NCBI GenBank assembly: GCA_009777775.1
Contig: WRLE01000004.1
Location: 1-64,000 of the forward strand
Reading direction: 5' to 3'
Length of the DNA stretch: 64,000 nucleotides
Source of the DNA: Oscillospiraceae bacterium
GTDB lineage: Bacteria; Bacillota; Clostridia; Oscillospirales; Oscillospiraceae
Part shown: piece after piece, positions 1 through 64,000 of the stretch
Position numbering within the stretch: position 1 is the first letter of the stretch
Layout of the letters: each line of letters starts with the position of its first letter
The notes under the pieces: generated by a model
The model's input: the letters and a program-made list of their open reading frames with translations, nothing else
Databases searched by the model: none
What the model was told of the DNA's origin: nothing
Translations under genes and position numbers: made by a program

Positions 1-1
1 G

Positions 2-57
2 ATTGGAGGTGTTGCTGTTGGGGACAACTAGCCCTGCCACGGTATACATTAGTGCTT
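2..57 (+). repeat. Copy A of an inverted duplicated fragment
   Basis: This 56-base stretch is about three-quarters identical by eye to the reverse complement of 2285-2340. The two copies flank the AAA-ATPase/nuclease gene in opposite orientation. Neither lies in a recognisable gene. The rest of 58-448 contains one repeat-family copy, one strong hairpin and no credible gene. Confidence 0.55.
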
Positions 58-231
58 TTTAAATCTGATGAACTATGCTCATAGTTTACTATGTGTATAC
101 TTTTCGGGTGGTTTCCAAGGCTATGTATTGCACTATATGAGTGGCCCCATTTTCTATTAATTTTGTGGACCGTTTTTCACTTGACAATAACATTCAATAT
201 GCATTTTATTCATTTTTTCAACTTTTGCAGT

Positions 232-255
232 GGTCTCGGACGGTTCTTTTGTTCA
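232..255 (+). repeat. Degenerate copy of the GGGACGGTTCTTTTGTTCA repeat
   Basis: The stretch contains the core CGGACGGTTCTTTTGTTCA, matching the repeat family found at 4538, 11641, 17274, 18980 and 51152. It is a solitary copy without a gene. Confidence 0.7.
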
Positions 256-263
256 CAGCCACT

Positions 264-299
264 CCAACAAGAAGCCCGCCGAAGCGGGCTTCTTGTTGG
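264..299. repeat. Perfect 16-bp inverted repeat (hairpin)
   Basis: Arms 264-279 and 284-299 pair without mismatch around a CGAA tetraloop. The stem is GC-rich, as in a terminator, but no T-run follows on either strand, so it may be a processed repeat or a bidirectional stop without a U tract. No coding gene lies upstream within the window. Confidence 0.6.
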
Positions 300-448
300 G
301 TTATAGAAAGGTTGTGTCTGCGTATAGTTCCGCCTAGAGTGGCGGGGACCTATGCCCATTTTTGCCTTACGGCAAAACCCCCACATCTATAGGTGGAGGA
401 AGGAGATAACAAATATTTTAGCTAATGCTGAAACCTGGCAAATATATC

Positions 449-2104
449 CTAACCCACCGCCACTTCGCAGGTTTTTTTATGGAAGGCTATGCCGTATTTG
501 TGTACCCGTGAATAGCCCTCGGTTTTCAGGTTGTGGATGTATGCCTTTTCTTCTATCTGCTCCAGAGCCTTATCGGCTTCCTCCTTCAGGTTGTCGGATT
601 CGTTTCTCAGGTGTTTATACTCCACAACTATGGCGGCGGCGTTTTTGTTTATGGGTTTAATCAGGCAGTCGGCGCGGCCTTTGCCCCTTTCTTGGTTTGA
701 ATATACAGTGTATCTGCCGGAACTCGCCAAGAGCATCCCGTAAATGAACAGATGGTAGCTGTTTTCACTTATGAGGTCAAAGCTGCTTGGGTTGCTTAGA
801 ATGTCATCGTTCAGTATTCTTGAGACGCTCTCCCCGTCGCCGCTGAGTAGGCAGCGCACGAACTCCTGTATCGACTCATAGACAGCTTCGCGCTCTTCCT
901 CGAGCCATTCTTTGGCGAGGTAAGTGAAGGTGTCGCTCACTTCCATGTTCACTAGCTCTGCTTTGAACACACCGCCCTTAGCCCCATTGCAAGGCTTCAG
1001 GTAACCCGCATGGAGCAGCAGCGTCCAAAATGTGTTTGTGCTTGCGTATTTAATCGGGTATGTGATATGGTCTGCCAAGGACATCTCAATGGGGGAGCCG
1101 GTGAGCAGACCCGCTATGTCGTCGCGCAGTTTATCGTCCCCTTGGTGGAACACATCCTTTAGAATCTGCAATGATCCTGTGTTCACCCAGTAGTTCTCAA
1201 TAACCTGCCGCCTCAGATATTGTGAGATACTCCATGGGTTGTACATATCCTGCCCGCCGAATCGGTATCCGTCGTACCAGCTTTTTATCTCGTTGTACTT
1301 GCCGCCTATTTCGTACATTTCGCAGATTTGCTTCACCTCATCTTCCGTAAAACCGAAACAAGCCGCAAAATCCTCGTCCAGAACACCGCAAATCACGGGG
1401 TTATTGAAACTACTGAACAGCCCTTCCTTGGATACCCTTTGAACACCTGTCAGTACACCAAACTCGAGGTAGTCGTTGGTTTTGAAGACGCTTCCAAGAA
1501 AGCCCCGCATGAAGTCTATCATCTTTGGATAATAACCTTTTCTCTCAGCACTGTCTATGGGTGAGTCGTATTCGTCCATGAGGACTATCACTCGTTTTTG
1601 GTGATATGTATAAAGGCATGATGTCATGAAAAGCAATGCAGTTTTCATATCTTCCTCTGTCGCGGCTTTGTCATAAAATGCGTAAAAATCTTTCATTTGT
1701 CGCTCATTAAGAATGCCGCTTTCATAAAGGTATAGGTTTTGCTGAAAAAGGTCCGAGACTAGGCTTTTCACTCTGTTCAAAGACTTCTCAAATGTATCTT
1801 CTTCGACATTTTTCATTGAGAGATAAATTACAGGGTATTTGTTCATGTGCTTATCGCAGATATCTTGATGCTCCGCAATAGCAAGACCTTCGAACAAGTC
1901 TTTGCTGTCGCGCCTTATGTCGAAAAAGCTTTTGAGCATACTCATATTTAAGGTTTTGCCGAAGCGTCTGGGTCTTGTAATCAGGGTGACCACGCCTCTT
2001 TTTTCCATCATTTCTTTAATGAAAAGGGTTTTATCGATATAGAAGTAGTCGTCTTCCCTTATTCTTTCAAAAGACTCGACTCCGACAAGTATCTGTTTTT
2101 TCAC
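449..2104 (-). CDS. AAA-ATPase-like protein with C-terminal PD-(D/E)XK nuclease domain
   Basis: The 551-residue protein matches the widespread family that joins an AAA-ATPase-like domain (PF09820 type) to a PD-(D/E)XK nuclease-like domain (PF08011 type). Near residues 43-51 it has a Walker A variant, TRPRRFGKT, and near residues 170-180 a Walker B-like VIVLMDEYDSP. Near the C-terminus GRADCLI followed by VVEYKH fits the acidic-acidic-lysine nuclease core. The start is GTG with GGAGGTG seven bases upstream. Such genes occur in many near-identical copies in clostridial and Bacteroides genomes; their role is unknown, with mobile DNA or defence often suspected. It stands alone here, flanked by an inverted duplicated fragment. 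Confidence 0.88.
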   Translation of the reverse strand: MKKQILVGVESFERIREDDYFYIDKTLFIKEMMEKRGVVTLITRPRRFGKTLNMSMLKSFFDIRRDSKDLFEGLAIAEHQDICDKHMNKYPVIYLSMKNVEEDTFEKSLNRVKSLVSDLFQQNLYLYESGILNERQMKDFYAFYDKAATEEDMKTALLFMTSCLYTYHQKRVIVLMDEYDSPIDSAERKGYYPKMIDFMRGFLGSVFKTNDYLEFGVLTGVQRVSKEGLFSSFNNPVICGVLDEDFAACFGFTEDEVKQICEMYEIGGKYNEIKSWYDGYRFGGQDMYNPWSISQYLRRQVIENYWVNTGSLQILKDVFHQGDDKLRDDIAGLLTGSPIEMSLADHITYPIKYASTNTFWTLLLHAGYLKPCNGAKGGVFKAELVNMEVSDTFTYLAKEWLEEEREAVYESIQEFVRCLLSGDGESVSRILNDDILSNPSSFDLISENSYHLFIYGMLLASSGRYTVYSNQERGKGRADCLIKPINKNAAAIVVEYKHLRNESDNLKEEADKALEQIEEKAYIHNLKTEGYSRVHKYGIAFHKKTCEVAVG

Positions 2105-2284
2105 GGCTTCGCACCTCCAAGATTATTCATAATGCAGAATATCGCAACCGTTGATTGCTGCAGCGTCGGTGTTTACGCGTCTGATTTGGCGTTAGCTTGA
2201 TTCGTTCTCTGATTATACCATGCTCTGTATGGGAAATCCATGTTTTTGCGTATATTATGAGCACATCATTCACCATAATTCAGT

Positions 2285-2340
2285 AAGCACTAATATGTGC
2301 TGTGACAAGCTTAGTTGTCCCTAATAGCAAAGCCTCCAAT
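2285..2340 (-). repeat. Copy B of the inverted duplicated fragment
   Basis: Read on the minus strand it aligns with 2-57, including GGGACAACTA and ATTAGTGCTT. The gap 2105-2834 otherwise holds no gene I can support. Around 2625-2660 it contains a piece resembling a common intergenic repeat (AAGATCCTTTGCTATCGCTC followed by AGGATGACA), and it ends with a strong promoter. Confidence 0.5.
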
Positions 2341-2764
2341 CTGAGGGGTTTCAGCAGTTACTTCACTAGTATAACTGCGTTTTGCCTGAAACCAGTCGCT
2401 AGTTTCTTTTTTGTAGACATACTCCTTTGCTTTTTGTATTTTGGTTTATTTTGTGAAAATCCTTTCGGCGGCTGTACACTTCCGCTTTGAGGCTTGGCTT
2501 ATGAGCTTTACAGTAGTGCCATCGGTCATGTGCGCTATCCCGCTGTTAATCATTTGCGCCACCGTACCGCTTGTATGTCATGCTAAACTAAATCTGCTTA
2601 GCTTGGTTGAGAGGATGCGGGTGGAGTAAGATCCTTTGCTATCGCTCAGGATGACACTGTTAGTGCGTACTATGTATACAATGAATAGCTATGAAAATGA
2701 TTCTGGCATCCCCGTGATTAGTAACAATTAATCTAAATTTGTCAATAAAATTTTTCAGCATCTC

Positions 2765-2793
2765 TTGACATAATACTACATATGAGATATACT
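2765..2793 (+). promoter_or_regulatory. Sigma-70/A promoter for the AbrB-ABC operon
   Basis: A perfect -35 TTGACA (2765-2770) and a good -10 TATACT (2788-2793) are separated by 17 bases, 41 bases upstream of the AbrB-like start codon. Confidence 0.75.
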
Positions 2794-2834
2794 AATCATA
2801 CAAATCATATTTTTCGTACAAGTGAGGTTGTTTT

Positions 2835-3068
2835 ATGACAAATACAAAATATCCAGAAGGAAAATACGCCTGGACAGTTAAAGTGGGAGAAAAAGGTCAA
2901 TTTGTTATACCCAAAGAAGCTCGTGAAATCTTTAATATACACCCTGGTGATACGTTGATTGTCTTGGGAGATATTAATCAAGGCATTGCAATTCCACCAA
3001 AAAATACATTTGCAAATCTAATGGAGAATGTGTTTGGCGGAGCAATGCCAAAGGGAGAAGAAGATTGA
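2835..3068 (+). CDS. AbrB/SpoVT-type transcriptional regulator
   Basis: This 77-residue protein carries the swapped-hairpin AbrB DNA-binding fold: residues 13-40 read VKVGEKGQFVIPKEAREIF and then HPGDTLIVL, the usual order of the family. It presumably regulates its own operon. It is first of three genes (regulator, ABC ATPase, ABC permease) whose reading frames overlap by four bases, so they should be co-transcribed and translationally coupled. A canonical promoter lies just upstream. The effector is not predictable from sequence. Confidence 0.88.
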   Translation: MTNTKYPEGKYAWTVKVGEKGQFVIPKEAREIFNIHPGDTLIVLGDINQGIAIPPKNTFANLMENVFGGAMPKGEED

Positions 3069-3790
3069 ATGCAATAACAACATCGAATTTATGCAAGATA
3101 TACGGAGAACACATTGCGGTTGACAATCTCAATCTATCTATTGGACAAGGTGAATTATTTTCTCTCTTAGGAGTCAATGGTGCAGGGAAAACCACGACTA
3201 TAAAAATGTTGTCATGTTTAATCAGACCAACAAGTGGTAATGCAACGATACTCGGTGACAACGTGAATGAAAAACCGCAAGCCGTTAAGCAAAAAGTAAA
3301 TATCTCTCCGCAAGAAATAGCCGTAGGAAGCAATTTATCGGTAAACGAAAACATGGAACTCATTGCAGGGTTGTATGGGCAAGATAATAAAACTGCCAAA
3401 GAAAGTGCAGAAAAAATGGCTATGCTTTTCGGGTTGGAAAGCGTATTGAAAAAAAAAGCGAAACACTTATCGGGTGGTATGCAAAGAAGGTTGAGCATTG
3501 CAATGGCTCTGATTTCAAATCCTGAAATTCTTTACCTTGATGAACCAACACTTGGTCTTGATGTATTGGCTCGGCGTGAATTATGGGATACGATTACAAC
3601 CCTAAAAGGAAAAGTAACGATGATTCTAACGACACACTATTTAGAAGAAGTCGAAGCCTTATCAGACCGTGTTGGCGTAATGTCGAGCGGAAAATTAACA
3701 GCAGTCGGAACGGTTGCGGAACTGATGGAGTATACAGGTACAAACAAACTTGAAGATGCATTTATCGTTCTCGCGGGGGGTGTATTATGA
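3065..3790 (+). CDS. ABC transporter ATP-binding protein (ABC-2/drug or NatA type)
   Basis: The 241-residue ATPase has Walker A GVNGAGKTTTIKML (about 36-49), signature LSGGMQRRLSIAMAL (about 136-150) and Walker B ILYLDEPTLGLD (about 156-167), followed by the switch histidine in TTHYLEE. The start is taken as TTG at 3065, overlapping the stop of the AbrB gene, with a purine-rich GGGAGAAGAAGA just upstream. It should energise the permease encoded next, probably for export of a small molecule, a toxic peptide or ions; the substrate is unknown. Confidence 0.9.
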   Translation: MNAITTSNLCKIYGEHIAVDNLNLSIGQGELFSLLGVNGAGKTTTIKMLSCLIRPTSGNATILGDNVNEKPQAVKQKVNISPQEIAVGSNLSVNENMELIAGLYGQDNKTAKESAEKMAMLFGLESVLKKKAKHLSGGMQRRLSIAMALISNPEILYLDEPTLGLDVLARRELWDTITTLKGKVTMILTTHYLEEVEALSDRVGVMSSGKLTAVGTVAELMEYTGTNKLEDAFIVLAGGVL

Positions 3791-4533
3791 AAATCTATAT
3801 ATTTTCAAAACGAAACCTTAAGGAAATATTACGCGACCCGATTAATCTATTCTTTGGATTAGCTTTTCCATTAGTTTTGTTGTTTTTACTTTCAGTTATT
3901 AATGCAAATATACCACCTGAAGCGAACAATCCTATGTTTGAAATCAACAACATTGCACCTGGTATGGCGGTGTTCGGTACTGTGTTCATGGCGTTATTTG
4001 CGGGTATGCTATTAGCAAAAGACAGGTCATCATCTTTTTTAATTCGGCTCTTCACCTCACCTATGTCTGCGATAGATTTTTTACTTGGTTATACCATACC
4101 AATGCTGATAATGGTAGTCGTACAAGCTACCATTACTTTAGTCACTGCTTGTATTTTCGGTTTGCCTATTAATGTAAACATTTTTCTTGCTGTTTTTGTG
4201 ACTGTATTGTCTTCGTTCTTATTCATTGGGATAGGTCTTTTATGCGGTAGTATTATGAACGAAAAAGCAGTCGGTGGTATTTGCGGTGCTTTGCTCACGA
4301 ATGTTACAGGGTGGCTTTCAGGTATGTTTATTCCTATTGATTTAATCGGTGGCGGTTTTCAAACTGTAACCCATATTCTTCCATTTTACCATAGTATAAA
4401 AGCAATTAAAGCCGTACTCGCTGGAGACTTAATTGCGATATTACCTCATATAGGTATTGTTTTTGCTTACACCATTGTTATTTACTTTATTGCTATTCTA
4501 AGTTTTAGAAAAACAATGTATGGTGATAATTAA
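3787..4533 (+). CDS. ABC-2 type permease
   Basis: The 248-residue membrane protein has about six hydrophobic segments and the typical ABC-2 N-terminus (cytoplasmic start, first helix around residues 20-40, then an extracellular loop). Its ATG overlaps the end of the ATPase gene by four bases. With the AbrB regulator and ATPase it forms a compact exporter operon. The conserved RLFTSPMSAIDFL stretch resembles the coupling region of antibiotic-export permeases, but the substrate is not known. Confidence 0.88.
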   Translation: MKIYIFSKRNLKEILRDPINLFFGLAFPLVLLFLLSVINANIPPEANNPMFEINNIAPGMAVFGTVFMALFAGMLLAKDRSSSFLIRLFTSPMSAIDFLLGYTIPMLIMVVVQATITLVTACIFGLPINVNIFLAVFVTVLSSFLFIGIGLLCGSIMNEKAVGGICGALLTNVTGWLSGMFIPIDLIGGGFQTVTHILPFYHSIKAIKAVLAGDLIAILPHIGIVFAYTIVIYFIAILSFRKTMYGDN

Positions 4534-4537
4534 GCTA

Positions 4538-4573
4538 GTGAACAAAGGGACGGTTCTTTTGTTCATTTTGAAC
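4538..4573 (+). repeat. GGGACGGTTCTTTTGTTCA repeat copy
   Basis: The copy reads GTGAACAAAGGGACGGTTCT then TTTGTTCATTTTGAAC. It is partly palindromic because GTGAACAAA and TTTGTTCAT can pair. It follows directly after the permease gene. Confidence 0.75.
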
Positions 4574-4590
4574 ATTTGGAATGACCCAAA

Positions 4591-4633
4591 CACAAGAAAC
4601 GGATGCAGTAATGAGGTGCATCCGTTTCCTGTG
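4591..4633 (+). terminator. Hairpin after the ABC operon
   Basis: Arms 4591-4607 and 4617-4633 pair over 17 bases with one mismatch (core GAAACGGATGCA/TGCATCCGTTTC). It is placed to end the AbrB-ABC transcript, but only scattered T residues follow, so termination is inferred. Confidence 0.5.
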
Positions 4634-4703
4634 ATTAGTATATTGTTAATAATGAGCGAGAGTTTTATTAAGCAAACTGTGCTTCTTTATTGCACTGGGA
4701 TCA

Positions 4704-4883
4704 TCAATCTTTTTCTTTTGATAAAAATTCATTATAGATGACTTTGAAGGAAAGTTTGTCGTTTCCAACTCTACTATACTCTCGAGTTCGTACTACAACT
4801 CCTTCTTTATCGAGCCCACTTGTGTATTTACCTTTTGCGATGTCCCCATACCCACCCTCGGAGTATATATCCGTCACTGGTAT
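4704..4883 (-). pseudogene. C-terminal remnant of an RNA ligase family protein
   Basis: Reading the minus strand from 4883 gives 59 residues before a TGA stop. They include GKYTSGLDKEGVVVRTRE, then SFKVIYNEFLSK. These match, from memory, the nucleotidyltransferase motif IV (KEGVVVR) and motif V (SFKV) region at the end of bacterial RNA ligase-like proteins (DRB0094/RNA_ligase family). An in-frame stop lies immediately upstream and no N-terminal half with the catalytic KxDG is found, so this is a decayed fragment. 4884-5019 shows nothing further that I can identify. Confidence 0.65.
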
Positions 4884-5019
4884 TTATAGTTAAAGTATTA
4901 ATTTTACGCATGTCAGTCTTTAAGCTTGATTTTTAAGGGCCAGAATAGCAGTCTGGTGACCGATTTTACTTTAAGTGTAAATGTCTTTGTGACGCGCCTA
5001 TTTACTCCTACCATCTTTT

Positions 5020-5478
5020 TCATATTAACTCAGTATTCCAGTTTAATTGCTGAAGTTTAACATCTAGTTCACGGTACTGCTGGGCAGCACTATCCATATC
5101 GGAACGTACTTTGTCCATATCTATAACGCGGATATATTTCACATCTCTGGAACCGTAATAACCGCGATTGCTGCCGATGGCTGCATTGAGAAGCTTGCTA
5201 TACATAGAGACAACACGTTTTAATCCATCGCGCTTGATTATCGCTTGCGAAATAGTCTCGCCCTCTCTGATTTCTGTGATGTTATTAGTCGCTAATATCC
5301 TAAGGTTCATATCAAACAGTTCGCTTTCTTTTTCTCGATAAATGATCAGTAGCAAAGTATAATCATCAACTGGCTCTTCATCATGGGGGATACGTGCACT
5401 TTCGCTCATGCGCTGCTCCAACGCATCTAGCTCTTTTTTTAAGACAGCTTTTTTCAGCAAAGCTTCTGCCAATAACAT
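5020..5478 (-). CDS. DIP1984 family protein
   Basis: The 152-residue protein matches the DIP1984 (septicolysin-like) family: the N-terminal MLLAEALLKKAVLKKELDAL helix, a middle NNITEIREGETISQAIIKRD segment, and the C-terminal end in LQQLNWNTELI are family landmarks. It is probably all helical. The function is unknown; the septicolysin name is historical. I place the start at the ATG at 5478 because GAGGGTG lies six bases upstream, whereas the GTG three codons earlier has no spaced site. It is divergent from an XRE regulator, and two 12-base direct repeats lie over its promoter, so local regulation is likely. Confidence 0.82.
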   Translation of the reverse strand: MLLAEALLKKAVLKKELDALEQRMSESARIPHDEEPVDDYTLLLIIYREKESELFDMNLRILATNNITEIREGETISQAIIKRDGLKRVVSMYSKLLNAAIGSNRGYYGSRDVKYIRVIDMDKVRSDMDSAAQQYRELDVKLQQLNWNTELI

Positions 5479-5508
5479 ATATTGCACCCTCTTTCATCTA
5501 AAATATCC

Positions 5509-5554
5509 ATGTTTCTTGGAATTGCGAGTTTGATTATACTTGATGTTTCTTGGA
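5509..5554. promoter_or_regulatory. Two direct 12-base repeats, likely operator
   Basis: ATGTTTCTTGGA occurs at 5509-5520 and again at 5543-5554. The pair brackets the -10 box of the DIP1984 promoter. Binding by the divergently encoded XRE protein is an inference from position. Confidence 0.45.
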
Positions 5555-5561
5555 TTGTCAA
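5533..5561 (-). promoter_or_regulatory. Promoter of the DIP1984 gene
   Basis: On the minus strand a perfect TTGACA (5561-5556) and a perfect TATAAT (5538-5533) are 17 bases apart. Confidence 0.75.
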
Positions 5562-5579
5562 TACTCTTTTTCAAGTTTA

Positions 5580-5607
5580 TTGAAAGTTTTTTATATGCTG
5601 ATATAAT
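5580..5607 (+). promoter_or_regulatory. Promoter of the XRE regulator gene
   Basis: TTGAAA (5580-5585) and TATAAT (5602-5607) are 16 bases apart, about 56 bases before the start codon. Confidence 0.6.
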
Positions 5608-5663
5608 ATAGAAAGAGCAGAAGTCGTAGTAATTGGAAGATACACCAATGAGGATTAGTAGCT

Positions 5664-6143
5664 ATGAATCGAATAAGGGAATTGCGCAAAAAATTGGATC
5701 TGACTCAAAAAGAGTTGGCACAGCATTTACAGATAGCGGATAGCACATTGTCATATTGGGAAATGGGAAAATATGAGCCAGACATCGACTCATTAAAAAA
5801 GCTGTCAATGTTTTTCAATGTTTCCATCGATTATATAGTAGATGGCTATTTTAACGAATTGCCACCTACACAAATCGAAACCAACTATGAAGATGACCCA
5901 GAGTCACAGAACGAAATTGTCGTTTCCATTGTCAGCGAAGCAAATTCAAAATATGATGGTACTTCACCAAGTGAGAGCAACGCAGACTCTTTAACTGAAC
6001 ATTCTCCCCAAACAGAAGTAGATCATAATTTATCTGCTTTCCATCGCAGCGAGTTTGAAGATTTAACAAAAACCGAAATCGAAAAGCTCGCAGAGTACGC
6101 AGAGTTCCTAAAATCAATAAGAAAAAAGCAAGATAATCCATAG
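5664..6143 (+). CDS. XRE family helix-turn-helix regulator
   Basis: Residues 3-60 form a classic Cro/CI helix-turn-helix: IRELRKKLDLTQKELAQHL, then the recognition segment IADSTLSYWEMGKYEPD, then LKKLSMFFNVSIDYIV. The remaining hundred residues are acidic and low in complexity (many D, E, S, N), then end in a basic helix. It is divergent from the DIP1984 gene and has its own promoter. It probably controls the intergenic region; the ligand or partner is unknown. Confidence 0.88.
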   Translation: MNRIRELRKKLDLTQKELAQHLQIADSTLSYWEMGKYEPDIDSLKKLSMFFNVSIDYIVDGYFNELPPTQIETNYEDDPESQNEIVVSIVSEANSKYDGTSPSESNADSLTEHSPQTEVDHNLSAFHRSEFEDLTKTEIEKLAEYAEFLKSIRKKQDNP

Positions 6144-6251
6144 AAGCAAGTTAGTGAACAGGGGAGACTAAACATGGAGACCAAATCTTTTATTTAACAC
6201 TCACTAGCCGAATACTGAGCAAATCACAATATTTCGAAGGAGAGTCTATCA

Positions 6252-7898
6252 ATGAAAAAGCTTATTGCAATGCTTGTCTTCACCATGTTATTGACCATCC
6301 TTGTCCCTGGAATCACTTTAGCATCATCACAGAGCGTTCAAGTTACTTTGCCAACGTTTAAAGTAACTCTCAACGGTATACAGGTGGATTCGTCTCAAAG
6401 GGTGTTTCCGCTCCTAGTCTACAAAGACATCACCTATTTCCCCATGACTTATTACGACTGCCAACATTTGGGACTACAAACCAATTGGAACAGTTTAACA
6501 GGCTTTGATATAAACAACACAGGCATATCTGGCATATACAGAGATTACAGAGGAAGCAGCACAAACAACCGATCTTATGCAGCAACACTTGTCAATTCGC
6601 CTGTGCATGTGAACGGAACACCGATTGACAATGCGGATGAAGCATACCCGATGCTGTTGTTTAGGGGTATAATCTATTTCCCGCTGACATGGAAATTTGC
6701 AGTGGACGAATTTAGTTGGACATACTCATTTAACAGCATTGATGGTCTCGTTATCAATTCCACCAATCCAGCTGTGTCCAGACTTAATATATCAATACCA
6801 TCACCTCAAGAAGGCGATTCACCTGTAAGTATTCAATTTTTCGTGAAAGATGGTTTATATTATATCAGAGGCGACAACAACGAGATTAATCAAGGTCAGA
6901 TCGAATATCCAGACGAACGCAGTGTTGTATTCCGACTCCCAAGCACGTACTGGTCTCATATGAATGTGTATTTTTATACACGGAACAATCAAGTCCACCT
7001 TAACTATCTCCCAAGAATCGGGGGAGAATTAAACATCGAAGGTACAGTGCGTTTTAATAATGATGGTTCTAGTGTAGAAATTACTCCCTATTGGGAATAT
7101 TTTGGCGACATTGCTGTTATGGTGGAGCTTCAAAACAGCCCTCCGACAGGCAATAACCTGTTTATCCGGCAGGGCGATGGCGAACCCGTCAATGTGGGTG
7201 ACGTTGGTTATCTCTATGGTGGTGATTGGAACGCAAGCAAATATACATCCGGAGGTAGCGAAAGCCGCAGCTTGTATTTGATTGATGGTGATATTTACCT
7301 CCTTGCATACAGTATTGCATCAGACAGCAACCCGATGGCTTCCATAAATAGCAAAATGGGTATATATCGAGTCAACATTTCGACCAACAGCACGACCAGG
7401 GTCATTGATGCTAATGTTAAAAGCTTTTTGATTGAAAATGATATGATTTATTATCTCGATGAAGCAGATATCCGCATCTACAGTGTTCCATTAGACGGCG
7501 GCGTAGCGACACCCTTAACCGATAACCTCAGAGAGAATGTAGTTATAAATTACTTGTCAGACTTTCAAGTTTTAAATGGAAAAGTCTACTATATGACTCA
7601 ATCATCTGAACCTGGGATTTCCGGCACAAGCAGATATACACTCTATCGCTCCGGGGATCCTGCTCCCATCAACGCCACCGCAAACGTACGGAGCATTCAG
7701 CTACTCAACGGTTACATAGCAGTTGCTTTTGACAGCGATGACAGCAGCGCCTATCGCATGATGGTATTTGGCGCTACTGGTGAGATAGCATACAAGACTT
7801 CAGATGACGTAATACCGTTAACTATATCTATGGATAACAACCGGCTTTATTACATAGAGTCCGAATCCAGATTGGTAGGAATGGTTCAATTACCATGA
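6252..7898 (+). CDS. Secreted protein with stalk-like N-terminus and DUF5050 beta-propeller
   Basis: The 548-residue protein begins with a Sec signal peptide (basic MKK, hydrophobic 4-22, then ASS). Two repeats of the copper-amine-oxidase N-terminal type (stalk domains) follow at about 30-75 and 115-155, each with a VNG/LNG and a YFP motif (DITYFPMTYY, IIYFPLTWK). The C-terminal half repeats short strands such as DGDIYLLAY, NDMIYYLDE and NGKVYYM, typical of DUF5050 propellers. It is probably cell-surface associated. RBS AAGGAG lies 10 bases before ATG. No enzymatic residue can be assigned. Confidence 0.8.
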   Translation: MKKLIAMLVFTMLLTILVPGITLASSQSVQVTLPTFKVTLNGIQVDSSQRVFPLLVYKDITYFPMTYYDCQHLGLQTNWNSLTGFDINNTGISGIYRDYRGSSTNNRSYAATLVNSPVHVNGTPIDNADEAYPMLLFRGIIYFPLTWKFAVDEFSWTYSFNSIDGLVINSTNPAVSRLNISIPSPQEGDSPVSIQFFVKDGLYYIRGDNNEINQGQIEYPDERSVVFRLPSTYWSHMNVYFYTRNNQVHLNYLPRIGGELNIEGTVRFNNDGSSVEITPYWEYFGDIAVMVELQNSPPTGNNLFIRQGDGEPVNVGDVGYLYGGDWNASKYTSGGSESRSLYLIDGDIYLLAYSIASDSNPMASINSKMGIYRVNISTNSTTRVIDANVKSFLIENDMIYYLDEADIRIYSVPLDGGVATPLTDNLRENVVINYLSDFQVLNGKVYYMTQSSEPGISGTSRYTLYRSGDPAPINATANVRSIQLLNGYIAVAFDSDDSSAYRMMVFGATGEIAYKTSDDVIPLTISMDNNRLYYIESESRLVGMVQLP

Positions 7899-7954
7899 AC
7901 ACGCATGAACACGAGGACGTGTTCAGAGTTCCAAAATCCTCGTATTATTTTAGG

Positions 7955-7983
7955 TTGATTTTATCCTATTGATTGTGTATAAT
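7955..7983 (+). promoter_or_regulatory. Promoter of the Phd-Doc module
   Basis: TTGATT (7955-7960) and TATAAT (7978-7983) are separated by 17 bases, only 22 bases before the antitoxin start, leaving a short leader with GGAGGTGG. Confidence 0.7.
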
Positions 7984-8005
7984 ATTGGTGGAGGTGGTAT
8001 CCAAT

Positions 8006-8248
8006 ATGATGATTAATACAAATAATATCGTATCCATTACCGAAGCGAATCAAAACTTTTCCCGCATAGCGCGTATGGTTGATGAAAGCGGCTCAGTGAT
8101 TATTTTAAAAAACAATGCGCCTCGTTATTTGTTGATTGAATTTTCTCAAGTAGAGCAGGAGCAGGTTATGCCTGATGAAGATGTATTAAGCATATCTCGC
8201 CGTATCATGGAGAAGAACCAAGAAGCCTATGAGATTCTTGCTAAATGA
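8006..8248 (+). CDS. phd: Phd/YefM family antitoxin
   Basis: The 80-residue product has the Phd/YefM DNA-binding fold at its N-terminus (SITEANQNFSRIARMVDESG followed by VIILKNNAPRYLLI) and a flexible acidic tail that should wrap the toxin. The start is placed at the ATG at 8006, since GGAGGTGG is eight bases upstream; the in-frame start at 7973 lies inside the promoter. Its stop overlaps the toxin start by four bases, the usual antitoxin-toxin arrangement. It should neutralise Doc and autorepress the operon. Confidence 0.88.
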   Translation: MMINTNNIVSITEANQNFSRIARMVDESGSVIILKNNAPRYLLIEFSQVEQEQVMPDEDVLSISRRIMEKNQEAYEILAK

Positions 8249-8628
8249 AAAAGCTAACCAAAGCACAAATTTTACTACTGCACAAAGAATTGATCAATAT
8301 TCACGGTGGTAGTGACGGCATCCGTGACGAGAGCTTGCTAGAATCCGCACTCGCTGCTCCATTTCAAACATTTGGAGGTCAGCTCCTACTACCAACAATT
8401 CAACAGATAGCTGCTCGGTTGGGGTATGGGTTGATAATGAACCACCCTTTTGTTGATGGTAATAAACGAATCGGTTCTCACGCAATGCTTACGTTGTTAT
8501 CTATGAACGGAATAGAGCTAGAATACACGCAAAAGAATTTATATGAAATAGTATTAAAGGTCGCAGCTGGCGAAGCATCTTTTGAGGAATTGCTAAATTG
8601 GATTTTAGACCACGAAAAAAAAATTTAG
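8245..8628 (+). CDS. doc: Doc family toxin (Fic/death-on-curing)
   Basis: The 127-residue protein carries the Fic-fold signature HPFVDGNKRIG (about residues 68-78), matching HxFx(D/N)GNKR, and the family N-terminal stretch IHGGSDGIRDESLLESALAAP. Doc proteins phosphorylate elongation factor Tu and so stop translation when antitoxin is lost. It is translationally coupled to the upstream antitoxin. All motif residues are present, so the toxin looks intact. Confidence 0.92.
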   Translation: MKKLTKAQILLLHKELINIHGGSDGIRDESLLESALAAPFQTFGGQLLLPTIQQIAARLGYGLIMNHPFVDGNKRIGSHAMLTLLSMNGIELEYTQKNLYEIVLKVAAGEASFEELLNWILDHEKKI

Positions 8629-8698
8629 AAGTTTGTAAACATTGAGACGGACCATTTTGTTCGCAGTTGCGACCCTTGTTTCACCACGTCTTGTTGCA

Positions 8699-9094
8699 TT
8701 ATGTTAACGAAAGCTGCCAAGTCAAACCAAATTTGTCCTGCACCCAACAATAGAGTTTTGCAAACGGATACTCGCCAAGCCCCATTAACTCAAAGCCACC
8801 ATCCATAAGCGATTCGTGCGCTTTAAGTAATTCAGCCTCGTCATCGCAATTGACAAAAATTGACGTGGACGGCGTGAGACTGTGTGCGTGTCCTGTCGAA
8901 TCCATGAATCTGAAAGTTGCACCTTTTATAGTGAATATTACGCTTTGGATCGTCCCGGCAGGTCCCATCGGGTTATCTCCAGTCCATCGTTCGAGATTTT
9001 CGATTTTTGTATTGGAAAAAATCGAAGTATACAGAGTAATTGCTTCTTCTGCCATGCAATTTGTAAACATAAAAAACGGATATGCCTGATTCAT
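8699..9094 (-). CDS. VOC family protein, PhnB-like
   Basis: The 131-residue protein belongs to the glyoxalase/VOC superfamily, PhnB-like branch: it opens with YPFFMFTNCMAEEAITLYTS, has GTIQSVIFTIKGATFRFMDS in the middle and ends in KFGLTWQLSL, all typical of the family. It is usually annotated as a 3-demethylubiquinone-9 3-methyltransferase-like protein, but that name is not functional evidence. GGAGG lies 10 bases before the ATG. It is monocistronic. The substrate is unknown. Confidence 0.85.
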   Translation of the reverse strand: MNQAYPFFMFTNCMAEEAITLYTSIFSNTKIENLERWTGDNPMGPAGTIQSVIFTIKGATFRFMDSTGHAHSLTPSTSIFVNCDDEAELLKAHESLMDGGFELMGLGEYPFAKLYCWVQDKFGLTWQLSLT

Positions 9095-9274
9095 TTTGTG
9101 TAACCTCCAAAAATGTAGTGAATTGTGTTGTAGAAGAAAGTTGTCGCCATCATTTACTTGCTCTCTCCATTATTTTATGTGATAATGACGAAGAAAACAA
9201 GTAAATAGGTAGTCAATATTTTAAATAGTCTTGTAAATATATACAAATATAAATCGTTGAAAGGAGAAATTAAA

Positions 9275-9400
9275 ATGTGGTTTGATCCTCGTTTTAGTGG
9301 TATAGTCGGTGGCATAATAGGCAGCTCAATAGGTGTACTCGGTGGCGTTTGGGGTACGATGGCAGAGTTATACAATATACATATCGATGATTTTACATAA
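9275..9400 (+). CDS. Small hydrophobic glycine-rich protein (41 aa)
   Basis: The ORF starts at ATG 9275 with AAGGAGAAA six bases upstream and is followed directly by a strong terminator, so it has a complete gene structure. The 41 residues begin MWFDPRFSG and contain one glycine-zipper-like hydrophobic helix (IVGGIIGSSIGVLGGVWGT, about 10-28), then a polar tail. It may be a single-pass membrane peptide. I recognise similar short proteins in Firmicutes but know no assigned function. Confidence 0.6.
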   Translation: MWFDPRFSGIVGGIIGSSIGVLGGVWGTMAELYNIHIDDFT

Positions 9401-9415
9401 AATTTTCAATTTATT

Positions 9416-9458
9416 AAAAAGCGGCGGCATAGCTAAAACTACGCCGCTGCTTTTTATT
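9416..9458 (+). terminator. Rho-independent terminator
   Basis: Arms AAAAAGCGGCG and CGCCGCTGCTTTTT pair with a small bulge around TAAAA, and TTTTTATTTT follows. It ends the small-protein transcript at 9275-9400. Confidence 0.8.
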
Positions 9459-9645
9459 TTGGTGATTACTCGCTAATGTTAAAAAACCATTTAATATCAT
9501 ACGACCTTGCCCTTGATGTTTTGAATGACTAGATATTATCCGCTCGCCCACATTGCGTCAACGGTTTCTTCTGGTAAAAACCACAGAATTGTTAAAGAAG
9601 AAGTTGCAAATTGTCGAAAAAAGAAATATATAGGGGGTAAATGCT

Positions 9646-9861
9646 ATGAAACTAACGCTTCAGCAAACAGAGAAGCTGCTGAAAGGACACCAGTCGTTTT
9701 CTCAGCTTGGCTTCTCTATGATGGTCACTCGTTTGAGAACCGTTTACATCAAAGACTCATCGCAAACCACGGTTGAAAAAAGCATGAATGAAATCAATAT
9801 GTTTCTTAATAAATTCGGAACGATTATGGAAGCCGATTTCGCAATCATTATTAAAATGTAA
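9646..9861 (+). CDS. Hypothetical 71-residue protein upstream of the FIST-like gene
   Basis: The ORF has a ribosome binding site (AGGGGGT, eight bases before ATG) and is 15 bases from the next gene, so the two probably form an operon. The sequence is short and helical, with LTLQQTEKLLKGHQSF and NEINMFLNKFGTIMEADF; no family is recognised. Length and pairing suggest a small partner or chaperone of the FIST-like protein, which is inference only. Confidence 0.6.
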   Translation: MKLTLQQTEKLLKGHQSFSQLGFSMMVTRLRTVYIKDSSQTTVEKSMNEINMFLNKFGTIMEADFAIIIKM

Positions 9862-9876
9862 CGGGGAGAGCAACTC

Positions 9877-10839
9877 ATGTTAATGAATTTTGACGAAGCA
9901 TCAAAACACATCGAAAGTGGAGGATTGCTTCATATAGCCGGAACGGAAGAATTGCTGCGCAAACTGCCAAAAGGCAATTGGGTCGGAGGTTCCACCGAGT
10001 ATTTCATGACAAAGGACGGCGGCATAGTATCAGGTGATTTACTCTTCGTGACCGAGTTTCCTTATGACAGCTTTGCAGTCAAATCTTATGATGTGTCTGA
10101 TGTGAAAAACGTAGCTGCCGATTCTTTTGACCACGGTTTTTCAATAGTAATCATACCATTTGACAGTGCGGTACATAGGGAATACGCTGAAAATGCGGCA
10201 GCGTTTCAAGATATGTTTCTAAAGGATATTGTAGGATGGATATCCGGTATTAACCTTGGCAGCTCAAGTCAAACACCGACTGCAGTAAACGGCATTACTG
10301 GTGAGGTTTTTTCCGATAAAGCAGTAGTGCTGCATATTGATGTGCCAGATGATAAAACAATTGCCATCAATATAGTAAATATCTTTGAAAGTGATAAAAG
10401 CTCGCCGGTCATAACATTCCCAGAAAGTGGGTTTACGACAAAAAACTGCTTTATTGACGGCATAGAAACAGTATTTGCTGATTATATCGCAGAAAACAAC
10501 ATAGACACCAAGCTGCCGCTTGTAGCAGACTATGCGGGAGCTGGGGTGAATATCTCTTTCAGAGCAATAGAAAATGGTATAGTAAGTTTTTATGCACCCG
10601 TATTTGAAAGCATTCAGTACAAACTTGCAAAAAATCTGCCTGACTACAGCCTTGCTTTTCATAAGCACCTCGAGGGAATCAGCGATGCAAATGCCGTATT
10701 CTCCTGTAACTGCATTTTAAACTTCATGTATGGGGAGCTTGAGGGAAAAATCCTTGATGCCTTTACCGGACCTGTTACATTCGGGGAGATAGCTTATCAG
10801 CTGGTAAACCAAACACTAGTGTATGTGACAGTTCAATAA
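9877..10839 (+). CDS. FIST-like / DUF6976-type protein
   Basis: The 320-residue protein shows the layout of FIST sensory proteins. The N-terminal half has alternating strands and GIVSGDLLFVTEFPYD. The C-terminal half has FSCNCILNFMYG, then GPVTFGEIAYQLVNQTLVYVTV, which corresponds to the FIST_C consensus with a Cys-containing strand, a G.. tyGE segment and a final nQTL strand. FIST domains are thought to bind small ligands such as amino acids. No signal peptide or output domain is attached. It follows a small gene and is ended by a terminator. Confidence 0.6.
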   Translation: MLMNFDEASKHIESGGLLHIAGTEELLRKLPKGNWVGGSTEYFMTKDGGIVSGDLLFVTEFPYDSFAVKSYDVSDVKNVAADSFDHGFSIVIIPFDSAVHREYAENAAAFQDMFLKDIVGWISGINLGSSSQTPTAVNGITGEVFSDKAVVLHIDVPDDKTIAINIVNIFESDKSSPVITFPESGFTTKNCFIDGIETVFADYIAENNIDTKLPLVADYAGAGVNISFRAIENGIVSFYAPVFESIQYKLAKNLPDYSLAFHKHLEGISDANAVFSCNCILNFMYGELEGKILDAFTGPVTFGEIAYQLVNQTLVYVTVQ

Positions 10840-10858
10840 CCGCACATACTATCAAGCC

Positions 10859-10903
10859 CACCCGCAGAAGAATGAACTTTCATTCCCTGCGGGTGTTTGT
10901 CCT
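10859..10903 (+). terminator. Terminator after the FIST-like operon
   Basis: Arms CACCCGCAG (10859-10867) and CTGCGGGTG (10887-10895) pair; an inner GAATGA/TCATTC helix extends the hairpin, and TTTGTCCTTTT follows. It may also serve the convergent HAD gene. Confidence 0.75.
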
Positions 10904-10928
10904 TTTATCATAAACGCATTTATATCAA

Positions 10929-11537
10929 CTACTGCAGCAACTGCTCAAGCTGTTTGAAGGATTTAATACGCAGTCCACTGTAATCATGCCCCTCACGGTC
11001 AAATAAAATCGAAATTATCCCCAATTCGCTGGCTGTGTCAACCCTGCTGGGATAATCGTCAATGAATATACACTCATTTGGTTTTGCATCAAGTCTATCC
11101 AATGCGATACGATATATTTCAGGGTCAGGCTTTCGATAACCAAGGTCGCCGCTGATAAATGCTGCGTCAATCAGTGGCTCAATTCCATGATACTCTCTGA
11201 GAAATCTGCTCCATTCCGAAATGTCATTTGACAGCAATGCAATATGATAACACGGCTTTAAGATATTCACACAAGGCAAAAAATCAACGTCCAACGTGAA
11301 AGCATTTTCAAGATAATTCCGCTCAATATCAGGAATATCTACAGAAGCAAAACCAAGTTGCTCCCATAGTTCATGGGATGAGATTTTACCGAGGCTGGCG
11401 TTCAAATATATGTCCTTTATATCTTTGGGATTAATATCGGGCTTAATCGAGTGAATATATGGTATCAACAAACCCTCAACATCATCGCCAACTGTAAACA
11501 CCACACCCATCACATCAAAAATAACATACCTAATCAT
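10929..11537 (-). CDS. HAD-IA family hydrolase
   Basis: The 202-residue protein has the HAD motifs: FDVMGVVF with the nucleophile Asp at residue 8, a helical cap, ALLSNDISEW (motif II, Ser/Asn), the lysine in GYRKPDPEIY and the acidic pair in IFIDDYPSRV. The second Asp of motif I is replaced by Met, as in several HAD subgroups with weak or specialised phosphatase activity. RBS GGAG lies six bases before ATG. Its first 30 codons and upstream DNA are duplicated at 13054-13143. The substrate is unknown. Confidence 0.88.
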   Translation of the reverse strand: MIRYVIFDVMGVVFTVGDDVEGLLIPYIHSIKPDINPKDIKDIYLNASLGKISSHELWEQLGFASVDIPDIERNYLENAFTLDVDFLPCVNILKPCYHIALLSNDISEWSRFLREYHGIEPLIDAAFISGDLGYRKPDPEIYRIALDRLDAKPNECIFIDDYPSRVDTASELGIISILFDREGHDYSGLRIKSFKQLEQLLQ

Positions 11538-11640
11538 TCGCTACTCCATTCTATTATCTGCATTTAATGTGTTCTAATCAATGTTTCTCAAATTAAAGAT
11601 AGTCCGACATGCAAAGACTATTGATGTCAAAATTTAATAT

Positions 11641-11677
11641 GAACATGTGAACATGGGGACGGTTCTTTTGTTCATTT
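11641..11677 (+). repeat. GGGACGGTTCTTTTGTTCA repeat copy
   Basis: The copy contains GAACATGGGGACGGTTCTTT then TGTTCATTTT and ends right at the stop codon of the neighbouring acetyltransferase gene on the minus strand. Confidence 0.75.
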
Positions 11678-12129
11678 TACAACCTACGTTCAAGATACAC
11701 TTTATCTTTTAACACTATACCGTCCTCGATAATTGGATAGTCAAAATGCTTGGTAAAATAATCAGCAATGCTGTGGGTTTTGGAAAACCCGCATTTTTCA
11801 TAAAAGGACAGCACTCCTGGCACTTCGCCCGTGCCGAGAATAATTCTTTCGTACCGTCCTGCGTAGTGATTCGCAACATGGTCAACCAGCTGCGATGCGT
11901 ACCCTTGACGTTGATATCGGGTATCGGTTGCAAGATTTTGAATTTCCAAAACGCCGCCGCCCTCGTCGGTGATAACGCACACGCTTTTCAAGTCGCTGTC
12001 ATACAGGGCGAATAAGTCACCGCGCTCAAGATACTTTTCGATGTCGCTTTCCAACTCATCGCCAAGAAGCAAGAGCGGCAGAAACGCTTTTTTATTTTCG
12101 GCTACAAGACGGATTGATAGATTGTTCAT
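11677..12129 (-). CDS. GNAT family N-acetyltransferase
   Basis: The 150-residue protein has a GNAT core: VCVITDEGGGVLEIQNLATD for strands 3-4, then the acetyl-CoA loop RYQRQGYASQLVDHV (Q/RxxGxA), and YEKCGFSKTH near the C-terminus. The acceptor is unknown. Its start overlaps the stop of the upstream DUF3781-Vat gene by four bases, so the two acetyltransferases are probably co-expressed and perhaps acquired together as a resistance-type unit. Confidence 0.87.
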   Translation of the reverse strand: MNNLSIRLVAENKKAFLPLLLLGDELESDIEKYLERGDLFALYDSDLKSVCVITDEGGGVLEIQNLATDTRYQRQGYASQLVDHVANHYAGRYERIILGTGEVPGVLSFYEKCGFSKTHSIADYFTKHFDYPIIEDGIVLKDKVYLERRL

Positions 12130-13031
12130 TTTTCCAGCCGCCTTTCTATTTCTCGCTTAACATGTTCCAAGTCGTTATCATGCAGCAATGGGATTAAATC
12201 TTGAATCTCGTCTATTCCTTTGTCCCACCACTTGAATTCTTGCATGAGTGCAATCAGTTCATCATCAAATCGTTTTCGGACAGCCTTGGCAGGATTACCA
12301 ACAACGATTGTGTAAGGATCGACATTACTTCCGACTACGCTGCTTGCGCCAATAATCGCGCCGTCGCCAATATGGACGCCGGGGAGTATGACTGCGTTCT
12401 GACCAATCCACACATCGTTGCCAACAATGGTGTCTCCTTTATGCGGCATATCCGACAGCGGCGGCACATCTTCTTCCCAAGCGAAAATGTAGAAGGGGAA
12501 GGTGCTTACACCATCCATCTTGTGATTCGCACCGTTCATAATGAACTCCACTTCCGCAGCTATCTGGCAAAACTTTCCTATTATCAGCTTATCGCCGTAG
12601 TACTCGTAATGGTGTGTAACGCGGCTCTCGAAATCCTCACCGCTGTAATAGGTAAAATCGCCAACTATAATATTCGGTCGGGTAATAGTCGGTTTAACAT
12701 ATGTGACTGGGAATCCTTGTACTGGATGTGTTGCGTTTGGGTTTGGTAATGCACTCATATCTACCTTGTCAACCGCAATATGTTTCCTTTTGTGCGCTGT
12801 GATAATCGTGTAACTGTGGGCGTTAATAGTTATTACACAGTCATCGCAATTAGCATACCAGTTTTTACCCTGTCGGAATATCTCTCCTGCAGTCAAAACC
12901 TTTTGCTTGCACCAGTCTACTATATCAGATATATCTAAATCCAGATTTTTTCTGATACGGCTAAGCCCTAACTCAGTCGTATGCAGCCTATCAAGGTTAT
13001 TTTGCAGTTCATTGTTCATTGAGTTATTCAT
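12126..13031 (-). CDS. DUF3781 domain fused to a Vat/CatB-type acetyltransferase
   Basis: Residues 8-85 match DUF3781 (LDRLHTTELGLSRIRKNL, then GKNWYANCDDCVITINAHSY). Residues 95-290 are a left-handed beta-helix xenobiotic acetyltransferase of the Vat/CatB group: the catalytic-His region NGANHKMDGVSTFPF, hexapeptide repeats at GNDVWIGQNAVILPGVHIGD and AIIGASSVV, and the family end VVGNPAKAVRKRFDDE. Vat enzymes acetylate streptogramin A; close relatives act on chloramphenicol or sugars, so the drug cannot be fixed. The two parts are normally separate proteins, so this is an unusual fusion. GGAGG lies 14 bases before ATG. Confidence 0.82.
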   Translation of the reverse strand: MNNSMNNELQNNLDRLHTTELGLSRIRKNLDLDISDIVDWCKQKVLTAGEIFRQGKNWYANCDDCVITINAHSYTIITAHKRKHIAVDKVDMSALPNPNATHPVQGFPVTYVKPTITRPNIIVGDFTYYSGEDFESRVTHHYEYYGDKLIIGKFCQIAAEVEFIMNGANHKMDGVSTFPFYIFAWEEDVPPLSDMPHKGDTIVGNDVWIGQNAVILPGVHIGDGAIIGASSVVGSNVDPYTIVVGNPAKAVRKRFDDELIALMQEFKWWDKGIDEIQDLIPLLHDNDLEHVKREIERRLEK

Positions 13032-13053
13032 ATGTCGATTAATTTCCTCCCAA

Positions 13054-13143
13054 ATGGTATCAACAAACCCTCAACATCATCACCAACTGTAAACACCACA
13101 CCCATCACATCTAAAATAACATACTTAATCATTCGCTACTCCA
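13054..13143 (-). pseudogene. Duplicated 5' fragment of the HAD hydrolase gene
   Basis: These 90 bases match 11459-11548 with only three differences, covering the upstream bases, start codon and first codons of the HAD gene in the same orientation. The fragment sits directly upstream of the DUF3781-Vat gene. Between 13144 and 13576 I see no gene: only short, frame-broken stretches on the minus strand that I could not identify. Confidence 0.85.
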
Positions 13144-13576
13144 GTTTCTTCCGAAAACCCCTCAGCTCCAGTAAAGTCCTTGGCAAACTCGTTTGTTTCC
13201 GTGGCATCATTGTGCTTTCATGCCTGGCAGGTCAGTGAAGAATCTCAGGTTGTACAAGTCTCGCGTCAAGCGCATTGCTTAGGTAGTCGTAGCTTATTGC
13301 CCTGATTCCGTTTCCCAGGTTGTGTTTTGATTTTGTGCCGCTTCTTCTAGGGCTGCAATGATTTGTGCGTCAAGCTCTTGGGTAACTGCTCGCACTCAAT
13401 CCGATGTGGACTAATATATCTTTTCTTGCGTATGGAATCCTACTAAGATATAATTATCATCAGGTGAATAATATGACTAATTAGAGGAAAACTATGAAAT
13501 TAGCAGAGGCTTTGATTCATCACTTCAGAGGGTGTAGTTAGGGAGAAATTGTTGAAATATATAAGGAGTTGACTAT

Positions 13577-13969
13577 ATGAATACACTTGTTGTTTACTAT
13601 TCAAAGACCGGGAATACAGAAAAAGTCGCCAAAGCCATCATAGAGAAGAAAAATTGCGATTTCGACATTTTAGAATATGACGACAAAACAAAAAAGATGA
13701 GCAGTAAGCTTGACCCTGCTCTATATGAGCATATCATCCTACTCTCTCCAATCTGGGCTTTTTCCCTTGCTGAGCCGATGAAGCAGTATATACTAAAGCA
13801 TAATGCTGCAATCAAACAGTATGACTTGGTCGTGACTTGCGGAGGCATCGGCTTGCGTGGCTGTATAAAAAACTGCCTTTCTTCAATAGGATTCCCTCCG
13901 CGAAACGCCATGAAGTTTAGATCAAAGCAAGTAAAGAGCGGAGATTTCGACATAAGTGCAGTCATATAG
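13577..13969 (+). CDS. Flavodoxin family protein, possibly cut short by a stop codon
   Basis: The 130-residue product begins with the FMN phosphate-binding loop YYSKTGNTEKVAKAI and contains SPIWAFSLAEPMKQYI and VTCGGIGLRGC, the usual second and third flavin-contact segments. RBS AAGGAG is seven bases before ATG. After the TAG at 13967-13969 the same frame stays open to a TAA at 14048-14050, adding 26 codons that would bring the length to about 157, nearer the family's usual size. The gene may therefore carry a nonsense mutation, or the tail may be chance. Confidence 0.82.
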   Translation: MNTLVVYYSKTGNTEKVAKAIIEKKNCDFDILEYDDKTKKMSSKLDPALYEHIILLSPIWAFSLAEPMKQYILKHNAAIKQYDLVVTCGGIGLRGCIKNCLSSIGFPPRNAMKFRSKQVKSGDFDISAVI

Positions 13970-14069
13970 TCTGCTGGAACACAAAAATTCAGTCCTTATC
14001 TGAACTACAACGAAACAGATATGTCTGATTCATTTGACAGCTATGAATAATCGAATCCATTCATATATG

Positions 14070-15353
14070 CTATTCAATTGATTTCCAGACCTTGAAGGCA
14101 CGTAGACAAAAAATCGCCGTGTGTTGGTTTTCCAGGGCGCCATTGGAGTTGAACCTCCCACCGCCCACACCTTGCGTAATATTATTATCAGCAGCATATC
14201 CCACATAGGGTGCAGCCCAATCAGGTACATCATTAAAAGGATTAGAGCCCTGGGCGGTTACGCCAAAGAAAACTTCGGCGCTGCGCCCTATCATGGTTAC
14301 AATTTGGGCTCTGGTAAATATTCCATTAGGCTCAAATTTATTGTCACCTATTCCTGTGGTAACTCCAGCGTATTTTAAAAAGGTGACAGCAGGGTTGCTG
14401 GTGTCTGAAAACTGGTTTTCAAACAAATCCCATTCGCGCTCACTTGCGATTTGCATCATTGTCTTTTCAGAAACTTTTTCAATGAGTAGGACGATTGCAT
14501 TTGCTGCTGCCAGTCGCGTTGTTGGAACTTGCCAACCTGCATTTGAAAGAGACTCTGTAACTAGACCAATAGATATTGCCTCATTTACCTCCGAGAGAGC
14601 CCAAGTGGAGGGGGTATTGGTCGATGGGTTCATTGAGTTTTGGGATGACTGGAGAGTAGATAGCACTGCATTTACAGTTGAGGGCTCATATGCAATAGGG
14701 CGCGTTTGGATACCTTCCAGTTGATTTTCGGGAACAATGACCCATCGGTTGTTCCTGACAGTATAATAAGTATCAGTCCAGGTTGTAGTCATAATTTCTT
14801 CGTCATCAATATAATCATATTCATAGTCATACTCACGGTGGAGGAGATGGACTTCACCGGAATTGGTGGTGACAATCTCCACATTTGCTTCGCCATGTCC
14901 GCCAAATAAAAATCCATCCTGTGTGGAATCGTCGGGAGAATACTGTTCAAGTGTATTTGTGTATCCAAACACATAGGTATAACAAACAGCACGCTCAGAC
15001 AATACACCATAATCGAATGCATAAAATAATTGGGGTATCGGGCTGTCGCCAAATGCAATAAGTTCGGCATAAAATACACCTTGTCCTGCATATCCTCCTT
15101 TATTCGATTTTTCGAACCATTGTTCCTGAACCTTTTCCCATCCCTGTAGGTTCGGGTCTGGTTCTACACCAATCCCATATTTTGCAACTTCAGACATGAG
15201 TTGCTCGTAATACGCTTTGTATGCATCAGCTAGACGTTGTTCTTGCGAAGCTGCTTGTACAGATGGAAGAGCTGAAAATGGGAATATGGCGATGAAAAAT
15301 ACTAAAAGCAAAGTGATGGAAAATACTCTTCGTATCGTTTTATGTTGTTTCAT
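14070..15353 (-). CDS. Secreted protein with S-layer homology (SLH) repeats
   Basis: The product of 427 residues has a signal peptide (KQHKTIRR, hydrophobic stretch, then VQAAS). A long non-repetitive middle is followed by SLH-type repeats: one begins ALSEVNEAISIGLV, a second contains FTRAQIVTMIGRSAEVF and NPFNDVPDWAAPYVGYA, and the last ends in FCLRAFKVW. SLH repeats bind pyruvylated wall polymers, so the protein should be displayed on the surface. I start at the ATG at 15353, preceded by GGAGG; the longer reading frame begins with a TTG inside the ribosome binding site. Confidence 0.85.
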   Translation of the reverse strand: MKQHKTIRRVFSITLLLVFFIAIFPFSALPSVQAASQEQRLADAYKAYYEQLMSEVAKYGIGVEPDPNLQGWEKVQEQWFEKSNKGGYAGQGVFYAELIAFGDSPIPQLFYAFDYGVLSERAVCYTYVFGYTNTLEQYSPDDSTQDGFLFGGHGEANVEIVTTNSGEVHLLHREYDYEYDYIDDEEIMTTTWTDTYYTVRNNRWVIVPENQLEGIQTRPIAYEPSTVNAVLSTLQSSQNSMNPSTNTPSTWALSEVNEAISIGLVTESLSNAGWQVPTTRLAAANAIVLLIEKVSEKTMMQIASEREWDLFENQFSDTSNPAVTFLKYAGVTTGIGDNKFEPNGIFTRAQIVTMIGRSAEVFFGVTAQGSNPFNDVPDWAAPYVGYAADNNITQGVGGGRFNSNGALENQHTAIFCLRAFKVWKSIE

Positions 15354-15428
15354 GTTGTCCTCCAAACAATATATATCAATGATTTTTCAATATTTCAATT
15401 TATATGAAGCCATATGTCTCTCATAATG

Positions 15429-16346
15429 CTATTGCAACCCATGCATGACAATTTCTTCGAGACGATTATTCACCCAACTGATATCGTATCCTATCTCATT
15501 GAGTATCACCGTATTATAAATTTCTTCGAGTCCTATACGCAACGCATAGCAGTATAGTTTTTGCTTGTTATATTCGTCAGTATAGTAACGTTGTTTCACC
15601 AATGAAATTAGGTAATGGAGCTTATCCTCGTTCCAGAATAATAGATTTGCCATACAGTATAAAGGGTCTCCATAAAGTGCTGATCCGCAGTCAATCAAAC
15701 CAGTTATTTGTCCATCAAAAGCGATGATATTATATGAGCCGGCATCACCATTAACGAGGTAAGCTTTATCAATCTGAGCAAATTGTATATTTTTCGCAAG
15801 CTCATCAATCGCTTTGGGTACCGCCATGTCGTTAAAGTTTTTATTTGATAACAAAGACCAATCGTATACTTTATCATTGTATATTGCAGCAATATAATCA
15901 TGCCATGTTTCGTACGGTGCTTTTCCATTTGCATCAAATCGACCATAACCGCTATCAACCGGTAATTCGACTTCTGACATCCGAAGCAGCACACTTATCA
16001 CAGGTTCGGCTGTTTCGCGACGCTCATCATCACTTAAATCAAACAGTTTTCGTCCCTCAATATAATTTGAAAAGCAATATGCAGCTCCATCCTCTGTTTG
16101 GTGTACACCGACAACCTCACGTACTGGGATTGCCTTTCCAAACTTACTGAAGATATAATGCTGCTTTTCGTAGTCTTCATGTCTGTCACCTATTTGGAAA
16201 ACATAACGAGAATCCCCGCTTTGGAAGAAAAATGTCTGAGAGACAAGCCCTCCACTGAGCGATTCTAGATTAGCAATATTCGAGTAGTGTTTCATAATCA
16301 GTTTTTCAATCTGAGCTTCACTATAATTTGTTTTCATTGTCTCCAT
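15429..16346 (-). CDS. Aminoglycoside phosphotransferase (APH) family protein
   Basis: The 305-residue protein has the APH kinase fold: the Brenner-like motif LVNGDAGSYNIIAFDGQ (usual HGDxxxxN, here NGD) at about 200-216, then GLIDCGSALYGDPLYCMANL with the metal-binding Asp. These enzymes phosphorylate aminoglycosides, hygromycin-like compounds or small metabolites. The first His of the Brenner motif is Asn, so activity on drugs is uncertain. Starts at 16346 and at 16337 (MKTNY) are both possible; neither has an ideal spacing. Confidence 0.75.
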   Translation of the reverse strand: METMKTNYSEAQIEKLIMKHYSNIANLESLSGGLVSQTFFFQSGDSRYVFQIGDRHEDYEKQHYIFSKFGKAIPVREVVGVHQTEDGAAYCFSNYIEGRKLFDLSDDERRETAEPVISVLLRMSEVELPVDSGYGRFDANGKAPYETWHDYIAAIYNDKVYDWSLLSNKNFNDMAVPKAIDELAKNIQFAQIDKAYLVNGDAGSYNIIAFDGQITGLIDCGSALYGDPLYCMANLLFWNEDKLHYLISLVKQRYYTDEYNKQKLYCYALRIGLEEIYNTVILNEIGYDISWVNNRLEEIVMHGLQ

Positions 16347-16479
16347 TTCCTTGATTATTGAGATAATTTCAATTTATGAAAAGCAACGGCATCGCTAAAT
16401 CTACGCAGCTTCTTGTCGTTTTAGCGGATTATATCCTGTAAAAATCATTTTGTCCCTGCCAGGCTCATGTTTAAAATTG

Positions 16480-17118
16480 TCAGAAATGAAGTTGTAACCA
16501 CTGTGGGTCATACTTGTCGTTATCCTGGTGATAAGTCCATTCCCAGTTTTTTTCGACTTTATAAGCAACATATTCACCACGTCTAGCATAATTATAGCTA
16601 TCAAAATAAATAGTAAATAGCGATAAAATCGGTGCAAGTTCTAAATATTTATCAAGCAAGTACAGGGTATACATATCAAGATTGTTCGTTACTACATTGT
16701 TTTTATTATACTGACCTATCTGTACATCATCATGAAACAAAAGAAGGTGTATATTGCTACCATAACTATATCTATACAGCTTAAGATTATAGTCCTTGTA
16801 CGAAATTGCATAGTGCATCTTTAGGTAACCACTCTTGACGAATTGAAATTTACCGACAATTTCACGGCTTCCATCTAATACAACATGGACTTTGGATAGT
16901 TTTTCAGACCATAACCATTTAAATGGTAAAAGATTCATAAGGCTTGTTGCAGTATCTGCATATGTTTCGTATAGCAGCATACCGCTCCTATCCGTCAGGG
17001 TATTGTCGTTAATTGAAGTTATAGGTGATGATGTTCCTTTATACGATAAGCGACCATCTACAAAAATTGTAAATTCATGGGAGAAATTCGCCTTTGTCTG
17101 GTTTACCATGATTATCAT
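16480..17118 (-). CDS. Hypothetical protein, tubby/LURP-one-like
   Basis: The 212-residue protein has the alternating beta-strand pattern of tubby C-terminal-like (LURP-one-related) domains, for example ITSINDNTLTDRSGMLLYET, then VVLDGSREIVGKFQFV and YNLKLYRYSYGSNIHLL. The assignment is by pattern only. There is no signal peptide. GGAG lies eight bases before ATG. It is monocistronic and followed by no clear terminator. Confidence 0.55.
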   Translation of the reverse strand: MIIMVNQTKANFSHEFTIFVDGRLSYKGTSSPITSINDNTLTDRSGMLLYETYADTATSLMNLLPFKWLWSEKLSKVHVVLDGSREIVGKFQFVKSGYLKMHYAISYKDYNLKLYRYSYGSNIHLLLFHDDVQIGQYNKNNVVTNNLDMYTLYLLDKYLELAPILSLFTIYFDSYNYARRGEYVAYKVEKNWEWTYHQDNDKYDPQWLQLHF

Positions 17119-17273
17119 TTAAATCACTCCGTTTCATTAGCTAACTCACTACCCACATTCAATTATTATACTAACAATCATTTAAAATTCGTTTATAGGT
17201 TAATTTTCCACATTTCCCATCATTTTTATAGGGATTAATCAATTATATCACATTTTTTCAAATGAGACAAATT

Positions 17274-17429
17274 TGAACACGGAGACGGTTCTTTTTGAAC
17301 ACAGGGACGGTTCTTTTGTTCAGAAGTGAACGCGGGGACGGTTCTTTTGTTCAGAAGGAGGGGACGCACCCTCTTTGTGAACAAAAGAACCGTCTCCATG
17401 TTCAAATAAAAGAACCGTCCCCGTGTTCA
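17274..17429. repeat. Cluster of GGGACGGTTCTTTTGTTCA repeats, direct and inverted
   Basis: Three direct copies (cores near 17281, 17304 and 17334) are followed by two inverted copies (cores near 17381 and 17409), so the cluster can fold into a large hairpin around GGAGGGGACGCACCCTC. 17119-17273 and 17430-17631 are AT-rich and hold no gene I can support; a minus-strand frame over 17402-17625 has no start site with an RBS or known family. Confidence 0.85.
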
Positions 17430-17631
17430 AATAGTCCTTGAGTTCCTCCATATTCACATAAAATATGTCTAAATAATAACAGATTTGGAAAATAACTTGA
17501 AACGAATGCTCCTTCGTGATAGAATTTTTTTGGAACTCTCGTGTAATGTGAAATACATGCAAAATGAAAAATCCACCATTTAATAGCTGATTGTATATTA
17601 CAAAACACGCAGCGTTACTACTCAATTAAGT

Positions 17632-18966
17632 ATGGTGATATATATTATGGTCGAATCCGACCCTGACCCTTTGTTATGGAAGCTTCTGCTTCAGCTACTC
17701 CTTATTATTCTTAATGCAATATTCGCTTGTGCCGAAATTGCAGTCATTTCAATAAATGATGCAAAGCTCGAAAAACTTTCGGAAACAGGTAACAAAAAAG
17801 CGAAGCGTCTATTGTCATTGACAAGTCAACCTGCTAAATTTTTAGCGACGACACAAATCGGTATAACCTTAGCAGGGTTCTTAGGAAGTGCCTTTGCAGC
17901 TGACAACTTTGCCGAAAAACTCATGTATGCCTTTATTAGGATGGGGCTTTCTCTTCCGACAACGATAATCAGACCAATTTCCGTTATAATTATTACGATA
18001 ATCCTATCATACATTACTCTAGTTTTCGGGGAGCTGGTACCAAAGCGAATTGGGATGAAAAAAGCTGAAGCAATTGGTCTTGGCATGTCTGGTATTATTT
18101 ATGTTTTGTCAAAATTCTTTATGCCGATTGTCTGGATGCTTACTGCATCTACCAACGGCATTTTACGTTTAATTGGCATAGATCCCCATGCACAGGACGA
18201 TAGTGTTACCGAAGAAGAAATCCGTATCATGGTGGATGTTGGTAGTGAAAAAGGCACGATTGATGTTGAAGAAAAAGAGTTCATACATAATCTCTTTGAT
18301 TTCGACGATTTAATTGTAGAAAAGATTATGACCCATCGCACTGAAGTTTATATGCTTTGGATGGAAGAAAGCATAACAGAATGGGAAACGACAATCCATG
18401 AAAGCAGACACTCTCTTTATCCAATTTGCGAAAACAGCATTGACAATATCGTTGGGGTGTTGAACACAAAGGATTATTTCAGGCTAAAAGAACGAAGTAA
18501 AGAGAGCATATTGCAATATGCTGTTAAGCCTCCCCAATTTGTTCCTGAAAAGGCGCGTGCAGATACACTTTTGCAAAATATGCAAAAAAATCGCAATCAT
18601 TTTGCGATTGTAATGGATGAATACGGTGGCATGAGCGGTATCGTTACCATCAACGATCTATTAGAACAGCTCGTTGGCAATTTAGATGACGGCAACGAGG
18701 CTCCAGTAGAGCAGCCACTCATCGAGTTTATAGATCCAAAAACCTGGTGTATAAGTGGGATTGCTCCTTTAGAGGATGTGCAGCAGGCTGTTGGGTTACC
18801 GCTTCCCTGCGATGAACATGAAACCTTTGCAGGCATGGTTTTCAGTCTGCTTGGAAACATCCCCGAAGACGGTAGTACGCCTGAAATCGAGGAATATGGT
18901 TTAATAATACGCGTAATATCAATAAAAGACCACCGTCTTGAATCTGCAATGGTTACGCTTTCGTAG
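17632..18966 (+). CDS. CNNM/CorC-HlyC family transporter-like protein (hemolysin family)
   Basis: The 444-residue protein has the CNNM (DUF21) membrane domain at 1-190 with about four hydrophobic segments and FACAEIAVISINDAKLEKL, paired CBS domains at about 205-330 (IMTHRTEVYMLWMEES, then NHFAIVMDEYGGMSGIVTI) and a C-terminal CorC_HlyC domain at 345-440. The family is linked to magnesium and sodium handling; the hemolysin name is historical. The best start is unclear, since no strong RBS precedes the ATG at 17632 or the next at 17647. Its last codons are part of a 65-bp tandem duplication. Confidence 0.88.
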   Translation: MVIYIMVESDPDPLLWKLLLQLLLIILNAIFACAEIAVISINDAKLEKLSETGNKKAKRLLSLTSQPAKFLATTQIGITLAGFLGSAFAADNFAEKLMYAFIRMGLSLPTTIIRPISVIIITIILSYITLVFGELVPKRIGMKKAEAIGLGMSGIIYVLSKFFMPIVWMLTASTNGILRLIGIDPHAQDDSVTEEEIRIMVDVGSEKGTIDVEEKEFIHNLFDFDDLIVEKIMTHRTEVYMLWMEESITEWETTIHESRHSLYPICENSIDNIVGVLNTKDYFRLKERSKESILQYAVKPPQFVPEKARADTLLQNMQKNRNHFAIVMDEYGGMSGIVTINDLLEQLVGNLDDGNEAPVEQPLIEFIDPKTWCISGIAPLEDVQQAVGLPLPCDEHETFAGMVFSLLGNIPEDGSTPEIEEYGLIIRVISIKDHRLESAMVTLS

Positions 18967-19078
18967 AATTCTCCATGTTCAGAAAATGAACAAAAGAACC
19001 GTCCCCGCGTTCAATGGTTACGCTTTCGTAGAATTTTCCATGTTCAGAAAATGAACAAAAGAACCGTCCCCGCGTTCA
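18949..19078 (+). repeat. 65-bp tandem duplication of the gene 3' end plus repeat
   Basis: Units 18949-19013 and 19014-19078 differ at one base. Each holds the last codons and stop of the CorC-like gene fused to an inverted GGGACGGTTCTTTTGTTCA copy. Confidence 0.9.
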
Positions 19079-19170
19079 GTGGTCTCGAACCGTCCCCGCG
19101 TTCAAAAGAACCGTCCCTGCGTTCACAGAAAATGAACAAAAGAACCGTCCCTGCGTTCATCCCTGCGTTC
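18980..19170 (-). repeat. Array of inverted GGGACGGTTCTTTTGTTCA copies
   Basis: Cores TGAACAAAAGAACCGTCCC occur near 18987, 19052 and 19132, with partial copies near 19085 and 19103. The array lies between the convergent CorC-like and MBL lipoprotein genes. Confidence 0.85.
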
Positions 19171-19174
19171 ACAA

Positions 19175-20470
19175 CTATGGTTTACAATTCCCACATGGGC
19201 TATAATTGGCTTCTATTGCAGCTTCTCTTGTGAGAAAGTATGTTCGGTTATTTTCTGTCGGCAATGTTCGGCATTCAGCATAGTGAAATCTCATGGAGTT
19301 GATGTTACCGATATAGGCATAACTCTCCATATAAAGAGTCGCGTCATTAAGAGGAGCTGATGTATTTTGTTCAGTTAAATCGTCTTCCTCAGTTATAGTA
19401 GGATTTGTCTCTATTTCCAAGTTTCTCTCTGTGGTGAATGTCACGGTTTTTCCATCGCTGACACATATTATATCTCCTTGCAAATCTGTTCTGAAAGTAA
19501 TAATCTCTGCATCTCGCAAGCGTGAGAGTAAATCCTCGCTGGGATGCCCATATTTGTTTTTTCCACATGAAATTATCGCAAACTGGGGCATTATTTCTCG
19601 TAAGAAGGGATAGGTGGTGGATGTCTCGCTCCCATGGTGTCCGATTTTTAAGACAGTTGCAGAAAGGTCATAGCCCTGCGCCAATATATCTTGTTCTGCT
19701 TCTCGCTCGGCATCTCCTGCAAACAAAAAGCTGGTTTCGCCAAATGTAATTTTCAACACTATTGACATATTATTCGCATTTGTATACCGTTTTACTGGTG
19801 CGAGTATATCAACGCTTGCACTCCCTAGCATAAATGAATCACCAGGATTTGGCACAGTAATGGATTTCTCCTGATTTTCGAGATATTTGACGAAATTTCT
19901 AAATGCATTTGCGTTATATGTAGTAATAGGGCAAAATGCCACCCCAACACTAGCATAGTTTAAAGCACCTGCTAGTCCGCCAACATGATCTTCGTGACCA
20001 TGTGTTGCAATAATATAATCTAAATACTCGATATTGTGCTTTTTCAAAAATGCAAATACTAGATTAGAATCAGCAACATTTCCTCCGTCTATAAGCATAG
20101 TGTAGCCTTCGCACACAACAAGAGCACTATCTGCTTGACCCACATCAATGAAATATATCGTCAGTTCACCATTCGATATATCTGATTGTATTTCATCCTT
20201 CTGGATAGATGTCTCTGTTTCTAATGCTTCAACAGAAGCTTCCCCAACAAGGGGTATTTCATCTTCGTATAACTTCGTTGACAAATGATTTTTTGAGTCT
20301 GTTTCAATGCTTTCCGTTACTAGGCTCTCTACTGGTGCTGTTTCTATACTTGTCGCTGTGCTTACATAGATATCATTTCCAGATTGTGTTTGATTACCTG
20401 TTGCTTGGCATGCAGTCAACAGAATTATCAGCATTATGATAAACGAGGTTAATAATATTTTCTTTTTCAT
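19175..20470 (-). CDS. ComEC/Rec2-like MBL-fold hydrolase, lipoprotein with Ada-like Cys domain
   Basis: The 431-residue protein is a lipoprotein: signal helix then lipobox LLTACQ. A Ser/Thr/Glu-rich linker leads to a metallo-beta-lactamase domain at about 105-345 with THGHEDHVGG (HxHxDH), FAGDAE and GHHGSETST, the layout of the soluble ComEC-type hydrolases. Residues about 385-431 form a small domain with FHYAECRTL and YSPCGNCKP, resembling the Ada-type metal-binding module seen in extracellular nucleases. It is probably a surface phosphoesterase acting on DNA or cell-wall polymers. ATG at 20470 has GAGGTC upstream. Confidence 0.82.
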   Translation of the reverse strand: MKKKILLTSFIIMLIILLTACQATGNQTQSGNDIYVSTATSIETAPVESLVTESIETDSKNHLSTKLYEDEIPLVGEASVEALETETSIQKDEIQSDISNGELTIYFIDVGQADSALVVCEGYTMLIDGGNVADSNLVFAFLKKHNIEYLDYIIATHGHEDHVGGLAGALNYASVGVAFCPITTYNANAFRNFVKYLENQEKSITVPNPGDSFMLGSASVDILAPVKRYTNANNMSIVLKITFGETSFLFAGDAEREAEQDILAQGYDLSATVLKIGHHGSETSTTYPFLREIMPQFAIISCGKNKYGHPSEDLLSRLRDAEIITFRTDLQGDIICVSDGKTVTFTTERNLEIETNPTITEEDDLTEQNTSAPLNDATLYMESYAYIGNINSMRFHYAECRTLPTENNRTYFLTREAAIEANYSPCGNCKP

Positions 20471-20623
20471 CAATGCGACCTCACATATTCCCAGTTTTTC
20501 ATTAATTTTGTTATATTAATCTGGTTTTGTGTTATAAATATATCGCATTGTTCAACATTTTACAACGAAATAATTGTTGACATGAGTGTGTTGCTGTGTT
20601 ATCTTTTGTCCAATGAAATAAAG

Positions 20624-20760
20624 AAACTGATTCGGGTCTCTCCGGTTGGGGAAACATGGAATGGGGTGAGATGCCCCGCGAGTAGGTCACTGTGATGCCT
20701 CTTTGATAGAGGATTAGTCAGATACATGTAAAATCGGTTTATGCGCCTGCCATCACCGGG
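20624..20760 (+). promoter_or_regulatory. Cobalamin riboswitch (variant), copy 1
   Basis: P1 pairs AAACTGATT (20624-20632) with AATCGGTTT (20732-20740). The core GGGGTGAGATGCCCCGCGAG, then GTCACTGTGATGCC, and the B12-box-like AGTCAGATACATG follow the order of cobalamin riboswitches. A hairpin at 20746-20760 (CCTG..CGGG) exposes CCATCAC, which can kiss the GGTGAGATG loop. The box differs from the AGYCAGGAGACCTGCC consensus in the same way as copy 2. It lies 83 bases upstream of the DUF2325 gene and should repress it when corrinoid is bound. Confidence 0.85.
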
Positions 20761-20779
20761 TTGCCAGATGCTTTTGTAA

Positions 20780-20815
20780 GCGTTCATATCTGTGGGCAGG
20801 TATGGACGCGTTTTT
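20780..20815 (+). terminator. Riboswitch-controlled terminator, copy 1
   Basis: GCGTTCATA (20780-20788) pairs with TATGGACGC (20801-20809), then GTTTTT. GGGCAGG in its loop can instead pair with GCCTGCC of the kissing hairpin, giving a clear antiterminator alternative. Confidence 0.8.
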
Positions 20816-20842
20816 AATCGCTGATTACATCGGGGTTTATAT

Positions 20843-22381
20843 ATGAGTAAAAAGACTATACAAACACAAAATAAATATATCGAAAAAAAGGGTATGATAC
20901 ATTCCGTTCTCGACGAGCATTTGATATTTCTAGTGGAAGCAATGGCTGTAAACGATAAAATCTACGATGATATTAACGAACTTTTTGATTCCAAAAGCCG
21001 TGTTTTCACCGAATATGCAGAAAATTCTGAATTATATAATCATCCCCTGATCATCAGCGGGAGTATTGAGTACGAGGAACAAAGTCGAAAAATCCTCGGT
21101 ATCCTTCTTCATACAAGGGAAAGCGGTAACAAAAAACAAACTGACATCATTCACGAAACAATCTACAAAGGTTGGCCCAGAGCCTCACGAAATATCGTAA
21201 ATCACAGAAATGTAAATATCGAAGCATATATTAACTCTTTGAAAAATGATACTAAACACAATTACACCGAAAATGCAGCCGAATTGTTCATTTTTTATAT
21301 GATTTGCGTAAATTGCAAAATACCGATTATCAACCCAAAGCTTGTAGTGGGTTACTTCACCTCTCTTTCCCTCCGTACCTATGTTTATTCAAATGAAATG
21401 TATTTCGATAATTTCAACCACAAAGAAGAAGAATTACAAAAGAAATTAATAGCTTTTAAAGATGATTTAATAAAAGAATATGGCATTTTGGTATCCTCGG
21501 ACAATCAAATACGCATCAGAAACAAAGAATTGCAAAAGTATTTCAAGTCCATGTACAGATTGGCATATTCTGATAAAATTGAGCTTTATTGCTTATTTCG
21601 AGAAATCGAACTTGACGACAAGGATATAAATGATATTTTATGCTCCTTCTCTTTTGAAGCTTTAGATGAATGTAACGATGAATCTGCAAGGCAATTTGTT
21701 TCCGCAATCATGATAAAGCTTTTGGTTAAATCAATCAAACGCACCAAAGAGCTATACTATAAGCAAATCGCCAACCCTTTACCAAACAGAGCAGATGCAA
21801 AGTCTTTAGATAATTTGGAGAAAGAAAACCAACGCCTACTTTCTGAAAATCGCAACAAGAATCAAAGGATTGATGAGCTCAACGATAGGCTCAGAATGTC
21901 GAAAAACGAAACAGAAAAACCTCTTTTAGATAAAATCAGAGAACTGGAAAGACAATTGGCGAAACAACAGGATATTATTTATCAGGAAAAAGAGAAGGAT
22001 AAAGAGCTCGCTGCCTTGCGTGAATTCTTTTTCAGTATGGAAAATCAAAATGCCACTACAGATACAGCCCAAGAAACACAAGCTGTTATGGATTTAAAAG
22101 ATACTGTTGCAGCAATCATTGGTGGAAATCAAAAATGGGTTGCAAGGATGAAGGAATTACTACCAAATTGGGTTTTCATCACTTCAACCGGGTTTGACAA
22201 GCGTTCCCTTGATAATATTCAAACAGTTTTCTTTGTACCCAATAGCATGAGCCATAGTTTATACTACAAAGCTGTCTCCATCGCTCGGAATCGAAACATG
22301 GACATTGGCTTCATTTATAGCCAAAATGAACAGCTTGCACTCAAAGATATTGCAAAAGCACTGGCGAGAGCGGGATATTAG
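20843..22381 (+). CDS. DUF2325 domain protein with coiled coil, under cobalamin riboswitch
   Basis: The 512-residue protein has no signal peptide. Residues 1-310 are helical without a known family. Residues about 325-400 are a strong coiled coil (LEKENQRLLSENRNKNQRID, then IRELERQLAKQQ). The C-terminal 90 residues match DUF2325: VAAIIGGNQKWVARMKELL, DNIQTVFFVPNSMSHSLYYK and the final alanine-rich helix. DUF2325 proteins are uncharacterised. Control by a cobalamin riboswitch ties this one to corrinoid status, and the twin riboswitch downstream suggests it belongs to the same regulon as the chelatase cluster. Its biochemical role is unknown. Confidence 0.75.
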   Translation: MSKKTIQTQNKYIEKKGMIHSVLDEHLIFLVEAMAVNDKIYDDINELFDSKSRVFTEYAENSELYNHPLIISGSIEYEEQSRKILGILLHTRESGNKKQTDIIHETIYKGWPRASRNIVNHRNVNIEAYINSLKNDTKHNYTENAAELFIFYMICVNCKIPIINPKLVVGYFTSLSLRTYVYSNEMYFDNFNHKEEELQKKLIAFKDDLIKEYGILVSSDNQIRIRNKELQKYFKSMYRLAYSDKIELYCLFREIELDDKDINDILCSFSFEALDECNDESARQFVSAIMIKLLVKSIKRTKELYYKQIANPLPNRADAKSLDNLEKENQRLLSENRNKNQRIDELNDRLRMSKNETEKPLLDKIRELERQLAKQQDIIYQEKEKDKELAALREFFFSMENQNATTDTAQETQAVMDLKDTVAAIIGGNQKWVARMKELLPNWVFITSTGFDKRSLDNIQTVFFVPNSMSHSLYYKAVSIARNRNMDIGFIYSQNEQLALKDIAKALARAGY

Positions 22382-22471
22382 CAAAGATAAATGCGAAATT
22401 TCGCTCAAAAATAAAAAATAGTTGTTGACAACTAAAAAACAATGTGATATTTTCTCATCAATTAAATAAAC

Positions 22472-22605
22472 ACCGTTTCGATTCTCATTTATACGAGAAA
22501 CATGGAATGGGGTGAGATGCCCCGCGAGTAGGTCACTGTGATGCCTCTATAACGAGGATAAGTCAGATACATGTCGATTCGGTTCCGCACCTGCCATCAC
22601 CAGGT
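22472..22605 (+). promoter_or_regulatory. Cobalamin riboswitch (variant), copy 2
   Basis: The core from GAAACATGGAATGGGGTGAG to GTCAGATACATGT is nearly identical to copy 1, while P1 (ACCGTTTCGA at 22472 with TCGATTCGGT at 22574) differs in sequence but still pairs mostly, which is compensatory evidence for structure. The kissing hairpin 22589-22605 reads ACCTG-CCATCAC-CAGGT. It heads the long chelatase/nitrogenase-like run. Confidence 0.87.
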
Positions 22606-22622
22606 TGCGAGTTGCTTTATTA

Positions 22623-22659
22623 GCGTTCGTCATCTTTTGCAGGTACGAGCGCGTTTTTT
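22623..22659 (+). terminator. Riboswitch-controlled terminator, copy 2
   Basis: GCGTTCGT (22623-22630) pairs with ACGAGCGC (22645-22652), followed by GTTTTTT. GCAGGT in the loop competes for ACCTGC of the kissing hairpin, as in copy 1. Confidence 0.82.
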
Positions 22660-22700
22660 ATTGCTATTTTCTTAAATTGATCGTAATGGTACCTCCTTCT

Positions 22701-22751
22701 GTCACAACGTGGCGGCATTGGAATGGGAAGCCCATGCCGCAACGTTGGGAC
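22701..22751. other. Imperfect 21-bp hairpin in the leader before yezD
   Basis: Arms 22701-22721 and 22731-22751 pair with a few mismatches, centred on GCGGCAT/ATGCCGC. No T-run follows, so it is not a typical terminator. It lies between riboswitch copy 2 and the first gene and may stabilise or regulate the leader RNA. Confidence 0.5.
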
Positions 22752-22840
22752 AACCAGCATAGAAGCGGGAAGTATAAAAATACATCAAAATATTCATTTT
22801 ATATATAAGCAAATCCACAATAGAAAGGAAGTGTCTCATC

Positions 22841-23020
22841 TTGAGTGAAAACCGCAGAGAAAACGAAATAAATACGGATACAACCCAATTGTCCTTAACT
22901 GAACAAGAAGAAAAAATCATCGAAATACTTCGCAGCCTTGATTATGGAGAAATGCGGATTGTCGTAAAAGACGGAGCTGCTGTCCATATTGAAGAAATTA
23001 AAAAATCCATAAAACTATAA
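22841..23020 (+). CDS. YezD family (DUF2292) small protein
   Basis: The 59-residue product starts at TTG (22841), preceded by AAAGGAAGTG. Residues 21-50 read EEKIIEILRSLDYGEMRIVV and then KDGAAVHIE, the diagnostic YezD/DUF2292 pattern (aLrsl.YGsv.ivvqDG.vvqie). YezD-like peptides are often found near sulfur or metal assimilation genes; their function is unknown. It is the first gene after riboswitch copy 2 and is separated from the chelatase gene by a terminator-like element. Confidence 0.8.
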   Translation: MSENRRENEINTDTTQLSLTEQEEKIIEILRSLDYGEMRIVVKDGAAVHIEEIKKSIKL

Positions 23021-23059
23021 GATTTAATACAATTTAATAGCTGCTAGGCCAAACGGAAG

Positions 23060-23135
23060 AACCGAAGGCGCTGACAACTATGAAATCCACATTTCTAGTG
23101 GATTACTATCGTTAGCGGACCTCGGTTGTTTTTTT
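23060..23135 (+). terminator. Large terminator or attenuator between yezD and the BchI-like gene
   Basis: AACCGA (23060-23065) pairs with TCGGTT (23122-23127); inside, CGCT/AGCG and ATCCAC/GTGGAT extend the structure, and seven T residues follow at about 23129-23135. It could end the yezD transcript or act as an attenuator. The inner part is more elaborate than a simple terminator; no known riboswitch class was recognised. Confidence 0.6.
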
Positions 23136-23189
23136 CTGTAACCTGTCCGAATGTATAATTCGGGCGAACAATAAATTCGGAGGTAGAAA

Positions 23190-24206
23190 ATGGAAACAAC
23201 TGAAAAACGCGGCTACTGCTTTACTGCCATAGTAGGGCAAGAGGACATGAAAACAGCTCTCGTGTTAAACGTGATAAACCCCAACCTCGGTGGCGTACTT
23301 ATCCGTGGAGAGAAGGGAACGGCAAAATCTACAGCTGTAAGGTCACTTGCCGAGTTATTACCCCAGCGGGCGGAAGTAGCCGGCTGTAGATTCGGCTGCG
23401 ACCCTTCTGACAAAGCTCATCTATGCAATGAGTGTAAAGAAATACCGGAGGGAACAACTCCAGTTAGCTATGGGAAAATGGCAGTGATAGACCTGCCCGT
23501 GAGCGCAACTGAAGATCGGGTTGTGGGCACGCTTGACATGGAACATGCCATTAAAACTGGTGAAAAAAAGTTTGAAGCTGGGATATTGGCAAAAGCGAAT
23601 CGTAACATTCTATATGTGGACGAAGTAAACCTACTTGATGACCATGTGGTAGATGTGCTCTTAGATTCCGCTGCTATGGGTGTGAATACTGTGGAGCGCG
23701 AGGGTGTTTCCTACTCCCACCCGGCGCATTTCATATTGGTGGGAACGATGAACCCCGAAGAAGGTGATTTAAGACCGCAACTCATCGACAGATTTGCCCT
23801 TTCGGTTACAGTCGTGGGAGAAAGGGAAATTGAAAAACGCATATCTGTTGTTGAAAATAGGCTAAAGTTCGAAAACAGCCCCGAAGACTTTTTTGAAGAA
23901 TTTGAACCCATTCAACAGGAGCTACGCGACAGAATAACAAAAGCTCAGGAAATTTTTTCCCAGGTGACCTATTCCAGAGAGGTTCTGGAACGCATAGCCA
24001 GAATCTGCATCGAATTGGAAGTCAACGGTCATAGAGCTGACATAGTAATGCTGAAAACTGCGATGACCCTTGCAGCATATAATGGGCGGACTGAAGTAAC
24101 TGACGAGGATGTACTGGAAGCTGCCAAACTGGCACTTCCCCATCGTATGCGCAGAAAGCCCTTTGAAGAAGTTCAATTTGATTATGCCACAATCGCAAGT
24201 ATTTAA
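23190..24206 (+). CDS. Magnesium chelatase I-subunit-like AAA+ ATPase (BchI/ChlI type)
   Basis: The 338-residue protein has Walker [10 protein letters not shown] (about 39-47), Walker [12 protein letters not shown] (about 146-156), the sensor segment [19 protein letters not shown] with the arginine finger region, and the C-terminal lid ending in [12 protein letters not shown]. The insertion with [19 protein letters not shown] is usual for BchI relatives of anaerobes. I-subunits form hexamers with the D-subunit to power metal insertion by a large H/CobN subunit; candidates for both partners are encoded downstream. RBS GGAGGT is six bases before ATG. Confidence 0.92.
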
Positions 24207-24285
24207 CGAAAAATATACATCGATTGGAATCTATTGAATTTCACCTCTATATTCTGCAGTAAATCACAGAAAAGGTATAACTAAA

Positions 24286-25329
24286 ATGGAAAAACAATCA
24301 TTGGTATTATGGACAACAGGGAAATGTAACATTAGTTGCAAATATTGCTATGCCTGTGATGCGCCAAAATCAGATATGACATTCGATACTGCAAAAAGAG
24401 CAATTAGATTGATGGGAAATGCTCCTTTTGACATACAAATCAGCGGCGGAGAACCTTTATTAAATATAAAGCTTATTGAGCAAATATTGAAATATGCCAG
24501 TTCTTTGGATAGGGGAGTGGAATTCGCTATTCAAACAAATGGCATTTTATTAAACGACAAAATAGCAGAGCTATTCAAACGTTACAAAGTCGCCATTGGA
24601 GTCAGCTTGGACGGCAAGCCTGAAACAAATGAGTACCTACGGGGTAGTACGATTGAAGTCATAGAAGGAATCAAGCTACTTAGAGAACATAATTTAATGT
24701 TGAATCTCAATTGTGTGGTATCTGACTATAATGTTGATAGGCTCTGCGAAATGGTTGATATGGCTCTCTATTTGGGTAATGTAAGAGGAATCGGACTAGA
24801 CCTGCTGCGCAGCGCAGGGCGAGCATCACAAAATGAGGCTCTCATACGAAGCGCAGACGCAAATGCATTGGTGAGCGGGCTTAATGCTCTTCACGATTAT
24901 TTGGCTAAAGTCAACACCTTGATTCCCAGAAAAATAGTCCTTCGAGAATTTGAAAAAGCAAGAGCTCAATATGGAAAAAATGTCGAATCGAGGGATTACT
25001 GTTATGCATCCTCAGGAAGGTCCTTTGTTGTCTTGCCAAATGGTGACTGTTATCCATGCGGGAGCTTGATAAAGGACCCAAAATACTATATGGGCAACGT
25101 TTCAGGAAGTGTAAGTCCCATACCCATAGAATGTAGCACAGCTCCTGAGTGTAAATATTGTAAACATATGGACTATTGCACCGGAGGTTGTCCTGCAAGA
25201 ACTGTTTTAAGTGGCGGCTTTAGCGAGCTTGATTGTATCGTAAAAAAAGTCGCATTTGGATTCATTGAAAAGGGGGAGTCAAATGGAACGGGTAGTGTTT
25301 CCATTCACAGCAGTAATAGGACAAGATAA
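24286..25329 (+). CDS. Radical SAM protein with SPASM-like C-terminus
   Basis: The 347-residue protein has the radical SAM cluster motif C14-x3-C18-x2-C21 (GKCNISCKYCYAC), ISGGEPLL for SAM binding, and a C-terminal Cys-rich region (NGDCYPCGSLI; then PECKYCKHMDYCTGGC and ELDC) that fits a SPASM/Twitch auxiliary cluster. Proteins of this build activate enzymes or modify peptides and cofactors. It lies between the two chelatase motor genes, overlapping the D-subunit gene by 47 bases, so it is probably part of the same pathway. The substrate is unknown. Confidence 0.88.
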   Translation: MEKQSLVLWTTGKCNISCKYCYACDAPKSDMTFDTAKRAIRLMGNAPFDIQISGGEPLLNIKLIEQILKYASSLDRGVEFAIQTNGILLNDKIAELFKRYKVAIGVSLDGKPETNEYLRGSTIEVIEGIKLLREHNLMLNLNCVVSDYNVDRLCEMVDMALYLGNVRGIGLDLLRSAGRASQNEALIRSADANALVSGLNALHDYLAKVNTLIPRKIVLREFEKARAQYGKNVESRDYCYASSGRSFVVLPNGDCYPCGSLIKDPKYYMGNVSGSVSPIPIECSTAPECKYCKHMDYCTGGCPARTVLSGGFSELDCIVKKVAFGFIEKGESNGTGSVSIHSSNRTR

Positions 25330-27211
25330 GATAAAAAATGCGCTACTGTGGAACATAATTAACCCTAAAATCGGCGGTGTCCTCATTAGCGGAGAAAAAG
25401 GAACTGCGAAATCAACACTTATTCGTGGTGTTCCTGCCCTCAACGAAGATATAAAAATCGTGGAACTCCCATTAAATATCACCGAAGATCGCCTAGTGGG
25501 TGCCATCGATTTGAAAACAGCATTAATGCAAGGTGCTAAAACCCTTGACCCTGGTATTTTAAAGGAAGCAGATGGAAACATCCTTTATGTGGATGAAGTA
25601 AATCTGCTCAGCGACCATATTGTCAATGCCCTTTTGGAAGTCGCCGCCAGCGGAGTAAACAAAATCGAGCGGGAAGGTATTTCCGGTACCCATGACAGCC
25701 GTTTTATACTCATTGGCAGCATGAACCAAGAGGAGGGAAAACTGCGAACTCAATTTCTCGACCGTTTCGGTCTTTACGTTGAAGTGGAGAGCGAAAAGGA
25801 TCTGATGATGCGAATCGAAATAATGGAGCGACGACTAAACTATGAGTCTGATCCCCTTGCCTTTGTCCAACAATTCGCACAAATGACAAATGAATTAAAA
25901 ACAAGGGTAGAAGCGGCAAAAAAGCAATTGGAAAAAGTTGAAGTTACTGCAAATGCCATTCGCTTGGCTGCCACTTTATCCAGTAGCGCAAATTGTGCAG
26001 GACATCGAGGAGAGATCGTTCTCATAGAAACAGCAAAAGCCATCGCCGCATTCGATGGGCGCATTATGATAAACATAGACGATATTAGAACAGCAGCTGA
26101 ATACGCCCTTGCCCATAGAGCACAACCCGAACCTCAATACCAGCAAGAGGAAGACTGGCAAGAAGAAGAGCTCGACGATACACCAGACGACATGGAGCCG
26201 CCAGAGGATATGGAACAACCAGAGGAGCAGGAACAAGAGGAGCAGGAACAAGAAGAGCCGCCTCCACAAGAAGAGCAGGAGCCAGAAACGATTGAGCCCC
26301 CAGAGTTTGACGAGACTCCACCAGAAGATCCTCCCGACTCAATTGACAGCGAAGACCCTGATGAAGACGATGTGCAAGAAGCTGGCGAACTTTTTGTTAT
26401 CCCCCGCTGGCAAGATGCCCATGTAAACAGACAAATAAACAGGGGGACTGGTAGAAGAAACCTGGTAAAATCCAATAACAAACAAGGTCGCTATGTTGGA
26501 TATAGAATGGCTGGAAAAGAGCGAATTACTGACTTGGCCTTTGATGCCACTGTAAGAGCCGCTGCTCCTTACCAATCCATTAGGGACAAGGGTTTGAGAG
26601 CAATTGCCATAGAAAGCGAAGACCTGCGGGTCAAGATTCGAGAAAAGCGAACAGGCGGGTGCATCATTTTCGTTGTGGATGCGAGTGCTTCCATGGGAGC
26701 CAATAAACGTATGCGAGAAGTGAAGGCATCAATACTGTCCCTTCTTAGCGTTTCCTATCAAAAGCGAGACAGGGTGGGCTTAATCGCTTTTCGTAAAGAT
26801 TCTGCTGAGTTGCTTTTAGGCATTACTCGCTCGGTGGACTTGGCACAAAAGAAGCTTGCTGACCTCCCCACAGGAAATAAGACTCCATTGGCAAAAGGTC
26901 TGGATTTGGCATATGAAGTTGTCATGGGTCTAAAAATGAAGGACCCAGATGCCATACCCACCATTGTCCTAGTATCCGATGGGCGAGCCAGTGGAAAAAG
27001 CAGCCCCACTGCAAACCCCTTTGACGAAGCATTGAAATCGGCTCAGCGGATTGGAAACCAAAATATAAACACCATAATCCTAGATACGGAAAACGACTTT
27101 ATACGCTTTCATCTTTGCGAGAAACTCAACGAAAAACTGCGGGGTACATTGCTGACTATGGATGACCTCAAAGCGGAGGGAATTGTAGAAGCGGTATCGC
27201 GGTTTAGATAG
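25283..27211 (+). CDS. Magnesium chelatase D-subunit-like protein (BchD/ChlD type)
   Basis: The 642-residue protein joins an AAA+ domain (1-275, Walker [10 protein letters not shown], Walker [12 protein letters not shown]), a long acidic Glu/Gln/Pro linker (about 285-370) and a von Willebrand A domain (about 455-640) with an intact MIDAS DASAS near 464, PTGNKTPLAKG and VLVSDGRAS. Unlike many D subunits, the AAA domain keeps its Walker motifs. It should bridge the I-subunit ring to CobN-like proteins. I start at the ATG at 25283, with AGGGGGAG upstream, inside the end of the radical SAM gene. Confidence 0.92.
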   Translation: MERVVFPFTAVIGQDKIKNALLWNIINPKIGGVLISGEKGTAKSTLIRGVPALNEDIKIVELPLNITEDRLVGAIDLKTALMQGAKTLDPGILKEADGNILYVDEVNLLSDHIVNALLEVAASGVNKIEREGISGTHDSRFILIGSMNQEEGKLRTQFLDRFGLYVEVESEKDLMMRIEIMERRLNYESDPLAFVQQFAQMTNELKTRVEAAKKQLEKVEVTANAIRLAATLSSSANCAGHRGEIVLIETAKAIAAFDGRIMINIDDIRTAAEYALAHRAQPEPQYQQEEDWQEEELDDTPDDMEPPEDMEQPEEQEQEEQEQEEPPPQEEQEPETIEPPEFDETPPEDPPDSIDSEDPDEDDVQEAGELFVIPRWQDAHVNRQINRGTGRRNLVKSNNKQGRYVGYRMAGKERITDLAFDATVRAAAPYQSIRDKGLRAIAIESEDLRVKIREKRTGGCIIFVVDASASMGANKRMREVKASILSLLSVSYQKRDRVGLIAFRKDSAELLLGITRSVDLAQKKLADLPTGNKTPLAKGLDLAYEVVMGLKMKDPDAIPTIVLVSDGRASGKSSPTANPFDEALKSAQRIGNQNINTIILDTENDFIRFHLCEKLNEKLRGTLLTMDDLKAEGIVEAVSRFR

Positions 27212-27223
27212 GGAGAGGAGAAA

Positions 27224-28345
27224 ATGGATATGTTACTTGAAACACTAAGCACAGGAGAGGAAGTTCACTTTTATAGGAAATCCATTGTGATTAATTTCAA
27301 TGGAAACCGGAAAGTACTCAGCACTTCTGCAGACAACGGAGGCTATCGGGAAGATATAAAGGCTGTATATAACCATGATGGTACCATCGGAGCTGGAATA
27401 GCCACAACCTTGCGAGCTCCAACCCATGCAGAACATATGGCACTTATAGCCAGTGAAATTGGACTTGACCCCACCACCACCGTTGGAATTTCAACGGCTG
27501 CACAAATGGAGAATGTTTCCATCAAATCCGAAAGCCATCAAGAAATCATCGTCACAGCCATCGTAACCGGTGGAGTCGAAACCAATGGTGGAAGGGTTGG
27601 AGACCCAGCGAGTTGGGATGAGCTGGAAAGAATCAAAAGCGCTGCTCAAGCCAATGTGGGAGGCACAATCAATATTATTGTCCATATTAATGTTGATTTA
27701 TCCCCTGGAGCATTGGCACGCACTCTGGTGACTTGCACCGAAGCTAAAACCGCCGCTCTTCAAGAGCTGATAGCACCAAGCAGATACTCCATGGGTTTGG
27801 CTACAGGTTCTGGCACCGATAGCACCATTATCGTTGCCAATGCAGACTCTGATATAACTTTGACCAACGCAGGCAAGCATAGTAAATTTGGCGAGATTAT
27901 CGGTAAAGCTGTGAAAGCCGCTGTTAAAGAAGCTTTATTCAAACAAAGCAATCTCTCGCCCGATTCCCAGCATAATGTTTTGAAACGAGTGAGTAGATTC
28001 GGTATCAATAGCGATAAAATATGGGAAAGATATGTAGAAAATGGTGGCAAGGCTCCAAGGGCGAAATTTGAAGAATTTTCAGAACCTATGCTGATTGATG
28101 GTCCCCTTGTTACTTACATCTCTTTATACTGCCATATCCTTGACCAGCTCATGTGGGACTTGATATCTGTAAATGATGCAATCATCGCGACTACCGAGTT
28201 AATGCGTCTCATGGATATGAGCTTGCCGGAATTTGAACCAATTTCTCAATTGGGAAGTGGGATTCATATCCTTGTGGGTTATCTTGAAACAGGATTATGC
28301 GAACTAATAGCCAGAAAATTTGAAAGCGATGGTGAAAAATCTTGA
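27224..28345 (+). CDS. cbiZ: CbiZ-like adenosylcobinamide amidohydrolase
   Basis: The 373-residue protein matches CbiZ at residues about 55-235: VGISTAAQMENVSIKS, then VTAIVTGGVETNGGRVGDPA, TGSGTDSTIIVANAD and NAGKHSKFGEIIGKAV are landmarks. CbiZ cleaves the aminopropanol or lower-ligand side chain from adenosylcobinamide-type corrinoids, giving adenosylcobyric acid for salvage and remodelling. About 110 extra C-terminal residues are not part of the usual domain. RBS GGAGAGGAG is close to ATG. Its presence, with two cobalamin riboswitches, argues that the cluster handles corrinoids. Confidence 0.85.
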   Translation: MDMLLETLSTGEEVHFYRKSIVINFNGNRKVLSTSADNGGYREDIKAVYNHDGTIGAGIATTLRAPTHAEHMALIASEIGLDPTTTVGISTAAQMENVSIKSESHQEIIVTAIVTGGVETNGGRVGDPASWDELERIKSAAQANVGGTINIIVHINVDLSPGALARTLVTCTEAKTAALQELIAPSRYSMGLATGSGTDSTIIVANADSDITLTNAGKHSKFGEIIGKAVKAAVKEALFKQSNLSPDSQHNVLKRVSRFGINSDKIWERYVENGGKAPRAKFEEFSEPMLIDGPLVTYISLYCHILDQLMWDLISVNDAIIATTELMRLMDMSLPEFEPISQLGSGIHILVGYLETGLCELIARKFESDGEKS

Positions 28346-29181
28346 TTTCCTACAGAAATGTATCAAAAAAATACAACGGTTTGGAAGCGGTTTCCGACTT
28401 TTCCTTGGAAATAGAAAATGGCGAGTTTTTCGGTCTTTTGGGGCCCAATGGCGCGGGTAAAACCACATTAATTCGCATGACCACGACTCTAACGCCCATT
28501 ACTCAAGGGGAAATATATGTGGATGGTGAACCCATTGATCGTGATTTAACCGCAATCAAACAAAAATTCGGTATCGTACCCCAGTATAGTACTTTGGAAA
28601 ATGACCTAACAGCTTGGGAAAACCTGGAGCTACATGGGAGGTTTTACGGTATAGCGAAAAATACCAGAAGAGAAAGAATCGAGGAACTCCTAGAGTTTAC
28701 TGAACTAACTGATAGAAGAAACGATACTGCTGGTACTTTTTCAGGAGGAATGCAGCGCAAGCTCATGATTGCTAAGTCTTTGATGCATGGCCCGCAAATC
28801 ATGCTTTTAGACGAGCCAACAGTTGGGCTTGACGCTGCTTCCCGCAGAAAAATTTGGGATCTCATGCGACGGATGAACGAAGATGGACTAACGATTTTTC
28901 TCACCACCCACTATCTTGACGAAGCCGAAGCTCTCTGCTCTAGAGTGGGGATGATTGACCTTGGCAAGCTAGTCATGTTGGGTAATCCAAGCGAAATTAT
29001 CAGTCAAACCGGAAAATTCGCTTTGGAATACTTCAAAGAAGGCACAACTCATCAGGAACTCTTTGAAGAAAAAGAACCCGCCATGGAAGCGGCGAAACTT
29101 TTACAATGTGATTTCAAAATACGGGAAACAAATTTGGAAGACGCTTTCATCCTAATCACAAATAAAGGCTTTGGAGCCTAG
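28342..29181 (+). CDS. ABC transporter ATP-binding protein (DrrA type)
   Basis: The 279-residue ATPase has GPNGAGKTT (Walker A), FSGGMQRKLMIAKSL (signature) and IMLLDEPTVGLD (Walker B), plus the C-terminal extension of daunorubicin-resistance type ATPases. It starts at a TTG overlapping the stop of the cbiZ gene, so translation should be coupled. With the following permease it forms an exporter-type ABC system, unlike the importer encoded further downstream. A role in moving a corrinoid or porphyrin product or by-product is inference. Confidence 0.88.
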   Translation: MISYRNVSKKYNGLEAVSDFSLEIENGEFFGLLGPNGAGKTTLIRMTTTLTPITQGEIYVDGEPIDRDLTAIKQKFGIVPQYSTLENDLTAWENLELHGRFYGIAKNTRRERIEELLEFTELTDRRNDTAGTFSGGMQRKLMIAKSLMHGPQIMLLDEPTVGLDAASRRKIWDLMRRMNEDGLTIFLTTHYLDEAEALCSRVGMIDLGKLVMLGNPSEIISQTGKFALEYFKEGTTHQELFEEKEPAMEAAKLLQCDFKIRETNLEDAFILITNKGFGA

Positions 29182-29198
29182 TAAGGAGTATCATTCCT

Positions 29199-29927
29199 AT
29201 GAGATTTAACGCTGTTTTATGGAAAGAATGGATAGTGTTTCGCAGAAAATGGTTATCCATAACAATGAGTGCAGTGGTGGGTCCGCTCCTTTATCTCATC
29301 GCCTTCGGCTGGGGATTGGGAAACACCGTTTCCGTTGGAGAGGTCAGTTATACTTCATTTGTAATACCAGGCATCATTGCGATGAATTCAATGTCCACCA
29401 GTTTCGGTGTCATAGCCAATGACATCAACATATCTCGGATATATGGAAAAACCTTTGAAGCCATCATGATGTCCCCCATACAGATGCGTACTTTCACCGT
29501 AGCGCGGGTCACAGGCGGTGCATTAAGGGGGCTATATACTGCCACTATTATTTTACTTGTTTCTTTCCTTTTTCACAGAGATATTACCATTGACGCATAC
29601 TTTGTCATCGTTCTTGTTTTAAATTGCTTCGTATTTTCCGCCATCGGTTTTATCGCTGGTATCCTAATAAACTCCCATGCAGATATGGCAAAGGTTACCA
29701 GCTTTGTTATAACGCCAATGTCCTTTCTTTGCGGGACTCTGTTCCCCTTGGACAGATTTCCTAAAGTTTTAGCGATTGCCTTTGAATCATTGCCCCTCAC
29801 CCAAACCGTAAAGGCTCTTCGTAGCGGGGTTTCTGACCCATCCTATTTGATGAGTCCAATGATTTTGGCAATCTATTTAATCGTTTTCATGCTCCTTGCG
29901 ATTAGGATTTGCAGGCGAGCTGAATAA
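29199..29927 (+). CDS. ABC-2 type permease (DrrB/NodJ type)
   Basis: The 242-residue membrane protein has about six hydrophobic segments and the ABC-2 hallmark region KTFEAIMMSPIQMRTFTVAR, then TPMSFLCGTLFPLDRFP near the fifth helix. RBS TAAGGAG is 10 bases before ATG and 17 bases after the ATPase gene. It is the membrane partner of that ATPase. The exported compound is not known. Confidence 0.88.
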   Translation: MRFNAVLWKEWIVFRRKWLSITMSAVVGPLLYLIAFGWGLGNTVSVGEVSYTSFVIPGIIAMNSMSTSFGVIANDINISRIYGKTFEAIMMSPIQMRTFTVARVTGGALRGLYTATIILLVSFLFHRDITIDAYFVIVLVLNCFVFSAIGFIAGILINSHADMAKVTSFVITPMSFLCGTLFPLDRFPKVLAIAFESLPLTQTVKALRSGVSDPSYLMSPMILAIYLIVFMLLAIRICRRAE

Positions 29928-29995
29928 AGATATATGACGCTAATGGAAAGCAATCTAAACCCCGCGGCACCTTCGCGGACCGACAGGAGGTAAAA

Positions 29996-32900
29996 ATGTA
30001 CAAAATCGTTTTCTTTATACAAAGCGCATCGGATGGATATTATTTTAGGCAGGCATACGAGGAACTCAAGGAAGAAATTGAATTTACAGGTTCTTTTTAC
30101 AGCACAGGCTTGATAGACAGTGACAACGATGAATTTATCAGATGTAACGAGGACATTCAAAACGCTGATTTCATCTACATGAACCTGCATAGCGGAATCC
30201 CCTATTTCAAAAGTTTTGTAAAGCTAGACTTCCTTGGAAAAATCCCTTCATACATTCATTCTGGTATGGATGGAGAAAATACAGAAATGCAAAAGCAATC
30301 TGCTCTTTCTCCAATTATTTATCAAAAACTTTTTCCATATCAGTTCGCAGGTGGACCTGAAAATAGCAAAAACTTTTTACGGATTATTTTAAATGAACTT
30401 GCCCATATCGACTGCACTATTGGCGATGTAATAATACCAAAATGGGATGGGCTTTACGGGGTTCCTGAAGCTTATGACGACGATGAATATCTCCAAATAG
30501 TTGCAAATGAAACAGAGAAGGAGCGAATTGGCATTCTTGTCCATTTTAGCTCAGTCCAAAATGCAAACACTGCACATATAGATGCGCTAATGAAAGCTAT
30601 CGAGGATCAAGGGGCTATCCCCCTTGCCATGTATTCAAATGTTGTACCCAGCGGGATTCATGGAGGTCTTCGAGAAGCACTGAATAAATATTTCCAAGTC
30701 GATGGGAAAAGCATAATAGATACATTGATAGTCACCAGTGGCTTTTCTCTGACTATCCTCTCATCACCTGGAGACGGTTCCCAAAAGGGTATGCTGCTCC
30801 CAGCAGACGATAGGGAAGAAAGCAGCATATTTGAATTTCTCGATGTGCCTGTACTTCAGGCGATGACCACCTATTTCACATATGAGCAGTGGCTCGAATC
30901 CCTTGCAGGACTTGATGCTATGGCATTGAGCTCTGCTGTGTTCCAAACTGAATTCGATGGACAAATCATTACTGTACCAATTGCCAGCACAGAAATAGTC
31001 CCCACGGATTTTGGTCCAAAAAGTGTAAGCATTCCCATCGATGACAGAATAGACAGGGTTGTAAGGCTAAGTATAAACTGGGCGAAACTTAGAAAAACAC
31101 CAATTGAGGACAAGAAGGTAGCTATAATATTCCATAATATGCCCCCCAGAATCGACCAAATAGGTAGTGCTTATGGACTCGACTCCCCTGTTTCTGTACA
31201 CAATCTATTCGAGCTTTTGAAAGCAAAGGGGCTTACTTTAGATTATGATTTTGAAAATGGTAAAGACATCATCGACGAAATCATCAACGGCGTAACAAAT
31301 GACGAACGTTTTTTGTCCGAAGCTCAGATACTAGAGCGAAGTGCAGCAGTGGTGGAGCGGGAAGATTATGCACCATGGTTTCAGGCATTATCAGAAAAAA
31401 TCCAAGATGAGCTTCGTCGTGATTGGGGAGAGCCTCCGGGCGACTACCTGACAATCGATGGAAAAATCCTGGTTCCCGGTATTATTAACGGAAACCTATT
31501 CATTGGATTGCAACCACCTCGGGCTCTCGATGAAAAAGCAGAAGAAGCATACCATTCCACCGACATCGTTTGCCCGTATCAATACATAGCTTTTTATCAT
31601 TATTTGGAACATATCTTCAAAGCCGATGTGATTGTCCATATCGGAACACATGGCACAATCGAATGGTTACCTGGGAAGGAAATCGGTTTATCAAAGGACT
31701 GCTATCCCAACATAGCCATTGGTGAAATGCCCCACTTGTATTTATACATTATCGATGTTCCTGGCGAAGGTGCCCAGGCAAAGCGCAGGACAGATGCGGT
31801 GATACTGGACTATCTCATTCCATCAATGACCGAGGGCGGTCTATATGGCAGTCTGGAACTTATCGATGATTTCATCACCCAGTATTATCACAGTAAAATC
31901 GCCGATAAAGCAAAGCTTCCGATAATCGAAGAGCAAATTTGGAATGCTTCCGTGGACAGCAATCTTCACACAGACTTAGATATGACCCAGGAACAGTTTA
32001 ATGAAGAGCCTGAAGCCTCCATCGAGAGAATCCATCTGTGGATTAGCGATTTGAAGAGCGCAAAAATAAAAGATGGCTTACATATCTTTGGGAAAGTTCC
32101 CCAAGAAGCTCGTTTGAATAATATGCTAAGGCTTTTGGTGGGTATACGTAATGGTGGTACCCCATCTCTGCGAGAGTCTCTATGCACGCTCACTGGGGAA
32201 GACCTGGAAGAGTTTTTGACAAATCCCGGAGGGCAGCATATCTCAGGGAAGACAAATGCTATGATACTAGAAGAAATCGATGATATAGGCAGAATTGTCT
32301 TTGCTACCCTGGAAGAATATGAATACTCCTTGGAAGCAGTGGAAAAAGCATTGGCTCAAATGAGTGAAGCATATCCCGAAGGCAATATCAACGACCTTAG
32401 TAAATGTCTATATTTTGCAATCAATGATGTGCTTCCTAGACTTCGCTCCACCACCGACGAGCTTCTTTACTTTGATAGAGGAGTCGATGGCAGGTTTGTA
32501 CCTCCAGGACCATCTGGAGCCCCCAGCCGAGGCAATGCGACGATACTTCCCACAGGGAGAAACTTTTATATGACAGACCCCGCAGCCATACCGGGAAGGT
32601 CAACCTGGGAAACTGGAAAAATGCTGGGCGACCAGCTCATGGAACGTTATCTGAAAGACGAAGGTCGTTATCCTGAAAGCGTTGCCATCGTCGTTTACTC
32701 TGGCGAGACTATCAAAACCAGGGGCGATGATATAGCAGAGATACTTTATCTATATGGAGTCCGTCCTGTTTGGATTCAAAATACAGAGCGAGTCATTGGT
32801 CTCGAAGTGATACCCTTGGAGGAACTGGGTAGACCCAGGATAGATGTCACCCTTAGAATCAGCGGACTCTTCCGAGACACATTCCCCAATCTCATCGAGA

Positions 32901-33799
32901 GAATCGAAGATGCAGTGAATCTTGTCGCTTCGCTGGATGAGCCCGATGAACAAAACTTTGTGAAAAAGCACATCATGGCTGACTTTAGCGAGTTCATTAC
33001 AGAAGGTATGGACAGAGAGCAAGCTTTTGAATACGCCAGCCTCAGGGTTTTCGGCTGCCCGCCTGGTACATATGGAGCTGGAATGGACATTCTTGTCAAC
33101 AGCAAAATGTGGGAAAGCCAAGACGACTTTGGCAGGATGTACATCAATTGGAGCAGCCACGCATATGGCAAAAAAATCCATGGCACGAAATTGGAAAGCA
33201 TTTTTTCAAAGCGTATGGCTATTAGCGATGTCACAATCAAAAATATTTCTTCTTATGAAGCTGATATGCTCTCCAGCGATGATTTCTATAATTATCACGG
33301 TGGTCTCATTTCCGCAGTTACTAAGGAAAGGGGCTCCGCTCCAGCTTCATACTCCACCAATGCTGGAGACCCGCGCCATGTGGTGACCAGGACAATCCAT
33401 GAAGAAACTTCAAGAATAATGCGTAGCCGCATCAACAATCCCAAGTGGATTGAAGGTCTCAAAGAGCATGGCTTCAGAGGTGCCACAGAGTTTGCAGCAA
33501 TGGTTGACATAGTTTTTGGCTGGGATGCCACTAGCAGCGTGGTGGATGATTGGATGTACGAAAGCATAGCTCAGACCTATCTTCTAGATCAAGAGTTGCA
33601 AGATTGGATAAGGGAAAACAACCCATATGCTCTCCATGCCATGAGCGCAAGGCTTCTTGAAGCGGCACACCGTGGTATGTGGGATGCAAAGGAAGAGACT
33701 CTTGAAGCTCTAAAAGAAATATATCTGCAAACAGAGGGTGACTTGGAAGACCTGAGCGAAACCAGAGCAACAAAAGGAAGTAGCCCAGAAGGGCTTTGA
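29996..33799 (+). CDS. CobN/BchH-type chelatase large subunit, paralogue 1
   Basis: The 1267-residue protein has the full length of CobN/BchH. The core motif is intact: ADVIVHIGTHGTIEWLPGKE, with His at 548 and 552, then PHLYLYIIDVPGEGAQAKRR. Upstream it has the QPPRALDEKAEEAYHSTDIV variant of the usual HDP..PPH segment, shared with paralogue 3 but not paralogue 2. The C-terminal domain contains FVPPGPSGAPSRGN, ILPTGRNFY and FGCPPGTYGAG. It should bind the tetrapyrrole and metal, driven by the I and D subunits. Dechelation, as proposed for HmuS in Bacteroides, is as possible as insertion. RBS CAGGAGGT. Confidence 0.92.
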   Translation: MYKIVFFIQSASDGYYFRQAYEELKEEIEFTGSFYSTGLIDSDNDEFIRCNEDIQNADFIYMNLHSGIPYFKSFVKLDFLGKIPSYIHSGMDGENTEMQKQSALSPIIYQKLFPYQFAGGPENSKNFLRIILNELAHIDCTIGDVIIPKWDGLYGVPEAYDDDEYLQIVANETEKERIGILVHFSSVQNANTAHIDALMKAIEDQGAIPLAMYSNVVPSGIHGGLREALNKYFQVDGKSIIDTLIVTSGFSLTILSSPGDGSQKGMLLPADDREESSIFEFLDVPVLQAMTTYFTYEQWLESLAGLDAMALSSAVFQTEFDGQIITVPIASTEIVPTDFGPKSVSIPIDDRIDRVVRLSINWAKLRKTPIEDKKVAIIFHNMPPRIDQIGSAYGLDSPVSVHNLFELLKAKGLTLDYDFENGKDIIDEIINGVTNDERFLSEAQILERSAAVVEREDYAPWFQALSEKIQDELRRDWGEPPGDYLTIDGKILVPGIINGNLFIGLQPPRALDEKAEEAYHSTDIVCPYQYIAFYHYLEHIFKADVIVHIGTHGTIEWLPGKEIGLSKDCYPNIAIGEMPHLYLYIIDVPGEGAQAKRRTDAVILDYLIPSMTEGGLYGSLELIDDFITQYYHSKIADKAKLPIIEEQIWNASVDSNLHTDLDMTQEQFNEEPEASIERIHLWISDLKSAKIKDGLHIFGKVPQEARLNNMLRLLVGIRNGGTPSLRESLCTLTGEDLEEFLTNPGGQHISGKTNAMILEEIDDIGRIVFATLEEYEYSLEAVEKALAQMSEAYPEGNINDLSKCLYFAINDVLPRLRSTTDELLYFDRGVDGRFVPPGPSGAPSRGNATILPTGRNFYMTDPAAIPGRSTWETGKMLGDQLMERYLKDEGRYPESVAIVVYSGETIKTRGDDIAEILYLYGVRPVWIQNTERVIGLEVIPLEELGRPRIDVTLRISGLFRDTFPNLIERIEDAVNLVASLDEPDEQNFVKKHIMADFSEFITEGMDREQAFEYASLRVFGCPPGTYGAGMDILVNSKMWESQDDFGRMYINWSSHAYGKKIHGTKLESIFSKRMAISDVTIKNISSYEADMLSSDDFYNYHGGLISAVTKERGSAPASYSTNAGDPRHVVTRTIHEETSRIMRSRINNPKWIEGLKEHGFRGATEFAAMVDIVFGWDATSSVVDDWMYESIAQTYLLDQELQDWIRENNPYALHAMSARLLEAAHRGMWDAKEETLEALKEIYLQTEGDLEDLSETRATKGSSPEGL

Positions 33800-33858
33800 T
33801 GAGTTAGAAATTAGTAATTAGGTTAGAAATAACAAAATATTATACAGAGGGGTTTACT

Positions 33859-35142
33859 ATGAAAAAAACTATTATTACTTTAATCGCATTGTTACTTGTA
33901 ATTTGTATTTGCATCGCAGGCTGCGATACATCATCAGGGTCGCAGAGTTCCTCCAGCCCAGATAGCTCAAACAACCAGAGCGAGATTGAGTCTGATGCCA
34001 ACGTGGAGTCTGATGCCAACGGGAACGCTAATCAAGAAGATAGCCAATCCACAGATACAGAGGTAGAGGAATCAGACATTGATGATGAGATAACTGGAAG
34101 TCAAGAGAGACGTTTTATGAAAGTTGAATATTCCACAGCATTTTCAGTGGAATATATCACCGATGATATTTTGCTTGTTACAGATGCAGAAAATCAAAAA
34201 TTCCTCTTAGTTCCCAGAGGTCAGGCTGCACCATCAGGTTATGAGGATGCGATTTTGCTTTACACTCCAGTGGAGCGGATAATCATGGCATCTAGCACAC
34301 AATTTGGAATGGTCGAGCCCTTTGACATTTGGGACAATGTGGTAGCAATTGTATCAAATCCCAGAGACTGGCCTTTCGATGAACTCAACGAAAGACTTGC
34401 TGATGGCAGGATTCTTTATGTGGGTTCTGGAATGGGAGCAAATATTAATTTTGAATTGTTACAAGAGGTCGAGCCCGATTTGACTTTTCTCTACACAGGC
34501 AATTCAGCGCAACTTGATTTAATGAATATGCTCGATGAGCTGGATTTACCATATGCAGTTGATAATGAATATATGGAACCCACCCATCAAGGTCGGATGG
34601 AATGGATAAAATTTTTAGCAGTTTTCTTTGGGAAAGCAGAGGAAGGTGTTGCATATGTGGATGAAATGTTGGCTCGCCTAGATGACATGGCAGAAAGACT
34701 CAGCACAGTGGAATATAAGCCAAAGGTAGCCTGGGGTATGCTATATAACGGTATCGTTTATGTTCCTGGTGCAGACACATATGTTGCTGGGCAAATTAGA
34801 GATGCAGGTGGAGAAAACCTTTTTGCTCATATACCCGGAGGTTCTTCCAGCCAAATTAGCATGGAGGAGTTTTATGAAGTGGTTCTCCAGGCAGACATAT
34901 GGATAAATTCCAATATGACACCAATAATGAATTATGACGAACTCTACGAAACTGCTCCAATACTCGCTGATGTTCCTGTTGTTGTGGATGGTGAAGTTTG
35001 GCAATTCGGTCCTTATTATTACACCATGACTGGCGAAGTCGATATCCAGGTCATTGAATTGGCGGCTATTTTTCATCCAGACCTTTTCCCAGAATATCAA
35101 GATACAAAAGAATTTCACCATTTCCAATTATTACCACAATAG
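33859..35142 (+). CDS. ABC importer substrate-binding lipoprotein 1 (BtuF/FecB-like)
   Basis: The 427-residue protein has a signal helix and lipobox CIAGC (Cys near 22), then a 45-residue Ser/Asn/Asp/Glu-rich linker. The body resembles class III (helical-backbone) binding proteins for cobalamin, haem and siderophores: VERIIMASSTQFGMVEPFD, then NFELLQEVEPDLTFLYTG, KPKVAWGMLYNGIVYVPG and a final LAAIFHPDLFP. It sits between two CobN genes. It is paralogous to the second lipoprotein at 41375, and both may feed the FecCD/FecE transporter. Confidence 0.88.
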   Translation: MKKTIITLIALLLVICICIAGCDTSSGSQSSSSPDSSNNQSEIESDANVESDANGNANQEDSQSTDTEVEESDIDDEITGSQERRFMKVEYSTAFSVEYITDDILLVTDAENQKFLLVPRGQAAPSGYEDAILLYTPVERIIMASSTQFGMVEPFDIWDNVVAIVSNPRDWPFDELNERLADGRILYVGSGMGANINFELLQEVEPDLTFLYTGNSAQLDLMNMLDELDLPYAVDNEYMEPTHQGRMEWIKFLAVFFGKAEEGVAYVDEMLARLDDMAERLSTVEYKPKVAWGMLYNGIVYVPGADTYVAGQIRDAGGENLFAHIPGGSSSQISMEEFYEVVLQADIWINSNMTPIMNYDELYETAPILADVPVVVDGEVWQFGPYYYTMTGEVDIQVIELAAIFHPDLFPEYQDTKEFHHFQLLPQ

Positions 35143-35216
35143 AATTAGGAATTAGGAGTTAGTGATTAGGAATTAGGGGTGGGTTTCCATGCCACCCGAA
35201 GAGTTAGGAGAAACAT

Positions 35217-38200
35217 ATGTTTGATATTAAGCAAGTATTTTGCTTCGGCTGCGAAGCGGAATACAAAATCTGGCAAGGGGATTTTGAAAATGCAGGCATA
35301 GAAATCACTTCAATTGCCCTCAACGCAACATTGCATAAAGAAAGTCGTGAAGCGGTTTTGGAACAATTGAACACAGCCATGGAGATAACAAAGCCTTTGG
35401 TGGTTTTTTCCCACCAAAGCATGAATCTTGAAGTGGAAAAATTCTATCTTTCCCTCCCAGAAGATGCGAGCATTCTCCCCATCGGAACTGAAGCTGCTCT
35501 ACTTGGTAAAAGTACAGTGGATGGTGTTCATGTGGAGGAAATAAACAAATACCTGCATTATTCCGGCATGGAAAACATTGTACAAGCAGGTCGATACATT
35601 AGAAAGCATCTCTTAGACGATATTGATGTAGGGGAAATTAATCCCCCCACCCACACACCCTTTGAAGGTATATTTTCATTTGATAACGATGAAGTTTACT
35701 ATTCATTGGAAGAATATCTAGCATTAAACAATTATAGCTCATATGTGGGTCTTCTTGTAAACAGGGTGCATTGGCTACGGGGAGACCTGGAAGGAGAAAA
35801 GGAGCTGACCCGCTCCATCGAAGCTCTCGGTATCGGTGTGATTGCGGTATTTTCCAATCCTAACCCTGGTAACATGAGTTTTGAGGAAGTGGCAGAAACA
35901 TACTTCTCCATCGATGGTAAAGCAGTTATTGAGCTACTCATAAACACCCAATTATTCGCCATTCGAGCCCAAGATGGCAATTCGGTTTCAGAACAATCCG
36001 TCATCGAATTTGAAAAGCTTGGAGTTCCTGTCATCTTCCCCATACGAAGCAGCTTTTTGACACAAGAAGAATGGCGTGAGCAAATGGTCCCCCTGAGCCT
36101 TGATATGCCAAGTTCCTTGATAACTCCTGAAATGGCTGGCATGACTCAACCAATCATCATTTCTGTCCGCAATGGAAATACGGGAAAATCCGAAGCATTG
36201 CCGGAAAGGACATCGTATCTTGCCAACAAAATAGCAGCACTCATTCGATTAAAAACAAAGGAAAACTCTGAGAAAAAGCTCGCCATTATCCTTCACAATG
36301 CAGTCTGTGCTGGAGTGGAAGCAACCATTGGCAAGGCTTATGGACTGGATGCATTTGAGAGTGTCGTAAGATTCTTCAATCGCCTATCAGTGGAAGGTTA
36401 TAGCCTTGGTGAGTACCCAGAGACTGGGGAGAAACTCAGGGAGCTTTTTATGGAAAAGAAAGCTTTTTCGGATTTTCGCTGGACGGCTGTAGAAGACATC
36501 ATCGAAAGCGGTGGTTGCCTCTATCAGATGCCAATCAATGGACAATATGATGCATTTTACAACGAGCTACCAGGCGATTTACGCGAGTATATGGAAGAAA
36601 CCTGGGGAACACCCCCTGGAGAGGGCATGGTTTTAGGAGATACTCTGATAATCAGCGGAATTCAATTTGGAAATGTGATAGTAATGGTGCAACCCAAGCG
36701 GGGCTGTTATGGTGCTAAATGCACTGGAGAGGTATGCAAAATCCTCCACGACCCTGCTTGCCCCCCACCCCATCAATTCCTTGGTGCATACCGTTATATA
36801 GAGAGAGTCTTTTGCGCAGATGCACTCATTGATTTTGGCACTGATGGAAGCGTCGAGTATTTGCCTGGAAAAGCAAACGCTCTCTCAGAACGCTGCTGGC
36901 CTGGGATTGTCACCGGTTCTCTCCCCAGCTTTTATATATACAATGCTGGAGTTATAAATGAGAGTCTTATGGTGAAACGCAGAATGAGTTCAGTCATCAT
37001 TGACCATTTACCTCCTCCCTGCGAGGGCGCAGACGAGGAAGCTAGACAATTAATGAGGAAAATCGACGAATATTTCCAAGCAAAAGCTTTGGACAATAGT
37101 CAATATGAAATGCTGGAAGAGGAAATTCGCAGCAAAATAGAACAAATGCCTGCTGCTTCAAGGATTCTTGAACGCTCCGAGACCTTTGACCAAGGCTTAA
37201 TGGAGGTTTCTTCTGCCATCAAGGGAACTGAACAAGGTAGAAATATCAGCAGCCTCCATATTTTCGGAGACATCCCAGATGAAGACATAATTACTCGTTA
37301 TATTAGGGAAGTCTATGACGGAGATGGTCTTGAGTTGGATATTGGCAGCGAGGATGCAAAGGAAATAAGGGAGGCTCTTCTTGAGATTGACAATGAAATG
37401 AATTTACTCATTTCAGGGCTTGAAGGTAGCTATATCCCAGCTGGCGAGAGCGGTATGCCCGATGAGAATGGCAGAAACATTCTTCCCACTGGGAGAAATA
37501 TGTTTGGACTAAATGCTGACAAGGTACCAACTAAAACCGCCTATGAACGTGGAAAGATACTAGCAGCACAGCTAATTGAAAGCTACATGGAAGATGAAAA
37601 CAGACTGCCTGAGCGAATCGCCATGAACATGATTTCAGCCGATATAACAAAATCCAATGGAGAGCAGCTTTCCCAATTCTTGTTTTTGCTTGGCATTGAA
37701 CCTATTTGGGACAGTCGGGAAAGGGTAACAGGGCTTCGCATAATGAGCCTTGACGAGCTGGACAGACCCCGAATCGATGCCACTGTGCGAATATCAGGAG
37801 TGCTGAGGGATACCTGGCCCATCGCCGTGGAAATGATGGATGAAGCTGTTTTAATGATAGCTGCATTGGAAGAAAATGACGAGGACAATTTTATTCTCAA
37901 GCATTTACGAGAATATCGCTTGGAAAACAGTCTCCAAGACGATGACGACAGAAATGGTGCCATTCGCATTTTCGGAGACCCGCCTGGAACATATGGAGCT
38001 GGCATAAACCTTGCCCTTCTAGCCAGCGCATGGAAAGATGAAGTTGATTTGGCGAAGTATTTTATACATTCATCTGCACATGCCTATGGAGGTAAACTCA
38101 ATGGTCGCAAGAGCATTCGTGAGTTCATCGATAATGCGAAAAACATTGATCTTTCCTATGATACATCTTCTTCCAAACGTATTACTGGCATTTCAGATAA

Positions 38201-38798
38201 CTTTGGTGTACAGGTTCAAGGTGGCTACAGGCTCATCGCCAAGCACCTTGGTAATAAAAATATTCGCCAATATCAAGGAACAAATGAACGAAATCGGGAA
38301 ATTCGTACAGAATCTTTGGCGGAGAACCTCAAGCGTAACGTGGAAGAAACCCTGCTAAACGAGTTTTGGAAAGAAAATATCACCGAAAAGGGATATGACG
38401 GAGCTTCCAGCATCATGGGTGCCTTCCAAAGCGTGTTCATGACCCAATGTGTCACAGATAGCTTTACCGACGACTTTTTGGACAGGCTGGCAGAGGAATA
38501 CATTAATGATGACCGTATGCGTCAGTGGCTCTCGGAAACTAACAAATATGCACTGGAAGAGCTGGCTCGCAGAATGATTGAACTCTATACCCGGGAAAAA
38601 TGGATTCCCAACGAGGATGTTCTGGAGCGGCTCAAAATGAATTACTTGGAAATCGAGGGCGATATTGAGGAAGGACTGGCAAGCGTAGGTGATATCCAAG
38701 GTGGAACTGTGGAGATTCTCAACGATGCGGACATCGAAGCTTGGAGCAAACAGCTAGAAGAGATAGAAAAACTCATTAATCAAGATGCAAAAAGATAA
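35217..38798 (+). CDS. CobN-like large subunit, paralogue 2, with altered active-site motif
   Basis: The 1193-residue protein follows the CobN layout, with KRGCYGAKCTGEVCKILHDP (Cys 497, 502, 507, and 515 just after), PPPHQFLGAYRYIE, YLPGKANALS and FGDPPGTYGAG. At the HxGTHG motif it has D539-FGT-D543-G: both histidines that its two paralogues keep are Asp. The CxxxxCxxxxC cluster resembles CobN of methanogens, as I recall. It may be a structural, regulatory or tetrapyrrole-holding homologue, or use a different metal site. RBS TTAGGAG, seven bases before ATG. Confidence 0.88.
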   Translation: MFDIKQVFCFGCEAEYKIWQGDFENAGIEITSIALNATLHKESREAVLEQLNTAMEITKPLVVFSHQSMNLEVEKFYLSLPEDASILPIGTEAALLGKSTVDGVHVEEINKYLHYSGMENIVQAGRYIRKHLLDDIDVGEINPPTHTPFEGIFSFDNDEVYYSLEEYLALNNYSSYVGLLVNRVHWLRGDLEGEKELTRSIEALGIGVIAVFSNPNPGNMSFEEVAETYFSIDGKAVIELLINTQLFAIRAQDGNSVSEQSVIEFEKLGVPVIFPIRSSFLTQEEWREQMVPLSLDMPSSLITPEMAGMTQPIIISVRNGNTGKSEALPERTSYLANKIAALIRLKTKENSEKKLAIILHNAVCAGVEATIGKAYGLDAFESVVRFFNRLSVEGYSLGEYPETGEKLRELFMEKKAFSDFRWTAVEDIIESGGCLYQMPINGQYDAFYNELPGDLREYMEETWGTPPGEGMVLGDTLIISGIQFGNVIVMVQPKRGCYGAKCTGEVCKILHDPACPPPHQFLGAYRYIERVFCADALIDFGTDGSVEYLPGKANALSERCWPGIVTGSLPSFYIYNAGVINESLMVKRRMSSVIIDHLPPPCEGADEEARQLMRKIDEYFQAKALDNSQYEMLEEEIRSKIEQMPAASRILERSETFDQGLMEVSSAIKGTEQGRNISSLHIFGDIPDEDIITRYIREVYDGDGLELDIGSEDAKEIREALLEIDNEMNLLISGLEGSYIPAGESGMPDENGRNILPTGRNMFGLNADKVPTKTAYERGKILAAQLIESYMEDENRLPERIAMNMISADITKSNGEQLSQFLFLLGIEPIWDSRERVTGLRIMSLDELDRPRIDATVRISGVLRDTWPIAVEMMDEAVLMIAALEENDEDNFILKHLREYRLENSLQDDDDRNGAIRIFGDPPGTYGAGINLALLASAWKDEVDLAKYFIHSSAHAYGGKLNGRKSIREFIDNAKNIDLSYDTSSSKRITGISDNFGVQVQGGYRLIAKHLGNKNIRQYQGTNERNREIRTESLAENLKRNVEETLLNEFWKENITEKGYDGASSIMGAFQSVFMTQCVTDSFTDDFLDRLAEEYINDDRMRQWLSETNKYALEELARRMIELYTREKWIPNEDVLERLKMNYLEIEGDIEEGLASVGDIQGGTVEILNDADIEAWSKQLEEIEKLINQDAKR

Positions 38799-38830
38799 AA
38801 ATACATAACCAAGAACAACTCATTAGCAAG

Positions 38831-38923
38831 TCAGGGTGCGGTTCTCTTGACAACATATCAAACGTCTTGAGTAGTGTTGACAACTCCCCCTTACTTATGG
38901 TTGTCAAGAGAACCGCGCTCTGA
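38831..38923. repeat. 24-bp inverted repeat between CobN paralogue 2 and the permease gene
   Basis: Arms 38831-38854 and 38900-38923 match with two mismatches (core CGGTTCTCTTGACAAC and its complement). The spacer is 45 bases. It could be a MITE-like insertion or a long hairpin that terminates or processes the mRNA; no T-run follows. Confidence 0.7.
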
Positions 38924-39020
38924 TACTAAAGCAATACTAGTAAAAGATATAATGCAACTACTCAGTATTCTCGTGTTATTTAAGAGCAGTTACAGTATAA
39001 GTAATTAAAGGAGGTGCGAA

Positions 39021-40055
39021 ATGCAAGGAGAGGTGGAAACTAAACGGGCTGCACGGCGAAATGCCATATTGATCATGCTACTGATATCTATGGTGTTGAT
39101 GTTTTTGCTCAGCATAGCTCTTGGTTCTGTAAATATCAAGTTAGCAGATGTGATTAGCATTCTATTGGGCAAGGACTCAGCTAGTGATGCTCACCAATCA
39201 ATAATCAGTAAAATCAGATTGCCCAGAGCGATTGCATCCATGGCAGGAGGGGTATGTTTGGCATTGTCGGGATTGCTTTTGCAAATATTTTTCTCAAACC
39301 CTATTGTGGAACCATATGTCCTTGGTATTTCCTCGGGAGCAACCATGTTCGTAAGCATCGTATTTTTAGGCGGATACACCTTTGGCTTCAGCGCAACCAA
39401 CCCCATGTTTATGTTTATAGGAGCTTTGGTGGGTTCCATGATAGTGATGCTGGCGGTGGTGCTAGCAGCTAGAAAGGTGCAAAACATCGTCACATTATTG
39501 GTAATAGGTATGATGACGGGTTATCTTTGCTCTTCAATTCGGAGCATAATGTCCAGCTTCGCCAGCTTGGAATCCCTAGGCAGCCTCACATTGTGGACAA
39601 TGGGCAGCTTTGCTGGCTTCACCTGGCAAAAGGTTAAGATTCTCGCCATTATCACATCCATTTTCGCTGTTTTAGCCTTTTTACTATCAAAACCGCTCAA
39701 CGCAATGCTATTGGGCGAAGGTTATGCTCAAAGCATGGGCGTGGGCATACGGAGATTTCGCATAGCAGTCATTATCATAGCCAGCGTATTAACCGCAGTA
39801 CTTACCGCATTCGCCGGACCCATATCTTTTGTGGGTTTAGCAACGCCCCATATGCTAAGAATGGGTTTAAAAACAGCAGATAATAGGGTTCTTGTTCCGG
39901 CTTGTGTCTTGGGCGGAGCCCTCACCACAAACCTGTGCGACCTTTTGGCACGAACTCTATTGGCACCGGTGGAACTACCCATTGGTGCGATAACATCATT
40001 ATTTGGAGCACCCTTGGTGATCTATATGTTACTTAGGAGGGACAGTGGATTATGA
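39021..40055 (+). CDS. FecCD/BtuC-type ABC permease
   Basis: The 344-residue protein has about ten membrane helices and the family motifs RLPRAIASMAGGVCLALSGL, NPIVEPYVLGISSGA, and GPISFVGLATPHMLR (the coupling-helix region) with a C-terminal LPIGAITSLFGAP. Members import cobalamin, haem or ferric siderophores. RBS AAAGGAGGTG six bases before ATG. Its stop overlaps the ATPase start by four bases. Confidence 0.93.
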   Translation: MQGEVETKRAARRNAILIMLLISMVLMFLLSIALGSVNIKLADVISILLGKDSASDAHQSIISKIRLPRAIASMAGGVCLALSGLLLQIFFSNPIVEPYVLGISSGATMFVSIVFLGGYTFGFSATNPMFMFIGALVGSMIVMLAVVLAARKVQNIVTLLVIGMMTGYLCSSIRSIMSSFASLESLGSLTLWTMGSFAGFTWQKVKILAIITSIFAVLAFLLSKPLNAMLLGEGYAQSMGVGIRRFRIAVIIIASVLTAVLTAFAGPISFVGLATPHMLRMGLKTADNRVLVPACVLGGALTTNLCDLLARTLLAPVELPIGAITSLFGAPLVIYMLLRRDSGL

Positions 40056-41302
40056 GTAATTCAAGAACAGTAGTGCAAACGAAATCCCTGCGGGTGGGAT
40101 ACAATAAGAAAAGCGTAGTGGAAGTGGTTGATATAGAGGCACTGCGGGGAGAAATCGTATGTTTACTGGGTCCCAATGGCGCTGGAAAGTCAACCATATT
40201 GAGAACTCTATCAAGTATGCTCAGTCCAGTGGAAGGAACAGTGTATCTAGATGGGGAGAATATAACATCGGTACCAAAGGGCAAGCTTGCGAAATTCATG
40301 TCCGTTGTTCTCACCGACAGACTCAACCCAGGCTTGATGACTGCATTTGAAATTGCAGCAATGGGACGCCATCCCTATACAGGTTTCTTTGGAAAACTGA
40401 AAAACGAAGACAAAGAGATTGTCCTTGAATCCCTAGCAAGCGTCAAAGCATTGAATCTTGCCGACCGCTATTTCAACGAACTCAGCGATGGAGAGAAGCA
40501 AAAAGTCAAGATTGCCCGCGCACTCGCCCAAGAGCCGGAGCTTATTGTCTTGGACGAACCCACAAGTCATCTTGATATCAGCCATAGGATCGAAGTGGTT
40601 GAGATTTTATCAAAACTATGTAGAGATAAAGGAATAACCGTCATAATGGCTCTCCACGACATTGACCTGGCATTGAAGGGCTGCCAGACAGTATTACTTA
40701 TAAAAAACGGAAAAATAGTCGCCCACGGTGCTCCAGAAAAAGTGATTCACCAAGGGGTGATACAAGACCTTTATGACATTTCTGAGGCTCGTTATGATGA
40801 TCTTCTTGGGAGCATGGAATTTGGCGGCTCTCGCACTAGCGATATGTTCATCGTCAGCGGAGCAGGAAGTGGGATTCCCGTGTTCCGTACACTGAGAAAA
40901 ACCGGATTGGGAATGGATTGCGGGATACTCCACCAAAGCGACATCGATACCCACGTTGCCATGTCCCTGTGCAATAAGCTGGTGGTGGAATCTGATTTCC
41001 AAAGGATTTCCGATGCGAAATTCAAAGAAGCCACTGAAATTATGGCAAATCACTCCATAGTGGTTGACACCGGCTTTCCCATCGGCGAAACCAACGAAAA
41101 AAACACCCAGTTGCTACTCATGGCTCTGGACGCTGGAAAGGATGTATATACTTTTAGAAACAAAGAAAGCCAAAATCTCTACCAATGTCTAGATAAACAA
41201 CCCATATACTGCAGCGATGCATCGGAACTAGCTGAAATGATACGAGACGGAACAGGGCAAAAAGAACCCCGTATACCAACCCTCGTAACAGCAGCAAGCT
41301 AA
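40052..41302 (+). CDS. FecE/BtuD-type ABC ATPase with C-terminal extension
   Basis: Residues 1-255 are a standard importer ATPase: GPNGAGKSTIL, LSDGEKQKVKIARAL, LIVLDEPTSHLD. Residues about 265-416 are an added domain beginning DMFIVSGAGSGIPVFRTLRK and containing MDCGILHQSDIDTHVAMSL and IVVDTGFPIGETN. As I recall, similar extensions occur on cobalamin-transport ATPases of archaea and some clostridia. It may bind a nucleotide or help coordinate salvage. Translationally coupled to the permease. Confidence 0.9.
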   Translation: MSNSRTVVQTKSLRVGYNKKSVVEVVDIEALRGEIVCLLGPNGAGKSTILRTLSSMLSPVEGTVYLDGENITSVPKGKLAKFMSVVLTDRLNPGLMTAFEIAAMGRHPYTGFFGKLKNEDKEIVLESLASVKALNLADRYFNELSDGEKQKVKIARALAQEPELIVLDEPTSHLDISHRIEVVEILSKLCRDKGITVIMALHDIDLALKGCQTVLLIKNGKIVAHGAPEKVIHQGVIQDLYDISEARYDDLLGSMEFGGSRTSDMFIVSGAGSGIPVFRTLRKTGLGMDCGILHQSDIDTHVAMSLCNKLVVESDFQRISDAKFKEATEIMANHSIVVDTGFPIGETNEKNTQLLLMALDAGKDVYTFRNKESQNLYQCLDKQPIYCSDASELAEMIRDGTGQKEPRIPTLVTAAS

Positions 41303-41374
41303 CAATTAACAATTAATAATGAATAATGAACAATGAATAATAAGCATCAAATAATTATGAAGGAGCAATTTAAA

Positions 41375-42568
41375 ATGAAAAAAAGAATATTAGCTACACT
41401 GATTTCACTTCTACTTGCAATTTCGCTGCTTGCTGGCTGCGATTCAAATAGTCCAGGACAAAGTTCCTCTTCCCCTTCTGGTGGAGATAATACAAACACA
41501 GCGGATTCTCTTGGAGAAGATTCCAACAATGAGCTTGATGAAACTGAAATTGATACTGAAGAAAGCCGGTTTATGAAGCTCATGTATGCCACTGGTTTCA
41601 ACGTGGAATATATCCAAGATAATATGAAAATTGTCACCGATGCAGAAGATCAAAAATTTTTACTCGTTCCCAGGGGTCAAGATATTCCATCTGGTTATGA
41701 CGATATGATTATACTGGAAATTCCGCTTCAGCGGGCTATTTTTGGTTCCACCACCCATGTTGGCATGATTGCGCCCTTTGATATTTGGGGTAGCGTGGCG
41801 GGAATTACCAGTCCTCCCGGGTCGGGTCCCATGGATGATGATATTGCTGCATCTGGTTATGATATCAAATATCTCGGTAGCTGGAGAACCCCTGATTTCG
41901 AGCTTATACAGCTTATTAATCCTGATTTGGTGTTCGTTTATACCGGTACATCCTCCCAAGTGGAGCTCATCGACAAATTAGAAGAGCTTGATATTCCTTA
42001 TGCTGTAAACAATGAATATATGGAAATGGCCCATGAAGGGCGCATGGAATGGCAACTCTTTTTCGCTCCTTTTTTCGACATAGATGAGCAGGTGGTCAGT
42101 TATGTGGATGAGCAGTTTAGAAAGCTCGAGGAAATGAGTCAAATAATAGAAACTGTGGAAAATAGGCCTAAAGTGGCTTGGGGTTCCGTTTATCAAGGTA
42201 CGATTTATGTTTCGGGTCCTGATTCTTTCGTTGCCAACCAGGTGCGTGCAGCAGGTGGCGAGTTTATGCACCAGACTCCAGGGCAGCTGAGTTATGAGGA
42301 TTTTTATGTCACTTTGGCTGATGCTGATGTGTGGATTCTTTCGATGAATGCCAATTCTGTTGCTGATATCGATGCTCTTTTGGAAATGGTTCCTGTTTTT
42401 GAGGATGCTCCAGTGATTATAAATAGGCAGGTATGGCAATTCCATGTGGGTTATTGGTACTTTACAGATCAGCTCGCCGACCAGGTTATGGATTTAGCAG
42501 CTATCTTCCATCCCGACCTATTCCCCGACCGCACTCCTTTCCATTATATAAACCTACCCAGTGGTTAA
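41375..42568 (+). CDS. ABC importer substrate-binding lipoprotein 2 (BtuF/FecB-like)
   Basis: The 397-residue protein has a signal helix and lipobox SLLAGC, a Ser/Gly/Asn/Glu-rich linker and a class III binding-protein body with VYTGTSSQVELIDKLEEL, RPKVAWGSVYQGTIYVSG and DLAAIFHPDLFP. It is clearly paralogous to lipoprotein 1, for example in the shared DAE(N/D)QKFLLVPRGQ. I start at the ATG at 41375, since AAGGAG lies nine bases upstream; the in-frame ATG 14 codons earlier lacks a site. Two receptors for one permease suggest two related ligands. Confidence 0.88.
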   Translation: MKKRILATLISLLLAISLLAGCDSNSPGQSSSSPSGGDNTNTADSLGEDSNNELDETEIDTEESRFMKLMYATGFNVEYIQDNMKIVTDAEDQKFLLVPRGQDIPSGYDDMIILEIPLQRAIFGSTTHVGMIAPFDIWGSVAGITSPPGSGPMDDDIAASGYDIKYLGSWRTPDFELIQLINPDLVFVYTGTSSQVELIDKLEELDIPYAVNNEYMEMAHEGRMEWQLFFAPFFDIDEQVVSYVDEQFRKLEEMSQIIETVENRPKVAWGSVYQGTIYVSGPDSFVANQVRAAGGEFMHQTPGQLSYEDFYVTLADADVWILSMNANSVADIDALLEMVPVFEDAPVIINRQVWQFHVGYWYFTDQLADQVMDLAAIFHPDLFPDRTPFHYINLPSG

Positions 42569-42675
42569 TATGAGTTAGGAATTAGGAGTGAGGAATTAGG
42601 AATTTAACTTGTTCTTAAAATTTTTGCTCCGTCATAACGCGCGGAAATAGGATTAATCACATGGAGGGATAGCGG

Positions 42676-45600
42676 ATGACTCGGATTGTTTATTTAGCGC
42701 AGATGTCTGTTGATGCAGCGTTTTGGGGCGAGTTTAGCGATGAGATGTCTCGAAGATTCTCTGGTGAATTTGATTTGCAATACTATGAATGCACTGAACT
42801 TGGTCAAAACGTGGAATTATATTATGAATTTGAAACACAAGCATTAAAAAGCGACTTGATAATGGTTGATATACATGGGAGCATCACTTATGTCAATTTC
42901 TTTGACAAGTTTTTAAAGACAATGACTGGAACAAAGCGTCTGTTCATCATGTGCGGAATAGAGCAGGAAGTGTCTGAGCTGATGGGGAGCATGGGCATTA
43001 GTCCGCTCCAATATGCAATGATAGAGGCATATATAAAAGCTGGCGGTATCGAAAATTATTTATCCATGGCTCAATATATCGCCAACGAATTTGCGAAGGC
43101 TTCCTTTGATGTTCCAGAACCTGTTTTCACCAAATGGCAATGTCTATATGAGCCTGGTGGTCCCATTGCCGATGAAGAGGCTTACTTGAAAATGGCGCGG
43201 GAATCTTCAAAGCCTCGTATTGGTGTTCTTGTTCACGAAAACCAGCTAAAAAAGAATGACATGAGAGCCTTTGATGCGCTCCATGATGCCTTGTTTCGAT
43301 GTGGTGCGCAGCCTATTGTGCTGGTGACCAATTTAGCTCCTTCACCCCATTCCAAGTCCCTCAGTTTTTCCGATGCCCTAAGGCATTATTTCACCCAAGA
43401 TGGATACCCGATTGTTGATGCTATTATCAACACTTTGGGTTTTTCCGTCAGCGTATTGTCCCAGCCTTCTGACGGCAGTGCTCCCAGGGTGGAAAAGAGT
43501 GTCTTCGAGCTGACCAACGTTCCTGTTTTAAAGGCTCTGCATACTTGGTATGACTATGAACAATGGAGAAACTCGCCCAGGGGTTTAGATGCGATGATGT
43601 TGGGCGTTTGCGTATATGAACCTGAATACGATGGTCAAATCATCACCTTTCCAATAAGTGTGAAGGAAGTTGAGCAAACTCCTTACGGAGCTCGCAGTGT
43701 TTATGCACCCATAGCGGAAAGAGTTGATAAAATCAGTAAGCTAGCCTGTAATTGGGCTCGTTTAAACAAAATCCAATCCGCAGATATGAAAATTGCTGTG
43801 ATACTGCACAATTCACCCCCTCGCAACGATATGATTGGCTGTGCTCATCAATTGGACACTCCCGAGTCTATATTTAATATGCTAACTGCTCTAGAGAATA
43901 GCGGAATAGATATGGAGTATTCCTTTGTAAACGGCAGAGAAATCATTGATACCATAACAGATGGACTCACAAACGATGGAGGCTGGCTTACTGAAGAAAG
44001 GATGCTGGAGCTGGCTTGCGATACAGTCCAAGGAGATCAATATAACAAATGGTTCGACACTTTTGACGAATCTGTTAAAGAAAAAATGATAGAGGATTGG
44101 GGTCCACCCCCAGGTAGCTTCATGGCGGTGGATGAGCAAATACTCATACCAGGAATCCTCAATGGAAATGTATTCATTGGCTTGCAACCTCCTCGCGCCC
44201 ATGAGGAAAAGGCGGAAGAGAGCTACCATAGCACAGACTTTGTATGCCCACACCAATATATCGCCTTTTATAAATGGGTGGAGGAAGTATTCAAAGCTGA
44301 TGTCATTGTCCATGTTGGAACACATGGGACTCTGGAATGGTTACCTGGCAAGGAAATAGGTCTCTCCGATGCCTGCTATCCAGATTTGGCAATCGGTACC
44401 CTTCCCCATTTATACATCTACAATGTGGCAGTCACAGGAGAGGGGATGCAGGCAAAACGCCGCAGCTATGCTACTCTCATTGGCCATATGGTTCCCTCCA
44501 TGAAAGAGGGTGGAACCTATGGCGAGCTTGCTGAAATGGATGAGCTCATCGAAGATTATTATCACGCTCGAAACGCTGCTCCCCAGAACCTTCCTGTGTT
44601 ATATGAGCAGATTTGGGAGCTGGCTGTGAGGCTGAATCTTCATCAAGATTTGAATATTGACGAAATGCCTTCATTGGAAAACAATGGTATGGATACTTTC
44701 ATCGAAGACCTGCATATTTGGATCAGCAGAATCAAAGAATCCCAGGTTCGAGACGGTTTACATATCTTGGGTCATGTTCCCCAAGGTGAGCTATTTTCCA
44801 ACTTATGCCGGCTTCTGGTTCGGGTGAAAAATGGCATTGTTCCCTCTTTGCGGGAGGCTATTTGCGAAAAGAACGGACTTGACCTGGATGATCTCATTGA
44901 AAACCCAAAGGATATATTACCCAATGGTCGTACAAAGCGGATGCTCTTGGAAGAAGTGGACGAGGAAGGACGGCTGATTTTCCAGGCTCTCCTTGAAAAA
45001 GACTTCGATGTTTCCGCTGTAAGGGAGCTGGCTGGTGGGGGTATGCTGCGTGAGTGCCTTACATATGTCTGCGAAAAAATAGTTAAGGATCTGCGGCGCA
45101 TGGGAGATGAAACGGACAATTTTGTCATAGGTAGCCAGGGACAGTTTATTCCACCCGGCCCTTCTGGAAATCCCAGCCGCGGCAATGCGGCGATTTTGCC
45201 CACAGGTCGGAATTTTTATTCAATGGACCCAGGTGCTATGCCCTCTCGAACTGCTTGGGTAGTGGGGCAGAAATGCGCTAATCAAATGTTGGAACGGGAG
45301 CTTGAAGCATCTGGAGAATATCCCCATTCCGTCGCCACCGTCATATATGGCGGCAATACTTTAAAGACAAGTGGAGAAGACCTTGCCGAGGCCCTTTATT
45401 TAATGGGTGCTAGACCAGTTTGGCTAGGCAACACCGACAGGGTAATTGGGATGGAAGTCATACCGCTAGAGGAGCTGGGTAGACCGAGAATAGATGTTGT
45501 TTTGCGCATTACAGGCTTGTTTCGAGATATGTTTCCAAATATGATTGAGCGTCTAGAAGATGCAGTCAATATGGTTGCAGCCTTAGATGAATCCTATGAA

Positions 45601-46410
45601 GACAACTATGTTCGCAAGCATATCGAAGAAGAGATTGTGCGAATGATTGCCGAGGGTGCCGAGCGGGAGCAAGCCTTTGAAAGGGCTTCTGTTCGCATAT
45701 TCGGCTGCCCACCGGGTGGCTACGGTGCTGGTGTGGATACACTGATTTATAGCAAAAAATGGGACACAGTGGAGGACTTGGGTAATATTTATATACGCTG
45801 GAGCGCTCATGCTTATGGTAAAAAGCTCCATGGGGAGTTGCTTCAAGATGAGCTTAGGGCTGCCCTTTCTCGAAGTACTGTGACTATTAATAATATTTCC
45901 TCGGTGGAGATGGATATGTTCGACACCGATGACGATTTTTTATACCACGGTGGTTTGATTGCTGCCATTCGTTCTTCCAGTGGTGAAAAGCCTAATTCTT
46001 ATTCTTCCGATAGTTCTGATTTGGATCATATAGAGACTGTTACATTGCAGGAGGAGACAGCAAGGGTCATGCGGGCTAGGATTAATAATCCTATTTGGCG
46101 AGAGGGACTCATGAGGCATGGTTATAAGGGTGCCCAAGAGGTTTCTGCCATGGTGGATTATGTTTTCGGTTGGGATGCCACTGCAGATAATATCGAAGAT
46201 TGGATGTATGATGAGATTACGAAAAATTTTGTCCTTGATCAGAAGATTCGTGATTGGATAAATGATGTAAATCCTTGGGCGATGTATGCGATTACTGCTC
46301 GTTTGCTGGAGGCTGTCCAGCGGAATATGTGGAATATAGACGAGGAAATGCTTTCTCAGCTAAAGGAAATTTTCATGGAAGCTGAAGGAGAGCTCGAAGG
46401 TCGAAATTAA
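42676..46410 (+). CDS. CobN/BchH-type chelatase large subunit, paralogue 3
   Basis: The 1244-residue protein is most similar to paralogue 1: it shares [40 protein letters not shown] (His 546 and 550 intact), [34 protein letters not shown] and [11 protein letters not shown]. It is followed by the nitrogenase-like genes. All core motif residues are present, so it should be able to bind metal and tetrapyrrole. Insertion versus removal, and which metal, cannot be told. RBS TGGAGGGA precedes ATG. Confidence 0.92.
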   Translation: [1244 protein letters not shown]

Positions 46411-46431
46411 TAAATATTTGCTGTTGCGTAG

Positions 46432-46569
46432 GCTGGGGAGTAGGGCAGTGTGTAAAGTTTTTTAGTTCCTACGCTCAGTGACGCATCCATGCGTCAATTC
46501 GCGCGCTCCACCGTCCTTGGTTTCGCTTGACGGAACTAAAAAACTTCACACACTGCCCTACTCCCCAGC
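46432..46569. repeat. 38-bp near-perfect inverted repeat before the nitrogenase-like genes
   Basis: Arms 46432-46469 and 46532-46569 pair over 38 bases with one G-U-type mismatch. The 62-base interior has two more hairpins, GACGCAT/ATGCGTC at 46480-46495 and CCGTC/GACGG at 46511-46533. The element fills the gap between CobN paralogue 3 and the NifH-NifD fusion. It may be a MITE or an RNA-processing/attenuation structure. Confidence 0.85.
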
Positions 46570-46625
46570 TCCGACATTAATATACAAAACAACCCTGTAC
46601 TATATTGAAAGGAATAGGTGAATAT

Positions 46626-48905
46626 ATGGAACTGGCAATATATGGGAAGGGTGGAATTGGGAAGTCTACTATTGCGGCTAATTTGTCTGCTGCTCTTTCC
46701 TCCCATGGGCGACAGATTTTGCAGATTGGTTGCGATCCTAAGCACGATTCCACCAGGTTGCTTTTATCTGGGAGGTCTCCAAGGACTGTTTTGGATTATA
46801 TGCGTGTAACCAATCCTCCTGAGTATTCAATAGATGCAATACTAGAGATTGGTTATGGTGGCGTAGGTTGTGTTGAGGCTGGTGGTCCGGAGCCTGGAGT
46901 GGGTTGCGCTGGGCGTGGGATTATTTCCATGTTCGAGCTTTTGAGTCTGTTTGGGCTAAAGGATAAGTATGACATAACTTTATACGATGTCCTGGGTGAT
47001 GTGGTTTGCGGCGGGTTTGCGGTGCCTATTCGACGCGAGTATGCTGATACAATTTTCATCATCACTTCAGGTGAATATATGGCATTATATGCGGCGAATA
47101 ATATTCTGCGTGGCATAAGAAACTACGATGGGGATGATAGTCGTGTAGCTGGTATTATACTAAATCGCCGTGGTCTTGTGGGTGAAAGCGAACGTGCCAG
47201 TCGCTTTGCCGATGCGGTGGGTTTGCCATTGGTGGCTGATATCCCACGAAGCGAGATTTTTGCCCAGGCAGAGGCGCGGAATATGACTTTGACAGAGTTT
47301 GAACCTGAAAGCCAAGAGGCAAATATATTTATTGATTTGGCGAAAGGTCTAGTAAATGGGATTAGTAAGTTTCCAGCCAACCCACTTACCGACGAAGACC
47401 TGGAACGAACAATTTTAGGAACTGAAACCTCAATACAAATCACCATGGGAGCTTTTGTGGAATCCGAATCAACATCGCAAATCATCATGGGAACAAATGG
47501 GATTTGCGAATCGACCGAAGCTTGTTTTAAAGCAGAAAATGCGGAAAACACAGACAATAAAACTGAGAATCCCGTTAATAGCATTGATTTATCGTCGACA
47601 AACCGCTATTTTTCAAAAAATGTGATGCGAGGTGAACCACTCACCAGTTGCGCTTTTAACGGTGCATTGGCGATTAGTACTCAAATAAGAGATGCTGTGG
47701 TACTAGCACATGCACCTAAAAGCTGCGTATATATCTCATATAATTCCATGAGTTCCACTGGAAGGCGACAGCTTTTCGAACGCGGCTCTCTGTTGCCATC
47801 GGCAGTTACACCCAATCTCCAAGCCACTGATATGGATGAAAGCGAAATGGTCTTCGGTGGCATGGGGAAGCTTACAGATAAAATAGAAGAGATAAAAGCT
47901 TCACAACCAAAGGCAATAATCGTAGTCAGTGCTTGTCCTCCAGCAATAATCGGCGACGATATCGACAAGATGCGTGATTTAAGTGCGATGAACACACCCA
48001 TCTTCACTTTACGCACAGATGGCAATATGTCTGGAGATTACACGCAAGGTGTGTTAATGAGTTATATGGAGCTTGCAAGACAAATAATACGCCCAGATGT
48101 GAAACCAGAAGACAATGTGGTGAATATACTCTTTGAAAGGCCAATATCGAGAAATACTTTAGAAAACTATGAAATGATAGAATCATATTTAGACCAAATG
48201 GGAGTGGAGGTAAACTGCCGTTTTCTTTGCGATACGAAATACGATAATCTCGCTAATTTCAAAAGAGCCTCCCTTAATATACTAGCCAACCACGATTTTA
48301 CCAGCGAAATGCTCAAGGAGTTTTTTATTAAGGAGTATGATTCTAAATTCTTTGACCTAAAACTACCTGTGGGTTTCCATGAAACCGAAGACTGGCTTCG
48401 GAGTATTGGGGAGATTTTTGGCAAAGAATCCATTGCAGAAGATATTATCGCGAAAAATAAGATACGTTACGATAAGGAAGTTTCACTCCTAAATAAGTCA
48501 ATGAAGGGTCTGCGTTTAATGGTTGTTACATATAGTCACGATTTGGATTGGCTTCTGGGCGCAGCTTTTGATGCAGGGATGGAAATAGCAAAGCTTTGCA
48601 TCTTGTACTCATCGACAAACGATGGTTTTCAGACTCGCTTCCCTGTTAACTTTGAAATTGAAGAGAATTACAATGTGGGAAATCGAAGCCGAGACATAGA
48701 AAGAACAAAGCCTGATATATTGCTTACCAACTATACATTCGAGCCCTCTGGTCCGCTGCGACTGGCAGACAGACTTCCAATGAGTCCGATTTCAGGGTTT
48801 TTCACCGGACTTGATATGCTAAATCGCTGGGAGGGACTTTTGGCAATGAATCTGAAAGGAGAATGGGAAAAAGATGAACAGCTATTTAACCAGTATTACG
48901 CCTGA
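46626..48905 (+). CDS. NifH-like and NifD-like domains fused in one protein
   Basis: The 759-residue protein begins with a NifH/BchL-type ATPase (1-265): P-loop GKGGIGKST, CDPKHDST, and cluster ligands Cys94 and Cys128. A poorly conserved linker (about 270-325) leads to a NifD/BchN-type domain (about 330-759) with Cys342, Cys367 and Cys437, spaced 25 and 70 like the three P-cluster cysteines of NifD. The NifD catalytic-cofactor ligands are not recognisable. Such proteins pass electrons, at ATP cost, to a reducible substrate, often a tetrapyrrole. I start at ATG 46626; a TTG seven codons earlier lies within the RBS region. Confidence 0.87.
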   Translation: MELAIYGKGGIGKSTIAANLSAALSSHGRQILQIGCDPKHDSTRLLLSGRSPRTVLDYMRVTNPPEYSIDAILEIGYGGVGCVEAGGPEPGVGCAGRGIISMFELLSLFGLKDKYDITLYDVLGDVVCGGFAVPIRREYADTIFIITSGEYMALYAANNILRGIRNYDGDDSRVAGIILNRRGLVGESERASRFADAVGLPLVADIPRSEIFAQAEARNMTLTEFEPESQEANIFIDLAKGLVNGISKFPANPLTDEDLERTILGTETSIQITMGAFVESESTSQIIMGTNGICESTEACFKAENAENTDNKTENPVNSIDLSSTNRYFSKNVMRGEPLTSCAFNGALAISTQIRDAVVLAHAPKSCVYISYNSMSSTGRRQLFERGSLLPSAVTPNLQATDMDESEMVFGGMGKLTDKIEEIKASQPKAIIVVSACPPAIIGDDIDKMRDLSAMNTPIFTLRTDGNMSGDYTQGVLMSYMELARQIIRPDVKPEDNVVNILFERPISRNTLENYEMIESYLDQMGVEVNCRFLCDTKYDNLANFKRASLNILANHDFTSEMLKEFFIKEYDSKFFDLKLPVGFHETEDWLRSIGEIFGKESIAEDIIAKNKIRYDKEVSLLNKSMKGLRLMVVTYSHDLDWLLGAAFDAGMEIAKLCILYSSTNDGFQTRFPVNFEIEENYNVGNRSRDIERTKPDILLTNYTFEPSGPLRLADRLPMSPISGFFTGLDMLNRWEGLLAMNLKGEWEKDEQLFNQYYA

Positions 48906-50166
48906 CAGTATTTCCGGAATCTTATTTGCCCTAGAAGGTGTTTCCGGGAGTGTGGTATTGCTCAACGGACCCATGGGATGTAGATCATTTCACTCTTCAA
49001 CAAGCGAAAGACAACTGATTAGACCCTACGAATTTGATCCCCTAGATTATGGAATGAAATGGTATTTCGGTCAAAATCGTATACCCAGCACCTATTTAGA
49101 TTCTGGAGATTATATATATGGTGGGCGGGAAAAACTCATTGAAGCTTTAAAATTCATTAATCAAAATGTGCGCCACAACTTGGTAGCAATCGTAAATACA
49201 CCTGGTGCTGCACTTATCGGCGATGACCTTGTGGGTATTGCAAGAACAGTTTTCGGCGAAAAGAAAGTCGTAACTGTTGAGACTCCTGGCTATTCTCTCG
49301 ATTTATGCGCTGGCTATGAAACTGGGGTATTTGCTCTTCTGGACGCATTGAATCCTCCAAAATTACCTGTGGTGAAAAAGACGGTGAACCTTCTTGGTCT
49401 GTCTATTATACAAAGGTACTTCAAAGGCGACCTCATGGAACTGGAGCGTCTGCTGAGCCTTTGCGGAATCGAGATAAATTGTGCGCTCTGCGTTGGGTCT
49501 ACGGCTGAAGAAATTAACAATATTTCCACCGCAGAGCTTAACCTTGTTGTTCGCCCAGAGTATGGTTACAGTACAGGCATGCGTCTCAATAAGCAATATG
49601 AAACACCTTACCATATTTGTGATAGTGCTCCAATCGGCTTTGCAGCAACAGAGCAGTTCATTAGAGAAATATGCCATACTCTTGATTGCGACCCAGAGCT
49701 GGCGATTGATGACATAAATCGTGCCAGAGCAGATGCGTATATTCACGTCTCCCATATCAATGCCGGCTATGGCTTACCCAAAGGTGTACGAGTTGCCGTC
49801 GAGGGTACATATTCAGAGATTTATGGTTACTTTAAGTTTCTCACCGAGTACCTGGGTATGCTCCCCCATAGTGCATCGGTATTGTGTCCAGACGCTGATA
49901 TTATGAAAGAAAAATATGAAGAGCAAATGCAAACCTATGGCTTGTCGGATGTTATCAATCGAGATTTCTTCACAGACAGAAAAAGTGAGCTTGTATTCGC
50001 TTCTGGTATGACAATATCCCAGCTAAAAGACACTGGGATGCAATTCGTTGGAGTGGAAAATGCACTACCTAGCTTGGGTTATGTTGATGTTATACCCAAG
50101 ACTCATTTAGGGGTAAAGGGTTCTCTGCAAATAGTTGAGCAAGTGCTTAATGCGCTTATATTTTGA
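48874..50166 (+). CDS. NifK/BchB-like subunit of a nitrogenase-like reductase
   Basis: The 430-residue protein has the nitrogenase component 1 fold and overlaps the fused gene by 32 bases, so the two should form a complex. GPMGCRSF places Cys36 at the second P-cluster position of NifK. The first Cys position is Asp11 by alignment, and the third (before the IGDDL motif) is not Cys (NTPGAALIGDDL). One Cys here plus three in the NifD-like domain could hold a single [4Fe-4S] cluster, much as BchN and BchB share one. It is not a nitrogenase beta subunit. Confidence 0.83.
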   Translation: MNSYLTSITPDSISGILFALEGVSGSVVLLNGPMGCRSFHSSTSERQLIRPYEFDPLDYGMKWYFGQNRIPSTYLDSGDYIYGGREKLIEALKFINQNVRHNLVAIVNTPGAALIGDDLVGIARTVFGEKKVVTVETPGYSLDLCAGYETGVFALLDALNPPKLPVVKKTVNLLGLSIIQRYFKGDLMELERLLSLCGIEINCALCVGSTAEEINNISTAELNLVVRPEYGYSTGMRLNKQYETPYHICDSAPIGFAATEQFIREICHTLDCDPELAIDDINRARADAYIHVSHINAGYGLPKGVRVAVEGTYSEIYGYFKFLTEYLGMLPHSASVLCPDADIMKEKYEEQMQTYGLSDVINRDFFTDRKSELVFASGMTISQLKDTGMQFVGVENALPSLGYVDVIPKTHLGVKGSLQIVEQVLNALIF

Positions 50167-50188
50167 TATTTCAACAATTGGAGGAAAT

Positions 50189-51148
50189 ATGAAAACGATA
50201 ATGAACTTTACAACCAGTTATTATGATCTAGATAGATACGAAGATAATAACGACTTAAAGGCTGCATATAAAATGCACGGAATCGATGGAATCGAGCTGA
50301 TGCAGTCTGGAGAAGATGAAAAAGAGAAAGTAAACATTGATGATGTCATCGGGATACATCTCAAATATTTCCATTATTGGACACCCGTGTGGAAAGGCGA
50401 TACAAATGCAATATTGGCTGAATACGACTCCATGGAAAACTGCGAAATGGTCTTTGGAGGAGTTGGTCGTGAGGGTATCCTTTCTGCATATGAGCAAAAT
50501 CTCAACTTTGCTAGGCATTATTCACCAGAATACGCAGTCTTCCACGTTGCAGATATATGTCTACAAGATAGTATTACTCGAAATTATACAAATACCGATT
50601 TGGAAGTAATTGATGCCACCATCGAGCTTGTCAATGAAATATTACCTGCAGATAGCGCTCAATTTCAATTGTTGTTTGAAAACTTATGGTGGCCTGGCAT
50701 GACCATGAAAGAACCAGATATGGTTGAGTATTTACTGAGCAAGATAGAATATGGAAATTGTGGGGTCATGTTGGACATTGGTCATCTATTACATACAAAT
50801 ACGTCATTACGCTCTCTTGAAGAGGGTATAGATTATATTTACAACCTTTTAGAAAAATACAACAATCTTGATTTTGTCAAAGGTATTCACCTTCATCAAA
50901 CATTGAGTGGGCAGTATGTAGAGGATGTGTTGAAAAACCCTCTAGTTTTGGATGGTAACTTCAGTGAGCGTTATTCTCAAACAGCTCGTCATGTGATGAA
51001 CATAGACAACCACAAACCCTTTATCTCGGAGCGAATACAGGAATTGGTTGAATACATAGCTCCCCAATTTTTAGTATATGAATTTATTTCATCAACCCGC
51101 GAAGAACACGAAGGATACTTAAGAGAACAAGCTACTTGCTTTTCATAA
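50189..51148 (+). CDS. TIM-barrel protein of the sugar isomerase/epimerase type
   Basis: The 319-residue protein has an AP-endonuclease-2/xylose-isomerase-like barrel: HGIDGIELMQSGED for strand 1, FQLLFENLWWPGMT with a likely metal-binding Glu, GVMLDIGHLLHT with Asp-His, VKGIHLHQTLSG with His and a final YEFISS. These are the usual metal ligands of the superfamily. Start ATG 50189 has GGAGG six bases upstream. It is last in the long run and only 22 bases after the NifK-like gene, so a role on the same substrate is likely; the reaction is unknown. Confidence 0.75.
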   Translation: MKTIMNFTTSYYDLDRYEDNNDLKAAYKMHGIDGIELMQSGEDEKEKVNIDDVIGIHLKYFHYWTPVWKGDTNAILAEYDSMENCEMVFGGVGREGILSAYEQNLNFARHYSPEYAVFHVADICLQDSITRNYTNTDLEVIDATIELVNEILPADSAQFQLLFENLWWPGMTMKEPDMVEYLLSKIEYGNCGVMLDIGHLLHTNTSLRSLEEGIDYIYNLLEKYNNLDFVKGIHLHQTLSGQYVEDVLKNPLVLDGNFSERYSQTARHVMNIDNHKPFISERIQELVEYIAPQFLVYEFISSTREEHEGYLREQATCFS

Positions 51149-51151
51149 AAA

Positions 51152-51370
51152 GAACGCGGGGATGAACGCGGGGACGGTTCTTTTGTTCATTTTGAACGCG
51201 GGGACAACACGTGAACACGGGGACGGTTCTTTTGTTCATTTTCGTATGAACAAAAGAACCGTCCCCCCGTTCAAAAATGAACAAAAGAACCGTCCCCCCG
51301 TTCACGAAAATGAACAAAAGAACCGTCCCCGCGTTCACATTCCCCCCGTTCAAACAGTTCCTCCCGTTCA
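51152..51370. repeat. Dense cluster of GGGACGGTTCTTTTGTTCA copies
   Basis: Direct copies have cores near 51171 and 51220, and inverted copies near 51247, 51279 and 51311, with degenerate pieces GAACGCGGGGA and CCCCCCGTTCA at the edges. The cluster can fold into a long hairpin. It separates the nitrogenase-like run from the next genes and fills the gap 51149-51479. Confidence 0.88.
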
Positions 51371-51479
51371 CTTTGACAAATTCTTTACAATGTGATAGTC
51401 TTGCTTCAATGATTCGGAAATGTTTATGCTTAGCCATATTTCATCGGTCAATCATAATAAAACGAAGGGATGTATCCTA

Positions 51480-51764
51480 ATGGAAGAACAAAATAATGTA
51501 CCAGAAAACATTCTTGAGCAAAAAAATAAGCAATTATGGAGAGATACACCACCAAAAGTCACCCGAGAAGGAATGGTAGCAGCACTGGAATGTGCAGACC
51601 GTGCTGATGAATTTAAATGCGATTGTTGGAATGTGGGTTGCAAATATTTTGGAAATTGTCGCGCCTGCGTCGTTTTCCATTTATGCCTAAAGCAATTGCC
51701 AACCTGCCAAAGGGACGCCTTCGACGGACTACAAGAGCTCTATATAGAAAAAACCACTACATAA
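51480..51764 (+). CDS. Small Cys-rich, probably metal-binding protein
   Basis: The 94-residue protein has a cluster CDCWNVGCKYFGNCRACVVFH (Cys near 49, 51, 56, 62 and 65), the C..C..fGnCr.C..fH pattern that I recall from short clostridial proteins presumed to bind zinc or an Fe-S cluster. AGGGATG lies eight bases before ATG. It is monocistronic after the repeat cluster. No experimental function is known to me. Confidence 0.65.
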   Translation: MEEQNNVPENILEQKNKQLWRDTPPKVTREGMVAALECADRADEFKCDCWNVGCKYFGNCRACVVFHLCLKQLPTCQRDAFDGLQELYIEKTTT

Positions 51765-51779
51765 TAATTTTTATTCTAA

Positions 51780-51862
51780 GTGTCATTTTTACAATAGCGA
51801 AGAATCTCAAAAGCCATAAATTTCGGTGTAGTAAGATTCTTCGCTACGCTCTTAAATGACAC
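51780..51862. repeat. Inverted repeat element
   Basis: Arms 51780-51807 and 51834-51862 pair imperfectly, with core AGCGAAGAATCT/AGATTCTTCGCT and GTGTCATTT/AAATGACAC at the ends. It resembles the widespread intergenic repeats that read AAGATTCTTCGCTACGCTC. Confidence 0.7.
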
Positions 51863-52015
51863 GGTTTGTGCCTACGAAATACCCATGACCAGTAACACCG
51901 TGGACTATAGTCAAGATAACAATATTAGTCTGGTACTTGACAATTCTTAAAAACGCTGTTAAAATAGAACACGAAAGCGAATATTCTATTTTATAGCGAA
52001 GGAGGTGTAGTGCTG

Positions 52016-52276
52016 ATGAATGATAGGCAAAAAGCGATATTCGACAACGCAACGGAGCTTGCCTTAGACGGGAAAAAAGACGAAATGGAAGCAATGCTCA
52101 TGGAGCATTTTAGAATGCAAGACGAAATTGAAAAACTCAACGAAAAGCTTGCAGAGTTCATGTCTCCTGCCAACCTAGCGAAGTTTATCGAATGGAGAAT
52201 CACAAGCAGGGGAGCCAGACCAGGTGGCGGAAGCGGTCGCTCAAGCAGAAGCAGTGGCGAGCGCGAAACACTATAG
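52016..52276 (+). CDS. Hypothetical 86-residue protein with Gly/Ser/Arg tail
   Basis: GGAGGTG is eight bases before the ATG at 52016. Residues 1-60 are helical and partly coiled (MLMEHFRMQDEIEKLNEKLA), and the C-terminus is rich in Arg, Gly and Ser. No family is recognised. It is followed by a hairpin with CCCCTCGCAG arms, so it appears to be a complete small gene. It may bind nucleic acid through its basic tail, which is speculation. Confidence 0.5.
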   Translation: MNDRQKAIFDNATELALDGKKDEMEAMLMEHFRMQDEIEKLNEKLAEFMSPANLAKFIEWRITSRGARPGGGSGRSSRSSGERETL

Positions 52277-52332
52277 AAACACAATAAAGGAATATAAATA
52301 TACTAGTTCTTTTACTTATATCAGCAAAATGA

Positions 52333-52365
52333 CCCCTCGCAGATTCGTGCAACTGCGAGGGGTTT
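52333..52365 (+). terminator. Hairpin after the 86-residue gene
   Basis: CCCCTCGCAG (52333-52342) pairs perfectly with CTGCGAGGGG (52353-52362), followed only by TTTGG. It is a likely terminator with a short T-run. Confidence 0.6.
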
Positions 52366-52431
52366 GGTATAGTCAGCGGAATTCTAATTTGTCTACAAAC
52401 TTATAATGTCTGGCAATGAAACGAATAAGGT

Positions 52432-52472
52432 AAAAAAACAATCCCCACGGCTGATGCTATGAGGATTGTTTT
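52432..52472 (-). terminator. Terminator of the GPH transporter gene
   Basis: AAAAAAACAATCC (52432-52444) and GGATTGTTTT (52463-52472) form a stem that, read on the minus strand, ends in seven T residues, 36 bases after the transporter stop codon. Confidence 0.75.
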
Positions 52473-52507
52473 ATATAATAGGTGATTATTTATGTTTTGC
52501 TTATTTA

Positions 52508-54121
52508 TTATCTGCCGCCTGCTGGAGGTGCTCCACCGCCTGCTGGGGGTGCTCCACCGCCTGCTGGGGGTGCTCCACCACCTGCTGGAGGTCCGCCTGG
52601 TCCGCCACCTGCTGGAGGTCCGCCTGGTCCGCCACCTGCTGCTGCCGCAGCTGCTTGTTGCGCTTCTACCATTCTCTTTTGGTTCTCAGTCGCATAGAAA
52701 ACAGCCGTATCATCTCTAATCCTATATAGGAGTAAGAAGAGAGTGAAGTTCATAATTGTAATACAAGCAGATCCACCCTGTTGAATCAAGTTAATCCTTT
52801 CTGGATATTCGCAGAAAGCTCCAAGGAATGTGCCGTCTTCTGCGAATCTTTGCCCATATCCGACGAGATTCATAAAGAATGGCGTGAATACAGTACCAAC
52901 GAGCATGGCAACTTTCATGGCAATGCTTGTGATTGACATTGTTGCTGCACGAATATCTATGCCTGTCTCGTATCTTTGCCTTTCAGCGGCATCGATCATC
53001 ATATTATTACCAACAGATGTGCCTATACCCATTGCAAGCCGTGCGTATATGGAAATTCCGAGATAGACCCACGGTCGTGCATTAGAGAATAGTGCATGGG
53101 AGATAGTTCCCACTAGTCCCAAAAGGACATTTGTAATATAGGCTTTACGTCTACCAAGCTTTCGTCCAATCGGAGCTATGAACATTGCTGTAAACAACCC
53201 AGTGATATTTCCGGAAACGGTAACAATGGGTTGTATTGTAGTCCAGATGTACTTCTGCGTACCATCTGGATTAAGTACCCCTCCAACGGAATATATCCAA
53301 TACATCGTTCCCATATTTCCGAGGCTATACATATAGACCTGAGAAACAAAGCTTGTGCACAGAAGAAGCATGGCTTCTCTGTTTTTCAATATGTAGCCAT
53401 ACATTGCTGCAATACCTTGGCGTTTTGCAGGTCTTTGGAATTCATCTAATTGCTTGTCAAATTCTTTCGTTGCTCTTAGGACTAATGTGGTAGTCGTTAG
53501 CCAAAGGCAAGCATAAATACAACAAACAACGATGAAGCCATGGGGATAAATTTTTGTGTTCAAGTATGTTATCAATGGCAACGTGATTGATGCCGAGATA
53601 ATACCATTTGCGCTTGTGAAACGCGATACTATGATAGGTAAGGTCATGCGTCCTTCCATATCGGAGCCGACGACCTTCAGCATAAGACCGTTTTGAGCGG
53701 CGGTAATGAAATTCATGGGGAAGTGTAACATGACATAGCTAATTACCGCAATAACAGCTCTCACTCCCATTGGGAAGTTACCAGTATACAAGAACATAAG
53801 TATTTGCCCAATCGAGCTACTGATGGGGCAAATTAGCACCCAAGGACGGAACTGTCCAAATCTTGTGTTTGTATTTTGGACAACGGGTCCGGCTGCCACT
53901 GATGCAACCAAGTCGATTAAGCGAGCTATGAATAAGAACTGTGCCACGAATACAGGAGTTAAACCGGATATATCTTGCCAGAACATGAGCATATATCCGT
54001 AAATACCGATTCCATAACCTTGACCAATTGAGTTCATTGCCCATATATATGGAAAACTTTTCGGCATTTTATAATCTGATACTGCAGCTCCTGGTGCAGC
54101 TGGTGCTTGTGATTGTGCCAC
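52508..54121 (-). CDS. GPH/MFS-type transporter with Gly/Pro-rich C-terminal tail
   Basis: The 537-residue protein has about twelve hydrophobic segments and matches the glycoside-pentoside-hexuronide:cation symporter branch (MFS_2), with LIDLVASVAAGPVVQNTNTR early and GRKLGRRKAYITNVLLG after helix 8. Substrates are usually sugars moved with Na+ or H+. The last 45 residues are a low-complexity tail repeating GGPPAGG and GGGAPPA, unusual for this family. The start is GTG with AGGAGG 10 bases upstream. A TAGA-TCTA palindrome lies in the leader. Confidence 0.82.
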   Translation of the reverse strand: MAQSQAPAAPGAAVSDYKMPKSFPYIWAMNSIGQGYGIGIYGYMLMFWQDISGLTPVFVAQFLFIARLIDLVASVAAGPVVQNTNTRFGQFRPWVLICPISSSIGQILMFLYTGNFPMGVRAVIAVISYVMLHFPMNFITAAQNGLMLKVVGSDMEGRMTLPIIVSRFTSANGIISASITLPLITYLNTKIYPHGFIVVCCIYACLWLTTTTLVLRATKEFDKQLDEFQRPAKRQGIAAMYGYILKNREAMLLLCTSFVSQVYMYSLGNMGTMYWIYSVGGVLNPDGTQKYIWTTIQPIVTVSGNITGLFTAMFIAPIGRKLGRRKAYITNVLLGLVGTISHALFSNARPWVYLGISIYARLAMGIGTSVGNNMMIDAAERQRYETGIDIRAATMSITSIAMKVAMLVGTVFTPFFMNLVGYGQRFAEDGTFLGAFCEYPERINLIQQGGSACITIMNFTLFLLLYRIRDDTAVFYATENQKRMVEAQQAAAAAAGGGPGGPPAGGGPGGPPAGGGAPPAGGGAPPAGGGAPPAGGR

Positions 54122-54145
54122 TTTGGTTAATCCTCCTTTTTTTAT

Positions 54146-54160
54146 TAGATGGACCGTCTA
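54146..54160. promoter_or_regulatory. Palindromic candidate operator upstream of the transporter
   Basis: TAGATGGACCGTCTA is an imperfect palindrome of the type bound by TetR-family repressors, 25 bases upstream of the GTG start. No TetR gene is adjacent. The remainder of 54161-54524 is AT-rich without a gene. Confidence 0.35.
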
Positions 54161-54524
54161 TTTTTTCCAAGCATCACCTCAGTTCAAAAATACGCGTGTA
54201 AAGCATTACACTATTGTTGGTAATTCCTTGCAACCCATTTGTAATATCAACTGAATTATATTCAATTTGTAAACAAATTGCAAAGTTTTTTTTAATAAAT
54301 TGTGCTAGGAAAGTAATTGTATGCAACAATGCTATGTTTTATATGCTCCATTGGGCAAGTTTGCCCAGACTTCAAAAGTGCATCATAAATGCTCTGCATG
54401 CCATATCTGCCATTATTTTTCATTTATATTCATACTCATACACCGCAACGGCAAGCAATATACCTCATATTTCCCTGTATTCGGGATGTGCTTATAATCC
54501 TTTTCGTTTATCGGGATATATTTC

Positions 54525-54553
54525 TTGCATTATGTCTTATGATGGGTTATAAT
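54525..54553 (+). promoter_or_regulatory. Possible promoter of the LexA/CI-like gene
   Basis: TTGCAT (54525-54530) and TATAAT (54548-54553) are 17 bases apart. The -10 box is only 18 bases before the ATG, so the transcript would have a very short leader. A second TATAAT at 54493 and direct TCGGGAT repeats at 54481 and 54511 may be part of the control region. Confidence 0.45.
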
Positions 54554-54571
54554 TAAGGGGAGGTGAACTAT

Positions 54572-55273
54572 ATGGATTTTGGCAAAATTTTATCACAGCT
54601 TAGAAAAGAAAAACAATATACCCAGCATGATGTGGCAAACTATGTTACAAAGGTTTCTAAAAAGCCTTGTTCCCACAAAATCATTTCAAATTGGGAAAAC
54701 GATATGTCCATCCCGCCAGCGGAGCAGTTTTTGATAATGTGCGAGCTTTTCGGTGTCACAGACATTCAAAGGACATTTCGAGGAGCCTCTTCGGATTACC
54801 TGGGATTGTCCAGACTCAATTCCCTTGGGAGAAAACGAGTGGATGAATATGTCAATTTACTCTCAAAAGACAAGCAATTCACCGACTACCCCTATTTCGA
54901 GCTGAGCGTTTCCGAAGAGCCACGTAGATATATCAAGCTCTACGAAACCCCAGTGGCAGCTGGCTCCGGTTTTTATCTCGACAGCGAGGATTTCACAGAC
55001 TTTGAGGCTGACGAATCGGTGCCAGATGATGCCGATTTTGCCGTAAAGGTCGGCGGTGACAGCATGATGCCTCGTTTCATCGATGGACAAATTATTTTCA
55101 TTAAAAAGCAAGAAACCCTCGAAGTCGGCGAAATCGGTATCTTTGAGCTAAACGGCGATGCCTTTCTAAAAAAGCTCGGCAGAGGTGAGTTTATTTCCCT
55201 AAACGCCAGATATGCTCCAATCCCAATTCGAGAATTCGACTCTGTTCACATTTTCGGCAAAGTTCTCGGCTGA
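54572..55273 (+). CDS. LexA/CI-like repressor (XRE HTH + S24 peptidase)
   Basis: The 233-residue protein has an N-terminal XRE helix-turn-helix (ILSQLRKEKQYTQHDVANYV, then HKIISNWENDMSIPP) and a C-terminal S24 domain. The self-cleavage site is likely the Ala-Gly in PVAAGSGF; the catalytic Ser is in VGGDSMMPRF and the Lys in GDAFLKKLG. Such repressors are inactivated by RecA-stimulated self-cleavage, as in prophages and integrative elements, though no phage genes are nearby. ATG 54572 has GGGGAGG nine bases upstream. Confidence 0.87.
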   Translation: MDFGKILSQLRKEKQYTQHDVANYVTKVSKKPCSHKIISNWENDMSIPPAEQFLIMCELFGVTDIQRTFRGASSDYLGLSRLNSLGRKRVDEYVNLLSKDKQFTDYPYFELSVSEEPRRYIKLYETPVAAGSGFYLDSEDFTDFEADESVPDDADFAVKVGGDSMMPRFIDGQIIFIKKQETLEVGEIGIFELNGDAFLKKLGRGEFISLNARYAPIPIREFDSVHIFGKVLG

Positions 55274-55285
55274 TTTTGCGAGATC

Positions 55286-57418
55286 CTATTTTGCAGGTTT
55301 GTTTGCAGCGACTTCCAATGCTTCAATGATACAATTGGTGAGCAGTCGTCTTGACGAGTCTCCTCCCATGTGTACATTATCCGATGCCAAAAGGGATGTT
55401 TGCGTACTCACTAGACTATGCCAGTCAGCAACTGTGACAAAGGAGTAAAGATCGGGTAGAGTACGCATATATTCTGCTGTTTTTACGGATGTGGAAGTGC
55501 TTCCAAGATAACGCCCGTCGAAGGGTGTAACAAAAACCAAACGGTGACCAGGGTTTAGGTCATTAATAATATTAGTAATCAATGTCTCATATGCACTATT
55601 TACATTCGTTCCCAAAGCAATCACCACATACTCCCTTAGTTCACCATTATTTTGCAGCTCCATCATGAGATTATACCCAGCACCAAGCTGTCGAGAGCCT
55701 TCGGTATCCACATAGGAATCCGCTATGGATTCCAGCAGCATATTTCGCGCTCCCAATGCCACCGAACAGCCAATTATAGTTACTCCATTTGGTATATCAT
55801 AACCCGAATCAAGACCTGCTGATGAGTCCGAAGCCGAGCCCGAATTTGTTGGTTTTGGATCCCATATATAGTCCGTGTCATATGGTGGTTGATTATTGGG
55901 AGATACATCATTTGCTGCCGTTTCAATTACAACCACAGTTTGACTCAGATCACTTTCTTCGTGAGCCAAGGTAGAATCATTTAATTCATCAATCAGCTCC
56001 GAATCACCATCGGTCTCAACATACAAAACATCGACCTGAGATTCCAACGCTTGTACTTTTGAAATTACTAGTTCATACGAATAAGTATTCTCCCCTTTAA
56101 TATATGCCACGGGATTTATATTGATTTCTTTCATCCTATTGCTGGTTCGGATTGCTCTCTGGACATCCTGTATCACATAATTGGAGGCAAAATCCTTCTC
56201 CATGCTAGTGATGTCAGGAGCTCTTGACAAAACAAGAAGTCCTGGAGCAATTGATACTAAAACAGCTAGGCTCAAAAAAGTAGCAGCGAGCTTTCTATGT
56301 TTTAGTGCGCCACTGCTCCCTTGGGCTACGAAAACCCTCTCTCCTTTATAAAGCATCAAAGCAGAGATAAAGAAAGTTAGCCCAATGGTAACAAATGAAG
56401 CAATTGAGGTTTTTCCCAATTTTGCACATATGATTATATATATGGGCCAATGATATAAATACGCGTTGTAAGAAACATCAGCTATTGCCGTCAAAGGGCG
56501 CGGTTCTTTTACTCTCTCAGGGGTCATTATATGCAAGCCCAATGTGCCATATATCATAGCTATTGTCATGATCGTAGTAAGCATAAAGCCATATCGATAG
56601 ATAAACTCATCTTCAAACTTATATTTCATGGAACAATAACAAATAACCGTCGCTGCCAATAAGGTAAATATCAGTAGTGCCATTGTTTTTAACTTAGTAA
56701 ACCTTGGTACAGCTGCTGTATTTACCTTTATATTTATTCCACGAATAGTAGCGGCACAAGAACCCAATAAAAAAGAAAAGCTCCTAGTGAGTGTGGAAAA
56801 ATAAATGGTGTCCAGTTCATAGCCCAGGTTGAGTAGCCTTTGCATATACATGAAGGAAAAAGCAGCTGCGCATCCTGATACCAGCATGGAGAAAATCCTG
56901 AAACAAACCAGCATTTTCCCACTATTTCTAGAGAATAAAGCTTTTGAAAAAAGATGGATAATTAAGCATCCCAAGCCCCAAACTATATACAGCTGCATTA
57001 ATATCGCCAAAGTCCATGTATGTACATAATATGAAGGCAAGAGTCTGGCTTCGTAGCTGCCTCCAGTAAGTATTTGATACCAGTTCGTGACAAAGCTCAA
57101 TGCTGCCGCTGTTTGTCTGGCTATTCCCACAGAATAATCTGGTGAAACCAAAAGCAACAATGGTAGTGTAAATACAATGGTGAATAAGAGTGGGATCATT
57201 ATTCGCCGAATCCGCCGTTTACAGTAATCAAAAAAATCAAATTTTTCGCTTCTTCTGATTTCTTCAATGATATTGGCTGTTATAAGAAATCCCGAAAATG
57301 CGAGAAATACATCAACGCCTAAAAAGCCTCCAGGAAGAAAGTCATAAAACAAATGATAAAACAACACGAGAAACAGTCCATAGGCGCGAACTGCGTCAAA
57401 CCACTTAATTCTACCCAT
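55286..57418 (-). CDS. OatA-like acyltransferase with SGNH domain
   Basis: The 710-residue protein has an acyltransferase-3 membrane domain (1-400, about ten helices, starting WFDAVRAYGLFLVLFYHL and GGFLGVDVFLAFSGFLIT) and an extracellular SGNH hydrolase-like domain (about 530-700) with IIGCSVALGA, VIALGTNV and DNVHMGGDSS supplying Ser, Asn and Asp-x-x-His. OatA-type proteins O-acetylate peptidoglycan or other wall polymers and confer lysozyme resistance. Its ATG overlaps the end of the MORN gene by eight bases. Confidence 0.9.
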   Translation of the reverse strand: MGRIKWFDAVRAYGLFLVLFYHLFYDFLPGGFLGVDVFLAFSGFLITANIIEEIRRSEKFDFFDYCKRRIRRIMIPLLFTIVFTLPLLLLVSPDYSVGIARQTAAALSFVTNWYQILTGGSYEARLLPSYYVHTWTLAILMQLYIVWGLGCLIIHLFSKALFSRNSGKMLVCFRIFSMLVSGCAAAFSFMYMQRLLNLGYELDTIYFSTLTRSFSFLLGSCAATIRGINIKVNTAAVPRFTKLKTMALLIFTLLAATVICYCSMKYKFEDEFIYRYGFMLTTIMTIAMIYGTLGLHIMTPERVKEPRPLTAIADVSYNAYLYHWPIYIIICAKLGKTSIASFVTIGLTFFISALMLYKGERVFVAQGSSGALKHRKLAATFLSLAVLVSIAPGLLVLSRAPDITSMEKDFASNYVIQDVQRAIRTSNRMKEININPVAYIKGENTYSYELVISKVQALESQVDVLYVETDGDSELIDELNDSTLAHEESDLSQTVVVIETAANDVSPNNQPPYDTDYIWDPKPTNSGSASDSSAGLDSGYDIPNGVTIIGCSVALGARNMLLESIADSYVDTEGSRQLGAGYNLMMELQNNGELREYVVIALGTNVNSAYETLITNIINDLNPGHRLVFVTPFDGRYLGSTSTSVKTAEYMRTLPDLYSFVTVADWHSLVSTQTSLLASDNVHMGGDSSRRLLTNCIIEALEVAANKPAK

Positions 57419-58118
57419 TTCGTACTCCTTCGCTCCATATACCTTGGATTACTACAGCGCCATTTCTAATGAGTCCTTCTCCATGAAAGAGTCCTTTTTC
57501 AAAGTATCCTTCATATGACCAGCCTTCTGGGTTATGATATATACCATAACCATCGAATTGCCCTTGAACAAAATCACCAGAATATATCAGGCGACCCGAT
57601 GCATCTATAATCTCGCCTTTGCCATTGGCTTGACCATTTGCAAAGCCACCAATGTATTGGGAGCCATTTGAATAGAAAAAACACCCCTGTCCATTTTGCC
57701 CGCTTTCGCTCCATCTACCTTCGTATCGCCAGCCATTACCTATGAGAGTATCTTCCCATTCGCCCAAGAGAAGCATGATTGAGTCATCATTATTTATATA
57801 AAATGTACCATACTGGATTTGTCCCTGGGAAAAGACCCCATGAAAAATAGGCAGCTCTGATGAGTCATACAATGTACCTTCTCCATCGAATCGCCCATCT
57901 ACAAAGCTACCTTCATATTTATCGCCATTGTCAAAATAAATTTCGCCATATCCGTTGAAACGGCCCTCTTCCATTTCCCCGCTAAATACTAGACCGTCAT
58001 ATTTGTCAATATGAACATTTGTTTTCTCAGAGCCAACAATGCCCAATGCAAATAGTGCAAGGAGAGCAACTACCGCAATAGTAATAATAGATATGACTAA
58101 TTTCAGCGCTTTTTTCAT
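57411..58118 (-). CDS. MORN-repeat membrane-anchored protein
   Basis: The 235-residue protein has a cytoplasmic KK start, one hydrophobic anchor (about 6-27) and at least five MORN-type repeats, such as YEGSFVDGRFDGEGTLY, YIGGFANGQANGKGEI, YSGDFVQGQFDGYGIY and YEGYFEKGLFHGEGLI. Bacterial MORN proteins are often scaffolds at the envelope. I start at ATG 58118, with GGAGTGG seven bases upstream. It is probably co-transcribed with the acyltransferase and may follow the ATP synthase operon. Confidence 0.85.
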   Translation of the reverse strand: MKKALKLVISIITIAVVALLALFALGIVGSEKTNVHIDKYDGLVFSGEMEEGRFNGYGEIYFDNGDKYEGSFVDGRFDGEGTLYDSSELPIFHGVFSQGQIQYGTFYINNDDSIMLLLGEWEDTLIGNGWRYEGRWSESGQNGQGCFFYSNGSQYIGGFANGQANGKGEIIDASGRLIYSGDFVQGQFDGYGIYHNPEGWSYEGYFEKGLFHGEGLIRNGAVVIQGIWSEGVRNG

Positions 58119-58263
58119 GGTTCGCCACTCCAATTTGCCAAAATAAGAAATGTGTAAACAAAACAGACTGCGCTATTTTACCAAAAAATAGCGCAAAGAA
58201 CAATAGCTATATTTTTTCCACAAATTCGACGAAATTTAGAAAATTATGTGAATATGTAGTATT

Positions 58264-60088
<1,825 letters not shown>

Positions 60089-60112
60089 CTAAAATTTCAC
60101 ATTAATAATGAC

Positions 60113-60955
60113 TTATTGCCAACCGGATATGATTTCGCTGATTTCTTGAGTTATTGCCGATTGGCGGATACGATTGCTTGCCCGGGTCAGTTTATCTATG
60201 ATGTCAGAAGCATTGTTAACTGCTGAATCCATATTTAGCATTCTCGCTGCGTTTTCGCTGGCATTGGATTCAAGCATAACTAAGTATACCAAAGTGTTTA
60301 AATATGCTGGTATAGCGTGGTCAAGAAATGTTGATACATCCGGATCATATTCCATTGGCATAATATCATCGTTGCCATTATGGTTAGAATCAATTGGCAT
60401 TATTTTCATCACTGTGGGCGTATGGACAAATGCCGATTCAAATTTCGTATAAACCACAAAGACCTCATCAACCATGCCTGATGTAACTAGATTTCTCACA
60501 TAATGGCTAATTTGGACTGCATCTTCATAAAAAGCAGTTTCCAAAAGTTCATCAAATTTATAATAAACCGACTTGCCATTTCGATAGAAATATTCGCTAG
60601 CTTTTGAGCCAAGTGTGACAATTACGGGGTTTTTCGGGTTTTCTCCCATATGTTGGGACACACAGTCCAATAGATTCGAGTTGAAACTGCCACACATACC
60701 TCTATTGCTGGAAATCACAAAATATGCAGATGCATTGGTGTTGCGAGTGGCAAAATATGGATTGTCCTTTAGAGCGGCACTGAACCTTACTCCTGTTACC
60801 ATTTCTTCACACACATTTAAAAAAGAACGAGCATACTCCAGCCTGTTTTTGCTATTTTGCAATTTCGAGGCTGCCACCATATTCATCGCTCTCATTATTT
60901 TTCTGGTTGTACGAACACTGGCTAGTCTTCGCTTAATCACCTTTTGCGATGGCAC
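60113..60955 (-). CDS. atpG: ATP synthase gamma subunit
   Basis: The 280-residue rotor subunit has the conserved N-terminal helix (IKRRLASVRTTRKIMRAMNM), ISSNRGMCGSFNSNLL in the middle and the C-terminal helix ASDIIDKLTRASNRIRQSAI then ITQEISEIISG. It starts at GTG with AAAGGAGA upstream. Its place between atpA and atpD is standard. Confidence 0.96.
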   Translation of the reverse strand: MPSQKVIKRRLASVRTTRKIMRAMNMVAASKLQNSKNRLEYARSFLNVCEEMVTGVRFSAALKDNPYFATRNTNASAYFVISSNRGMCGSFNSNLLDCVSQHMGENPKNPVIVTLGSKASEYFYRNGKSVYYKFDELLETAFYEDAVQISHYVRNLVTSGMVDEVFVVYTKFESAFVHTPTVMKIMPIDSNHNGNDDIMPMEYDPDVSTFLDHAIPAYLNTLVYLVMLESNASENAARMLNMDSAVNNASDIIDKLTRASNRIRQSAITQEISEIISGWQ

Positions 60956-60975
60956 AATAGGTCTCCTTTAGACGT

Positions 60976-62490
60976 TTAATCGTTTTTCCAATGAAGTCTT
61001 TTAAATTCATCAATTGCCGCTTCTATACGCTCTTCCATTTGATCTGTCATATCGTTACTTTCTCTAATTTCTTTGACGATGTCACCGTGATTGTTATCCA
61101 TAAAACGTAGAAATTCCCTTTCAAATCTCCTCACTACATTTAATGGTATGTCCATGAGATGATCCTTTGTTAAAACATATAAAATTAACACCTGCTTTTC
61201 GATGGTCATAGGGCGAAATTGGGCCTGTTTTAGAATCTCCACGATTCTTTCACCTTTGTTTAAACGTTCCAATGTATCCGCACTTAGGTCCGAACCAAAT
61301 TGGACAAAGGAAGCAAGCTCCCTATATTGAGCCAGTTCAATTCGTAAAGGACCTGAGATTCTCCTCATGGCACTCACTTGTGCGGCACCTCCGACTCTGG
61401 AAACAGAAAAGCCGGGATTTATTGCCGGTCGAACTCCATCGTTAAATAACTCTGTTTCCAAATAGATTTGCCCATCTGTAATTGAAATGACATTTGTAGA
61501 AATATATGCAGATATATCACCTTCTAGGGTTTCGATAACAGGAAGCGCAGTGATGGAACCGCCTCCATATTCATCGCTCATACAAGCTGCTCGTTCCAGA
61601 AGCTGCGAGTGTACGTAAAAAATATCTCCAGGATAAGCTTCCCTGCCTGGCGGTCTTCGCAATAGCAAGCTAATGGTGCGGTATGCCACAGCATGCTTTG
61701 AAAGGTCGTCATATATTATCAAAACATCCTTACCAGCTTCCATCCATTCTTCGGCAATGGCACAGCCCACATAGGGAGCAATATATTGCAAGGACACAGA
61801 TTCGCTGGCGGTGGCAGCGACAATTGTTGTATATTGTAATGCATTTGCGTTTTGCAACGTCTCAGCAATTCGAGCAACCGTTGAAGCTTTCTGACCGATT
61901 GCCACATAAATGCATAGTACATTTTCATCCTTTTGGTTGATAATTGTATCAATACAAATGGCTGTTTTCCCAGTTTGCCTATCACCAATTATGAGTTCCC
62001 GTTGTCCGCGCCCGATGGGAACAAGAACATCAATTGCCTTGATTCCAGTTTGGAGTGGTACGCTAACTTCCTTTCGAGTAATGACACCTGGGGCAGTCCT
62101 CATTATTTGTCGCGTTTTATCCGTGTCAATGATACCCTTGTTATCGATGGCTTGCCCAATGGCATTCACTATGCGTCCTAGCATAGCATCCCCTACAGGT
62201 ACCTCTGCAGGACGACCGGTTCCATATACTATGTCGCCTTCTTTTACTTGAGCATCAGAACCCATAATGGCAGCACCAATACTATCAGCTTCCAAGTTTA
62301 AGGCTATCGCCCTGACCCCCGAAGCCAATGTCAGCAATTCTCCGCTCTTGGCACTGTGCAAGCCTTGTATTCGAGCTATACCATCACCCACTCCGATAAC
62401 AGTGCCAGCTTCCACCACGCTACTCTTTGCTGTAAATATCGATATTTGTTCTTTTATTTCCCTGCTGATATCAGCGAGGTTTACACCCAT
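60976..62490 (-). CDS. atpA: ATP synthase alpha subunit
   Basis: The 504-residue subunit has the P-loop [24 protein letters not shown] and [20 protein letters not shown], and the alpha signature [18 protein letters not shown] choose the ATG at 62490 over the one at 62496, because AGGA is six bases upstream of the first and directly abuts the second. It lies after a 180-base gap filled with simple repeats. With a delta subunit lacking its N-terminal domain, the usual alpha-delta contact may be changed. Confidence 0.96.
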
Positions 62491-62525
62491 ATGCATTCCT
62501 ACGCTTTCAAATGCTTATTTGTTTC

Positions 62526-62645
62526 ATGCTTGTTGGTACTTGGTTCATGATTCTTGGTTCTTGGTTCTAGGTTGTTGGTTCTTATTACTTAGTTCTTATT
62601 ACTTAGTTCATGGTACTTGATTCATTGTACTTGGTTATTAGTACA
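62526..62645. repeat. Degenerate short repeats inside the atp operon
   Basis: Units resembling TACTTGGTTCATGAT, TTCTTGGTTC and TATTACTTAGTTC recur over 120 bases between atpH and atpA. Similar simple repeats (TTAGGAATTAGG type) lie at 35142-35205 and 42569-42602. Confidence 0.7.
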
Positions 62646-62669
62646 ATATATTAACATTTGCCATCACAA

Positions 62670-62915
62670 TTATGACATACTAGAAATAATACTCTCTTTA
62701 ATTTCATCGATTCTTTTTTTCACGCTTCGATCAATCAAAAGACCATCCACATAGACATAGAAGCCGCCAATCAAGCTTGGGTCAATCTCCAAGGAAATAG
62801 ACACTTGCTTATTGAGCTTGCTTGACAGCAGCTTTTCCAGAGCCTTTTCTTGTTCCATGCTCAGTCTCATAGCCGAAACGACCTTTGCCATTGTCCCATT
62901 ATATGACCCACTCAT
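62670..62915 (-). CDS. atpH: Short ATP synthase delta subunit (C-terminal domain only)
   Basis: The product has only 81 residues; usual delta subunits have about 175-185. The visible part matches the C-terminal end: MRLSMEQEKALEKLLSSKLN, SLEIDPSLIGGFYVYVDGLL and IDRSVKKRIDEIKESI. The start overlaps the atpF stop by four bases, leaving no room for a longer frame, and the N-terminal helical domain that binds the alpha subunits is missing. It may be a natural minimal delta or a truncation. Confidence 0.85.
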   Translation of the reverse strand: MSGSYNGTMAKVVSAMRLSMEQEKALEKLLSSKLNKQVSISLEIDPSLIGGFYVYVDGLLIDRSVKKRIDEIKESIISSMS

Positions 62916-63457
62916 AAGACAGACTCCAATTCAGAAAGAGATTCTTCGAAAAGCCTGTTTTGTGTATCTTCATCAATGGAATGTAAGAGGATTTTTTCTG
63001 CCAAATAGGAAGCAATATCAATAACATACTGCCTCATTTCATCATCGGCTTGCTCTCGCTCCAGTCGTATTTCGCTTTGAGCGAGTCTTTTCATTTCATC
63101 GATTTCGTTTCTTGCATCACTTATCATTTTTTCACTGGTTTGTGTAGCTTGCGTTATTGCAGTTTCCAAAATGTCGATTTTTTCTTGTTCTAAATCCAGG
63201 AGCATTTGCTCATATTGGGCTCTCATTTCCTCAGCTTTTGCAATCTCTTCTTCTGCAATGCGCATCTGGCTCTTTATGCTCTCTGCGCGTCTTTGCATAA
63301 ACCCGCTGACAGGTTTGTATAGGATAAAGCGCAAGGCAAGTCCTAGGACACAAGCGTTAAAAAGTTGGATGCATATATGAATCAGCGTCTGTCTGTCAAG
63401 CCCGAATAGAGGTCTGACAGCAGCTGCTGCAACGACCAGTACTGTTTCATTACTCAT
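62912..63457 (-). CDS. atpF: ATP synthase b subunit
   Basis: The 181-residue protein has one N-terminal membrane segment (about 22-44, LIHICIQLFNACVLGLALRF) then a long charged coiled coil with many Ala, Glu, Gln and Arg residues (RAESIKSQMRIAEEEIAKAE), the peripheral stalk. The extra N-terminal stretch before the helix is slightly longer than usual. RBS AAAGGAAC lies upstream. Confidence 0.93.
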   Translation of the reverse strand: MSNETVLVVAAAAVRPLFGLDRQTLIHICIQLFNACVLGLALRFILYKPVSGFMQRRAESIKSQMRIAEEEIAKAEEMRAQYEQMLLDLEQEKIDILETAITQATQTSEKMISDARNEIDEMKRLAQSEIRLEREQADDEMRQYVIDIASYLAEKILLHSIDEDTQNRLFEESLSELESVL

Positions 63458-63526
63458 TGCTCAGCAGTCCGTTCCTTTCAAAAATTAGCAAAACATACAA
63501 TTTATATTTATCTTGCTATCTTTGCT

Positions 63527-63805
63527 CTATGTACCCATTAAGTATTGTATATAAATTGGGATAAATGGGTTGGCAAATAACAGTATAATTGCCACAAGCA
63601 ATCCGTATATTCCTTGGGTTTCAGCCAGTGCCAGACTGATAAACATTGTGTTGGTAACAGTACCTGCCACTTCTGGTTGGCGTGAAATCGATTCGATAGC
63701 GGCAATGGCTATCTTCGCTTGTCCAAAAACGGTGACGATTCCATTTGATAGTGCTAGAACAACTGCTATATTGGAAATTATAATGATAGCTGATAGTCCA
63801 TCCAT
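63527..63805 (-). CDS. atpE: ATP synthase c subunit with sodium-type ligands
   Basis: The 92-residue hairpin has the loop ESISRQPE and the ion site E62. Gln29 in FGQA and Thr63 next to E62 (LALAETQGIYGLL) fit the sodium-binding set Q-E-(S/T) of Ilyobacter-type rings. The first helix lacks the usual GxGxGxG row: only G22 and G28 remain in NGIVTVFGQAK. This should widen helix packing and may alter ring size. RBS TGGAGG is eight bases before ATG. Confidence 0.93.
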   Translation of the reverse strand: MDGLSAIIIISNIAVVLALSNGIVTVFGQAKIAIAAIESISRQPEVAGTVTNTMFISLALAETQGIYGLLVAIILLFANPFIPIYIQYLMGT

Positions 63806-63838
63806 GTTTTTTCCTCCATGTTAAAAAGATTTACTTTG

Positions 63839-64000
63839 TTATGAAGCACTGATTGCAGCATTGCGGATAAAAGATAAGCTCAATAAGCAAAATATGTATG
63901 TCTGCAATGCTCCAATTGCCAAGTCAAAATACATATGAAGCGGGATTGGTATAAGTATTCTCAAATATACTGGCATACTATATACCATCGCCATTAGTAT
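63839..64000 (-). CDS. atpB: ATP synthase a subunit, C-terminal part (runs off the window)
   Basis: The last 53 codons are present and the reading frame continues past 64000. They contain PVYLRILIPIPLHMYFDLAI and GALQTYIFCLLSLSFIRNAA, the final helices of the a subunit (the D..iG.lQayIF pattern). The stop is TAA at 63839-63841. It is the first visible gene of the operon order B-E-F-H-A-G-D-C; the essential Arg helix is just upstream of the visible part. Confidence 0.9.
   Translation of the reverse strand: MLMAMVYSMPVYLRILIPIPLHMYFDLAIGALQTYIFCLLSLSFIRNAAISAS

Follow-up and report, generated by a model that had tools for sequence, protein, structure and literature searches.

What does a nitrogenase-like reductase do in one run with chelatase subunits and a corrinoid importer? 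The window, the whole 64,000-nucleotide stretch of an Oscillospiraceae bacterium genome (contig WRLE01000004.1) analysed here, carries such a run, for which a first-pass annotation had proposed a pathway that imports a corrinoid or porphyrin, changes its side chain and metal, and reduces the ring. We consider it fairly probable that the cluster is a corrinoid salvage and remodelling operon joined to an ATP-driven nitrogenase-like corrinoid reductase. The corrinoid-linked core of the earlier proposal (import, CbiZ side-chain removal, chelatase subunits and a nitrogenase-like reductase) is supported and recurs elsewhere.

Gene content of the cluster

Sixteen large co-directional genes with Pfam or NCBIfam support lie on the + strand (23190-51148), with intergenic gaps of at most 222 bases, and all of those previously listed are present on that strand. 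Downstream of a 59-aa DUF2292 protein (22841-23020, +; PF10055 26.9 bits, cut-off 22), they open with a ChlI/BchI-like AAA+ motor (23190-24206; TIGR02030 413 bits, below the cut-off of 467; TIGR02442 491 bits, below 779), a radical SAM protein with a Cys-rich C-terminus and a CNISCKYC motif (24286-25329; PF04055, 5.6e-17) and a ChlD/BchD-like AAA+/VWA motor (25256-27211; TIGR02442 665 bits, below 779; VWA_2). A CbiZ-type adenosylcobinamide amidohydrolase (27224-28345; PF01955, E 4.2e-54) precedes the DrrA-like ATPase (28342-29181; TIGR01188 276 bits, below 312) and the permease (29199-29927; PF01061, 1.1e-20) of an ABC-2 exporter. The importer genes are a BtuF-like receptor lipoprotein (BtuF1, 33859-35142; PF01497, 5.8e-23), a BtuC-like (FecCD) permease (39021-40055; PF01032, 9.9e-78), a BtuD-like ATPase with a C-terminal extension (40052-41302; NF007082 corrinoid ABC transporter ATPase, 211 bits, below 537) and a second BtuF-like receptor (BtuF2, 41333-42568; PF01497, 7.1e-12). 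The run ends with a NifH-NifD fusion (46605-48905; PF00142, 2.4e-89; PF00148, 1.6e-66), probably starting at the ATG at 46626, a NifK-like subunit (48874-50166) and an AP_endonuc_2-type TIM barrel (50135-51148; PF01261, 5.1e-08), whose translation likely begins at a later in-frame start codon.

The three CobN-like subunits, all matching PF02514, are not equivalent. CobN1 (29996-33799) and CobN3 (42676-46410) are of the catalytic type: they pass the TIGR02257 cobaltochelatase cut-off of 822 bits (919 and 929 bits) and retain an HxxxH motif, a CobN criterion that is our own reading of conservation. CobN2 (35217-38798), in which PF02514 matches in two pieces, reaches 525 bits and has both histidines replaced (H548 to D, H552 to D). 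The nearest PDB chain to CobN3 is the CobN 7c6o (696 bits), compared with 357 bits for the haem de-chelatase HmuS. For a CobN from locus L098 the best-scoring counterpart is CobN2, although this protein retains both histidines.

RNA leaders

The first-pass annotation had placed a cobalamin riboswitch at the head of the cluster, and what we found there is a near copy of a weakly matching one. Leader 1 (20600-20830, +), ahead of a 512-aa gene, matches RF00174 at 20616-20747 with 20.4 bits (E 0.005), under the gathering score of 31.5. Leader 2 (22440-22690, +), ahead of the cluster, nearly copies it, with an identical 35-base core at 22509-22543, and carries AGTCAGATAC, which we take to be a B12-box-like motif; at 22472, however, Rfam gives no cobalamin match at its cut-off, at E 1 or at E 10. 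From sequence we read it as a putative divergent cobalamin-type leader. At E 10, the only Rfam matches over leader 2 are two on the minus strand, taken for chance. With up to three mismatches, the core occurs at three further places in 2 of 393 other genomes of the order, one of them preceding a DUF4430 protein.

Two separable modules

Two modules that also occur apart are combined here. Module A consists of BtuFCD, CbiZ, CobN, ChlD and ChlI, often with the radical SAM protein and the exporter; module B is the fused NifHD plus NifK. The importer/CbiZ/chelatase block occurs without the fusion in four further genomes of the class; in genome G054, the CobN2-type subunit alone is whole and the CobN1 and CobN3 pieces are short. 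Module B was found at 44 named loci, whose titles span nine phylum-level groups, and no CobN relative lies in the fetched flanks (up to 10 kb, less on short contigs) of any of the 44. A partial union exists in one other genome, where a 31-kb stretch carries BtuF/C/D, CobN3, CobN2, ChlD, NifHD and NifK on a single strand; ChlI, CbiZ, the radical SAM protein, the exporter and the TIM barrel were not seen in that stretch. Because module A, module B and their partial union all recur elsewhere, the combination is more than chance. The recurrence of the proposed pathway is supported, with this one genome as an example; the CobN-free flanks and the fusion-free blocks speak against a single indivisible pathway.

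At the genome level, CobN is present in 16 of 40 fusion-bearing genomes versus 6 of the 290 other genomes from the class, a comparison of many phyla against one class in which the 290 include two fusion holders (G031 and G232), both without CobN. Of the 40 fusion genomes, 18 have a Bacillota taxon in the title by our own sorting, and 7 of these have CobN. Searching 394 genomes of the order with the NifD half at E 1e-30 matched the host alone, and in the 50 plasmid rows listed, out of 264 records, the matched genes are named nifH or bchL or are unannotated.

Neighbours of the fusion family

We found 32 cobalamin riboswitches in the 39 fusion loci searched (five of the 44, L070, L075, L078, L082 and L085, were left out), where about 1.3 would be expected; this 24-fold excess may be too high, given that the background admitted matches down to E 0.01, scored no more than 48 candidates for many of the 40 genomes and did not include the genomes of L080, L083 and L084, of which L080 and L084 hold two of the 32 matches. 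No riboswitch above the cut-off was found at L086, L087 and L089. As for other neighbours, a Treponema MAG has the fusion between BtuFCD and CobU-TIM-CobT-CobS, and L077 and L078 have a CbiA/CobB-type gene beside NifHD. Half of the loci (22 of 44) have no scored corrinoid marker, although some contigs are short, neighbours are partly annotated and five had no RNA search, and several fusions adjoin genes of unrelated function (transporters of branched-chain amino acids or zinc, an AMP-binding enzyme, a proton pyrophosphatase). NifK was not seen at four of the 44 loci (L074, L075, L083 and L084), with L083 and L084 ending at a contig edge. The fusion at L080 is split over two frames.

Since this enzyme is encoded amid genes for B12 salvage in several distantly related microbes, the fused-NifHD branch of the nitrogenase family probably acts on B12 and not on nitrogen.

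Conserved residues, fold and relationships of NifHDK

Residues were compared in separate alignments of D (29 sequences), K (22) and H (20), with L077 and L078, which lack the D cutting motif, omitted from D and H. The P-loop and the two [4Fe-4S] cysteines of the NifH part (Cys94 and Cys128, alignment numbers) are invariant (20/20). Three cysteines occupy ligand columns in all 29 D parts and one does so in all 22 K sequences, which fits one predicted [4Fe-4S] cluster with three D and one K ligands and no FeMo-cofactor. The position of the FeMo-cofactor ligand Cys275 holds a cysteine in 0 of 29 family members (Y, H, N, F or M instead), compared with 7 of 7 references picked for the motif; the C-terminal region with His442, the other cofactor ligand, aligned poorly. 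The cluster may differ from the three-plus-one model, given a second cysteine at K column 72 in 12 of 22 sequences, the window's K not among them, and a fourth invariant cysteine, Cys209, in the D part.

In fold, the K model comes nearest to the chlorophyll-pathway reductase DPOR, with BchB as the nearest chain; by sequence, the K profile matches the Mar K chain best in PDB (E 9e-34). For the D part, nitrogenases and Mar rank first by Foldseek, and the nearest chains to its profile by sequence are nitrogenase, NifE and Mar. The DPOR family cut-offs are missed for BchL (199 of 345 bits), BchB (82 of 490) and BchN with the D part (35 of 420), and the NifH part also misses that of CfbC (305 of 402 bits), with separate D and K subunits present. 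In a tree, 27 fused NifH parts fall on one side (node support 0.32), apart from the CfbC-like sequence, which groups with Nif and other NifH sequences (0.93).

Proposed function and alternatives

From the computed gene content, homology, conserved residues, recurrence and riboswitch association, we infer the reactions, substrate, cluster type, expression condition and export direction as follows. The operon would be expressed under cobamide scarcity; BtuF1/BtuF2, BtuC and BtuD would import corrinoids, and CbiZ would remove the nucleotide-loop side chain to leave a cobyric-acid-type ring. CobN1 and CobN3 with ChlI and ChlD may form a chelatase, powered by ATP, for inserting or exchanging the central metal where a ring is incomplete or carries the wrong metal, with CobN2 and its degenerate active-site motif probably a helper or carrier. 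Judging from the gene neighbours, NifHDK would bind and reduce a tetrapyrrole: the NifH part would pass single electrons, driven by ATP, via the putative [4Fe-4S] cluster to a corrinoid bound at the site that the cofactor occupies in nitrogenase. The likeliest reaction would be low-potential reduction at cobalt towards Co(I) with loss of the upper ligands, leading to adenosylation and rebuilding. Reduction of the corrin ring, proposed earlier, stays as a second option, with reduction at cobalt at least as likely. The ABC-2 exporter may expel an unused part or an analogue.

Counting against this explanation, the host also has four corrin-type methylase matches behind a cobalamin riboswitch (C9) and CobT/CobU/BtuFCD-like genes (C7), with gene names assigned by eye, which puts its need for this operon in question. 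The leader scores below the Rfam cut-off, the marker-free loci, the fusions beside unrelated genes, the loci L086, L087 and L089, the nearness of the D part to nitrogenase and Mar and the additional cysteines of K and D weigh in the same direction.

The host's one other nitrogenase-like H (C2), with an adjoining D/K-like gene, groups with the CfbC-like sequence, so the host has no evident true NifH.

Importer, exporter and chelatase genes in one run could also serve cobalt stripping or metal exchange, with the reductase labilising the corrinoid metal, CobN/ChlID extracting it and the exporter expelling the emptied ring; the CobN relative HmuS takes iron out of haem using NADH and no ATP (PMC12583661). 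We regard this as unlikely, as cobalamin riboswitch control fits corrinoid supply and not destruction, the ChlI and ChlD motors favour ATP-driven insertion and CobN occurs in only 16 of the 40 fusion genomes. HmuS is likewise a precedent for haem or porphyrin iron salvage (PMC12583661), and BtuF1 and BtuF2 show weak similarity to IsdE, but we judge this reading highly improbable: CobN1 and CobN3 score as cobaltochelatases, CobN3 is far nearer CobN than HmuS, CbiZ is present and the RNA elements around the fusion family are cobalamin riboswitches. The porphyrin import suggested earlier therefore has little in its favour, and our analysis found no support for metal or nitrogen salvage as the aim.

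A new F430-like reduced tetrapyrrole cofactor, with a CfbCD-like reductase using an a,c-diamide as substrate and CobN inserting the metal, would suit the NifH score to CfbC and the CbiA/CobB-type gene at L077 and L078. CfbD, however, is a single subunit whereas NifHDK has a separate K, the NifH parts group apart from the CfbC-like sequence and several neighbourhoods point to cobamide salvage, making this quite unlikely. We find it very unlikely that NifHDK is an unrelated enzyme, for example one of sulfur salvage like MarHDK, lying beside corrinoid genes by chance: the Mar matches of the K and D profiles and the 22 marker-free loci would agree with this, but the riboswitch excess, the DPOR-like K fold and the missing FeMoco cysteine, which the Mar D alignment has, would not. 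A bolder extension of the corrinoid reading, to which we give little credence, is that this nitrogenase branch is corrinoid-dedicated across nine phylum-level groups and here works with CobN/ChlID in the anaerobic exchange or removal of the metal from imported corrinoids, reduction loosening it, the chelatase moving it and the exporter discarding the remainder. The leader would then represent a new variant among cobalamin riboswitches, one that perhaps responds to a pathway intermediate.

Relation to known systems

The established roles of nitrogenase-like enzymes concern chlorophyll, bacteriochlorophyll, F430, sulfur salvage and nitrogen fixation; a branch for corrinoids, if true, would to our knowledge be the first acting on the B12 ring. 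It would name a specific enzyme by which anaerobes might reduce salvaged corrinoids ahead of adenosylation, assign a function to the fused NifHD family and hint at a reason for CobN/ChlID in an anaerobe that probably has another, early route of cobalt insertion in its own corrin pathway.

Like DPOR (BchLNB) and CfbCD, the system pairs a NifH-type donor with a D/K-type acceptor; unlike them, H and D are fused, scores fall far under the curated cut-offs and corrinoid genes are among the neighbours. MarHDK methylthio-alkane reductase uses nitrogenase-type metalloclusters (PMC12552129), whereas the window's family lacks the cofactor cysteine and its K has one invariant cysteine. HmuS belongs to the same CobN/ChlH superfamily (PMC12583661), but CobN1 and CobN3 are cobaltochelatase-like and accompanied by ChlI and ChlD. 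By its published description, operon-2 of Dehalobacter restrictus PER-K23, which is syntenic with Acetobacterium woodii, strongly induced under corrinoid starvation and equipped with a cobalamin riboswitch, shares with the cluster a FepBCD/Btu-type importer, CbiZ, CobN and magnesium-chelatase subunits; the main text of that paper does not contain the word nitrogenase (PMC4285132). The fusion itself was noted in 2012 already: the available text of PMC4153887 mentions, as ‘data not shown’, a ‘fused nifH/nifE’ whose gene architecture matches and which very likely belongs to this family, and gives no corrinoid link, and our literature search found no paper stating its B12 link.

Accessory genes

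The closest family to the radical SAM protein is PapB (116 bits, cut-off 340). We considered a RiPP reading of this SPASM-like protein with the exporter and rejected it, as the PapB score is far under the cut-off and no precursor peptide was seen by eye. The TIM barrel has no match among PDB sequences; its relatives lie near NifHDK or CobN at L058, L064, L066, L089 and L091, with an AP_endonuc_2 protein at L059.

Gene cluster and RNA leaders

On contig C4 of the 2.8-Mb host genome, sixteen large plus-strand genes, overlapping or separated by at most 222 bases, occupy positions 23190-51148 behind a 59-aa DUF2292 gene, and Pfam and NCBIfam confirmed all of the gene classes proposed in the first-pass annotation. 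The leader called as a cobalamin riboswitch at 22472 has no cobalamin match in Rfam, but resembles a leader 1.85 kb upstream that matches the cobalamin model below cut-off (20.4 bits, E 0.005). The two leaders (20600-20830 and 22440-22690) share an identical 35-base core and much flanking sequence. A search of 394 genomes from the order, host included, located this core (up to three mismatches allowed) at five places, spread over 3 of them, with AGTCAGATAC downstream at all five. Among the three sites outside the window (G662 C1:656256, G662 C1:1280511 and G643 C51:1784), there is one ahead of a 1699-aa DUF4430 protein, one ahead of a YitT-family gene and one ahead of a 1220-aa frame without a Pfam match; none has an RF00174 match up to an E-value of 1. 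We read the five sites as a putative RNA of the cobalamin type, conserved yet divergent, which Rfam either overlooks or scores too low to call. Directly 3' of the first leader lies a 512-aa gene (20843-22381) with no Pfam match, possibly co-regulated with the cluster.

NifHD fusion loci and a probable role in corrinoid salvage

Searching with the NifD half of the fusion (46605-48905) identified 44 loci in named genomes, many of them MAGs, which by record title belong to the Bacillota, Actinomycetota, Bacteroidota, Spirochaetota, Desulfobacterota, Chloroflexota, Planctomycetota and Acidobacteriota, plus one archaeon; NifK (48874-50166 in the window) was seen in 40. Corrinoid salvage does recur as a theme of these neighbourhoods. 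The clearest case, a Treponema MAG (L059), encodes a PF01923 adenosyltransferase, BtuF, BtuC, BtuD, NifHD, NifK, CobU, a TIM barrel, CobT and CobS; the same ten clusters occur in L062, and that of the adenosyltransferase recurs in L062 and L063. In Labilibaculum (L058), four cobalamin riboswitches accompany TIM, BtuF, BtuC, BtuD, BtuF, NifHD, NifK and a TonB receptor, and an acidobacterial locus (L077) has BtuC, BtuD, a CbiA/CobB-type protein, NifHD and NifK. DUF4430 proteins, which may have an intrinsic-factor-like role, lie near the fusion in L042, L043, L047 and L064. By our own tally, 22 of the 44 loci carry a corrinoid marker (BtuC/BtuF-type importer genes, Pfam-confirmed DUF4430 or a riboswitch) and 22 carry none; in some of the latter the neighbours of the fusion are transporters of amino acids or zinc, or different genes that are likewise unrelated.

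Across the 39 loci searched of the 44 (586,771 bases), we found 32 cobalamin riboswitches above cut-off, spread over 15 loci, versus the 1.3 expected at the density seen in 40 of the source genomes (307 matches over 136.4 Mb). In seven loci (L053, L058, L066, L071, L074, L079 and L084) one precedes the fusion, or the run to which it belongs, on the coding strand, while in the remaining positive loci they are divergent, downstream or more distant.

Our main reading, which we hold to be moderately probable, is that the cluster salvages corrinoids and that its corrinoid reductase is driven by ATP. We favour reduction at the cobalt, since in L059 a single run holds the fusion, an adenosyltransferase and the nucleotide-loop genes, and adenosyltransferases require Co(I). 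Ring reduction, as carried out by DPOR and CfbCD, would be the second option.

Among the open-licence PMC matches listed, no title or abstract opening connects corrinoid salvage with a nitrogenase-like protein, whether a fused NifHD or another. Passages of Dos Santos et al. 2012 (PMC3464626) mention the fusion, and raise a possible role in cobalamin reduction for other NflD proteins rather than for it.

The chelatase module

The importer, CbiZ and chelatase genes appear to form a separate module, an operon resembling which is described in a 2015 paper (PMC4285132). Of the 40 fusion genomes, 16 hold CobN, versus 6 of 290 others of the class. BtuF/C/D, CbiZ, a CobN, ChlD and ChlI occur together in G163, G090, G184 and G054, the first three also having the radical SAM and exporter pair; CobN2-type proteins occur in G090, G184 and G054, in the last as the sole whole CobN. 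CobN, ChlID and BtuCD-like genes were found in G189 and G226. None of the six CobN genomes of the class showed the fusion (weak NifD matches in four, none in two). In Clostridium tetanomorphum DSM 4474, a cobalamin riboswitch and a cell-wall-binding protein precede a single run of BtuF/C/D, CbiZ, CobN, radical SAM, exporter, ChlI, ChlD and TIM (L090/L091), with NifHDK at a separate place (L048). In a Treponema MAG, one contig (L089) encodes BtuC, BtuD, BtuF, CobN1, ChlD, CbiZ, CobN2 and TIM, and a second contig (L061) encodes NifHDK together with BtuCD. The chelatase seems to be needed in some hosts only, which fits a separate module.

None of the 44 fusion loci has a CobN relative within the fetched flanks, which reach at most 10 kb and are shorter where contigs are short. 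The union of both modules, which the first-pass annotation read as one pathway, recurs in part in one genome. In that genome, a Eubacteriaceae MAG, adjacent stretches of one contig (L086/L087) carry, all on one strand, BtuF/C/D, CobN3, CobN2, ChlD, NifHD and NifK. No other relative found scores as high as this NifHD (1045 bits), which is also sister to the window's fusion in the NifH tree.

CobN copies

CobN1 (29996-33799; 919 bits) and CobN3 (42676-46410; 929 bits) exceed the curated cobaltochelatase cut-off of 822 bits, and CobN2 (35217-38798) falls below it at 525. The HxxxH histidines (548 and 552 in CobN1) are replaced by D and D in CobN2, which by sequence is of a degenerate type. Apart from CobN2 and its counterparts in L086 and L089, all twelve aligned CobN sequences keep both, including one in L098, although it scores best with CobN2. 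The three genes thus comprise two copies of catalytic type and a probable helper. Proteins with one or both histidines replaced recur alongside an intact CobN in L086 (13608-17171; N and H) and L089 (11062-14697; E and K), as in the window.

Host background

Elsewhere in the host, four TP-methylase matches follow a cobalamin riboswitch on C9, and CobT, CobU and BtuFCD-like genes (named by eye) follow another on C7, which suggests that the cluster adds to B12 synthesis rather than replacing it. No true NifH was seen in the host. Its other NifH, which is unfused and adjoins a D/K-like gene (C2:99166; L111), groups with a CfbC-like NifH. A diphthamide-synthase-like ATP pyrophosphatase (PF01902) adjoins the fusion in L064 (5400-6068, by Pfam), with the same cluster in L047, L049 and L073, and a similar gene, assigned by eye, lies among the C7 corrinoid genes (L101 14830-15495).
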